A stretch of DNA of 64,000 nt, taken from Physcia stellaris (Eukaryota; Ascomycota; Lecanoromycetes; Caliciales; Physciaceae). The DNA is taken from NCBI GenBank assembly GCA_018902385.1, contig JABSSW010000005.1:558001-622000 (forward strand), written 5' to 3'. This document shows positions 1 to 64,000 of this stretch, piece by piece. The notes below the pieces were generated by a model. That model was not told the DNA's origin and did no database searches. It saw nothing but the letters and a program-made list of their open reading frames with translations. The position numbers were made by a program, and so were the translations under genes. Position 1 is the first letter of the stretch; each line of letters opens with the position of its first letter.

Positions 1-596
1 CCACGTGAATTAGTACATGGAACTTTTCTAGCCGAACCCAGGGTTCTCTATGAAAAGGCATCAGTGCTTTATTTTTTTGGTGGCATGGCGCTTGTTCAAT
101 GCAATCAGAGAAATCTTCCATGCAGACTTAAAGTGAGAACATTGATAGGGTCATTCCCTCACCAATAGTCATTCGTTTTACCCGCTTTTGCTTGGTGAAG
201 AAAGACACCAATATGTTATGTCATCTTTCGATCTCCATTAAAGTGTTGGCTATCAAGAAAGTATATCATGCAAGGCCACTCAGCTATGTCGTACGCCTGA
301 AGAAGTCGTGAACGGAATTGGAACGCTTCGGATGTACAACGCACGCCCTAGGCCGCCTCACTTATCGCCAGGTTAATTCTATTGGTGCATTTAATACGCC
401 CGACCTTAACACACTCGAATGTCTACAAATCTCGGATTTAGATATAGAGCACTCTGCTCGGTGTTCCAAACTCTGAAGTGAGTTCCTTCCCGATAGGAAC
501 TCCTCTTCTTGATTAATCTCGTGAAAATCTCTCTAACATCAGCGCCAACTTATCACCACCAAGGCTGAGAAGTTTCTGTTACTGAGAAATCTACAC
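1..596. other. Intergenic, no gene recognised
   Basis: Normal base composition, no long open frame and no recognisable RNA gene or repeat. It probably holds the promoter and 5' leader of the membrane-protein gene that follows, but no motif stands out. Confidence 0.5.
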
Positions 597-2993
597 ATGA
601 GTAGCCAGGAATGGCAGTAAGAATATGTAGGCGCAAGCTTCAAGAAAGATCGAAGGATAACTTTAAGCTTCACTGATAGTGTGTGCTGATATCTTGATGC
701 AGTAGATAGGTTACTGTGTTTGGCGAATTATCCAAGACACGTGTTAACATCGCTTCTGCCTCTCTGCCAATTAGCGTGTACAATACCTGTCAACGGTCTT
801 CATGTAGCCTTCCATCGGGCAGATGATACGAACAACTTATCAACAAGCCCCATCGAGGAGTCTAGTGACGTCTGGGCCTCCGTGATTGCAAATGTCGCGC
901 CATGGATGGCACTCGTCGGCGATCGCAACGCCAAAGAGTTTCTTCGTGTCTCGTCCTCGCGCGATCAGCTCCTGCTCATGGCTACAGCACCCTTGGGAAT
1001 ATTCTCCACTTTGACTGCAGCCATCAGACTCCGTGGATATCGAGTCCTCCGGAGAATGATCGGACGCGAATCTGAGCGAGTAAGCGAAGCCTTGGTAGAA
1101 TTGACACCACTCAGCGTAGCACCGGCTTCAAGCGTCTATACACCGCACGCAGTGGAGATCGAGTCCAGTGAGCAGCACGATCGGGTCGCTTATGTCTGTG
1201 CACACGTTAGGCAGACAGCCGACACTTTTACCATACTGGAAGGATTCAGGTATCTGATCTCTAGTAGGCTTACAGGGACTGAGCATGGCGATCAAGAGAT
1301 AGTGTTGGGAATGAAAGGCAACCAACTATCAGCTGACCAAACGGCCGATTTGATCATTTCGCTGGTCGACGAGAAACAAAGCCAAGCAAGCATCGAGGGG
1401 CTATCAGAATTTATAGCCTCTGCTTCGATCAGTTTCCGCACTACAGGGGTGTCCCCGAATCAGACCATGCCTACAGACATCCACAAAGTGGAATTCACGC
1501 AGGTTTGCAATATCATTGTAGCTATCACTCTGTTCCTACTGATGTGCGGTCTACATATTGGAGGTTATCTACACAGCGCCAAGTCTGCAGTCACCGCTGG
1601 AAGCCTTCAAACCCTTATTATGGGCCTCGTAGGATACTGCGGTATCGTAATCTTCACCTTCACATTACTGGTGATTATCAAACAGGAGGTTGCGATCGAG
1701 CAGCTAAAGCTCCCCGATATTTTCGACAGCGCAGTATGGACATTTAGTAATGCTAAACACTCAGCACATCGGCCTTTTGATATACCACCTCGACGGAGTC
1801 TGGTTCAGGCAGCGCCAAAGGGTTTCAGTCCACATCAAAAAGCTTACCGGCAAGTCGTTACCATGTTCTCTTGCTTGGGCTTGGTAGGAAGTTTCATAAC
1901 TTATTATCTTGGTATTCGCGTCGCAAACTGGTGGGTAGCTTTAGGTAGTCTGGCTGTGATTTGGCTCTCGGCCGCCTTTCGATCACTTGTGATCAAGAAT
2001 TTTCTCGTGGCGAGCCAAGAAGAGCTGGAAGAACATTGGCTTGGGGCGATGCAGGACAATGTATACAACTCACTCCTCGCGACAGTGGACACCGTGGCAC
2101 GCTCGTCCGAGCGGTCTGAAACTCCATCCGAAGAGGGGAGTAAGGGATTAAATATCAAAGCTGTTAATTTCTGCGCGGAGAAGCTTAATGCGCCACCAGA
2201 GAAAAGTCATACCTTGATCGTCGTGAAGCCGATGCGACAAGATCTTAAGACATGGTCTGGATGTGAAGACGTAATGAAGGTATCGTTGGAGATGACCAAA
2301 CAATGCTGCCAAACACATACTTTCATCCATGCAGGCCACAAGCTTACACTCGCAGAGCTTCCCTCGCTGCGAAGAATCATACGCTTTCGGCCTATGATCT
2401 ATGTTCCTGGCTTACTCTGGAAGGCCGACACACCGCTAGATTACGTCCTCACGGAAGACTTCGATTTCCCAAATCTCTATCGTGATTTGATCAAAATTCT
2501 TCAACTGTGTAGCGACGTGCAAGGTCAGATCTTGCGACACGAGACGTCTGACATGGTGCGCGACGAAGTGAGTCATGTACTATGCGGTCCTGTCACAGAT
2601 CTCCCAATGGACATTCAAGGTACAAAGACCCTTGCCGAGCTACTGAGCAGTTTCCGTGCCGCCGGCTCAGACACCGAGAAAGCGTATACGCTCGAACAAG
2701 CCGTGCTTCTCCCAACAATCCAGCTGGCAGCCATGTACGAAACATTTGGTGTAGACTCGCGAGCGACCCCGAGCATCCAAGTCTTTCAAGATGGCCATAC
2801 CGACCGCCTTAAGCTCAGTGGAGCCGCTTACCTACCGAGACTGATGGGTATTTTTGAGGATCAGGGTATCTGGCAGCATTTCATGATTCCAAAACCTACG
2901 GGAACAGCTCCAAGATTGCAGCCGAGGAATGAGAAAAGTGGACTTTATGGGAGATCTGTTGGTAAGACCTACTTGCTCTGCGGCAAGATTTGA
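597..2993 (+). CDS. Fungal multi-pass membrane protein, function unknown
   Basis: A single frame is open from about 690 to the stop at 2991-2993 (roughly 760 codons), but the first in-frame codon able to start near the top is only TTG at 720. I therefore propose a tiny first exon with ATG at 597, exon 597-616, donor GTAAGA at 617, acceptor at 708-709 and exon 2 from 710; the phases fit. Hydrophobic segments lie near the N-terminus (around the APLGIFSTLTAAIRL stretch) and in a cluster in the middle (roughly residues 260-320 and 380-430), so it should sit in a membrane with a long soluble C-terminal half. The stretches around WMALVGDRNAKEF and RESERVSEALVELTPLS resemble a family seen in many filamentous fungi that has no assigned function. 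The 3' end is uncertain: a good donor at 2962 and an acceptor ending at 3023 would give an alternative end at 3091. Gene reality is likely; exact ends are inferred. Confidence 0.7.
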
Positions 2994-4476
2994 ATCCTGA
3001 AACAATTGATAATGAGTGGTTAGGTACGAGGAATCGCCTCGATCTGGCGAATCCACTGCTTCAGACTGAACTGCATGGGCCTTGCCATTGAGTTCTTCAT
3101 GCATTTCATACTGCATTAAGCTGTAGCCGCAGTGGGTAGAGCTGAGCTGCGTCTGAGAGTCCTTCGCGGGAAGAGTTGTACTGCCTAGATCTGCAGTCAC
3201 ACTCACTACAACGAAGCGTTGAGATGCGATATTGGAAGCAACGGCGACTTGCTCAAAGGAGAAGGAGACTGCCTCTTTTGAGCGAGCTGAATCGCCTCAA
3301 AGATTTGGCCTTGATGTTCCATTAGAATTTCACAACCATGGCGAAGCCCAATACTGATGGTTCAGACTATTCTATCAATACTGCTGACGCGGATCTTACC
3401 CTGGAGTTCATTTTACTGGCCGCGGGCAACAAATGCGGAGATTTACATCATGTCACGCGACAAGCTGGGTGGAAAAAGTAGAACGGAGATCGAATCGTGT
3501 GTATTGAGTTCGCAGTTCAGCCTTGATAGTTGCATAAGATAACCTGTACCATGAGAGGACATGCCAAGAATGGGGATCCGATCCGTGAAGAATTATTCCG
3601 TTGCAGATTGCCAGCACGCTCTTGAGTCTTCCCAAGACAAGGCATCAAACGAGTCATCGTTAATGTATATGAATTAGCATTCGATGAAGTCTGCCGCACG
3701 ATGTACATGCTCAAGGCCTATAGACTTCAAGCTTCTTTCCAGCTTCAAAGTCGGAGGAGTGGACCCGCATGTTGGCGTGATCTCATCGTTGGGTAAAACC
3801 GGGCACTCAATTCCCGTGTGAGTGGTCTAATCGTCAGGCGGATTGTAAGCAAATATCTTTCAATTTTCTGCAAAATCGCCTGATATCACTCTCTCCCTCC
3901 ATACATACGTTAAAAAGTCTGACACAGATCATCTTCTCAATGGGAGCAGTTGCAGGCTTTCTGAAAGTCTATTTCAGCCACGAGCATCATCCAGCTTTGA
4001 TAATGGTTTCGGAACTTGTGCTGCCTGAGTAGGCGCGGCATTGCTGCAAGTGCAGGTGAGAATAGAAACGTCTAGAGCAGCCCGGAGAATTCTTGAGCCA
4101 GTCATGGTCACGCCATCTCCCTCCACGATAAGCATATCTTGCATCTATGGCTCGGAAAGTGTCGGGTATCGCGTTCCGAAAGAGTGGCGATATTGGTCAC
4201 GTGAACCTTCACGCCGTCATCTTTGTCCAATATTACCGACCTGATAAAACCTTCAGTAAAATTTCAACTCACACACCTGGCTAGTGATCTTCTTCTTCTT
4301 CTTCAAATCCAAGATCGCAGGTGGTATATATTCTATCGACGTCCGTTTTCGAACACAGCATCTATCACCTTCATCTCATTTCCTTCTGCAAGTGCCTTAG
4401 CACTCAACGAGCACGTATTTACCAGTGTAAAATCTTTAAAACAACCAAGAAAAGTCGAATATCAGGTCCGTTTTCG
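2994..4476. other. Intergenic, no gene recognised
   Basis: Short open frames on both strands have no recognisable similarity or splice support. A CT-rich run (about 4287-4302) precedes the isomerase gene and may be part of its promoter or leader, as pyrimidine-rich tracts often are in fungi. If the upstream gene uses the alternative last exon, its coding part would extend to 3091. Confidence 0.45.
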
Positions 4477-5701
4477 ATGGCGCTGTTGGCCATCACCAAG
4501 ACACAGGAGTCTTTCGTTCGCTTGCCACCGACGCCACCCGACTTCCTCGACAGATCAGACGATAATGCAGACAACCATTCCATCCATACTGCTTTGCATG
4601 TTCTGAAAACTGAGAGCGATGCTTTGAGAAATTTGCACGATCTTTACTCTACAGATCGGATAGTCCAGCAAAGGTTCTGCCAAGCAATCGATTCCATCTG
4701 CAGAAGCTCCGCGCGAGAAGGAAGGATCATTGTGACCGGTATCGGCAAAAGTGGGAAAATCGGGGAGAAATTCGTGGCAACTTTTAACAGTCTGGCAATT
4801 CGTAGCACTTTTTTACATCCGACGGAGGCGATGCATGGTGACCTGGGTATGATTGGATCAGTAAGCGCTCTTCGATCAAACCATGTCATCGGAGTTCTGA
4901 CTTTCATTCCAGAATGATACTCTTGTCATACTAAGCTACTCAGGACGGACAACGGAATTGATTTCGATGCTAGAATACATACCATCAGAATTACAATTGA
5001 TAGTAATCTCGTCACATTTGAACACCTCAAATTGCCCTCTGTTTGCTAAACGACCTTCTTGCAGCTGCATCTTGCTGCCTGCACCAATCCCCATTTCTGA
5101 GGTGGTAGCATTCGGGGTGCCAGCACCAACGAGCTCTACCACAACGACGCTGGCTCTGACCGATGCCTTGGCACTTGCAGCAGCTCGTCGGTTGCATCCA
5201 GATCCTCTCATAGCATTCCGACTTCACCATCCCGGAGGTGCCATCGGTGCAAACGCAGCCACAACAGGCCCTCAATCTATGAATGATATCGCTACTAGGC
5301 TGCAGGATATCCCAGTGATCTCCTTCCAAGAGTCGGGGGACCCTACAGTCTTAGATGCTATTCTACCTGCTGCCCAATCCACATCTGGCTGGGTGAGGCC
5401 ATCATTAGAGACAGTGATTTCACCACGTCAGATACAAAAGATGGGCCGCCAAGCAGATCCTAGCCAACCATTACGCCTGCTCAGTGCTGGCTTTGTTTTG
5501 GAGAAAGGTGATTGGATATCTGTCGAAGCAGCGAATTTGATACAAGAAACTCGAGACTGGATCTTGCTCATGAGGCAATCTGAACGGGGCAAGGGATTCT
5601 TGAAAAGAGGCACGGTGCTGGGGATTGTAGACGATCAGAAGTGTTTGAGTGGGGTCGTAGAGATTGAAGAAGTCATTGATCACGATGAACTTAAAGAGTA
5701 A
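4477..5701 (+). CDS. SIS-domain sugar isomerase of the KpsF/GutQ type
   Basis: Two exons, 4477-4860 and 4913-5701, with a 52-nt intron (donor GTAAGC, acceptor CCAG) in phase 0, give a 390-residue protein. The SIS (sugar isomerase) domain covers about residues 40-245. Visible landmarks are TGIGKSGKIGEKF (87-99), HPTEAMHGDLGMI (114-126), LSYSGRTTE (135-143) and FRLHHPGGAIG (230-240), all hallmarks of arabinose-5-phosphate isomerases. Bacterial family members carry two CBS domains after SIS; here the last ~140 residues lack an obvious CBS pair and look divergent. In bacteria the enzyme converts ribulose-5-phosphate to arabinose-5-phosphate for Kdo; fungi lack that lipopolysaccharide, so the substrate here is unknown. 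ATG 4477 was chosen because the in-frame sequence upstream is not SIS-like. No signal peptide, so probably cytosolic. Confidence 0.9.
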
Positions 5702-7527
5702 AAGGCGATCTTCAAGCATTTCTAGAACTCGAGATGGTTCGACATACTAAGGTCTGGCATAACGAAGTTACACCTACGAGCAGCTCAGTCGCTCGTTGCT
5801 TTCAGTGCCTTTGTATAATCATACCGGAGGTCCAATTCTCGACATTGCCCCAGAAAAGTGCCCGAGAAAAGTTGGTTGTGTGGGAAAGGACAGAAATTTC
5901 AGACGATGAGACTAGAGATGCCGCCAGTACCCTGTGATAACGAGTAATGCTCCATCAGGATATATAGATGCGGCTTTACTACCTTAACCCATAGGCCTGG
6001 CTGGTCTCTACATACTGTTCCAATTGTTCGAGCTAAATGGGTCCTAGTAGGTTTCTCCGATATGATCATCCACCGCTGGCTTGTCGACTGGCTTTGGGTG
6101 TTTACTGATCGTGTTTTTCCTGAATTATTTCATTGAATAACCGACTATAAGGATCCAATAGTCACATGGGACGTCCTTACATATACGTACGCTTTCCCGT
6201 CCACATTCATTTAAAGTATCTTGGACGAGAACTGTTGATTGATAGATTTACCCCATCAAATCCAGCGGCTTCAGGGGAACCTGGCTTTGGGCCTACATAA
6301 GACATGGAGTCTGTCATGGGTGTTTTATGTGGTTCAGGGTGTCTGGAGGGTCTGTCCTCATGTCTGTCGCATCTTATGGTCAGAACAAGATATGAACACG
6401 CCTCTCATGCTCCCTCACCCTTTTTTTATCCTTCAGTCTTTTCTTCTTCATATGGTTTCCGTCCATTCTGAGTATTTGCCGCTTTGAGGCATTTTTTCGA
6501 GGTACGAGGTACTTACATATCTCTTGTCACTAGTGTGGCAGATAAACATATTTCTGTTAATAGAAGTACGTTCTCAAAGTTGTCTTCATACAGGTGTAGG
6601 ATCAACTCAATCCGACCATCAAAGCGCTCGATTATTTGTTGTTATTTCATGTTCAACATTATTCGCGCACTCTCGTTGTAACAACCAGGAAGTTCTCAAG
6701 TAACGTGAAGAAGTTAGGACCCACTTGAACAATGCTTCAAGGCTTGGATATCCTTGTATCGGCTTATCCTTGGAGGATTTCTTGCTTTCCGGTGGTAAAA
6801 TTACCTAATATTAATGGTAAACGCTTGAGACATAGGTATCTTACGTAAGCAACTCCAAAGTATTCCGTGCACGACTCTAAAACGGGAGGCCTCAGGCCTT
6901 GACTCTTAGTGGTGGTCCTGACTCAAGATTACACGGCTATGGATATAGAAATTCGCTTGAATTTACCCAACATTGCGCTAACGTTGCCCGTGCCGCGGTG
7001 TCGTGTCCACTAATCCATGATTATGAGAGGCTGCCGATCCGGGACACCTTTAGTTCTCCACTGTAGTACCAGGCGACCCGCAGAGTCGCAGAGCCGCAGA
7101 AGCGCTACAATTAGTCAACTACACGTCGTCTTCCACGCAACTGATGAAGACCTTGACAAGGCTCGCTACATAATGGTTTGAGGAGAAGAGGCCCAAGTTC
7201 TCTTGGCTGGCCGCCGCCCACAACAATAGTACATTGATAATGTATACCCCGGGTGTGGTAGCATGGTGGGTTGTAATTCACGGTCACCCTCGTTCAGCAT
7301 TTGACTGTTCCATTACCAGTATACATGTTGGCCTGTATGCTATATCAATATTCGCCCTAAGGTCTAGCATAGACACGGGTGATGGGCTGTGGCACCCCAA
7401 TCTCCGCCAAAGCTTCCTCTTTACGCGCATCCCGTGTCGATAGCTAGATTTACTTAAGAACACTCTCATCATTCAGTTTACCATCCTCACCATATACAAA
7501 TCTGTGGTTTCTTTGACTTTAGACAGC
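5702..7527. other. Intergenic, no gene recognised
   Basis: Normal composition. Several open frames of 60-80 codons occur on both strands but none has a recognisable domain or a convincing exon chain. It must contain the terminator of the isomerase gene and the promoter of the protease gene; no specific sites can be named. Confidence 0.45.
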
Positions 7528-9053
7528 ATGTACTTGCAAAGATGTTATACGGGCTCGCAATTGCTGCTCGCACTGATCGCTACACAAGGTGTGACCGCCC
7601 TACCGGCTACAAGTGTTGATTTAGCGTCTACGATAGGACCTAGCACCAACTTATTGGAAAAAAGATACTATACAGCGGCAGTGGTCAATGATACCGGCGC
7701 CGACTGGACGGTAGAAGTTACTATCGGTGGCCAAAAGCTAAACCTTCTGATTGACACTGGATCTTCTGATACGTAAGGTCAAGCAGGTTCCGTGCTCACT
7801 AGATCCATCGGAGACCAAGTCGTTTGCAAAATTTAGTCTTATGCTGACATCTCTGTTAAAGGTGGGTGTTCAGCCCTGAGGTTCAAAACCCCGGCAAGCA
7901 TGCTCTCTATGATTGGACTAGATCTCCGGGTGCCCAGAAATTGACATATACTGCTTTTCGTGGAGCGACACCGGTACAATCAACATTTGACGTCGCCTAT
8001 TGGGATAACTTGGAGTCGAGAGTGCAAGGATACATGGTCGAGGAGCTTGTAAGTCATTGAATCGCCTCTCTTCGTGTACGATCCTTGGCTAAAGATATCC
8101 CGTCAGCACGTGGATATTGGGGGCGCGTCAACTCCAATGGCTATAGCTGTAGCTACGAATGTTGGTGACGGGTTCAAAAGCTGGCATATGGATGGCATCC
8201 TAGGTTTAGGTTTCAAGGAACTGAATAGAGGTGAAGCCTCCTATGCTGTGGACATTAACATAGGTTTCATCAAAACTAATGCAAAGGGGTTCATTAGCCT
8301 CACCCGCCAAATATCCAACTTTCGTTGAGTGGCTTCGAATAGCAGTGGATAGACCAAATCAGAACATACTCACGGTCGACTTTAGTCCAAATAGAGGTTC
8401 ACTTTATACACCTACAATAGGGATCGGGAAGATCGACAATCGGAAATTTATGGGCAGTCTAGGTCATGCTGAGGTGAATAACTCAGAAGGGAGATGGATT
8501 GTAGATAATGTGACTTTTCGGGTCAATGAGAAGAAAATAAACCATACGCAGCAGATGAATTTTGGTTTGTCGCCCCGTATTCGCGTGGGCAGCCTGCTGA
8601 TCGTCCTTTGTGCAGATACTGGAGGTGCAGGGTTAATTCAAGTAGAGCTACCAGTTGCACAAGCTTACTACAACGAAGTTGGTGGCAAAGAAGTAAGCAT
8701 CCCAAATCCGAATCCACCCATCGCTTCACTGATGTTGTAACCTAGTATCCTGGCGGGCATTTCGCCTACCCTTGCGGCGCTAAGCTCCCAGACCTGACAC
8801 TACATCTTGGTAACAGCAAACCTTCGTATCCAGGATATATGATTGGCAGTAACAGCACTGCACTTGACGGTAAGATCTTGCCTCTTGATATTGCTCTTAG
8901 TCTGGTCTGCTCATTATCTTTCTAGCTGGTTATTGCATGGGTACACTTGTCGGAAATGGAAACAACAACGTGGGAGCTGCGTTTTTCAAGTCGCACTATG
9001 TAGTGTTCGATTATGATGAGCCGGCAATTCTGTACGCTCCATTCGCCAAGTAG
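7528..9053 (+). CDS. Secreted pepsin-like aspartic protease (A1 family)
   Basis: Seven exons can be joined with consistent phases: 7528-7772, 7862-8048, 8107-8230, 8298-8564, 8616-8692, 8746-8869, 8926-9053, giving 383 residues. ATG 7528 is followed by a clear signal peptide (residues 1 to about 25) and a propeptide ending in the Kex2-like LEKR at 43-46, so the enzyme is probably secreted and matured in the Golgi. The first catalytic motif DTGSSDTW is at 76-83, split by intron 1. The second catalytic Asp is at 275 in DTGGAG, created across intron 4; most A1 enzymes have Ser or Thr after the Gly, so Gly here is odd. GILGLGF and the C-terminal YVVFDYDE stretch also fit the family. Intron 4 has a weak GTTTGT donor. 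Probably a broad peptide hydrolase, perhaps for nutrition or host interaction; activity is uncertain because of the DTGG motif. Confidence 0.9.
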
Positions 9054-10320
9054 ATTCAGATGATCGGACAGAGTCATTGGGGCCAACTCGAATAGAACGT
9101 TCGAATTTCCTCACTCAAAGACTCGAATAGAACATTCGAATTTCCTCACTCAAAGACTAGGATATTAAGTGTAAGAAGCTTAGGTATCTGCATCGTGTTC
9201 TGATAGTTTGATACTCATCGGTAACGCTTCCCGTGAATGAGTAAATAAGTGACTTGTGGTGTTTGAGCCTTAGAGAATTCACGTTATATCGCAACCCAGC
9301 CCCCCGCCTCGGTCTTAGACACTATATTCTGCCCCCAAAACAGCGTTCATACGATCCTATAGGCGAATATGGAGCATACTCACTGCATAGTAGAGGAAAG
9401 GATGGGGAAAAAAGTCGAATGTTTCAAGGACGGATGGTCCTATAATATTCGCTGCCCCAAAATCTCACTCCACCCAACCTTATGTGTTGATAAGCGAATC
9501 GTACGTCTTCTTCGAGAGCGCATCTTAAATGAATTCGAGCTTCGTATTCCATGCACTGGTGTGGAATGATAATGTCGTTTCTAGGGTGTACTTAGCGGAG
9601 GACCAACTGGAGCGAGGCCCGGAATCGCCCCGAAAGTGCTCCGGTGCCGGGAGCTTGTAAGAGCGAAATCTGAAACGCCACCCTCCACCAGTGCTTGGGG
9701 CAGTCTCGCGACTAATGCTAAGCACGCAATCACAGGTGGGCAGAAGAATCACTTTCGTTGATTCTCATACAACCAGTTTTGGCCGAGTGAAGAAACGGAA
9801 GATGCTAGGGTGTCGTAAAATTTTGATGCATGGCCTTTATTGAACGAAGACCATCACCAAAAATCCTGGGTTACGGTATGATAGGGAGCCATAGAAAGGG
9901 GTATGAGCAAGCAACTAGAAACGCTCGAAAGGTACGCCTAAGACGCCTATACGGCTAGTAAGGGGGCATCGCTACTTTGAGTACGAGAGTAACCTTGGCA
10001 CGTCAGGACTTTTGGTGAGGGTCTCCGTACAGCCTCCTCTAGACCTCGCAACGTCGTCCTATCAAAATACTGTGCCCTACACCCTCGGGTGCCCTCATCT
10101 CTGCACAATCAGCCTCGCTCAGCCTCTCCACATGAGTAAAGAGTTCAGCGCTTCTGTCCCTCTTCCCTTCCACAATCTCGATACAAATGCAGTGAATATA
10201 GCGCGTGAGCGGTATGTCCAGACACTGTGAGTGTCAGGCTTCGTCAAGACTTTTCAGCACAGACGTGATCTTAGCATTGCGTCGCTGGAGACGTTACAGT
10301 TAATTCTCCCCGCGCGCACA
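9054..10320. other. Intergenic with one short tandem repeat
   Basis: No gene recognised. The only structure I see is the two-copy 35-bp repeat at 9086-9155, directly after the protease stop codon. Confidence 0.45.
9086..9155. repeat. Two-copy 35-bp tandem repeat in the protease 3' region
   Basis: Units 9086-9120 and 9121-9155 differ by one base. Each contains a GAAC(G/A)TTC core, palindromic in the first copy. It begins 33 bases after the protease stop, so it probably lies in the 3' UTR; a recent replication slip is the simplest origin. Confidence 0.85.
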
Positions 10321-12106
10321 ATGTCAGACCCGCTAAGCATCGCCGCTGGCGTTGTCGGCATCCTTACCGCAGCTGCACAGATCTCCACAATCCTAATTCA
10401 CTTCACAAAGGCCAGCAGGAACGCGCCAATCCAAGCTCGACATATCATCACCGAAGTCAGCGACACGAGTGTTATTCTCTCTCAATTACAGTCTTTTCTA
10501 CTTGGCAACGAGTATACCGAAAGATCGAGAACTTCGTTACTCGAAGTTGATCAAGTAGTGACAGTAGTTAGCAGCTGTGTGAAGACATTCTCGGAACTAG
10601 AACAGATTTTGGACGGTTTGAAGATCAACGACATGAATGTTCTGGACCACGTGAAGTGGGCCCGACAGCAAACGGATATACTGGCTGTTGTCCAAAGACT
10701 GCAGTGTCACAAGGCTTCGCTGTCTTTGATCCTTAATATCCTTCATGGGTGGGTGCAAGAGCTCATGCCTATGGAAGTTCATTGACCGTCTTAGGAATAC
10801 ACTTATGGAGGCGAAACAGTCGGTCGACCGTCTCCATGACATAGTGAATAGATATTACCAGGAGATGTCCGCGAGACTTCATGATCTCGAATTGAGAGTT
10901 TTGCAGAGAATGAGCTGTGCAAACTTAAATAAAGAAGGTCGAGAATGTCTTCCTGACACTTCGATCGAGGGAGGTCTATCGCCGGGTTCCGATGGAAGCG
11001 TGGTATCTGCTCTAAAAGACTGTGATGAGGCCCTAGGGGCAGACTTCTTGGACGTTCTGAAACGATCCCGGGTGTACAGTAGGAATGCCGCTTTCCGCCT
11101 GTCCACTTCCTCCTCGGACCGGCATTCAACCACCTGGTCCTCCTTGTCTAGATTGACTGTGTCGGAGGTCTCAAATATCTCTGTCTTCAGCTTGGTAATC
11201 ACGGTTGAAGAAGTCAACAATCCTTATCGACTGTCTCAGACTTGGTCGAATGACACGACGCTTCCCTTGTGGCCTTCAGTGCCATCAACATCAGCGTCTA
11301 TCTCGGCATCTGTGCCAAAAGTACTCCTTCTTGAGAAGTCTCTTCCAGCACTACCGGAAGATAATGATGAAACCTCGTCAACAGAGACAGTAAAAGAGCC
11401 CACTGAAGGCACGGGCACGAGCATGAATATGGAAAATGACGCATTGAGCACCCACAGTAGCAGCGCAAATTTAGATTACCAGATAACACCCATATCTAAT
11501 CATGATCCAAGTTTTGCCGAGGAGCAGGACGAAGCTGCAGGGGAAAAGGACGAAGCCGCATACCCGTGTAAAGGCTGTGATGAAGTGAGTCATCCTACCC
11601 ACAATGTTAAACCCGTTCTAGAGTGGTAGATAGGATCTCCTATGCTGACGAGTGCGTGCAACTTGCTAGATTCTCGAGGAAGGAAAGGCGTTCGAGCTTG
11701 GTATATTCAACATCTCATGAAATATTCAACCTACTAATTGACTCTAGCGGGTAGTCGCTGGCACATTGACTGTTTCAGATGTAATACTTGCGGTACACTT
11801 CTAGACTCCGACTCCCACTTATTATTGCTGGGCGACGGGTCACTTATTTGCAACGGCTGCACGTATAATTGCTCGGCGTGCCATAATAAGCTTGAAGATC
11901 TTGCAATCCTTACTGGCAGCCAGGCTTTCTGTCAACGCTGCTTCAAGTGTCGCAATTGCAAGAAGAAAATTCAGAACTTGAAGTATGCCCGAACTTCTCA
12001 AGGGATATTCTGCATGGATTGCCATGAGTCATTGATGCAACGACGAAGAAAGCACGATGCAAAGAAGACTGCGAGAGAGAAAAGACAACCACCGGGCGAA
12101 ATATGA
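10321..12106 (+). CDS. Fungal-N domain fused to a tandem LIM domain (Rga1-type LIM, no RhoGAP)
   Basis: Four exons, 10321-10748, 10795-11584, 11670-11700 and 11748-12106, join in phase to give 535 residues. Residues 1 to about 140 (starting MSDPLSIAAGVVGILTAAAQ) match the N-terminal domain found ahead of NACHT, ankyrin or kinase modules in fungal NLR-like and related proteins. The middle (about 150-395) is coiled-coil-like at first, then Ser/Thr/Glu-rich and probably disordered. LIM1 is C401-x2-C404-x17-H422-x2-C425-x2-C428-x2-C431, closing at C451/C454; LIM2 is C458-x2-C461-x16-C478-x2-C481-x2-C484-x2-C487, closing at C505/C508. The LIM pair is very like that of Rga1-type Rho GTPase-activating proteins, but a RhoGAP domain is absent: the protein stops 26 residues after LIM2, in a basic tail. 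Likely an adaptor in signalling or cell polarity. The 31-nt third exon restores the canonical LIM1 spacing, which supports the model. Confidence 0.85.
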
Positions 12107-12702
12107 GCAAAGATAAATAATAACGATTAGCTTTGTTAATTTCTCATTAGAAAAATTGATGATGATCACTCGAGCATACTATATTTCAACAGCCATTACG
12201 TTATTGTCGCCGCCTTTTCAGAAGGAAACTCTGTATCTATGTCGGATGCCAAATAGAGTGGAGGAAAGACAGAACTAGTTTAGATGAAAGAGGGGCCGGG
12301 AGAAATTGTTGTAGGAAGATACAGAGTCGAGCGCCGCTAGGTGGGAACTTGAACTAAGGGCCTTAGCGATCTTCCGTTGACAGTAGGCCCTTCGCGGTGT
12401 AAATATGACAGGATACAGTTTGACAACGTCTCGTTGACTTAACAGCCTGCAGAAACCTGTATTAGTAAGATCTTACGAACTTTCTACGAGCTTGCATTGA
12501 AAGAGCGCTCGGGGCGGCTGTAAACGTGAGATTCGCAGACAGCCTTAAATTGGTCCAGGATAGGGTGCAATAGGCCCAATCTATACTCATAGAACCTCCA
12601 ACGATATATATACTTGCAGTTGACGATTGATACGGCACGACCGCATGGACAATATGAGGTCTTAAAGGTATGTTGTGCCAGACCGCTCCATTAGCTACGG
12701 AC
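12107..12702. other. Intergenic between convergent genes
   Basis: Lies between the 3' ends of the LIM-protein gene and the minus-strand secreted-protein gene, so it should hold both polyadenylation regions. No RNA gene or repeat recognised. Confidence 0.5.
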
Positions 12703-13260
12703 TCACGGAGTCTGGGCTCCAGACCTGTTCGTCAAAGCCTCGGACACCATGGGCTCAGAACTAAACAAATGTCTCCCATGCCCAAGACCAACATGAACTA
12801 GGCTATTCTCGCTCGTAGGCATTGCATCCAGATCTACCCTCTCCAGCCTCACTTCGACCTTCTTCCCCAGTCCCACTCTTTCCACCCCGACCTTAAGTTT
12901 TCGGAAAAGACACGCGTTCTCAATGTGCTCTACGGCATGGCCCAGTTCGGCAAGATTGAACCTCTCGACAGCCTCAGGGCTATGTACTTCAACATCAACA
13001 ATCGCACCACAGGTTCTCCGACCGTCTCCAGCGATCCAGTATACTTTTGGTAAGTGCACGGTAGTAGGCGTGTTTTCAAGTGTACGGCCCCATTCCATGT
13101 TCGCCAATCCTCCGGGTGAGCGTGCTGCGTCGAGAAGTTTTCGCACCAAGTCAGTGCAGTGAGACGGTAGAGGAAGAACTCCGCCGCGTGGAGGGTAGCA
13201 GATGACAGCGAGGCAACATCTAGTTACAACGAAGACGAGGATTATCTTTATAAAGCGCAT
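12703..13260 (-). CDS. Small secreted protein, unknown function
   Basis: Single exon of 185 residues on the minus strand. The frame is open a little further upstream, but the first ATG is at 13260 and is followed directly by a good signal peptide (MRFIKIILVFVVTRCCLAV), which decides the start. The mature part has few cysteines (CYPPRGG, SHC, RRTCGAIVDVE, ENACLF). The pattern of a central Trp/Tyr-rich segment, then C-x-I-x-V-D-V, an AxxxVEHIENAC helix and a Gly-rich tail recalls a broad family of secreted proteins in filamentous fungi with no assigned role. It may be an effector or cell-surface protein; that is inference from secretion, size and location. Confidence 0.75.
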   Translation of the reverse strand: MRFIKIILVFVVTRCCLAVICYPPRGGVLPLPSHCTDLVRKLLDAARSPGGLANMEWGRTLENTPTTVHLPKVYWIAGDGRRTCGAIVDVEVHSPEAVERFNLAELGHAVEHIENACLFRKLKVGVERVGLGKKVEVRLERVDLDAMPTSENSLVHVGLGHGRHLFSSEPMVSEALTNRSGAQTP

Positions 13261-14864
13261 TGTAGCTATGATAGTTCTATCGTTGCTCACTCAGTGTGAG
13301 CCAGATGGTGACAATCACCATCTGGGCTACCTGGAAGAGGTTATACATAAGATGTCGCTTCTATCCTGTAGAAGCGTCCATGCGACTGTGGAGCCGAAGA
13401 TCTCGTCATCTCCATCGGCGTAGAGACTATCCGCTTGGCTCTCATCATGTTTCATTTAGATTTTCTTCGAAATACCATCATTCGGTAACGCCTCTGCCGG
13501 TTGGTGCAACCAAAATGATTTGTGGAAATCCTCGGGTTTCACTTCCATTCAAAAGCCTGGGCCTTCCGTCACTCGACCTGATTCACGCAGCATTCTCAAG
13601 AACAGCTTATCATACCTCGTAGACAACCATCTCAAACCGTTCCGGTAATAAAGGACTTTTCGCCGGTATGGAAAAATTCTCAAGTCGCTCCTAAACTTGC
13701 AAATATGTGTCGACTTCAATTAATACTCAGCTGGAGACTCTGATGATAGGCTCCTTTCGATGAAGAATGTTGAATGCGACAGGCAACATTCAGCAATTTC
13801 GAGTAACGACCGCTGTAGTCCGCGAATGATATTGGGTGGGGTCTTAGAAAATCCTGTCACTGGCTTCATGTGGGGGAAAAGATGTGTATCTGCTGCGGGT
13901 GGACTCTTGGTGGATTGAAAGTCGTCCTTCAATCTGATTGTCACACCACCCCAATATTCGCACAACCCATCTCTGACCACCTGTCTCCAAAAAGCCAAGG
14001 CCGAGGGGGGGTTTGGATTGTAGCCATTTTTACCGAAGACATCTGGTGGAAGCATTTTGGAGGATACCGAATTATCTGGCGAAAACGCTCACAGATGATT
14101 TATGCGTTATCTACCAGAAAGGTTCGAGCAACGGGAAAATACAAAGGAAAAAGTTCTACGTACATAAGTTTCTCAACCACTGAGACGAACGGTGATACAC
14201 TGGGACCCGCTCTCTGACTTGCGGTCTAATTCTTTGATCCGAGAAACAAGTTAGGTATTTATCAATTGAGAAGCACTTGATCGGTACAAAGCAACAGACC
14301 AGCTGTGGTACCCCTGACGCTGACTTCCATTCTCATCCTCTATCAGACTTGCAGTGTCCCTGTCACTGGCGTTTCACTCTCATGAACCGAGAGCGGTGGG
14401 AATGATGGGTTGACAGGTACAAGGCTCATGATATGTGCCGTCGAGTTACCACTCAATGCGCCTATCACCCTTCGCACGGCGGTAAGGTAGACATTGAGAA
14501 CAAGTGCAGACAGCTACTCAGCCACGTGAACAGAGAGACCATCGAATCGGAACTCTGCCGAAGCCGATGAAAGATTAAGGTAACACGGATCTTGAAGTGG
14601 GTCTAGCGGCACATGCCGGTGGGTTGATTGGCTGAGGTTGCTATCGGATCCACTGCACTTAGGGTGTAAAGTATTTGTCATTCATGTGTCATTCAGTCCA
14701 CCTTTCTTGACTACTTGAACACCTTCGAAATCTTCACCTTTTCACTTCCCTTACATCTCACTTCTATCATTACCAGCTTCCTTATCAATCAAGACTACCG
14801 AATCCTTTCACGCGCAAGCATCCATCTACAATCTTCATTCCCACCGTTGACTCTCCAAATCAAG
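13261..14864. other. Intergenic between divergent genes
   Basis: Probably carries the promoters of the two secreted-protein genes that diverge from it. Open frames of 70-115 codons (for example 13296-13622 plus and 13720-14055 minus) have no recognisable features and no signal peptide. Nothing else supported. Confidence 0.45.
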
Positions 14865-15638
14865 ATGATGTTCTCCAAGCTTTACGCCTGCGTCGCCGGC
14901 ATTGGATTCCTAGCAGCTGTCACCCAAGCCATGCCCGTGGTAAGAAAGCGGCATCACTTTCATCCCTACCCATTCTGACCCGTAAGATAGAGCGACATCG
15001 AGCCCGATCTCCATGCTCTGATGAGCACTCTACCAAGCAATGAGGACTCCTTTCAACATGTTGCACTCGATGGCGTGCTCCGCACCTATCACACCAACGG
15101 CACCGTCCTTGGCTATGTGAAGCTCAAGCCGACCCATATCGAACAGCTTCTCAAGAACTACCCCGGAACCTCCGACCTCGCTCAAGACCTGGCGGGGGTT
15201 GACGGACGCGATGTCACCGATGAAAAACAGCTCTTCAACCCTGGGGAAGCTTTCCTGCCCATCGAATTCAGAAAGTCCGAAGCCACAGGTGGTACAGCCG
15301 TAGTGAAGGAACGTCAGAACCCCGATGGTGAGTTACCAGTTCTTCTTTAGGTCCTTTGTGATCTTCTGCGCCTGGTTGACGCAATGATCCCACTGACACA
15401 TACGCACACAATAGGCGCAATAGCCCATTCTGTCCAAGAACGCGGCGAGCAACAGTCAGAACGACGCGCCATCACACCAGCGCAACAAGCCTGTTTGAAT
15501 ACGAAGTGCAAAAGTTCTGCGAATTGCTGGGAAAAGACATTGTTTCAGCGCGCCAGCTGCTCCGAATGCTTTCAGATGGGAAAGGCCGGACACAGGGTCT
15601 GCTCATTCAATTTCACGCCCCTTCCGCCTCGACAGTAG
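14865..15638 (+). CDS. Secreted protein with C-terminal cysteine motif, effector-like
   Basis: Three exons, 14865-14939, 14991-15327 and 15415-15638, all in phase, give 211 residues. The first exon is a signal peptide (MMFSKLYACVAGIGFLAAV, cut near TQA-MPV). The middle is polar and cysteine-free, ending at KERQNPDG before intron 2. The last exon carries a cysteine-rich tail, C-x4-C-x5-C and then C-x2-C with a final Cys (CLNTKCKSSANCW and SCSECFQMG), a pattern seen at the C-terminus of several fungal secreted proteins. Introns of 51 and 87 nt have standard GTAAGA and GTGAGT donors. It is the last gene before the mutated AT-rich block, 1.3 kb away. Function unknown; a role in host or microbe interaction is a guess from these traits. 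Confidence 0.75.
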
Positions 15639-16892
15639 TGAAAGGCGCCCGGTATGCTGTCATTGAAATTCTGGCTACGGAGGTATCTGGTAACGCACTG
15701 ATAGATGTTAACAACGAAAGGTGGAGGGGGCATCTTGCTTATGCTTTCTGGGGACGACCTGGGAGATGGGGAACGCCTACAGGTCTTACCTTGTACGACA
15801 GATCAGCATGAGCAAATCTCAATTCTGCAATGAGCTTGACCCTGTGACGAACTTGATTTAGCTGTTATATGAATCATTGCAGCCCTTCTTTCTCTTCTGT
15901 CGAAACATATCCCAACGTCTCCGACATTCCATTCAAGCCTAACAATGCCGTGTGAAATACCTCAAGAATTTGCAAGTTAGTTTCATCGCACTAGAGATTG
16001 CAGAGTGGCTCAAGCTCAACAACGACCTAGGTTGTCTTCCCTTGCTCAATTGCCGAACAGACATCCTGCAAATCTCTCTCTTGGGAAGCCTACGGTCTGC
16101 GTTGTCTAGCAGTGAAACTCTCTGTTGCCACACAGGATGTGGAGAACCGCAGAATTTCTGAAGGCCTTGCACTTGAGTGTGTGGGACTGTGAAACTGTTA
16201 CTGTGGTATCTTAGACGTAAGATGTTTTCAACTATGAGCATAATAGGAAGATCTATGGGCGGACCATGGCTGCTGCTACCCCTATTGGGTATGATGAAGG
16301 ACTACATTCGCTTGTTTGTAGAGAGAGATATGTCGCGTAGACTCGATCTAGATTTGAAGCAGCCATGGTGCTATATATCCCTCTCATCGAATCATAAGAT
16401 AGGGCCATATCTACTGTAAGCAAGGGCAAGCTTCTGTATCAGTCCGTAACAGTAAACAACATGTTGTAGTCAACGGTGTCAACGTAAGCTGGTCTCGTGA
16501 ACATCGTGAGAGCTTCATTGTTCATTGTTAATGCCCAGCTTCTGTCTGAGCTGTCCTTGATCAACTGCATGAACCATTTCGCATGCGGCGTGCCCAGCAG
16601 AGCTTGGAAGCTCGGCTCTCCTTCCCTAAGTTCAACTCCTGACCAAGGAAGCCTGAAACTGGCTCCAGTGTCCGTTTTCTGCTGGCTGTTGATGACCGCG
16701 CCCGACGGGGAATTACCTCTAGAGTACGAGGTTCATGGTCCGCTTCGTATCGTCCGTGGTTATGTGGTTTCGGATTATGTACGTGAGTGCGCCCGCCTGA
16801 TCGCCCGCTAGGTCAAACTGTTGGAGCACTTGTTGTTGGAATATCATGGTTTTATCATTGTCTGGTTGGTTCTAACTAGAAGGTAGATGCTA
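15639..16892. other. Intergenic up to the edge of the AT-rich block
   Basis: Normal composition, with C and G in all contexts. Short open frames only (15952-16161, 16497-16811), none recognised. It ends where the tyrosine-recombinase element begins. Confidence 0.45.
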
Positions 16893-17022
16893 TTTACTCG
16901 TCCAGGCTAGACGTGGATGCTAATGCAGAAATGACGAAATAAAAAAGCTTGAAGAAACTGATCTTCTAGTTAAATAGAAAATCAATGTCTCATTTTTTCA
17001 TTTCTCATTTTTTTTTTCTTTT
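16893..17022 (+). repeat. Split direct repeat A1 (left end)
   Basis: Matches A2 (21,311-21,432). It straddles the edge of the block and keeps many CpT, CpC, ApG and GpG sites that A2 has lost, so it is close to the unmutated form. Start is approximate to a few bases. Confidence 0.75.
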
Positions 17023-20000
17023 GCAAATATTTGCAAAAATCAATTGTAAAAATTTTCATATCAATTTTTGATGTTGCATATTTCAATTTTTTGATTTTCG
17101 CATACTTTTGTTGTAATATTTCGTTCGATTTAATTAAGATTCGATTTCGTTGATTTTTTCGTCGTCGCAATAATGTTTGTCGATATCAAATTCATTTTCA
17201 TTTCAAACAAAAACAATGTTGTCGTCGTCAAAAAAAACAATGATAACGATGCATTCAAATTCAAATTCAACAAATTTGCAATTTTCAAACGAATCATTTT
17301 CGACGTAAAAAGTCGTAATCGAATTGAAAAATTTGTTTCATGTTTTCGTTTCATTTCAACGCGTTCATTTAAAAGCATTTTTCGTTTCGTTCGTTTTCGA
17401 ATTTTTTTTTTCGTTTGATTATTTCGAAAATCAAATCGAAAACGTAAATGAAAACGATTTCAACGTCATGAATTTTGATTTTATCGATTTCGACAACGAC
17501 GACGACGACGCATTCGACGACGACGAATTTCAAATTCGACGATCACGCGCACGCGAAAAATTTTCAAATAACGAAAATTTCGTTCAAAAAAAAAAGAATT
17601 TTCGTCGTAAAATATTTTTTCAGAAAAAAATAAAATCGTATCAAAAAAAATTGAATGAATTCATTTTTATTCAACGTACGTTGTTTTCGTTGTTTTTTTT
17701 TTATATTTTTCAAGTTCGTATTTCGTTGTCGCGTTCACTGTTTAGACGATCGAAATTCGTACGAATTTTTTACACATGATTCATAATTCGAAATATTTCA
17801 AAATAAAACGAATATTTGTTAACGTGTCGTTTCGATTTTTGCAAAACGTTTATTACGATCGTTTGAATGTCAGAAATTTTTTCAAATTTTTTTTTTTTGA
17901 GTTGTATTAGAAATCGCTGTCGATACGCGTTCAGAATTTTTCAAAAATATTTTTTTTTGTTGATGACGATGAAAATATATTGCAACGTGATTTTCGAATT
18001 CATTCATTCGAATATTCAACATAAATTGAATTTCGTCATGAATGCGTATCGCATTCGTATCATGAAAACGTATTTTTACAAAAAATGAACGTCGATCGTG
18101 ACGTGACACGAAAAAAATTTAATTCGAATTATTCGCACAAAACAAAACGATTTCGTCAATTGATTGATCAAAATCGATTTCATCGAATGAAAATTGAAAA
18201 ATATCGTCGTCGTCGAATCAAACAAAAAAACGATTGAATATCAATTTTTCGTTTCACGCAAATTTAAAAATAAATGTATTACAATTCGTAACGATGTTTG
18301 TGTTGCGTTCAACAACAATATTCGTTGCGACGAAAATTGCAAATACAAACATATTTGTACAAAATGTCAACAAAAAATCACGACAAATTCGAATGTATCA
18401 ACAAAATCATCAAATGATTAATCGTTTTTTTTTTTTCGTTAAATTTTTTCTTTTCATTTTTTTTTTTCGAATTATTCATTTCGTATAATCATGTCGATTT
18501 CGATTGAATGATCGTCAAAAAATTTTTTGTATAATGTCGTTTTCGAAAATGCATTTGATTTCGAAATCAAAATGTTATTGAAAACGACAAAATGAAATTT
18601 TTATTTAAAAAATCATTTTGATCGAAATTTCGTTAACAAATTATTTGACATTATTAAACGAAACGCGAACATCGAATATATCGATGATAAAAAATTTCGC
18701 ATTTTTAACAATCACAATTCGATCAACGAAATTTTCGATTTATTCATTGTTGATTTCGTCAAACAAATGAAAATTTATCGATTGATTAAATTACGCGATA
18801 TTTTTTTTTTTCATTACGTATGTTTTTCGTTAAATTTGATTTCAAAACACGACGACGATTGAAAACGTATTTATAATTTATTATTTTTTAAAAACGATTC
18901 GATCAATAAAAACATTATATTCGACGCAAAATTTTTGAAATATGTCACGTTCGATGAAATCATTGCAATATTTATATATCAAAAACGAAATGTTGTAATG
19001 TTCAAAAAAAATTTCGCAAACGCGTTCAGACACATTTTTGTGATCGTATAAAATCGTTGATTATTCGATTTTTGTTAAAACGACGAATTTTACATGAAAT
19101 TATTTTTATTTTTCGATTTTCGAATCGCTTTTTTTTTTTTGATTTATTTGTTAAAACGTTGCATTGAATTTTCGTTAAAATTGATCATTTTCGCATCGTT
19201 TTTCATTATTTAAACGATTTTTTTTTCATCATGAAATTTGACATCGATTTTGAATTATACAAAATCATTTGACGAGATATTTGCAACAAGTTCGATTTCG
19301 AAACAAACGCGAAAAAAAAAAATTTGACACAAAATTCGAATTTCTGAACATCGAACTCGATAACGAAATCATGAAAATTCGATTTTTTTCAGTCAAATTG
19401 ACGAAAACAATGAAATTTGTCAACGTGATTTTCATTTAAAATGTTTTCACATTTCGTCAAATCGATTTTCTCGTAAATTTTCTATTTTTTTGTGCAAAAG
19501 TCGTGATTTTTGAACGATTTTTTCTCATTTTTCTTTATCGAATTCGCGATCACATTCGAAACGTCAATAAATTATGCAAATTCAACGAAATTATGCGAAC
19601 AAATTTACGTTGATGACAAATGTTTTTTTCACAATAAAACGATATCAAAATTTTGCGAAAAATATTTTCACGATCGTCAAATCATATTTGAACAAACGTT
19701 TCGAATAATTAAAACATAAACGATTTTTGATTTCGTGTTTTTGACGACGAATCATTCGAAAATTTCAATTGACGTTATTTAACGCGTTTTCGTAATCGAC
19801 AATTGAATATTCAAATCAAGAAAATGCGAACAATGTTACACGTTTTGCGTCAATGATTATTTCATTTCGAAAACAACAAAATCGTCATTCATTACGACAA
19901 TCAAATCGTTTGTGTCGAATTCGACAAAAATACGATACGTGATTCAACAATGACATTTTTTCGTGACGTAATCATGTTGTTCGTTTTTCATAATATTTTG

Positions 20001-21182
20001 ATTGAAATAATGTGATTAAATTCGAAATTCAATCATTTCGTTGATTTATTTTCACGTGATAAACACGATAAAATCGTTGACGAATATTCGCAATTGCAAA
20101 TTCATCATGATCAATTTTAGATTTCGATTTTTCGTTCATCGTTGACGCATCGAAATATTGATATGTTCAAATGTCATTGAATAAAACGATCGTTCGATTT
20201 TTGTGATTAGATTTGATTTCAAACACGCGAAAAATTCACGATTTTGTCGTCAATTCATACGTGAAATTTTGCGTTTTTGACAAATTTCAAACGTTTTCGT
20301 TCACGTGATTTTGCATTGTCGAATGAATAAACTCGTTGAAATTTCGAAAATTCAAATCGAAAACGATCAAAACATATATTATTGATTTACGTTTCGTTTG
20401 CGTCGATCGAAAATATTCTGATTTTATCGTTTTTAATGAATTTTTGTTACAACGCGAAATCAACGACATCAAACGTATGTATGACGAAAACGAAACACGT
20501 AAACGCAAAACGATTATTCGTGATATTTTGTTAAAAATTTTGCAGTTTTTCGATATTCGCATTAGAAAAAATGTTATATTGCACGTCGCATTTTGTTTGA
20601 TTTTTGCAAACTTTTTGCGTATCGATGAATTTACATGATTTGATGTTGATTGTACGTTTAATTTCGACAATTAATTTGTTATTCGTTTTTCGATGATTTT
20701 TTTTGACGATCATTTCGTTTTAACGTTTTTTGTTTCGAAAATCGATTCATTTCGCAAAAAAATTTCGATATTCATTGCAATTACGAATGATGTTGTTTGT
20801 GCAATAATTTTATTATGTCATTTGTTTTTGCATTTTTCGATTTCGAAATACGTTTTTTTGTTTCAAATCGAAAAATCAAAAATTTTCAATGTTCAATTCG
20901 TCATCAAAATATTACGCAAAACGATCGAAAATCTAAAACACGATAACAATTATTCGAAACATTTTTTTCGACGTGATGCGACAATCGAAATTCGCAATGC
21001 AAACGTTTCGAACGATTTAATTCAATTTCTAAAAAAATGAAAATCGAAAACGTTTTTGTTGTATATCGAAATCAACAAAAATTACGTTTTTCGAGCATCG
21101 CGTTATCATCAAAACGATTAAATTGTTTTTTTTTTCGTTTTGTTTAAACGACGACGTCGTTTCTCGACGTGTTTTGAAATTG

Positions 21183-21310
21183 TAAAAAATAATTAAATTT
21201 TGAAAATTGTTTTGTTGAATTGTTTTCGTTTATGCAAAAAATTTACAAATCGATCAAATTCAAAATATCAAGATTTTTGTACATAACAATGAAAAAAATA
21301 CGAAACATTA
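21183..21310 (+). repeat. Split direct repeat B1
   Basis: About 128 bp, nearly identical to B2 (21,524-21,651). It ends directly where A2 begins, as expected for split direct repeats. Confidence 0.8.
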
Positions 21311-21432
21311 ATTCGTTCAAATTAGACATGAATGTTAATGTAAAAATGACGAAATGAAAAAAATTTGAAAAAATTGATTTTTTGATTAAATAAAAAATCA
21401 ATGTTTCATTTTTTATTTTTTTTTTTGTTTCG
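21311..21432 (+). repeat. Split direct repeat A2 (internal copy)
   Basis: Mutated counterpart of A1. Compared with A1 the differences are mostly C to T before a pyrimidine or the complementary change, with a few at CpA or CpG. Confidence 0.8.
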
Positions 21433-21523
21433 TTCATTCATTTCTTGATTTTTTTCGACGTTTTCATTTTTTTATGAAATTTTGTTTTTTTCTTTTTCGT
21501 TTCAAAATTCAATCGCAAAAACA

Positions 21524-21651
21524 AAAAAAATAATCAAATTTTGAAAATTGTTTTGTTGAATTGTTTTCGTTCATGCAAAAAATTTACAAATCGATCAAAT
21601 TCAAAACATCAAAATTTTTGTACATAACAATGAAAAAAATACGAAACATTA
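21524..21651 (+). repeat. Split direct repeat B2 (right end)
   Basis: Second copy of B1; the similarity stops at about 21,651, which marks the right end of the element. About 90 bases of AT-rich sequence separate it from A2. Confidence 0.8.
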
Positions 21652-22330
21652 ACATATGTGAAAATGTTATAATTGCAAATTTCGAATAACGCGTTGATTA
21701 CGTGTCAAACATTTTAATGAAATTTAACGTATTTTTAACACATTTTTATACGTTAAATTTATTGTTCAACGTTTTTCAATTCGTTCAATTTTGCATTTTT
21801 TGCAAACAATATATCGTTTCGAATCGTTTTTTCATCGATCAAACATTTCGATTTTCATTTTCGTTCGATTTTCGTGAAATGTTCATTTCTTTTTATGCGA
21901 TATTTCGATTTAGTTTTTCAACTTTGCAAAATGTTCATTTTTATACGTGACAATAATTATACAAAATTTTCAAAATGTTTATTTTCATACGCAACAACGA
22001 TCATTCAAAAATTTTAAAATGTTTATTTTTATATGCGACAATTGCAAAATGTTCATTTTTATAACGACGATATTTTAATCATTTCGATTTTCAATGAATG
22101 TTCATATTTTCATACAAATCATTTAATCGTGAAATAATTACATTTTCATACAATGCATTCAACACGTTTTTGTTTATTTCGTAATTCACGTTTTTATTTT
22201 TCATGAAATTTCGAATTTCATACATTTTTTCGAGAAATCGAATCAGAAATGAATCGAATAATTCGTTTTATTCGTTTCGTTTTTGTTTTTGTTCTTGTTT
22301 TTTTTTTTTTTTTTTTGAATCAATCAAAAA
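21652..22330. other. AT-rich sequence with imperfect short repeats
   Basis: No gene. A loosely repeated phrase of the type AAAATGTTCATTTTTATAC recurs several times between about 21,900 and 22,110, then poly-T at about 22,297-22,315. Origin unknown; it may belong to the Copia scrap that follows. Confidence 0.4.
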
Positions 22331-22841
22331 TCAATTCGAAATGTAATTTTCAACATTTCGTCTCGAAATGAAAATTTCGATCACAATGAAAACATTTTTT
22401 TTTTGTTTTGTTTCGAAATGATTCGATAATCGACGTTTGTTTTGCAATTTTGTCGACGTTTTTTTCAACAACATGTTTTTGATCTGTTCAAAATGAATTT
22501 CGACATTATGTTTTACATTTGATTCATTGTTTCGTAACGAACATTTATAATTATCATTATACAAATGATCAATTGTTTGTTTTGAATAAACGACATTTTC
22601 GTGACATTGATTTTTTCATTAAAATTTTAATGTGAATCAAAAATTCTGACATATTTTTGAAATTATTCATTTTCAACGAGTAAAATTCTTTCGTGAATCG
22701 CATGAACTGTGCGTTTTCAACGAATTGTAACAATTGATATAGTTTTTTTAACATCAAATAATCATTATCGTAATGAAATGTTTCAAACATTTGTTTAATT
22801 TTTAATGAAATACGCGATGTCATTTCGTCAGTCGTTTGCAT
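22331..22841 (-). mobile_element. Fossil fragment of a Copia-type gag
   Basis: On the minus strand the segment around 22,569-22,841 resembles the gag polypeptide of Copia elements (helical region with a KLYQLLQF and FYSLKM pattern, then an MSEF-x-HIK stretch). Only this part is recognisable; the rest of the element is missing or too mutated to see. The Gypsy element begins about 90 bases away and may have landed in the Copia copy. Broken. Confidence 0.55.
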
Positions 22842-22934
22842 GATTTTTTTGTTTCATTTCGATTTTTCGATTTCAATTTGAGTTCGTTGCTCATTCGTTG
22901 ATTCGTTGTTCAATACAAAACTGAATTTGAAAGT

Positions 22935-23254
22935 TGTAAGAAATAAAAATTCAGAATTTGCGAAAATGCGATTCGCATTTCGTTAAACAATTCGATTATT
23001 GAAATTCGAATGATTTCGAAAAAAATCAAATTCAATAATTTTACAATTCGATCAACGATAAATTCAACAAATTCATATTTTCAATCGAAATCGATCGAAT
23101 TCGTACGATTGAACAAATAAAATGTAAATAAAAAACAATTGCAAAACGTAATTTGTTTTGTAACGATTAATAAATCAATATATTACATTTCAAATTATAC
23201 ATTTCTGATGTCAATAATTCATTAAATTATATTATTTTTAATACGAATTTTACA
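22935..23254 (+). repeat. 5' LTR of the first Gypsy element
   Basis: Begins TGTAAG and ends TTTTACA, so the tips are inverted (TGTAA/TTACA). Matches 29,234-29,554 with about 11 differences. Confidence 0.88.
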
Positions 23255-26200
23255 TTTTAATCGTTATTATATTTCAAAATGATGTCATTCGTGTATATTT
23301 AACAAAACACAATTTTGTTGTTTCGCATACATTATGTCGAATTTTAATAATGATTTGTTTTTTGAATTTGTCGAAAATATTGATTTATTTTTTTGATTGA
23401 TTTATTACAAACAACAAATCGAAAAAAATCACAAAAAAAAATTAAATTCAAAATTCGAATTGTCGAACGTTCGAAATTTGCAATTTCTATTTCATTTATT
23501 TTTGTTTTTGTTTTTGTTTATGATTTTGTTTGAAAATTTTTCGTCATGAAAATTATCGAAACAACATCGAATCAATATAAAAAAAAAATTACAAAAAATG
23601 AAAAAAATATTGCAAACAAATGAAAAATCAATTCACGTAAAACAACGTGAATCATATAATTCAATTTTCGAATTTGATCAAAATCGCATATGTTGATATT
23701 TATTTTAAATCAAACAACAATACGAACAAATTTTAAAACGCAAAAATCGATTTTCATTCAAATAAACAATACTTTTGAATCGAATTCAAAAATTTTTTTA
23801 AAAGCGACATCGAGCGAGCAATCACGTTGCAACAAAATTTTTTGAAAAAATATCGCAAACACAAACAAAATCACAATCAATCGATTAAAAATTACAATGT
23901 TGAACGAATAAATATGTTTGTTGAATTGAAATTCGAATTCAAATTCACGAAAACAATGAAATTCAACGATTTTCGTGACGAATTACGTTTGAAATTTCGC
24001 TGCATGCTTTTTAAAAAAAAGAAAATTTTCACAAAAACGAAATTGTTTGAACGATTCAAACGTATGAAAAACGTTCAAATTCTGAAAAAAAAATTCAAAA
24101 ATTTCAAAAAACGTAAAATCTCGTTCGATACTGACAATTTTGAAAACGAAAACGAAAAATTCAAAATTGCGAAATTTAAAAATAAAAAAATCAAAAATAT
24201 TAACAAAATCAATTCGAATCACGAATCAATCAAATCGAAAAATACTCGAATGTATCGTTGATTCGTCAACGAATTCAAAAAAATTCAAAACAAAAATAAT
24301 TGTATAAATTGTGACAAATCAAATCATCAAATCGAAATTTGCACAAACAAAAAAAACAAAATTATTTTCGTTGATTAAATTTTTGAACAATCAAAAAATT
24401 AATCGATTTGATGATTTTCGTTCAATTCGTTAAAAAAAAAAATTTTCGAATTTCGACTTCGATACGTCGTTTTTTTCAAACATGAACAAAAATCATGTTA
24501 ACAAAAAAAAAAACGACGCAAAAAATTTAAAAAATTTATAATTCGTAAATGCGTCAAAATCAAAATTAACATACAAAACGAAAATCGAATTTGAAACGAA
24601 TCGAAAACAATATTCGATACAAAAACAAAAATTAATTTAATAAATCATGTTTATGCGAAAAAATTGAATTTTCGTCGTTTTGAAATTTTAAATTGTGATA
24701 CAATAACAATTGACAATTATCGTTTGAAAACATATGACGTTTATTTCGTACAATTCGAAATGTCAAACGTCAAAAAAATCAATCGTTTTTTCGAGAAATC
24801 GTTTTTGATCGTGAATTTGAATTGAAATTTAACGTTAAACATGTTTTGAATACAATTTTCGAAAATCAAAATGAATTGAAACGACGACAATATCAAAACT
24901 TGACGTTGCAAAAAAAAATATTTCATTTTTATCACGAATCGTATCGAAAACATCGAATCAAAACAATTGACAAAAAACGTCATCGATAACGAAATCGAAA
25001 CGTATTTCATGTTCGTACGAATATATATTGACAAACAATTCGACATACATGAAATGCACGTTTCAAAACGAATTCAAATAAAATTTGTTTTGACGAAAAT
25101 GAAAAAAAAATTCTATATCAAAATCACGTTTTTCGAAATTCTGAAAACGTATGAAAAACTCGATAACGAAAATAAAATTTACGAATTATCGAATCATGAT
25201 TCAAACGATCATGCTATTGATTTAAAAAAAAACAAAAAATCGTCGTATGAATCAATTCATTTTCTATTTGAAAATAAGTTTCGAATTTTACGTGTTTACA
25301 TCGAAAAACATTTAATTAACGATTTCATTCGATTTTCACAATTTTTTGCAAAAGCGTTCATTTTGTTCGTCAAAAAAAAACGATAATTTAAAACTATGTG
25401 TGAATTACAGAAATTTTAATGTTTTCACGATAAAAAATAAATATTCTTTATCGTTAATCGATAAAAATCTAAATAAATTCAACAAAATCGTCAAATATAT
25501 CAACATCGATTTGATTGTTGTTTATCATCGATTGCGTATCAAGCATGAAAACGAATGAAAAACAATTTTTCGTATTCGATATAATCATTTCGAATATAAC
25601 GTATTTTTTTTCGATTTCATTAACGTTTCGACGACGTTTCAAAGTTTTATCAATCGAATTTTGACGATTCGTCTCGATATTAACGTCATAATATATCTGA
25701 ACGATATAGTAATTTATTCGATGAACGTCGAAATTCATGTCGACGACGTCAAATGAATTTTTGATCGTTTTAAAAAAAATAAATTATACATTGTTTTTGA
25801 AAAATGCAAATAATTCGTTGACGAAATAAATTTTTTTGAATTCGTTGTTTCATTCAAAAAAATACGAATGCAAAACAAAAAAATCGAAATTATTCAACAA
25901 TGATTTGTATTTCGCAACGTTTTCGACATCATGTAATTTTTCGATATCGTTAATTTTTATCGACGATTCATTAAACATTTCAATAAAATTGTTGAATTTT
26001 GATCGTTATGTTAAAAAAATCGCAAAAATTACGAAAAATATTCGTAAACGCAAACGAAATCAAAATCGAAATCGCAACAAATTTTCGAATATTCACATTT
26101 TTTTGATCAATGAAACGTTGAAAATTTTCAAACGATTTCGCAAAACATTTATCGAAACATCAATTTTACGTCATTTCGATTTCGAACGTGTTATTCGAAT

Positions 26201-29200
26201 CGAAATCGACGCATTCGACAAAATCATCGAAATCATTTTATGTCAACAAAACGACGAAAATCATTGACATTTTGTTGCGTATTTTTCGCGCAAAATGATT
26301 TCGATCGAATGCAATTACGAAATTCATGACAAAAAATTGTTGATTATTGTGATTTCGTTCAAACAATAAAAACATTATTTCGAAAACGCAAAAAAACAAA
26401 TTTTTGTTTTTATTGATTATCGCAATTTGAAACAATTTATGATTACAATTAAATTGTCGTCACGTTAAATTCGATAAATTCAAAAATTGAATCGATATAA
26501 TTTCTTAATCGATTATCGTTTCGATAACAAGAATTTTGTTGACGAATTTTCAAAACGATTTGATCACATGATGATTATTGAAAAAAACGTCGAAAACAAT
26601 CGTCAAATTTTAAAACAATTGCAAAAATCATTGATTGCAAATTCGAAACGTTTCGAAAAAATGCGAATAAATGCGATCAAAATCATGAATGCGATGCATG
26701 TCATGAAACGATTTATGAATGCGATACATAACATGAAACGTCGATTGCATTTAAATGATTTAACAATCGAATCAATCAGCGTTGTTTCGAAAATATTTGA
26801 TTCAAAAAATTCAAAACGAAATCGAATTTCAATCAACGTTGTTTCGAAAACATTCGATTCAAAAAATTCAAAAAATTCGAAACATTCGATTGAACAAAAA
26901 TTAAACGTGACATTTATAAAGTAAAAAATTTTTGTGTTAAAATCAACGATTGTATTTGAATACGCAATGTATAAAATTCGAATACAAATTGTTTTACGAA
27001 AAAAAACGATATATAACGACGAATCAACACAATCAATATTGAATTTCGTTCGTGATTTGATCGTTAAAAATCAATTCGTTTTTGAAATATGTCGAAAATT
27101 AATTATTTCGAAAACAAAAACAAATCATTGACAACACAAAAATGAATTTTTGTATTACGACGACGTCGTTTACATTTCAAAAAATTTGCGTGAAAACGTT
27201 ATTCGTGTCAATCACGATAATTCGTTCGTTGATCATTTCGACATCGAACGAACGTTAAAATTGATACGTCGAAAATATTATTGATCGAATCAAAATTTTA
27301 TCGAAATTTTTGAAATGCGACAACAAATTAAAAAACATTATGAAACATACGTCGTTTACAAACGAAACAAAATTGCACGACACAAATCATACGACGAATT
27401 TTTTTTTTTTTTTCGATTTTTGAATTTAAATGAATTGATTTTTTCATAAATTTCGTGACAAAACTTTTTTCAAATAAAACGTGAAATGAAACGATTTACG
27501 ATTCGATTTTAATGATTGTGAATCGTTTAACGAAAATGATTCATTACATATCAATAATTAAAACGATTTTCGCAAAAAATTTGATCGAAATTTTATTTCG
27601 CGAAATCATTCGATTTCATGATTTTTTTTCGTCAATCGTTATCGACAAAAATTTCATTTTCACATTCAAATACAACGATGCGTTGTGTTACGTTTTGAAA
27701 ATCAAACGTAAATTGTCAATCGTTTTTCATTTTCAAATCGATAAACAAATCGAACGAATGAACAACGTCATAAAACAATTTTTTCGCGTTTTCGTCAATT
27801 TCGAACAAAATGATTGAATAAAATTATTGTTTATGATCGAATTCGTTTACAACAACAACAAACATGCATTTACAAACATTTTTTCGTTCGAAATTATGTT
27901 TGAATATTCGTTTCGCATGTTTTTCGAAAAAACATGAAACAAAAAAATTAAATTCAAATTCGCAAAAAAAACACGTTGAACATTTAATTGAATTATTTCG
28001 AATATTGAAAAACAATTTATTCGTGACACAACAACAACAAACGAAATACAAAAACGAACGCACGAAATCAATGTTATACAACGTCGAAAATTACGTGAAT
28101 TTGAACGATAAAAACATCAAAATTAAACGAAACAAAAAATTGAAATGAAAATTTTTCGAATCATTTAAAATTTTAAAAATTATAAAAAATCAAATTTATC
28201 GTTTAAATTTATTCAAACGTTGACGAATTCACGACGTTTTTTTCGTTTTTTTAAAAAAATTCAATTTTAAAAAGAGAAAAAAGCGCGCAAACGTCACAAT
28301 TTTTCGAATTTTCGTATCAAATTGAAAATATTGAATTCGACGAAAACATGAAAATGAAAATCACGAAAAAATTTTATGAAATCGAAATCATTAAAAACAA
28401 CAAAATTTTCAAAACAAATGAAATTTCAAACAAATTTTACAACGAATTCGATTTTTATTATTTGATAAAATGAAAAAATTATGAAAACGCGATTTGAAAA
28501 TTTGCATCGTTTGTTAAACATTTTCGAAAAATTTTGCGACAATTTCACAACGAAAATTCAAAAAAATTTGATGTCAATAAAAAACAAATCATCGAAAATC
28601 ACGAAAAAAATGAATTGAAATATTTATTGCATGTTAACACATTTTCGTTTTCAAAAATTTTGTGTGTTATTTATTGTTTAAAATTTACGACGCATGAAAA
28701 ATTGAATTGTGTCAAAAATATTTTCAAAAATTGTTGTTCGATTTGATCGAACGATGAATCGTTGAATAAAAAATGTGAAATAAAATAAAAAAAAATTTCG
28801 AAATTTGAATATCTAATGCGATCGCGATTAATGAACGTTTATCGCGTTATATATTTTTTTCATAATATCGATGTTGATATTCGAAATAAAAAAATGAAAA
28901 AATAAAAAAATGTTCGAATTCAAAATTTTTTGTCAACAAATCAATTGTCAATCATCATATCGAAAATTGTGAATTGTACGAAATCAAACATTCGATCATA
29001 AAAACAACAAACAATTGATTTATCAAATTATGTTTTTTTGAATCATTCAAAAAAATGTTTTTTCAAATTTTTAACGCAAATTGATTATCGAATTCGAAAC
29101 AAAATATTTCGAAATGCGAAAATCACGATCATAATGATTTTTCAAATCGATGCAAAAACAAAACAAACAAAATACGTCAAAATTTCTGTTAACATGTTGA

Positions 29201-29233
29201 TTTCAAAAAATTTCGATATTAAAAAAAAACGTA

Positions 29234-29554
29234 TGTAAGAAATAAAAATTCAGAATTTTCGAAAATGCGATTCGCATTTCGTCAAGCAATTCGATTATCG
29301 AAATTCGAATGATTTCGAAAAAAATCAATTTCAATCATTTTACAATTCGATCAACGATAAATTCAACAAATTCATATTTTCAGTCGAAATCGATCGAATT
29401 CGTACGATTGAACAAATAAAATGTAAATAAAAAACAATTGCAAAACGTAATTTGTTCTGTAACGATTAATAAATCAATATATTACATTTCAAATTATACA
29501 TTTCTGATGTCAATAATTCATTAAATTATATTATTTCTAATACGAAGTTTTACA
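29234..29554 (+). repeat. 3' LTR of the first Gypsy element
   Basis: Partner of the 5' LTR. It keeps somewhat more ApG and CpT sites than the 5' copy, so the mutation was less complete here. Confidence 0.88.
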
Positions 29555-30968
29555 GTTTCAAACGTTCAATTAATCAATCAAAATTAAAAAAAAAAATGAT
29601 TTTGATTTAAAAAATAAAAAAAATATCGTTTCGAAATTTTTTTGTTACAATCGATGATTGTGCAAATTGATTCGATTTTGATATTTTGTTTTCGTTCGTC
29701 GATTCGAAATTTTTTTTCGATTTCGATCGACGATAAAATTTATAACAAAAACATCGAATCGTTTAAAATCGTTCATGAAAAAAATTTTAATTTTATTTGA
29801 TAATTAATCGAATTGCGTTTGAATCGTCGTCGCAATCAATGTTATTGCAAATATTTTTTCAAATTTTGCGATAATAACGATTAACAAAATCGTTAAAATT
29901 GATAATATTTCAAATTTTCGTCGATTGATTCGCACAAAAAATACGACGATTAAATTGTCAATCGTATCGTTGAACACGCGTATCAATTCGATTATCGAAC
30001 GTAATTGAAATATTATATTATTCAATTATCGAATCAAAAATTTGTAACGAAAACGTATTTATTAAAAAAACATTCGAAAACACGATCGTTGTAAATGCAA
30101 TTGTCGTATGTTTTTGATTGATTGATATTTGTAAAAATTATACAAACAATAAACGAACAAATATTCGAATATTAATTGTATAAAAATTTGTTTTTTTTCG
30201 ATCGTTACATTAGAAAAATTGTTAACATGAATGTTGAATCGTACGCGTTCAACGAAAAAATATTGAAAATTTGAAATTTTTTTTATTTAAATTAAAATAA
30301 TTGTCAAATTTTGAAAATACGTAATTTGAAAATTATTTTTATTTTCGAAATATTCGATGTTCATTTTTATTGTTGTTTGACACAAATTCGAATTTTTTCA
30401 CGAAAATCGTTCAAAAACGATTTAAAAATTGTTTGATTATTAATCACGATTATCACAATTTTTGAATTTTCATTTATCGTCGTTTAATTGACAATTCGAA
30501 CGCGATCGCTGTTATAAAATATCGTTAATTCAATCAATTGCGCATACAAATTGATTGAAAACGAAATTATTTTACAAATGATTCAAAATTTTTCGATCAT
30601 GTTATTGTTGTCGAAAAATAAAAAAAATATGTTTTGTTAATATTCAAATGGTTTTAATATTTTTGTTTCAAATATTCATTTCGTACACGATTAACAATGA
30701 AATCAATTTACGATGTTTGCGAAAAAATTTTTGATTGATATTTATGATTGTTTATTTGTTTGTTGTTTAAAAAAATGTAATAATCAAATTATTTGACAGA
30801 AAATTTTTCGACAATCGAGACGATATATTCGTTTAAAATTCAACATTTAATTTTGATTTTGAATTTTGTTAAAATCAATTATGCGCTTTTTGCGATTAAT
30901 TTATTATATAAAATCAAAGAATTTTTACATTAATTTTATTAATTTTGAATTTCTACATACATTAATTT
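29555..30968. other. AT-rich sequence, nothing recognised
   Basis: Fully CpY-depleted sequence with no identifiable domain on either strand. It ends at the target site of the small LTR element. Confidence 0.45.
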
Positions 30969-31129
30969 TGTTACGGTAAACCTGCACATAGGGCTGGAGT
31001 CAGGATATCTTGACAAGAACGGACTAGCGCCTTGGCAGCCTGGCCCAGTATCTGCACTCTGCCTCCTAGATAATAACAATTCAACCACTTTACCACCCAT
31101 ATTATCCATATTGCAGTTATTCCTTAACA
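30969..31129 (+). repeat. Left LTR of the small element
   Basis: 161 bp, tips TGTTA and TAACA. About 92% like 33,312-33,473, with most differences in the last third. Confidence 0.9.
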
Positions 31130-31131
31130 AA

Positions 31132-31139
31132 TGGTAGCA
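31132..31139 (+). other. Primer-binding site, initiator tRNA-Met type
   Basis: TGGTAGCA two bases after the left LTR; the first seven bases are complementary to the 3' end of the fungal initiator methionine tRNA (...GCUACCA). This supports an LTR-retroelement origin. Confidence 0.7.
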
Positions 31140-33311
31140 TCATCGAGCAAATCGATCGACAGCTTCTATCGCTGTCTTACAAGCAGCTTCTAGTTACCGT
31201 GTAACGCCTAGCTGCAGAGCAGTATCCAACTCCTGTGGAGTATCCAGTCCGCAGACGATAATTGCATCAGTTGCTCTGCAACACCCAGTCCTGTGGACGA
31301 TAAACGCATCTAGTCCTGCTTGACGATAAATCAGTTGCTCTGCAACAACCAGCATCTATTGCACCAGAACACCTAGTTGCCAGTCCGCAACAACCAACAC
31401 CAAACACTTATCAAAACATTTATCCACGAGTCCTCCGCAGCCCTCATTACCTAGTCCTTCAAGCACCAAGACATTCGACGCCAGAATATCTACCTATCAA
31501 GTCCTCCGCAACAACCAGCCCTCAGTACCTAGCCGATCGGCACCAGAATACTCAGTCACGAATCCTACGCCCCACCTGAATCATGACCAACCGATACCCC
31601 TGTCTCTATCCAGATTTACAAGTCGACTCTGCATACCCTGCGGGAGATTTTCGCTATTGTGAAAGGTCACAAGGTTTATAGAAACGTCAAGCCATTCTTG
31701 CAACACCTCAAAGAAAGAAGCCGAGCTAGGCATCATCACTATCAATGCAATTTAAGAATGCTCAGAAACTTCTATATGGACCGGCCAAAATCTGGATTGA
31801 GTCGAAATCATCATGGGAGCGAAAGATGTTCAACGACTTGAACGTGCTTTGCAATCATTTACACTTCAATTCGGTCTCACCGATGAAGAACGTCAACGAA
31901 TCATTGCTCGGGATCAGGCTCGCTTTGACGAACAGAAGGCAATATCGATTGAAAAACAACAGCAAGAGCAAGAGCAGGAAGCCGAACAAGCCCGCATTGC
32001 AAAGGAAAGCAGAAGCATTTGCATGCAGACGTTGCGATTGCGAAATTTCCTAGCAACACCAAGCTCCATCAGCATATCCAGGATCACCATCAGAAGAAGG
32101 CCGAAAAGGCTGCAAGCGAAATGGCGATACCCTCACCAAACGAGCCCACCAAATTTAACCGAGCGAGACCGCCATACCAACACCAAGCGAGACCGCCATA
32201 CCAACACCCCCCTCTACACCAAAAGCGGAGCCCGCCAAGATCACGAAAAGTGAGCCCGCAGAAAACACCAACTGCAATATCTGCACCAATACCAACACCT
32301 CCCTCTCCACCGAAAGCACCGACCGCAGTGCTTACACCGACTGCAACACCTGTACCACCGTTTTTGAGCCAGCATTGGTGCTCACACCACCTTTATATCG
32401 ACATCAAAGGAGTTTTCACCACCTGCAACACCAAGAAGGCCAATATCCTGGGCCGAAATAGCCTCACGCCCAGTCATTGCACCAAATTTCACGTCTCCCA
32501 GTCCCTACACCAAAGATCAAACCAAAAGCGTTGGAGACTGCGACAATTTTGCCCGCCTACTCCGCCGCCTACCAATCAAAACCAACACCGAAGCACCAAA
32601 AACCTTATCTTACTATCGAAGACCTGTTCGAGATGTTTGCTGAGAAGCGCACGAAATCAGGCCTACACACCAGGAAGACCGAATCCTCCCCAAAGGTCTC
32701 CCGCCAGTCCAAGATCACGTCCTACTTCAGGCCTGCAGCCAATCAGAGCAAGCCAATTAGTCAGGGCTCGAAAACGCCGAATCCGAGGAGTTTTCAACAG
32801 CATACGCCCGCGGAATCGAACCGCGCCAAATCCACACCTCCTACCCCCAGCAAGTGGTCTGAGAAATCGGCCATTTTACCATACAAAACATCGACCTTCT
32901 CCCGCCTACCTACCTCAGAGATATCAAGCATTTCGCCATACAAAATGCCAATATTCGCTGCAAATCCTCAATTTGCCCGCCTCAAATAAACAATTTCACC
33001 TACTCCCAGAGCCCATTTCGGCATCTCCGCTTCCTCGCATGCTTGCCGCATCTGCAGCGGTACCTTTGGATCGAACAATCGCCTGCATCGGCACCTACGA
33101 GCAATCCATTTCGGCCATGCACCTCGCCATGGATCGAGAAGCATGCGCCCGGGCGCAATATCATGGCTTGGGAATCATTGACCTCTTGACGGAGAAATAG
33201 GCCGTTTTCTAGAACTTCTTTTCATTATTACTAAAGAATTCTCGAAGGACGACTCGCATGTCCCGCCACTCGGCATCGAGGGCGTTGTGGTCTTCTTTCG
33301 TTGGTGGCATC

Positions 33312-33473
33312 TTTTACGGTAAACCTGCACATAGGGCTGGAGTCAGGATATCTTGACAAGAACGGACTAGCGCCTTGACAGCCTGGCCCAGTATCTGCAC
33401 TCTGCCTCTAGATAGTAACAATCCAACCACTTTACCTTCCACAATAAGCATATTGCAGTTATTTGCCTTAACA
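33312..33473 (+). repeat. Right LTR of the small element
   Basis: 162 bp; its second base departs from the TG tip of the left copy. It is followed directly by the AATTT target duplication. Confidence 0.9.
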
Positions 33474-36055
33474 AATTTTTAATACAAATTGTTAAATCAA
33501 AATATTTTTTTTGATTTGCATTGATGATTTATTTTGATTTAATTTAATAAAAAATTGCAAATAATAAAATTCATAAAAATATATTTCGAAAATCGCGATT
33601 TTTCAAAAACGAAAAAAATCATATTGTTGATTTTTGACATTTTTCAATTTATATAATTCGCAATGTATAAATTTCAATTCAAAATTGATTTTTACATTTT
33701 TTTAATATTTGTACAAATTTATTAAATTTCAAATGTTTTATCGTGATTTTTTCAAAAAAATATTTGAAAAAATCATTTTTTGATCGATAATTTCGTTATA
33801 ACAATTTTTTTCTTTTCGAAAAAAAAAAGATTGCATCGAAAACGACATTAAATAAAATGAAATTTTATAATAAAATTATTATTGCATGATTTTTTTGATA
33901 ATATTAAATTTGTACGTTTTTTGCAATTGTTGTTGATTTTTTTGAATTTAATAAAACAAACATGTTTTTTTTTTCAATGCGAAATCAACGTTTTCGAATA
34001 TTGTAAAAAATTTTTTTTGATTGTGATAAAAATCGATTGCAATTTTTTTTTGATATTGACATGATTAAATTTGTCATTCAACATTTCATTTTTAATCAAT
34101 TTTTTTTTTCAAAAAAACGTATATTATTGCTTTTTTTCGTTTATTTTTAAATTAATGCGAATGTAATTATTTGTTCAATAATTTCGTTCAATTTTTTTCA
34201 AATTTTTTTACGAAAAACATTGAAAATAATCATTGTGATCGATATTTTCGATATGTAATTCGCATTCGCACGAACGCGTCAAACAAACAATTAAACAAAC
34301 AATTGATATATGAATTTGCAAATAATGTCGAATTTGATCGTCGAATTGCACGTTATGTAACAATGCAATAAATTTTTTTTCGAATTCGAAATGTTAATAT
34401 ATTCGTATAACGATTAAATGAAAATCGACGAATATAAAAATAAAATGCAACAATGTTCATGCAATTATCAAAAAAAATTAAATGAAATTTATCAAACGCG
34501 ATCAATTGCGTTCGATTGAATTAATTTCAATCAAATTGTTTCAATTTTTAATTCGATCGTTAAATCGTGTTAAAATAAAAAAATTTAATCGTTAACGTGT
34601 TTTATACGATTAAATTCATTTCGTTTAACGTTCGTATCGTTTAACGTTAAAAAAAATTTGTTGTTTTTTTGAAATATTTGTATCATTAACGTGTTTTGAC
34701 GCATCGTGAATGATTCGCGAATTCGTTATTTTATTATAAAAACGATCACATATGTTTCAAATGTTTTGATTTTTAAAAATATCAATCAAATTACAAATTT
34801 CATTCACAAATTCAATTTACATATTTATTAACATTTTTTATTTTCAATTTTCGAATTGTGAAAATCTTTTCGATTTAAATCAATGATTTTTTTTTTTAAA
34901 AATTTTGACAATGAAATTTTTTCGATGTCATTTAACAAAATTCATTCGAAATTTGACATGAAATTTATAAACATATCAATCATTAACGTTTATATTAACG
35001 TTTCGAATTTGTCGATTATTGAACGATATTCAATGTCAATTCGAAATAATTGATTCGTCGTCAATAATTTTTGTTTCAATCATTTTTTTTTAATTTTTGT
35101 ATAAACGTTTCGTCGAAATCGATCGAATTGCGAATTCGAATGCAAATTTTAATTGATCGATACAAATATCAAACGATTTTTTTTTTTCAATATCATTTTA
35201 TGAATCAAATGTCAATAACGACGAAAAAAAAATTGTATTTCGATATTTTTTATCGAATTCAAATCGTTAATGTTATAAAAAAAATGAAAATCAAATATCG
35301 CGACAATTTGTGAACGATTGAAATTCATATCAACAAATTGAAACAAAAATTGAAAAAAAAAAAACGTGAGCAAATTGAAAATGACGTTAACGAACGATCG
35401 TTTATTCAAACAAATTCGAATTACATTTTTTTCGAAATCACAATTCGTAATAACATTTCGATCGATTCGAATGTTATTGTCATAAATACGATTGTTATGA
35501 AAAAATAAATGTGATAAAAAAATGAAATTTTTTTTTTGTTAAATATTAAATATTTGAATCAATTCACACGATTGTAAATCATTGAATCGCGAATTTAATT
35601 TGAATAAAATAATAATTACAATATTTTTTGTGAACGCAATTTGATGATATCAATATCAACGACAAAAAACAAAAAATTTGAAATAAATAAACAATTACGA
35701 TATTTTTATTCGATGCGATTATACGAAAAAATTTACGATAATAACGTTTTTTAACGATAATCACAATGAAATTCATTTGCATCAAATCAAATTTGTTTCG
35801 ATAATAAAATTTTGAACGTTTATTTTGTAATTAAAATTAAATTTCGAAAATTGATAAAACAAATTTTTGAAAAAAAAATTTCGAAAACGAATATATTATA
35901 TATTGCGCAATCGAAACGTTGTCACGAATGTAAATCACGTGTTGAAACAAATTTTTTTGTTCAATATTTTGAAATCAATAATTGAATAATGATGACATTA
36001 TGTCGACAATAATATGTGAAACAATAAATTTTATTCGTTGTTGACGAAATCAAAA
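33474..36055. other. AT-rich sequence, nothing recognised
   Basis: CpY-depleted throughout, with no domain identified on either strand. It is the continuation of the sequence at 29,555-30,968 into which the small element jumped. Confidence 0.45.
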
Positions 36056-36274
36056 TGTGAATTCAACATTTGAAATCAAAATCGTCGACAAAATCAAATA
36101 AAATTAACATTTTTATTTTATCATATCGAATGTTAAAATCGAAATTCGTTTTGACGCAAAAACGATTTAATTTTTTACATATGTTTTTACAAATTTTCAA
36201 TGTATTTGTTTTTGCGAAATTTAGAAATTTTCGTGTAATTATGTATTAATTCAATCAATGCAAAACATTTCACA
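36056..36274 (+). repeat. 5' LTR of the second Gypsy element
   Basis: Tips TGTGAA and TTCACA. Matches 43,508-43,724 with several small indels. Confidence 0.75.
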
Positions 36275-39200
36275 TTATTTTTAAATCATTTATTTTTTCA
36301 AATTGTTCGAAATAACGACAATTTATTCAATAAACAAAATTTCAAATCAATCACGAATTCGAAAATTTAAAACGTCGTTTTCAAAATCAAATTGAACAAA
36401 AAAATTCGAAAAACGAAAACAAAAAAAAAAAACAAAAAATTTAATTCGTTTTAATGTTGTATAAAATTTTCAAAAAAATGTTTATCGCGAAAATCGATGT
36501 ATCAAAATTGAATATATCGAAAAACGAATTGCAAAAATAATCGTTAAATTTTCAATCAACAAACATTTATACGATAAATCGAAATTCAACATTCATCGTT
36601 TTATCAAAAATTATTTATCATAAATCAACACGAATTATTTCATCGAAAATAACATTAATTTAAAATTGTTTTCGTTGTTTTTCACGATCAAATTTTTAAA
36701 ACACGATTATTTTTGAATATTTATTGTCGAATTCATTGAAACGAAATTTTTTTTACATTAAAATTTTAATCATGTTTATTTTTTCAACATTTTTTTTTGA
36801 TCGATTTTTTTTTAAATTTAAACGTAAAATTTTTAATCAAATTCAACAATTAAAATTTTTTCGAAAAATGATCAAATTATCGTCGAAAATTCAAATTGAT
36901 AAAAAACATTTTTTAAATTACGTTTTTTCGAAAAACGCAAATTACAATTCGAACGATACGAAACATGCGATAAACATTTGTATCGTCGAACAATTTCAAC
37001 AATAAATTCGTAAAAATTTTTTTCACGGTATTGCAAATGTTGAATCAATTGAAAATCGATCGTGACACAAAAATTCAAATTGTTTGAAATTGAAACGTTC
37101 ACGTAAAAAATTATAATTCGTTGATCAAAAATTTCGAAAAAATCGAAAAAAACAAACAACACAATCGAAAAATCGTCAATTTATTTCGACGAAAAAATAA
37201 AAATATAAACAAATTAAATGTCGATAATTTCAAATTCAACATCGAGAATGAAAAATTAAAAAAAAAATCAAACGTTGCATGACGAAATAAATATTTTTCG
37301 AATGAATTTTACAATAACGTTTATTTTTAAAAAATGACATCAAATTCAAAATCGAAAATGTTAAATTGATCAATCGTAATATAAAATTACAAAACGAAAT
37401 AAATTTTTTAAAAATCACAAATTTTTCAATTTTCAATTTTGAACATTGTTTATCGATAAAAAAAATAAAAATGTCAAAATGTCGAATTTTTTCAAATTCA
37501 ATGAAAACATTTCGAATTTTTTTTACGAAATTTGAAAACAATTGATCAAAAATAAATTCATTGTTAACGTCGATTATTTCGTCGACGAATATATCAAAAC
37601 AACGACATTCATCAATTGAATCGAAAACAAAATTCGCGAACATTTTTTCGTTCGACGTAAAATCGACATTATTTATTTCAAAATTTTTCAAATCATTTTT
37701 GATTTTTTAATTTTGATTTATGTTGAAAAAAACAAAAAACGAAACGTACGCAATAAATTCAAAATTTTTATTATGCGTATCAATCAACGTTTTTCGAAAT
37801 TTTTTTTCGAATTTTTGTTGTTGTTCAATCAATTGTTTCATTATTCAAAACAAAATTTGATCGATGAATTTCGCGAAAAATTCATTTTTCAATTACAACG
37901 AATTATTGTTAATAACGATCGATTTGAAACAATCGAAAATTTAAAAAAATTGATTGAAAAAATGAATCAAAAATTACATTTTTTTGAAATACACGTTTCG
38001 AAAATTCGACATTTAAAAATATTTCACGAATTATTTTCAAAATATCAATTGTCAAAATCGTAATTCGTGATAACATGTTAAACGTCAAAAAAATTATGTT
38101 CGTCGTCGATTAAATGATCATGAAAATTTTTTATAATAAAAATGACATCGATAAAAATTGTTATCGTTGTGAAAATTTCAATCATTTGATACGAAATTGT
38201 TTTTTTTTTAAAATTATCGATATTTGATTGTTCAAAAAAATCAAACAAAAAAAAACATTTTGACAATCAACGAAATGAATGAATTTTTAATAAATTTTCA
38301 AATCGAAATCGATTCAATTTTTTTGATAATTATTTTAATGATATTAACAACGAAATTTTTTCAATTCATGAATCGAAAAACGTTTAAATTTTTTCAAAAT
38401 CGCGACGAAAATATTGTTTATTTCAACAATGTTAAAAACATTCAACACGTTCAATAAATTTCAAAACAATTTTTTAATAATTAAATATACATTAATTTTC
38501 GATAAATACGAACATAATTTGCAAATATTAATGAATACAAATATCATTGAATACGTTTTCATTGATGAAAAAATTGCAAAAATTAATTTGTAAAACATTT
38601 CAAATAATTTTTGTGATTTTATCACGATCGAAATTTCAAAAATTTCGATAATCGAAAAATTAAATTCATTATTCATGTCATTTATTTTACATTTATTTGC
38701 AAAATCATTCAAAAATCACGATTTTTATGTTTATAATCAAAATCGAAATTTATTCGTTAATATTAAATAAATTTTGAATAAACGTTCACGAAATCATTTT
38801 CGAATATGAAAAACGATAAAATTATTTTCAAATTCGATCGATTGTTGTTTCATTTTTCGAAATATTAAAAAAAAATTTTTAAAATCAAAAACGAACGTTC
38901 AATTTTTTAAAAAATTATATTTTTTTAAATCAATATCGTTAAACAAATTTTCGATATCGATAAATTTTCAAAAATATCAAATTATTCAAAAACGAAAACG
39001 TTTTCGAATTTGTATTCAAAATTAAATTTTTTTTTATTTATCGTCGAGAAAATTTCGAAAACGAAAAAATTTTTTTTTTCAAAAACATATTGAATTTTAA
39101 TTTTCGATATGTTATTGAAAAAATTGATAAAAAATATTTTTTTGTCAAATTTTCGAAAAAAAAAAAAAAAACGAATTAAAATTAATACGAAATTTTTAAC

Positions 39201-42200
39201 AATTTAAACATTCGAATTTTTTTTTCGAAAATCGAATTTAATCAAAAAATTTGTTCGACGATTTAATCGTCGATTCAAAATTTCGATTTTGATAATGAAA
39301 ACGACGAACAAAATTTCGATTTTGAAAATGTTTTTTTGAACGTCGTTTTTATCGACGTCGTTGTTTATCAATTTTTGACAAAATAAAAAAAAAAAAAAAA
39401 AAATCAAAACATTTTCGTTAATCATGAAAAATTAAATGAAATTATTGACAACGTCAAAAAAATTTAATCAAAACAAAATTTGATTTCGATTTCGATTTCA
39501 AAAAAAAATTTTTAAAATCATGAAAACAATCGTCGAAAAATTGAAACGAAAAATTTTTGATTTTTTTAAACGATTCGAAAACGTGTTCAATTTCAAAAAA
39601 ATCGATAAATTATTTTTTCATAAATTTTACGATCACAAAATCGAATTGATCGAAAAAATCGAAACAATTATTTCGAAATCGAATTTATTTTTTATCGTCA
39701 AAAAATTCGAAATTTTTCAAAAATATTTTCACGAAAATTTTCAAAAAAAATTTATCAATTCAAACAAAATATCGTATGTATCGTTCATTTTATTCGTCGT
39801 CAAATCGAACGAACAATTTTTTTGAATTATGAATTATCGAAAATTGAACGTCATAATCAAACGCAATGAATATTTTATATCGTTGATTTGAAAAAAATTT
39901 TGTTCGAATTATAAATTGCAAATTTTTGTTCAAATTGAAATCATATCGATTTTCAATAAATTTCGAATGAATTCAAAAACGAAAAATTGATTATTTTTAT
40001 ATGTTCGTTGAACATTTACAAATATCATGTATTATTTTTCGAATTAACAAATGATTCGACGAATTGACAACATTACATAAACGATTTGTTGTTCGAATAT
40101 ATTAATCATTTTTGTCAAATTTATTTAAACGATATTTTTATTTACAACAAAATTCGAAAAAAAAAACATGAACGACATTTCATTCAAATGTTTCAAAAAT
40201 TGAAAAAATCGAATTTCAAAATTGATATCAAAAATGCGAATTATTTTTTCAAACGAAAATTTCATTTTTGAACGTCATATTAACGAAAAAAATTTACGAA
40301 ATGAATTTCAAAAAAATTCAAAATATCGTCAATTGAATTCGTTCAATTTGCATTAAAAAATACAAACGTTTGTGAATTTTTGCAATTTTTATCGTCGTTT
40401 CATCAAAACATTTTTCAAATTCGTCAAATTTTTGATTCGAATGATCAAAAAAAAATTGATTTCGAATGAATCGATTTTCGTCAACGAAACATTCGAAAAT
40501 TGAAAAAACAAATTATCGAAATTTTCAATTTTTCGACATTACGATCGTAATCGTAAAATTATTTTTAAAAATTGATTCATCGAATTGATGTTTAAATGAA
40601 ATTTTTTTTCAATACGATAACGACGAAATTTTTCATTCGATAATTTTTTTCAATAAAAAAATGATTTTTGTCGAATGCAATTACGAAAATATACGACAAA
40701 AAATTTTTTAATCATTATTCGATGTTTGAAAAAATTGAAAATTCGAAAATTCGAAAATATTGACGAATTTGTCGAAATTTACATCGAAAAAAAAATTTGA
40801 AAATTTTCATGACAAAAAAATTTATTTTTCGTCAAATACGTTGAACAAAATTTTTGATCGATATAATATCAAAATTCAATATCAATTCGAAATCAAAAAT
40901 GTTAAAACGAACGTTTTGATTCGAATATTTGAATTTCGTTTTGTCGATAACGACGAACGAAAATTTTATAAAAAACAAATTTTGTTGTCGTTTTTTCGAT
41001 TGCAATTATGTTCGATTAACGTTCAAAACGATTTGTACGAACGAATTATACAAATCAATCGAAAAAATGAAAATTGCATTAATTATCGTCAAATTTTAAT
41101 CGATAAACAAATTATTAACGAAAAAATAAATTTACAAAAATGTTCAAATCGAAACGATGTTTTTTTCAAAAACGAAAATTTATGAATATCAAATCGTTTA
41201 AATTTCATGATTGAAATAATTCGCGATTTTTACGATCAAGTTTTTTTATGTTCATTCGAACATGAATCGCATTAAAAAATTCATTAAACGTTATTATTAT
41301 TGATTTAATATGCGATTATTTATCAAACGTTACATTCGTAATTTTTCACAAATGTCAACGTTTTAAATTTTTCAATCACGATGATTCGTCATGAATTATT
41401 AACATCATTGTCAATTTTTAATCAACGATAAATGAATATTTCGATAAATTTCATAATCGAATTATTTGAATCACAAAAAAAAAAAAACAACGTTATTTGC
41501 ATTATTATCGATCGATTAATCAAAAAACAACATTATGTTTTTTTGTGATCGAAAATGACGATTTGATAATCGAAATTTGCGTCAAAATATTGTTTCATTA
41601 CGTATTTCGCACGCATGATTTTTTTTTTTTATCGTTTTAAAATCGAAATGATCAATTCGTAAATCATGTTTGAAAATTTTTTTTGCAAACGTTTAAAAAT
41701 CAAATGTAAATTTATTTACGACGTTTTCAATTTCAAACGAATGATCAAATCGAACGAATTAATCAAAACATTGAAATTCGTTTACGTTTTATATTGCAAT
41801 TATCGTCAAAACGATTGAATTGATTGAATAAACATCATGAAATTCGTTGACAACAATGACGTTTTCAACAATCACAAATTTTATCGTTTTTCAATTTTTC
41901 ATTAATAAAAATTATCATTTTCGAATGATTTTTGATTCAAATTTAAATGATTACGAAATCATTAAAAAACGTTTATTGATCAAACAAAACGAATTCATCG
42001 TCAAAAAAATAAATCGTATTATCGAATAAATCAAAATCAATCAATTGTCGACGTTAAACAAAAAATGACGATTCGAATCAACAAATTTCGTTATTCGATT
42101 AATTTTGAAAAAAAAATTATGTATGATTAAATCGTCGTCATATCAAAAAAATTCGTTCATTTAACAAATTGAATGACAAAAATTAAATTCATATTTCGTT

Positions 42201-43507
42201 GTCAAAAAACGAAAATTGTTTACGAATTGAAATTGTTCGATGACATCAAAAATTTTTCGATTTTTCATTTTTGATTGTTAAAAAAAAATTTCAATGAAAT
42301 TGAAAAAACAACATAACGATTTTTCGAAATTCGTTATCGCAAATGAAATATTCGAATGAAAATTCGACGACATATTGCAATTTTCTATCATTATCATCGT
42401 TTTCAATATCGTTGTAAATGATCGAATTGAAATTTTCACGATCGCATTTGATATTATGTCGACGACGATAAATTTCAAAATGTTCAAAAATATCGTCGAT
42501 GTTTTTCACGAAATTAATTCAAAAACAACAAAATTTGTTTTGCGAAATGATTAAATCGTGAATTTTATTGTTTTTGTAATCGATCAAAAAATTGTCGAAA
42601 TCGAATTCGTTACAAAATTTTCAAATTGATTTCAAATTTTTTTTTTTTATTCGTTTCGTTATCATTTCGCGTTATTTACAATCAAAATTTACGTCGCATG
42701 AAAAATTGAATCGTGTCAAAAACATTTTCAAAAATTGTCGTCAAATTTTATTGAACAATGAATAATAATGTAAAATGTCATGCAATGATATGAATAAACA
42801 ACAAATTGTCAAAAAAATTCGAACATTTACAAATTCGTCAACAAAATTTTCAATTGTTTATTAATGACACGCGAAATTATTTGTAAAATTCGTTCAAAAT
42901 ATTTGTTTTTCAAAAAATTTAATACATGCATATTTCGTTGAATGCATTGTACGAATCAAATTGTTTTATATGCAATAACGTCGACGTGTTAATCGTGATA
43001 ATAAAAATTTTATCGATTTTTTTGATCAAATTGTTCGTTTCATGATATCAATTTGATGTTGCAAAAATTTTAAAATGTTTGTCGATACGCGAAATTGTTT
43101 GTTTATTAATGTTCGTCGAAATTAATTTTTACGAATTGTATGAATTGATTATTTTTCAAAACAAAAAATTGTTTTCACGTTTTGTCGAAATACAATAAAT
43201 GTACAATCGATTTTCGCATATTCGAAAATTTCAATGCATTTTTAAAAATTGTAACGACGATTTTATTAACATATTAAATTGTTTATTTCATTAAAATAAA
43301 TAATTTGAATGTTTTCAAAATTTCGACGAATTTATTTCGTTGAACGAAATTTATTTCGCGAAATTTCGCGTTTATTTTTTTTTTTCGACGACAAAAATCA
43401 ATTCAACGTTATTTAACGACATATTTAAATCGCGCAAATTAAAAAAAAAATCAATTAATCGTTTCGAAACGAAATTGAAAAAAAAACGAAAAATAATGTG
43501 ACGAACG

Positions 43508-43724
43508 TGCATCGAATTCAACATTTGAAATCAAAAAATTAACAAAATTAAAATTAACATTTTTATTTTATCACATCGAATGTTAAAATCGAAATTCGTT
43601 TTGACGCATTCAAAACAAAAAAATTTAATTTTTACATATGTTTTTACAAATTTTCATGTATTTGTTTTTCATTTAGAAATTTTCGTGTAATTATGTATTA
43701 AAATATTAAATCATAAATTTCACA
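43508..43724 (+). repeat. 3' LTR of the second Gypsy element
   Basis: Partner of 36,056-36,274; its left tip is diverged and the start is approximate. Confidence 0.72.
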
Positions 43725-43777
43725 TTTGACGTCGATTAAAATCGTCGAAAAATTCAAATATCAAAAAAAAATTGTTA

Positions 43778-43927
43778 ACGTCGATAATAAAATCGTCGAC
43801 AAAATCAAATGCGAAAATGAAAATGTGACGTCGATAATAAAATCGTCGACAAAATCAAATGCGAAAATGAAAATGTGACGTCGATGATAAAATCGTCGAC
43901 AAAATCAAATGCGAAAATGAAAACGAT
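43778..43927. repeat. Three-copy 50-bp tandem repeat
   Basis: Units start at 43,778, 43,828 and 43,878 and are almost identical. Each carries ATCGTCGACAAAATC. Just downstream of the 3' LTR of the second Gypsy; a related phrase occurs inside that element's 5' LTR (about 36,080). Confidence 0.88.
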
Positions 43928-44242
43928 AATGTCGACAATTATATCGTTAACAACGAATTTTTCGAATTTTTTTTGCAAAAAAATCGTGAAATATTTTTGA
44001 ATCGTGTCGTTTTTTTTTCATCAATTTCATCATTTTTTGTCATTTTTCGTCATTGAATTGAACGATAACAACGTTAATGTCGACAATAATTTTTGTTTCG
44101 ACGTTAAAAAAACGTGCATTTTATTAAATGATATTAATTGTCATGTCAAAAATTGAAATATATGCAATAATAACATTCACATCGTTTTTGTAAAAAAACA
44201 ATAAATGTCGAACGACATAATCATTGTTGCGAAAAATGATAT

Positions 44243-44370
44243 CAAAAAATCAAAAACAACATGTGAAACATCGATTTTTGTAACATTGACACAATTCGAA
44301 ATTTCGAATTCGTTTTTGTCATTTACGATTATCAACATCGAATAAATTGTTATTAATTCGATATTCGTAA
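44243..44370 (-). repeat. Inverted-copy segment, partner of 53,678-53,795
   Basis: The reverse complement matches 53,678-53,795 over about 118 bases. Both copies share the peptide phrase NDKNEFEISNC in the same relative frame, so they are probably pieces of one old coding repeat. Confidence 0.65.
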
Positions 44371-44771
44371 AATTTTTTTGTTTCACATGCGATAATGAAC
44401 AAAAAAAAAATCGAATAAAATTTGTTTTTGTTTTTATAACAAAAAAATTTTACGTTGTTTCGTATTTTTTTATATTTTTAATGAAATGTTGAAAATTAAA
44501 AAAATTAATACGATTTTTTTAACATTTTTTGAATTTTCAATCGATTGCATCAATCAATGAAATTTTGATGAATTTTTGTCAAAAAAAAAAATATTGTTTT
44601 TTTTTTTTTCGTGAAAATTATCGTTATCGAACAACAATTCAAAATGATTTTATCGAACAACAATAACGAATTTCGATTCAAATTTCGAAATTTAATTGCA
44701 TTATTGAATTTGCGAAACGATATTATTCAATAAATACGATATTAAACGATAATTACGATTCAAACGTAATG

Positions 44772-44875
44772 TTATTATCGTTTTGTATATCAAAAAATTC
44801 GTGCGAACAATTTGTTGTAATAATTATTATCGTTTTGTATATTAAAAAATTCGTGCGAACAATTTGTTGTAATAA
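44772..44875. repeat. Two-copy 52-bp tandem repeat
   Basis: Units at 44,772 and 44,824 share TTATTATCGTTTTGTATAT and a common tail, with one or two differences. Confidence 0.85.
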
Positions 44876-45409
44876 CGAATGTATGCAATTTTTCAATCAT
44901 TTTTTGACATTTTGAAAACAAAAATTCGTTAATTATAAATAAAACATAACGTATTCAAAATGAATTTATTTGATCGTAATTGTTTGAATAATCATATTGA
45001 CGATTTTGTATTTTGTTTTGTGAATAAAAATTTTCGTTTGTTTGAAAACATCGAATGTTTGAAAATATCGATCGCATTTTGCATTTTCGTGTTTTGAAAA
45101 TTTTGTTTGTATCGTTTTGTTTTCAAAAAAAAATGTTATTGCGTCAAAATATAATTAAATTATCGAAAATAAAATGCAAATATTTTTTGTCAAAAATCGT
45201 TGTTGTTTGAATTCATAAATGTTTAAATGTAAAACAAAATCATCGTGAATTTTTTAAATGAATAAAAAACGTGTGATTTACAAATAACATAACGAAAATA
45301 TTTGATTTAAAAAACAAATATGTACATGAAAATCGAATATCAAAAATAAATTGTGAACGTCAAATTTTAAATCGCGTTAATTTTCATGACGATTTTCGTT
45401 GATAAAATA

Positions 45410-45500
45410 AAATTTTATCGAAATTTTTTTTCAAAACATGTTCGTAACAACAACAAAAATTTTATCGAAATTTTCAAAAAACATGTTCGTAACAACAACA
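45410..45500. repeat. Two-copy ~45-bp tandem repeat
   Basis: The phrase ACATGTTCGTAACAACAAC occurs twice, each time after TTTTATCGAAATTTT. A related ACATGTTCGTAACAC occurs near 61,745. Confidence 0.8.
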
Positions 45501-48500
45501 AAAATAATTGATATTATTATTTGACGATTTTCGATCGTATTCGTTTGATTGTTCGAACATCGTTTTGAAAAAAATTTGAATCGTGAAATTTTTGATAATT
45601 TTTTCATTCAAAAAAAAAATTAATGTATTTCACGTTTGACATTTTTTCAATGTTTGATACAATATGAATAATACGCACAATGTTCGAAATATTGTAAAAA
45701 CGATGAAAATTTAAATTCGATTTTTTGAATATGTCGAACACGAAACGTTTTTTTATTTTTATTATATCGTGTATATCATCAATGACATTTTTGTTTCGTA
45801 TACGTAATAAATCAATCAACATTTCAATGTATTTTTTTGACGAATCGTTTCGCATTATATCGATCAAATTTTTCACGATTAATATGAATTGTAATTGATT
45901 AATTTTTTTTTTCAAAAACGTCGATTGTTTTTTTTGTCGATTGTTTCGAATTTTCATTTTTGAATTCACACGTAATCATATCGACGTTTTTCGTGTTTTT
46001 GTTAATTGAAAATCGTTCGACATGTATGAATTGTTAAACGATTTATGTCATGATCGATAATATTTAATTTAAATCATGTTGTCAAATTTTCATGCATTTG
46101 AATTGAATAATGTTTTATTCACGAAACATTTTTTTTTTTTTGTAATTGATTTTTTGACACGATTCGAAACAATTTTTTTTTTTTTTTAAAAAATAAACAA
46201 AATTAAATTTTTTAATAAATATGAAATTTGAATTTGAATCGTTGTTGTGAACGCATAATATCAATTTCGTGAATTACATTTCAATCGTCGAATGATTTGT
46301 TGTTCGTTTTTATCAATTATTCATTTTAATTGTTTCATGTTTTTGCATTTCGTGATTTTTGTTTGTTGTTTATTTTTCGAATTATTCGTTAAATCGATAT
46401 TTTGAATTTCAACATGATCGTTTGCACGATTTTGTTTTCACAAATCGTAATTATCGACAATCAAAACGTTTGTTCGACGCGTATTGTTTTGTAACATTTG
46501 TTTTTATAATTTTTTCGTTTGTTGATCAATTTTCACAAAATTTTCAAATGATTCGAATGAATCGTTTTTTCAATTTCGATGTTAAAATTTGTCAAAACAT
46601 CGTATTTTCGAATGAAATGTGAATAATAAATCAAATTGTGCATTTTGAAAATATTGAAAAATCGTTTTTTTTTTGAAAAAAACGCAATGTTTTTTTGACA
46701 ATATTAAAAACATTCAAATAATGTTGTATGTAATTCATGATTGTTTCGATATGCGAATGATATTGAATTATTATCGTTATATTGATTATCATTTTAATGC
46801 AAAACAACATTTCGAATTGTGTTTTTTTCAAAAAAAAAATATAACAAAAATCATTTGACGCATATTGTTTTTAAATTTTTTTTGTCATTTTTTTGTATCA
46901 TTATACGTTTTTCAAATAATAAAATTTTTGTATGATGAAACACGCGTTCATGTTTGATTCAATTGTTTCGTTGTTTCGATTTGAATTCAAATCAATTTTT
47001 TTTTTCGTTTGCGTTTTTTTTTTGAAAATTTTCGTCATGACGTTTGAAATTTGAAATATTCAATTTTTTACGTACAAATCGATCATTTTTTTTATCATTT
47101 GATGTAAAAAATTTGAAAACATTTTTTGATGCACATTGAACAAATAATGTTTTCAAACAAAATTATTGATCGATTTGATGTATTCGTGTCGATTTTGATC
47201 GTTTTTTTTTTCATTTTTTTGTCGTTGTTTTTTGATTTGATTTTTGTTAATTTGATAATTACGCATAAATCAATGTTCGTGTGAATGTAAATTTTCAAAT
47301 TTTTTATTTTCATACAAATCGAACAATGAAATTTGTTTTTTTTTAAATTTTCAAATTTTTTTTTGACGTTTATCGAAATACAAATCGAACAATGAAATTT
47401 GTTTTCATATTGAACATTTTAATATTCGAAATCGATCGAAAAATTGTATTTTTTCGAATAATCGATCGATATATTCATTAAAATCGAAAAAATTAAAAAC
47501 ATTTTTTAAATTTGTCGTTTGCGTATCGTATCGAAATTTCAAAAATCGCATATTGTTTCAATGTTGATACGATAACAAAAATTAATTTATCAATTTTTTC
47601 GCAAAAAATTGTTAATTTACGACATAACATAATTTTTTCAAAAAATTTTAATTTACGACATAATAAAAATAAATTTATAATAAAATTTCGTTTTCATATT
47701 GTTTTCGTCAATCGATATCGAAATTAAATTCAATAAAATAACGTTTGATCGAAAACGTTGTTTTTTTTATTCAAATTCGCAAAAATAATTATATATATCG
47801 ATTATAATTTAACATCGTTCAAATTCAAAAATTTTTATAATCATATATATCGATTATAATTGTGACACGTCATTTATAACGTTCAATTTAAATTGATTAT
47901 TTAAAAAATTTAATAATCGAATTATTGTCGTTTTCAACATAATTTTTAAAATTTATAATCAATCATTTTTAATCGAAATTTAAAATTTTTTCGTTTTTTA
48001 TACGTTCAAATTTAAATTTAATTTTATTCGAAAATTTGCATATATAATTAAATTTTTTCATCAATATTCGAACATTTTTGTTTTTATTCAATATCGTCGT
48101 TTGTCGCGTGTGTTTCGTTCGACGTCGTAATTTCGTATTTACGAATAAACGCATATATTAAATTGTTCGCAAAAAATTCGTGTTTCATGAAAAATTTCAA
48201 TATTTTGATACAATCGCGATAATACAACGAATAACGATTGACGAAAACATTTTCAATCATCGATTTCACGACAAATTTTTTTTTCATTCATTTATCGTTG
48301 TGAATATTTTTGTTCAATGTGTTCAACATATTTCATCAATTGATATCATTTTTTATATGTGCGTGTTTTCACATAAATTTCAATTTTTCGTCGATACAAA
48401 ATTGATTTATCGTTTTTTTAATGCATTTGTTGTCGTTGAATTATTTAACAAACGCATATGCGCACGATAATTCGAAAAAATAATATATTTTTTTTATTGT

Positions 48501-49654
48501 TGAATTTTTGTCGTTTGAATTGTAATCAATTTTCAACGATTTTTCAATTTTGATATCGATTACGTTTTCATAAATTATGATTTTGATAATCGAATTTTCG
48601 ACAAATTTTTTGATTTTTTTTTTGATAAAATTGTCAAAATTTGTATCGTTGATGATTGATTCGATATTGTCGAAATGATTAACATCGATTTTCGATATAA
48701 TTTTTTTGTTTGTTTGTTCATTTTGATAATTTTTTTTACGAAAACGTGATTTTGCAAATGCATGTTTTTTTATCGTTTCATCATTTGCGATTAAAATTAA
48801 TAATGTTGAATATTTGCGTGAATAAATTGAAAAAACGCGATTGTTTTTATCGATATAAAAACAATTTCGACAATATCATATTTTCATTTATTGATTTTAA
48901 AATGCGATAATTGAAAAAACGAATTCGAAAATCTATGATGTTTTTGATTGTAAAAATTTCAATAAAAATCAAAACGAAAAAGATGAAAAATTTGAAAAAA
49001 AAAATTGACATTCAATTGAAATCAATTGTTCGATAATGAACGATAATTGAAATAACGATAATTGAAAATTCAAATTTCGATGCAACAATTCATATTTTGT
49101 TTCAAATTGTTGAAAATCAATTTCAAATTCGTTTTTAAATGCGTTTGTGTTCATTTTGTTAAACAAAAATTTTGAAATGTATTCACGTATCAAAAAATTT
49201 ATCGATTGTTGTTTCGATATAATGTCGCAATGTATGCAAATTGCGCATATAATAAAAAATAATTCGTGATTTTAACGTGTGTTGAATTTGATGTAATTAA
49301 ATTTCGCATTAATTTAATTAATAAACAAATCGTTTTATATTTTTCATTTCATTTTTACATTATTTGTTTGTTGTCGTCGTTGCGAACAAATTTATATCGT
49401 CATTGTCAAATTGCAAACGTCAATTATTCGTCGTGATCGACAATTTCGATAATTCACGAATTGTTGTCAAAAATTCATTCGTTTTGTTTTTTTTCGTCGA
49501 ATTTTTCAATTTTTTACAAATTCAATCGAATAAAAAAATTTGCAAATTTGTTTTTTCGTTTCAAAAAAAAAACGTCATTTTGTCATTTTCGAAATTGTCA
49601 CGTTGTCGAAATTTTGTTAAAAATTCGTGAATTCGCAATCAATGTTGTTTTTTT

Positions 49655-49960
49655 TCATCAAAAAATCGAATTGTGTCAAAAATCGCGATTGTTTTATCAA
49701 TGAAAAATTTTTGCATCAAATAAACGTTGATGCAAAAATTGTTTGATCAATAAAAAATTAAAAATTAAATTTTGATGTTGAAAAAAATCAACACAAAAAT
49801 TGAAAATTTCATCAAAAATTCGATTTGTGTCAAAAATCGCGATTGTTTTATCAATGAAAAATTTTTGCATCAAATAAACGTTGATGCAAAAATTGTTTCG
49901 ATCAATAAAAAATCAAAACATTTGAACAATAAAAAAAATTAAATTTTGATGTTGAAATTT
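49655..49960. repeat. Tandem duplication (~154-bp period) with a perfect hairpin in each copy
   Basis: Copies start at 49,655 and 49,809. Each contains perfect 14-bp inverted arms (AATTTTTGCATCAA and its complement) around a 7-base loop, at 49,706-49,740 and 49,860-49,894. The hairpin has no CpY or RpG site left, so it is stable against the mutation process. Confidence 0.88.
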
Positions 49961-50582
49961 TTTTTTTCGCGTTATTTTGCGCGTTTTTCGAATCGAATCG
50001 AATAACACAAAATTTAATCAAATTTGTCGTTATTTTGTCGATTTGAATTGCGCGAAAATAAACAAACATTCGAAAACAAAAAAATATCAAAAATGTAAAA
50101 AACGATTCGCGTGCGTGAAAATGTTCGAAATTCGAAAAATTTTTTTTCATTGAATATTGAAAATTTTGAAAATCGTTTTATTATTGAATATTCGATTTTG
50201 AAAATCGTTATTCATCGAAAACGAAAATAATTATTGTCGTCAATGTTGTTTTTTGAAAATGAAATGAAACGATGCAACAAATAAATGAAAATTTTTGAAA
50301 AACGACGTTTTTCACGTTAAAAAATCGATTGATAAATGAATACGAAACAAAAAAATGATTTTAATCGTCGATGTCGATGTTCGAAAATAAAATGAAACGA
50401 TGCAACAAATGAATGAAAACAATCAAAAACAACATTTATCACATTATGAAAACGATTGACGAAATGAATAAAAAACAAAAAACAATGCGACGAAAAAAAA
50501 ATATCGCGAATTCGCGAAAATTTTCAAAAAAATACGTTTTTATTCATATCGAATCAAATTCAAAATAAATATTGATGATTTT

Positions 50583-50750
50583 GATCGTTCAATTCAATCG
50601 TTTTATTCAACGATCGACGAATAAATATCGCGAATTTTGATCGTTCAATACAATCGTTTTATTCAAAAATCGACGAATAAATATCGCGAATTTTGATCGT
50701 TCAATACAATCATTTTGTCGAAATGTCGCAAATAAATAATGATAACATCG
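50583..50750. repeat. Three-copy 56-bp tandem repeat
   Basis: Units start at 50,583, 50,639 and 50,695 with GATCGTTCAAT; the first two are nearly identical and the third diverges in its second half. Confidence 0.85.
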
Positions 50751-52372
50751 TTTCGTTGCGCAAAAAAAAAATTTGTCGAAATTTACAAACGATATCGATG
50801 TTATCGTTCGAATCACGAAAAAAAAAATTGCATTTTAATTGAAATTATGAATTTTGCGCAATGATTTCGTCACGTTTGAAACGTCAAAAAAAATAATAAA
50901 AATTTGTTTCGTAATACACATCAATTAAAAAAATTTTATTGCAAAAAAAAAAATATCGCGTTGATACACAAATTCGATTTTAAAAATCGTTATAATTTGA
51001 AAATATCATTACGTCGATTGAATTTTTCAAAATACGATCAAAATTCAACAAATAAATGTGTAATTTACAAAAAAAATTTGCATTTAAATTGAATTGTTTG
51101 AAAACAAAATGAAATATTTCAATTCGTAATTTTTGAAAATTTGTTTTTGTTTAATATCAAAACAAACATTTTTTTCAATAAAATGTGTGTAAAATATCAA
51201 ATGAAATGAAAACAATAAACATTAACAATTGCGTGTCAAAAAATGAAAAACAACGATCGTGAAAATTCATTTGATTTGAATTAATAATCGACATGCAAAT
51301 TCATTTTTTTTCAATGATTTCAATGTTTGTTTCGTTTTTTCGAATTTGATTTTTTGAATTGTGAATACATTTTTCATTTCATTTGATATTTCACAAATTA
51401 ATTTTCAAAAATCGTTCAAATTTGCAAAATTTTGATTTTTTCATTTCATATTTCACAAATCAATTTTTGAATTTTGTTTGAATTTGCAAAAAAAAATTGT
51501 TTAAATTTGCAAAATTTTGATTTTCATTTGATATTTCATAATTCAATTTTCAAAAATTGCGTAAATTTACAAAATTTTGATTTGTTTATGTTTTATTAAT
51601 GAATTTCAAATCAACAATGATATTCGTAAAAACATTCGTAAAATCAACATTCGTAATGACAATCGAACGTCGTATCAATGTTTTTTTGAAATGAATAAAT
51701 CAACGTTTAATGATTCAATTCAATGTTTTCAAACATATCGACGAATTGAAACATTTTTTGAAACACAAAACACGCGACATAAATGTTGAAAATTTGATAC
51801 GAAATGTTCGAAATTTTGTCATGATTATGTGTCATGAAATAAAACGTTTTATGACGAATTTTTATCAATTGATAAAAAAATTATCAATAAATCGTTCGAA
51901 ATTGCAAAACGATCGTTGAACGTTAATGAAAAAAAAAACAACGATTTTTCGTTTTGAAAAAAAACGAAAATTTCGAACAAAAAAAAAATTAAAACAATTT
52001 TGAAATTTCGACAACGTGAAACAAATGATGTTATCGCACGCATTTGCAAAAATTTTGAACGTTTTTAACAATGTCGCAAAACAATATTCGAATGTCGAAC
52101 GAATACGTTCAATGATGAAAAACGCAATAATGAACAAATTGAATATTTTTGAAAATTCAAAAAAACGAAAAAATTCAAATATTTCAATCAAAAATTTAAT
52201 TCAAATTTTAAAAAAAATTACGACAATGCAACATTTTTTACGACAAATTTTTTGTCACAATTGAATTTGATACGAACAAATCGCGAATTAAAATATAAAT
52301 TTAACGATTTTTTCATTACAAATCGTGCAAAAACATTGTTCAATATTTTTAACGTTTTTTCGAAATTTTTTT

Positions 52373-52530
52373 ACGTTTTATCGAACGTTTCGTTTCGATC
52401 GTTTAACGAATCAACAATTTCAACATTTTTTTTTCGTTCACAAATCGCATTCATCAACGTTTTATCGTACGTTGAATTTCGATCGATCAACGAATCGACA
52501 ATTTCAACATTTTTTTTTTTTTTTTCGTTT
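52373..52530. repeat. Two-copy 84-bp tandem repeat
   Basis: Units start at 52,373 and 52,457 (ACGTTTTATCG), each ending in CAATTTCAACA and a long T run. They lie inside a Phe-rich open frame that is best read as low-complexity sequence. Confidence 0.75.
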
Positions 52531-53677
52531 ACATATTTTATTTCGACGTTTTTTCGAATATTTCGATCGTTTTTTCGAAAATCAAACAATTTTGACATTT
52601 TTCGATCATCAAACAATTTTGACATTTTTTCATCATGCACGAATTTCATTTTTTTCAATTTTCGTGTTTTTCGCGATTTTTCGTGTTTTCGTGTTTTTCA
52701 TGTTTTTTTCGATTTTTCGTGTTTTCGTTTTTTTCACGATTTTTAATGTTTTCGCACAAACATCAACATCGAAAAATTTAATGAACATCGAAAAAAAAAA
52801 TTCAATGAACATCGAAAAAAAATCTCAATCGAAATTTAAAAAATTTAAACGAAATTTCACGTATAAAACGTTTCACAAATTCAACAAAATCAACATGAAA
52901 AAATCAAATCAATTATCAAATTTTTTCACATCGTTCAAATCGACTGTAAAATCGAAAAATTCAATTACGAATTCGTCGTCATATTTCAAATTTTCAATCA
53001 TGATTTCAATGAAATTTAATATAAATTTCGAAATTATTAAAATGTACGCGAAATCGAATTGAATAAAAAACATAAAAAAAAAATTTTGTGAACATAAATA
53101 ACGTATACAATTGATTTATAAACATTTTCGACGTTTGAAACATGTTTTTAAATAAATTAAAAATGTATCGATATTATGCGTTTATCATTCAAAAATAATT
53201 CGAACGCGAATGATTTGAAAATTGTATACATTCGATTTTACAACAAATTGTACGCACGAATTTTTTGTTGTACAAAACGATAATATGTTTACGATTGAAT
53301 TATAATCATCGTTTAATGTCGTATTCAATGAATATGCGTTTCGCGTTGTTCGATAATGCAATTGAATTTCGAAATTTAAATCGAAATGCGCAATTGTTAT
53401 TCGATGAAAAAAATTTTGATTGTTATTCGACATCAATAACATTCACAAAAAAAACGACAATAATAATTTTTTTTTGTTGACAAAAATTTATAAAAATTTT
53501 GAAAAATGATGCGATCGATTGAAAAATCGAAAATTGTTAAAAAAAAATCGTATCAATTTTTATTATCGCAACAATTTTATTGACGAAAATATAAAAAATT
53601 TCGAAACAACGTGATTTTTTTGTCATGCAAAAATTGAATTCATTCGAATTTTTTTTTTCAAATTTTATATGAATCAA

Positions 53678-53795
53678 AAAATTCAACGAACACAAAATTG
53701 ATAACAATGTATTTTATGTTGATGACAAAAAATGACAAAAACGAATTCGAAATTTCGAATTGCGACAATGTCACAAAAATCGTTGTTTGTCACAT
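53678..53795 (+). repeat. Inverted-copy segment, partner of 44,243-44,370
   Basis: See the partner entry; orientation is opposite and the two lie about 9.4 kb apart. Similarity stops at both edges, so they are not clearly terminal repeats of one element. Confidence 0.65.
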
Positions 53796-55202
53796 GTCGT
53801 TAAAAAAATCAATCAATTTTTTTGCAAATATGCGCAAAATGTATTTATCAATTCACGAAAATTTTTTTGTTGCAATGTCGTTGAACAATGATATCGTTAT
53901 TGAACAAATTTTGTTCGAACGCATGAATTAAAACAATGCGAAAACGATGTTTGAATTACGAAAATTGTTCAATAAAAATTCGTTCGTTTTCGAAAATTAT
54001 ATTCAAATTTGAAAATTTTTAATTTTGATTCGAATGAAATATTGTTATATTGATATCAAAATCGTCGAAATGAAAATGTTCGAAAAAAAAATCGTATTGA
54101 AAACAATAATTCAATTAGAAATCAAATGTACATAAAATCAAACGTATTTTAAACAATGATTTACGAATACGTTTATCAATACGTGCGTGCAATTACATCG
54201 ATGTCATTTCGTAAATTTTTCATGACATATGTATTTGATTTTATTAACGTATTTAAATTTTGTCGTGTATTATGTTCATTTGATTTTTAATTGTGTTCGT
54301 TGTCACGAAAAAAAAATTACAATAAACAAATGTTTGAAAAATTAAATCAAAAATTTTTCAATGATTTCAAAAACAAAAACAAAAACAAATTTGTGATTAA
54401 AATTAAATCATTTTTGAAATTTCGTGAAAATTCAAATCACAACGAATTTGACATGTGATTTATTTAAATATCGATCAATTATTTGTTAAAAATTTGACAA
54501 TGAACGAAAAAATGAAAATTTGTTTTTGTTTTTCGAAATTTTTTTGCACATTGTTGATTCATTTACATCAATGATGTTATTTCATTTAACATGAATTATT
54601 TGACATTCGAAAATTGTTTGCATAATCAAACATTAAATTTTTTTTTTGTCATTTTTTTTACGATAAAAATTAAAATTAATTATCAACATCAATTAAATTG
54701 AACGTATTTTTTGAAAACAACATGAAACGAACGAATATAAACGATGATCGATGCGATAATCAAAATTAATTGTCAATTCAAAAAACGAAAATAAACAAAT
54801 CATGTTTGCATGCGTTTTGATGTGACATTATAACGTCGTGACAACAAATGTTTTTCGATAATTGAAAATTTGATTTCGACATGAAATGTTTGAAATCGAT
54901 TACAATTTTTTGATGTTATGTTTTATGAATTCGATATTAATTCAAATATTATGTAAAAAAATCAAAAACGTTAAAAGTTGATTTCAAACGTTTCAAACGT
55001 TTTGATTTCAAAATTTCGATCAATCATTTCGATTTCGAATCGATAAAAAAGCGACAACGTCATCAACGAATAATGTTTAAAAAAGTTCGTTGTCGATTCG
55101 TGAACGTCAAACACGTGAATTTCATAAAATTTCGATTTCGTTGAAAAAAATAATGTAACGATGCAAATCGAAATCGAATAAACAATTTGCAATAATTCAA
55201 AT

Positions 55203-55499
55203 TGTAAAACATTCAAAATTCAAATTTGCAAACAATGCGAATCGAATTTCGTCGAGCAAATTCGAAACATCAAATCGATTACATCGCGAAACGAACAATT
55301 TCGATTTGCAATTAGCAAAATTCACATTTCGAATATCGCATGAATATTCATGCGCGAAAATTTGCGAATTCGTACAATTCAACAAATTAATTGTTTATAT
55401 AATTGAAAGTTTGCAAAACAATTAATTCAGCAATTATTAATTTAGTCATACAATCGTCTTTGCTATACATTTTTGATGTCACATTTTTTGAATTTTACA
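55203..55499 (+). repeat. 5' LTR of the third element
   Basis: Tips TGTAAAA and TTTTACA. Keeps a few ApG and CpT sites between about 55,390 and 55,470. Confidence 0.9.
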
Positions 55500-58264
55500 T
55501 TTTAATAATTATCATAATCATCAGATTAACATCATTCGTGTATAATTACAGTCAAACAATTCAATAATTGAACGTGTTACGTTTTCGACGCTCGATTTGA
55601 ACGAGAAATCGATTTTACAAAAATTTGAACGAAAAACAAACAAAAACAATGTCGTGAAATTCGAAAAATTTATATTATACAATTAAATATCGCATTCATG
55701 ATTGATTATGTTGTTTTGTTATCATGTATTGTTCAATCTAAAAAGCAAATTCGAATTTGAAAAAATTGAAAATTTGAAAACAAAATTTCAAAAACAAATT
55801 ATTTCAATACAACGAGTTTTCGCAACGAATTTACACAAATAATTTCAATCGTTCGATTTCGTTCACGTTTTCAACGACATGCGCGAATCGTTTCAAATTT
55901 TCGATTATTCTCAACAGTAACGACAAATCAAAAATATTAAAATTATTGAAAAAATTTGCGCAATTTGTTAAAATTTTTATGCGAAATGAATTTCATTCAA
56001 ATCATCGAAAAATTATTCGAAAACAACGATTCAAATCATTTTATTTTCATTGCAAAACATAAAAAATTAAAATATCAATATATTTTCAAAATTAAATCAA
56101 ATCAATTGCAACAAAAATTTGAAACAAAACATTTTGAAAAAAAAATCACATGACGTTTTCAATGAATACAATGATTTTCAAAACGAAAATCGCGATAAAA
56201 AAATTACGTTTGATAAAATTAATAAAAAGTCAATCAAAATATATTGTATCGTTGACGTTTCGACAACGTGAATCGTCAATGCAACAAACAAAATCGTATT
56301 TGAAATGCAAAAAATTTCATATTGTTTCATAAAAAAAATGTTAATTTTTCAAAAATTGATCAAAAAAAAAACAATTATTGAATTATTTAACAATTGAATC
56401 AATTGATTATTTTCAAACAAATCGTATAAAAAATTGTTCAACAAACAATAAACAATAATTTCAATGAATTTTTCGCGACGAATTCTGCTGACGTTGTCAT
56501 CAAACGTTGTCGCAAGAAATTTTGCATGACTAATTGCAATAAAAAAATCAATTTGAAAAATAATATTTTTATTGAAATCAAAACAATTTCATTTCAAATT
56601 TTTAATCAATAAAATGTGATTTTAATCAATTCGCAATTCGAATTATTGACGTTTATTTCGTACGAATATAAATTTCGAATAAAAACAATCGCAAATGTTT
56701 TTAAAAATTGATTTGAATTATTTTATTTCGTGAAATTGTTTTCGAACAACAAAATCAAAATAAATATATCGATCAAATTCGATTTTGACATTTTTTATTT
56801 CAAATTTTTTCATCATAAGTCGTATCGAACACATGAAGTCGAAAAAATCAATCGATTTTATTATTTATAATCAAAATAAAATTTTCGATGTATTCGTACG
56901 AATACATCGTAACGAAAATACGATTTCACATGAAACGCAATTTGAACAATGAATTCGTATTGATTCAATTTTATCGAAAATCGAAAACATATGCAAAAAT
57001 ATCGACAATGAAATTCGTGAATCGTCGAAATCATGAATCGAATGAATTTTGAATTTAACGAACATACAAATCGTTCGATGAATACGCAACGAATTTGACG
57101 AACATGCAAAATATTTGACGAATTCGCAATAAATTATGAACATGCAATAAATTATTGCAATAAAATTTGCAATTGAACAAAAAATTATTTTATAATTTTA
57201 TTTATTTTTTATTGAAAAATGATTAACAATATTGAAAATTTATTTGAACAAATGTTTAAAAAATGATTTTATCAAATTTTTCAATTTTTACATTTTCATT
57301 TGATTATTATCGTTCGACGAAAACGTCAATTTTATTATATGATTGTTCGACGACAATTTTACATTTACACAAATTAAAAAATGTAACGAAATTTTCAAAC
57401 AATTTTCGTTTATGTGAATTATTCGATTTTATCGTTTAACGAAATTACAAATTTTTATATGATTGAAACATGTGACATGCGACAAATTTCGCACAAAACA
57501 AAATACAAACGTCAAACGTCGTTGACGTCGTTAAAACAAATTGTTGAATATATCGTTTATTTTTTGTTTTGTTAATTCGTTTGTAAAATAAATTTTTGAC
57601 GAAATGTTTAAATTTATACGTTATAATGTATTCGAACAAAAATTATACATTTCACGAATTATCGTTCAGATTCGTTTTTTTTCAAAATGTGCAAACGCAA
57701 AAACAGAAAAAACTTTCTCGTTTTCTCGATGAATGTGCAAATGTAACAACATAAATTATTATACAAAAAATGTTCGACGCAAATCAAAAATTTCAATAAA
57801 TTTGATTTCTGAATTTCAATGTTAAAAAATTCAACAAGATTTCGTAAATCAAAATCAAAACAAAAAATTATCGATAAATAATTTTTTTAATTTTCGAAAT
57901 AATTTTTCAAATTCGCATCGACGAAACGCATTTTTGCAAATTTTTGAAAACATTTATTTTGTATCAAATCAATTTGATTAAATCGTTTGCGTGAAAATCG
58001 ACGTTTCAAACAAAATAATAATTTATTTTTCAACGAAAATGATTTTTGCAATGCAAAAAATTTACAAAAATTTTGATCATAATATCATCGAAATTTCAAC
58101 AAATACAAACGATTCAATAAAAAAAATCATTGAAAAAAAAAAAAATTCAAAAACAATTATCAATTTGACGTATTTGCGACGATTTTTGCAAACAAATCGA
58201 TCAATTCGAATTTGTTAAATAAAAAAATCAATATTTTTTTTAAATCGTTTCGATGCGATCAAAC

Positions 58265-58296
<32 letters not shown>

Positions 58297-58509
58297 ATGT
58301 TTTACGAAAAATTTTCAATTGAAAAAAATATTTCGTGTTCGAATAATTTTCAAAAAAAAAAAAAAAAATTCGATCGATTTTTAATAACGAAAAATTAATT
58401 TTTCGAAATGATTTCGTTTTTGTTTTCGATTGTGCATCAAACGTGATCGTCGATAAATAAAAAACAATAATATTGAATAATCATCGATTTTTTAATCGAT
58501 CAACGAAAT

Positions 58510-58725
58510 GATTGTACGAAAACATATTCAAAAACATATACATGTGACGATAAAATTATTGATAATTTTGTCGAATTGATTTGTTCATTGCGTAATAATA
58601 TTGATAATGCGCGAATTTTCGAATTTGATTAATGAATAATTGAACAAAAACATATTCAAAAATTTGAAATAAAAAAAACATATGATGACGATAAAATTAT
58701 TGATATTTTTGTCGAATTGATTCGT
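58510..58725. repeat. Two-copy imperfect repeat inside the third element
   Basis: The phrases AAAACATATTCAAAAA and ACGATAAAATTATTGAT plus TTGTCGAATTGATT occur in the same order at about 58,518-58,583 and 58,647-58,722. Degenerate. Confidence 0.65.
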
Positions 58726-60799
58726 CGATTGTCGAAAATTTTTGCAATTGTGAAACAAAAATTAATTATTTTGATATAATCACGTTCGTATTGATAAAAA
58801 CAAACGAAATATTATGACACGCGAATTATTTGTACGTTTCGTGAAAATAAAAAAACGTTTTTGTAAAACATGACGATTTTTGATCAAATTTTCGATATGA
58901 AACGCATTTGATCGAACATTTTGATGAAAAATATTTCAAAACATATGTGATCGAATCAAACAAACGAAATAATTCATTGAACATCGAACACGATTCAAAC
59001 ATGCAAATACGATTCAAAAAATTTGAACATGTAAACAAAAAAAATACGATAAAATCGCAAATTGCGAAACATATAAATCGTTACAAACGTTTCGTCAAAA
59101 TTAAATGTATATTTTTTCATATAATGCGACAAATCGAAAGCGAAATATAAATCAATTGTTATGACATTTCGTTCGAATTGAAACATACGAAAAATCAAAT
59201 CACGAACATGCAATCACGATTGCAAATTGCGAAATATATAATCGTCGCAAACATTTCGTCAAAATTTGAACATGTGAATAAGAATAAATATGTCACGAAC
59301 ATGCAAGCATTTCGTCATATTTTAACATGTGCGCAAAATCATAAATTGCAAAATATAAAATCGTTGCAAACATTTTGACAAAATCATGACATGCGAACAT
59401 GAATCAAAAATGTGCAACAAACATTTCGTCATAAATTACACGATAAATTATCGTTTTAATTCAACGAAAATTGATATGAATTAATTTTATATGAATTTCA
59501 TAACAAATTAAACGCACAAACACAAAATTTTATAATTTTTTTCGTCGTACAAAACACAACGTCGATACAATTTCGAACGTCACATAAAACGATTGACGAT
59601 TAATGAAAAATTTGAAATTTGTTTTTGAAACACGCATAATTCAATAAAAATATCATCGTTCAAAATTTTGTCGAAATTTTTTAAAATTAAATCAAATTTG
59701 TAAGCAAATGCGCGAAAAATACGTTATATTGTTAAATATGCATAATTCAAAATTCAAAAATAATGAATCAAACAAAAATGCAAAAAAAACAATATCAAAA
59801 TATTCAAAAATGAATTTTTTCGCATAAATAATCGTTTTGTTTTTTGAAAAAATTCAATTTAAAAAAAAAAAAATTCGTTAAAATTTACATATCAATTTAT
59901 AAAATATCGACATTGACAAAAAAATAATCACGAAAAAATGATCAAATTATGTCGAACGATCAAATTTCGAACAAATCGTACAACGAAAACGTATTTGAAA
60001 ATCAACAACACAACGAATACAATTTTTCAATAATACAATTGATTCGAAAACAATTCAATATCATGTCGCGTTCAAACGTTTTGCAAATATAATTTTTTTG
60101 ACAAAATAATTGATTCGAACAATTATGTCATTTCGACATTCGACATTCGACATTCATGTCACGATTTTGTGTTGTTTATTGTTTAAAATTTACGACGCAT
60201 GAAAAATTAAATCGTGTCAAAAACATTTTCAAAAATTATTGTTCGATTTAATTAAATGTTGAACATTGTGAATGTGAAATGAAACGAATACAAAAAATCG
60301 AAAAAATTTCGAAATTTGATGTATTGAATGCGATCGCGATTACGACGTTTTTCGCGTTTAATTTTTTCGTCAATTCATCGATTTCGACATATGAAAAAAA
60401 AAATAAAAAAATATAAATTGATTCAAATTCAAATTTCATTGTCACACAATTAATTGTCAATCATCAAATCGAAAATTGTGAATTGTACGAAATCAAATTT
60501 TCGATTTTGAAAGCAACAGACAGTTGAATCATCAAATCATGCTTTTTTTGAATCATTCACGAAAATGATTTTCAAATTTTTATCGCAAATTGACTAAAAA
60601 TCGAAAAAAATGATATTCGATGCGAAAATCACGATCACAATAATCTTTCAAATCATAAAATTTTGAATGCGAAAATCGCGATTACAACGATTTTTCAAAT
60701 TTTATGAATGAAACATACACACACAAACTCAGAATTTCTGCTGCAAAACATATGAAAAAAAATCATTTCAAAAAATTTCGATGCTAAAAAGAAAGCGCG

Positions 60800-61096
60800 T
60801 GTAAAATATTCAAAATTCAAATTTGCAAACAATGCGAATCGAATTTCGTCAAACAAATTCGAAACATCAAATCGATTACATCGCGAAACGAGCAATTTCG
60901 ATTTGCAATTAACAAAATTCACATTTCGAATATCGCATGAATATTCATGCGCGAAAATTTGCGAATTCGTACAATTCAACAAATTAATTGTTTATATAAT
61001 TGAAAATTTGCAAGACAGTTAATTCAGCAATTATTAATTTAATCATACTATTGTTTCTGCTATACATTTCTGATGTCACATTTCTTGAATTTTACA
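60800..61096 (+). repeat. 3' LTR of the third element
   Basis: Partner of 55,203-55,499. It and the sequence just left of it (60,500-60,800) keep noticeably more ApG and CpT than the rest of the block. Confidence 0.9.
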
Positions 61097-61820
61097 CAAA
61101 TCAAAAACGAAAAATCGATTGTTCGACATTGATGTTCAAATTTTAATGAACAAATTTCGATATATTCGTCGAACGATGTAATCAGAAAAATTGCATAAAT
61201 TTCAATTCGAAAATTTTAAAAGTTAAAAATAAATCATGTATTAACGATATGCGATAATCGTTGAAAATTTCGATAAAAAATCGTCAAATACATAATAAAT
61301 CACGAATTTTGCTTTTGATGAAACAACGATTCGTTTGAATATCAAAAACATGCAATTTTAATTTTAATCAATTGATGCAAATAAATCAATTTTTTTGAAA
61401 AAAGAAATTTTACGAAATCAATAAAGTTTTTCGTCGTTTGTTTCGTCAAAAAATTTGATCGATTTGATATTTTATTTTTGAACGTTTGCGTATCACGACG
61501 AGCGATAAAATTAAAAATTTATTGTAATATCATGAATCGTGTTTGAATAAACGTAATTATTGATTAATCAAACAAAAACAATAAATTTGCAAAAACAAAT
61601 AAATATAAAATGTTGAAATTGCAAATAATATGCAGACGTCAAAATTTAAATCACGTTAATTTCGAAATTGAATTAAAATATAATTCGTTTATTTCGACAT
61701 ATTTATTCGATCACAAATCATAAAATCTATTTGTCAAATCTATTTGTCAAACATGTTCGTAACACGTTATTATTCAACGATAATAAACATAAATTAAAAA
61801 TTTTAATAAATATTAATAGA
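61097..61820. other. Right margin of the AT-rich block
   Basis: AT-rich with partly relaxed CpY depletion. A segment at about 61,631-61,770 resembles 45,351-45,505 in the same orientation, including ACATGTTCGTAACA. No gene. Confidence 0.5.
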
Positions 61821-62524
61821 TCGTGTAATTCTCGTGAATGTTTGCTCTTCGAAGAAGATCGATACTGGGACCGATACTGATCGACGAGGTCTGCGAGCTC
61901 TCCTGATGGTGCACTGGCAGATCGAGAGAATTCTAATTGTCCATATTATCCGATGAATCTATTTCTCACCCGATCACCCTATTTTGATCTGACGAAGAAA
62001 GACCATCATGAGACTGCTGTCTCCTAGCAGCGCGAAGCTGTACAGGCTGGCGAATGCGAAATAGCATGCATCTATGGCAGAAGGTCGAGGGTTAGCAACG
62101 CTGAGTTCGTTGTTGGCTTTGGTGACCTTTCTGGGCTTTGTTGTGGTTCTCCGGGCTCAGAATTTGTCCGCCAAGGGATCGAAGGAGATACTAGGTCTGC
62201 AAAGGGGGGAGATATTGTAGTTCAAGGCATTCATCGCGGAATACCCCTAGATGTTAGATGTCCGCGCCGATGCGGAGTTTGATTTCCTTTTTCGGCCAAT
62301 CCGTCGGCACCTCGGTCCGCTCTACTTTCCACAGCGCTAGGCTCTACGGGCCGCCAACAATATCAACGACACCCGCAGAGTGCTCCGACAGCGACCTTTT
62401 TCAGTCATACTCTGTTCTGGTGGCGATACTCGATATGCTATACTATAGACATGATCGGAAAACACGGACAGGCATGCGGCAGCGGTCAGCTTTTAAAGTG
62501 AGATGGGAGAATGATATTCTCGAC
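61821..62524. other. Intergenic after the block
   Basis: Composition returns to normal within a few tens of bases. No gene recognised; the open frame 62,258-62,704 on the plus strand overlaps the reductase gene and has no supporting features. It holds the 3' region of the reductase gene. Confidence 0.45.
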
Positions 62525-64000
62525 TCATGCCTCCGGGGAGCAATCTGCTACAAAGCCATTTACAGCGCCATTTGCAGAGCCATTCGTAGCGCCATTTGTG
62601 GAGCCATTGAGGGCCTCTCTGTGCGGTTTCGAGTTGACGACCCTCACCTGCAACCATTCCAGATACTTTCCCACCAACTCACTATTGAACAAGGGAAATT
62701 CTAGGCCCCCACGATAATCAGCCAAAGCCTCCATGGTATTTTTCGTCTCATATACTGGCATGTTCTCATACAATTGCCAGCGAGTGCAGCCATCCAATAC
62801 CTTTTCAGCTAACATGGGCTCCAATGGCTGCAAACGCCCGGGCGGACTTGATGCCAGTCGATCGACCCACTCAGCATAAGGTACACCTTGGATTGGCCGG
62901 CCACTGAACATACTGACCAGCTCCATCGAGTTATCCATATCGATGGACACGTTCCGAAACGGCGGTACAATATGATAGGCATGGCCCAGGGAAGATATCC
63001 GCGCAGCAATATGCAGGGTAGCGGAGCTTACGTAGTCAACGGGAACAAACTCTTTGCGCTGGTTCGGCAGCTGGGGATAGTATCCTATCTGACAACAGGC
63101 ATGAATAAGGCGACTAAAGAAATCATCGGGATTACAAGCGCCAGTCCAACTATGGCCAGTTATAAAACCGGGTCGATAAATCGCAATAGGAAAACCTCGA
63201 TCGATAAGGCGGCGAAGGAGCTCTTCTGCAACCCACTGACTTTGAGCATAGCCATGGTCGTACGGAAGCGCTGGCAAATGTGGCAATAATGGTTCGTCTT
63301 CGTGGACTATTGTAGCGCCATTGATATAACCCGTTGGGCCGAAGCACGAGATGCTAGATAAGTAGTGGATGGCTTTCTTGCGGCCGGCGCAGGCGAAACG
63401 GACAACATTGAATGTGCCCAATGTGTTAGCGGGACGATGTAGGGAATAAGGTTGGGTGTAATTGACGCGGGCTCCGAGATGGAACACCACACTAGCCCAG
63501 CAAGCGATCTCCTGGAAGCGCTCTGGTCCAAGTCCGAGATATTCGTCCTCAAGCAAACCAGGCAAAAGCAGTAATTTGTGCTCAAAGTGGTCCTCCCAGA
63601 GCATGTACTTGGACAGTGCAAGCCGTACACGCTTCCGACCAGTGGCTTCGTCTGATGCGCGGACAAGGCAGCCGACTTGGTGGATGTGGGGCAGACGTAG
63701 TAAGTCTGCCAGCATAAAGGCACCCACAAAACCAGTGGCACCAGTGAAAAAGACTCGACCTTCTGTATCACGACACCAATCAACCACCTCACCATCAGGA
63801 AAAGGCAGTCCATCGGCAATCTTGGTGTCGGCCACCAAGATCTCACTCTCGTTGCGGACTGTCTCACTCTGACCATGCTGGAAGTCTCGAATAACAGAAG
63901 TGAGGGAGCTCAGAGTGGAATTGTCGTAGAGAGTCAGCAGGGACACTTCTATGCCGAATGTACCTCTTATCCGGCTAATGAGTAATGATGCCTGGAGAGA
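62525..64000 (-). CDS. Carrier protein end plus thioester reductase domain (NRPS-like enzyme), 5' part outside window
   Basis: The minus-strand frame is open from the right edge to the stop at 62,525-62,527 (491 residues visible), so the gene is partial. At the edge it starts SLQASLLISRIRGTFGIE, the region after the phosphopantetheine serine of a carrier domain; that Ser is probably codon 63,998-64,000. After a linker comes a reductase domain of the male-sterility/NAD-binding-4 type: FFTGATGFVGAF (nucleotide-binding), VFHLGARVNY, IYRPGFITG. Such domains release a carrier-bound acyl chain as aldehyde or alcohol using NADPH. The usual YxxxK reads Y-A-Q-S-Q here, Gln for the Lys (63,236-63,238). 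The C-terminus has a Ser/Thr-Asn-Gly-Ala repeat tail. The full gene is probably an A-T-R enzyme of the carboxylate-reductase type, possibly in a metabolite cluster to the right; the adenylation domain is not in view. Confidence 0.88.
   Translation of the reverse strand, partial: SLQASLLISRIRGTFGIEVSLLTLYDNSTLSSLTSVIRDFQHGQSETVRNESEILVADTKIADGLPFPDGEVVDWCRDTEGRVFFTGATGFVGAFMLADLLRLPHIHQVGCLVRASDEATGRKRVRLALSKYMLWEDHFEHKLLLLPGLLEDEYLGLGPERFQEIACWASVVFHLGARVNYTQPYSLHRPANTLGTFNVVRFACAGRKKAIHYLSSISCFGPTGYINGATIVHEDEPLLPHLPALPYDHGYAQSQWVAEELLRRLIDRGFPIAIYRPGFITGHSWTGACNPDDFFSRLIHACCQIGYYPQLPNQRKEFVPVDYVSSATLHIAARISSLGHAYHIVPPFRNVSIDMDNSMELVSMFSGRPIQGVPYAEWVDRLASSPPGRLQPLEPMLAEKVLDGCTRWQLYENMPVYETKNTMEALADYRGGLEFPLFNSELVGKYLEWLQVRVVNSKPHREALNGSTNGATNGSANGAVNGFVADCSPEA

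Follow-up and report, generated by a model that had tools for sequence, protein, structure and literature searches.

A 64,000-nucleotide stretch of the genome of Physcia stellaris, a lichen-forming ascomycete (contig JABSSW010000005.1, positions 558,001 to 622,000; hereafter the window), contains a sharply bounded AT-rich block made up of nested, dispersed repeats of the retrotransposon type. Within it, cytosine has changed to thymine on both strands where a pyrimidine follows (CpY), nearly to completion, and ordinary DNA of the genome is free of the change. Probably, a RIP-type process acting on repeats with CpY as its target has run near completion here and has almost spared CpA and CpG.

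Composition of the AT-Rich Block

The block was analyzed as 16990-30968 plus 33474-61800 (42,306 bases, GC 0.235), with the insert at 30969-33473 left out. The features of the window are as follows.

1..16989, no strand: left flank, free of the change and used as a control; GC 0.48 with ordinary dinucleotide counts
16990..30968, no strand: left part of the CpY-depleted repeat block with CpA and CpG retained, GC ~0.25, ~10 CT+AG per kb by dinucleotide counts
22935..29533, + strand: mutated Gypsy-like LTR retrotransposon, whose LTRs are two 300-base direct repeats, 22935-23234 and 29234-29533, sharing 97% identity
30969..33473, + strand: unmutated 2,505-base insert, with terminal direct repeats of ~160 bases (~30969-31129 and ~33313-33473)
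31953..33197, + strand: 415-codon open reading frame of the unmutated insert, without a Pfam match (E 0.1)
33474..61800, no strand: right part of the CpY-depleted repeat block, core 34001-55000 nearly saturated by dinucleotide counts
55203..61096, no strand: second mutated element, probably LTR-bounded, with 297-base direct repeats (55203-55499 and 60800-61096, 95% identical)

Judged by eye, both edges are sharp; the left edge (~16,980-16,995) agrees with the extent of 16990 to 61800 proposed in an earlier note on this DNA, and the right edge lies slightly beyond it (~61,830-61,860). Dinucleotide counts are ordinary in both flanks and in the insert, and GC in the right flank and the insert is 0.51 and 0.49, respectively.

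Inside the block, CC is absent (0), GG occurs twice, and CT and AG occur 96 and 111 times, such that both strands are affected equally. The counts of CA (2,654), TG (2,276), and CG (2,410) correspond to observed/expected ratios of 1.31, 1.27, and 4.12. When the block bases were put through 200 mononucleotide shuffles, the means were 1,173 (sd 30) for CC+GG vs. 2 observed, 3,804 (sd 49) for CT+AG vs. 207, 3,816 (sd 48) for CA+TG vs. 4,930, and 583 (sd 21) for CG vs. 2,410. The counts and shuffles bear out very strongly the earlier claim that C is kept only before A or G and that CpT, CpC, ApG, and GpG are nearly absent; far from being depleted as strongly as CpT and CpC, a result that the note had named as telling against its reading, CpA stands above expectation. 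The core (34001-55000; 21,000 bases) is cleaner than the block as a whole, with CC+GG 1 and CT+AG 15 (16 in total over 21 kb) alongside CA+TG 2,417 and CG 1,143. No Pro, Gly, or Trp codon was found in the 55 open frames of at least 85 codons in the block, and functional coding sequence would hardly be expected to lack all three.

Simulated conversion of every CpY in 80 kb of P. stellaris DNA ended at GC 0.244 and closely resembled the block, and none of the CpA-led, CpG-only, and unbiased simulations did so. The proposed near saturation is upheld. Because the core has more TpA (64 vs. 44 per 1,000) and less CpA/TpG (60/56 vs. 68/67 per 1,000) than the pure CpY simulation, a small loss of CpA or another starting composition is likely. 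As had been predicted, the block is invisible to CpA-based indices: TpA/ApT is 0.446 and (CpA+TpG)/(ApC+GpT) is 1.39 over the block, outside the range of canonical CpA RIP, and RIPper thresholds flagged 0 of 80 block windows. The loss of CpY with CpA and CpG spared reverses the usual target habit of fungi, and therefore standard indices miss the P. stellaris signature.

Repeats and the Unmutated Insert

The suggestion of a RIP-like process on repeats is supported in that each of the four pieces of the block examined belongs to a dispersed repeat, whereas the flank piece used as a single-copy control (9000-12000) has no further copy longer than 446 bases. For the Gypsy-like element, at least 34 other near-full-length copies of piece 23500-27500 were found at 91-95% identity (37 scored of 490 candidates). 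This element includes an RNase H-like piece (25830-26264; PF17919, E 1.7e-5, 25.3 bits, under the curated cut-off of 29.8) and an integrase-like piece (27485-27814) that is 66% identical to P0124, which carries PF00665. Piece 57000-60000 of the second element is also repeated elsewhere in the genome.

In these pieces, the change is confined to repeats, yet not every repeat carries it. The insert, which has TG...CA ends and a 5-base target duplication (AATTT), arrived after the neighboring DNA had been mutated and serves as an internal control. Its family has ~40 scored copies; all 10 other copies fetched (L030-L039) are free of mutation inside, although some sequence around them in those loci is mutated, and this sparing speaks against the RIP-type reading. 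The copies compared are at best 86% identical, and we speculate that such divergence might place them under a pairing threshold. Even among these unmutated members, differences are slightly more frequent in the CpC and CpT contexts than in CpA. The family was also tried as a source of ordinary/mutated pairs, and the nine long relatives L030-L038 and L039, being unmutated inside, gave no RIP spectrum.

Direction and Context of the Change

The direction of change was read from copy pairs. In the best pair, an ordinary-GC copy and a mutated copy of the same repeat were aligned base by base within one 10-kb locus (L012). C-to-T changes were found at 113/125 CpC (90%) and 105/143 CpT (73%) sites, compared with 11/143 CpA and 10/132 CpG sites. 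Overall, this pair has 146 C-to-T and 93 G-to-A changes vs. seven T-to-C and 10 A-to-G, matching the two-strand C:G to T:A transition pattern that characterizes RIP as a process. The pattern differs from a CpA-plus-CpT signature, as CpA changed at the same rate as CpG, and from the CpG depletion of the basidiomycete type, as CpG is retained.

Two pairs of different repeats agree, with changes at 27/28 CpY vs. 18/108 CpA+CpG sites (L020 to L031) and 57/64 CpY vs. 26/125 CpA+CpG sites (L023 to the window); Fisher p-values for the three pairs are 7e-75 (L012), 2e-15 (L020 to L031), and 3e-20 (L023 to the window). Two more diverged pairs are less clean, namely, L020 to the window (CpT 64/89, CpA 92/339, and CpG 96/343) and L026 to the window (CpT 16/21, CpA 52/185, and CpG 64/222). 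The 3'-pyrimidine preference that had been inferred from composition is therefore seen directly in three copy pairs. The CpY target stands for both CpT and CpC, with the refinement that CpC is struck at least as hard as CpT.

Genome Distribution and Candidate Methyltransferases

Low-GC DNA is present in eight of 24 sampled P. stellaris loci, on eight contigs. Among the low-GC windows of these loci, CpC/GpG are nearly gone in 104/104 (CC+GG < 10), and CpT/ApG are strongly reduced in 99/104. These windows carry the same bias as the block, whereas ordinary DNA does not share it: among 376 ordinary-GC windows of 500 bases sampled elsewhere, CT+AG falls below half the CA+TG count in one, and CC+GG is < 10 in three. 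A bias shared with single-copy genes was the second result that the note had named as refuting its reading.

The search for RID- and DIM-2-type genes that the earlier note had called for identified three PF00145 genes in the genome, one DIM-2-like and two of the RID class. The DIM-2-like gene (L002) scores 608 bits to chain 9bap, which we take to be N. crassa DIM-2, and its BAH match is weak. The RID-class genes (L001 and L003/L004, on C6 and C5) were assigned by the lack of a Pfam BAH match, a short catalytic domain, and motifs SPPCQ and GNAVPP rather than by phylogenetic placement with Neurospora RID. L001 and L003 are 39% identical over 170 residues, and neither has a Pfam BAH.

Alternative Explanations

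A heterochromatin methyltransferase, such as the DIM-2 homologue, could mark CpC and CpT in repeats, with spontaneous deamination removing them over the long term. The genome does have a DIM-2-like gene, such a mark would track repeats and have a 3' context, and conversion is most complete in the core, which looks oldest, but CpC and CpT are almost wholly lost from that core with CpA and CpG hardly changed. Because family copies are 91-95% identical and direct-repeat ends are 95-97% identical, overall divergence is minor next to the loss of CpY, and we consider slow deamination unlikely. An APOBEC-kind DNA cytidine deaminase that edits retroelement DNA ahead of insertion would also produce C-to-T changes in a strong context. 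However, APOBEC-kind deaminases read the 5' base, and the mutated CpC sites of the L012 pair have no strong 5' context (ACC 37/38, CCC 20/20, TCC 22/24, and GCC 34/43); the strands are also equally affected. We regard such editing as very improbable. A search for PF08210 found no match in this genome, but as it also found none in any of 14 control genomes, it does not speak for the absence of such a gene.

It is still less probable that the composition is not mutational at all, the AT-rich sequence instead being foreign, maintained by selection, or an artifact of sequencing or assembly. The available text of the genome paper describes a Nanopore plus Illumina draft (PMC7513301), and our data come from this single assembly. 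Nevertheless, the ordinary-GC relative within the same 10-kb locus (L012) records C-to-T at CpY base by base, the pattern recurs on eight contigs, and the insert within the block is ordinary in composition; the open frames devoid of Pro, Gly, and Trp codons argue against a foreign or selected sequence. Lastly, the first reading may have been misled by composition in a case of ordinary CpA-preferring RIP, the common form in ascomycetes (PMC2621366, PMC12543289). We give this idea almost no credence, given that CpA and TpG are above expectation, that TpA/ApT is low, that no block window passes the RIPper thresholds, and that few CpA sites changed in the L012 pair.

Proposed Mechanism and Implications

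For the preferred RIP-type process with a CpY target, duplicated DNA would be recognized, and C would be converted to T on both strands where a pyrimidine follows, with CpC no less prone to change than CpT. The altered specificity may lie in either of the RID-class methyltransferases or in the DIM-2 homologue, presumably acting during the sexual cycle, and the role would be one of defense. The copies may remain 91-95% identical because conversion reaches almost all CpY sites of each copy, such that all converge on one product; homology would therefore persist, and the process could reach completion. In contrast, patchy CpA RIP pushes copies apart. Complete conversion would thus explain why RIP need not destroy homology.

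A bolder proposal, on which our confidence is evenly divided, is that one RID-class enzyme in Physcia, and probably in relatives, came to read a pyrimidine instead of A on the 3' side and that the outcome is a self-converging and distinct genome defense invisible to the indices. If so, nearly all CpC and CpT in repeats would be converted, copies would become identical instead of diverging, codons for Pro, Gly, and Trp would disappear, TGG to TGA would be the sole source of new stop codons, and the CpY class may have been overlooked in other sequenced fungi. Hidden cases could be screened for by comparing CpC+CpT with CpA+CpG in low-GC DNA or by searching for Pro/Gly-free open frames.

Comparison with Known Systems

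Physcia shares with the RID-dependent, CpA-directed RIP of Neurospora and most studied ascomycetes the C-to-T change on both strands, the targeting of repeats, the sharp edges, the transposon-rich AT-rich blocks, and the presence of RID-class and DIM-2-like genes. It differs in that CpY rather than CpA is the target, CpA and CpG remain, and copies are 91-95% alike. CpC is the least favored RIP context in Neurospora, whereas in Physcia it is at least as favored as CpT.

The accessible parts of one study report a CpT signature beside CpA in transposons of Botrytis, Sclerotinia, and Magnaporthe, carried by 10-40% of elements (PMC4352252). These fungi resemble Physcia in targeting CpT and in having RID/Masc1-class genes; however, CpA is also hit, and CpC is not among the targets reported there (PMC4352252), whereas conversion of CpC and CpT in Physcia is almost complete and CpA is spared. 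The context is therefore not wholly without precedent, although the author of the earlier note knew of no described system with it. No description of RIP directed at CpC and CpT with CpA and CpG left intact was found among the matches listed from the open-licence PMC literature, as far as their available text goes, and no discussion of RIP in this species was seen in the available text of the P. stellaris genome paper (PMC7513301).

Large AT-rich mutated repeat regions also occur in other Lecanoromycetes, as described in the available portions of two papers. Cladonia rangiformis has RID and DIM-2 homologues, and its AT-rich mutated repeats, recognized by GC alone, have a GC peak at ~16% (PMC12542154); these regions probably involve other contexts, because converting CpY alone takes Physcia DNA no lower than GC 0.244. 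Gyalolechia flavorubescens and Cladonia metacorallifera are RIP-affected by CpA indices (PMC7882544), and RIP of this kind in two other lichen fungi counts against the CpY reading.

A protein-level survey of metagenomic relatives of the integrase piece (120 matches listed of 6,353) suggests, from protein sequence, that some share the CpY context. Among the matches listed, eight relatives (P0121-P0123, P0125-P0128, and P0132) together retain a single Pro out of 36 conserved positions, whereas most conserved Gln is retained in all of them except P0132 (0/2). Gly columns are less telling, as the mostly unmutated P0124 also lacks four of five, and Trp is still held by P0121 and P0125-P0127. P0133 was left out of the eight; it lacks the same Pro and Gly and has His 0/3. 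Two viral-contig scans yielded no confirmed relative, and the match from a third (L040) spans 16 residues and was not informative.

The dinucleotide target varies between fungi, and CpG-led change is reported, in the text available, for basidiomycetes, Tuber melanosporum, and Aspergillus MATE elements (PMC2621366, PMC4352252), whereas Physcia keeps CpG. The accessible part of a 2025 survey states that RIP-like defenses share a CpA preference and lists 130 species, from four classes, in which recent signatures are strong, with no Lecanoromycetes among them (PMC12543289). With a strong, non-CpA signature of the RIP type that the usual indices score as unaffected, P. stellaris contradicts this general preference and offers a natural specificity variant for studying how RID-class enzymes choose the base 3' of the target cytosine.

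Dinucleotide Composition and Mutation Context

The published genome of Physcia stellaris derives from an axenic, ascospore-derived culture sequenced by Nanopore and Illumina (46.57 Mb, GC 43.3%; PMC7513301); the assembly analyzed here has 147 contigs and 43.97 Mb. In 42,306 bases of the low-GC block (16990-30968 and 33474-61800), we counted CC 0, GG 2, CT 96, and AG 111, against a shuffle expectation of 1,173 for CC+GG and 3,804 for CT+AG. In the 21-kb core (34001-55000), one CC+GG and 15 CT+AG are left. The residual CT in the block is relatively commoner after G. CA (2,654), TG (2,276), and CG (2,410) are frequent, and dinucleotides are ordinary in the flanks and in a 2.5-kb insert. CpA+TpG makes up 11.7% of block dinucleotides vs. 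14.0% in the flanks, and CpG 5.7% vs. 5.0%. Changes at CpY (CpC or CpT) alone can neither create nor remove CpA, TpG, or CpG, and the block levels of these three are about those of the flanks. The counts thus bear out an earlier note, which had described near-absence of CpT, CpC, ApG, and GpG with CpA, TpG, and CpG still frequent.

When all CpY sites in an 80-kb sample of ordinary host DNA were converted in silico, the end point had a GC of 0.244 and, per 1,000, AA 207, TT 193, CG 54, CA 68, and TA 44 (core: 210, 201, 54, 60, and 64, respectively). The TpA excess of the core over this simulation suggests slight CpA loss or a different starting composition. Simulated CpA-led (with assumed weights), CpG-only, and unbiased runs did not fit the core composition.

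The direction of change was seen at locus L012, which holds an ordinary-GC copy and a mutated relative in inverse orientation. C-to-T sites in this pair were 113/125 for CpC, 105/143 for CpT, 11/143 for CpA, and 10/132 for CpG (CpY vs. CpR, i.e., CpA or CpG, Fisher p = 7e-75; CpC vs. CpT, p = 5e-4); CpA is not depleted like CpC and CpT. A preceding G is mildly disfavored (L012:4000-6000; GCY 61/86 vs. other 157/182, p = 0.004). Two further pairs of partly vs. strongly mutated copies agree with this spectrum, with 27/28 and 57/64 CpY changed vs. 18/108 and 26/125 CpR. More diverged pairs are noisier, with 27-29% differences at CpA and CpG.

Distribution in the Genome

Of 24 sampled 10-kb stretches, 20 taken at position 300,001 of a large contig and four from the starts of smaller contigs, eight contained low-GC windows (500 bases, GC <35%), amounting to 38/400 windows in the large-contig set and 66/80 in the small-contig set. 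CC+GG was below 10 in all 104 low-GC windows vs. 3/376 others, and CT+AG was less than half of CA+TG in 99/104 vs. 1/376. The expected deficit of CpT+CpC relative to CpA+CpG in AT-rich DNA elsewhere therefore held in the sampled windows, and the bias is not shared by ordinary DNA. Pooled counts per kb, low-GC vs. high-GC, were 125 vs. 136 for CA+TG, 126 vs. 109 for twice CG, 21 vs. 132 for CT+AG, and 1.0 vs. 118 for CC+GG. CpC loss is therefore more complete than CpT loss, with the caveat that TpT is abundant and its back-mutation may replenish CpT. The affected share of the genome is uncertain, at 38/400 from the large-contig windows or roughly 28% if estimated by setting the GC of the two window classes against the 43.3% published for the genome (PMC7513301).

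Repeats and the Spared Insert

The block contains RNase H-like and integrase-like pieces, and the following repeat features were identified:

30969-33473: LTR-like element, 2.5 kb, with terminal repeats of ~160 bases and a target-site duplication (AATTT)
22935 and 29234: LTR-like direct repeats, 97% identical
55203 and 60800: LTR-like direct repeats, 95% identical

Scoring 37 of 490 candidates revealed at least 34 further near-full-length copies of the piece 23500-27500, with identities of 91-95%. Such closeness to a mutated query suggests that they are likewise mutated; a 1.5-kb stretch in L036, seen directly, has a GC of 0.26. Pieces 46000-49000, 18000-21000, and 57000-60000 are also repeated, while the left-flank control 9000-12000 had no other genomic match above 446 bases. 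Several 46000-49000 copies lie close to contig ends (C5:1175820 of 1184035, C13:13390, and C18:512), and this repeat is perhaps subtelomeric. Within 1 kb of the block edge, the minus strand of 62528-64000 encodes a reductase-like domain (PF07993) and a weak match to a phosphopantetheine site, an arrangement resembling the end of a synthetase.

The terminal repeats and target duplication of the element at 30969-33473 indicate that it was inserted after its surroundings had already been mutated. Its family is dispersed (at least 105 matches from 40 of 176 candidates), and each of the 10 further copies examined has an ordinary interior, though located in or beside mutated DNA. This spared family is the main result that fits poorly with a simple repeat rule; low mutual identity may prevent recognition of its copies.

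Protein Footprint

Pro, Gly, and Trp codons are absent from all 55 stop-to-stop frames of at least 85 codons in the block (span 17133-61019), as loss of CC, GG, and TGG demands. Metagenome relatives of the integrase piece have lost Pro and kept Gln, which hints at, and does not prove, the same CpY context in other fungi. CpY mutation may have left its trace in the Pro-poor integrase fragments of protein databases.

Methyltransferase Genes

A PF00145 profile search of the genome found three genes (four matches), and both types proposed by the earlier note as candidates to look for are present. L002 is DIM-2-like by similarity to chain 9bap, which we take to be N. crassa DIM-2. L001 and L003 are assigned by sequence to the short RID/Masc1 class; neither has a Pfam BAH match at E 0.01. 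They share 39% identity over 170 residues of the catalytic part, and both have SPPCQ and GNAVPP motifs, with EQT or EET in place of the usual ENV. One RID-class gene is on the same contig as the window, ~57 kb to its left. Among the three genes, we lean toward a RID-class enzyme as the candidate agent, because the 3' rather than the 5' base determines the target and because RID-class genes accompany CpA and CpT signatures (according to PMC4352252).

Comparison With Known RIP

Canonical RIP is described as CpA-led (PMC2621366), CpT beside CpA is reported from three ascomycetes (PMC4352252), and a 2025 survey presents CpA preference as common to RIP-like defenses (PMC12543289). As anticipated for CpA-based indices, RIPper thresholds (as given in PMC6714961) flag 0/80 block windows. 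The process in Physcia stellaris operates similarly to canonical RIP but lacks the CpA preference that defines it, so it is RIP-like without being canonical CpA RIP, and it is best classed as a new RIP variant.
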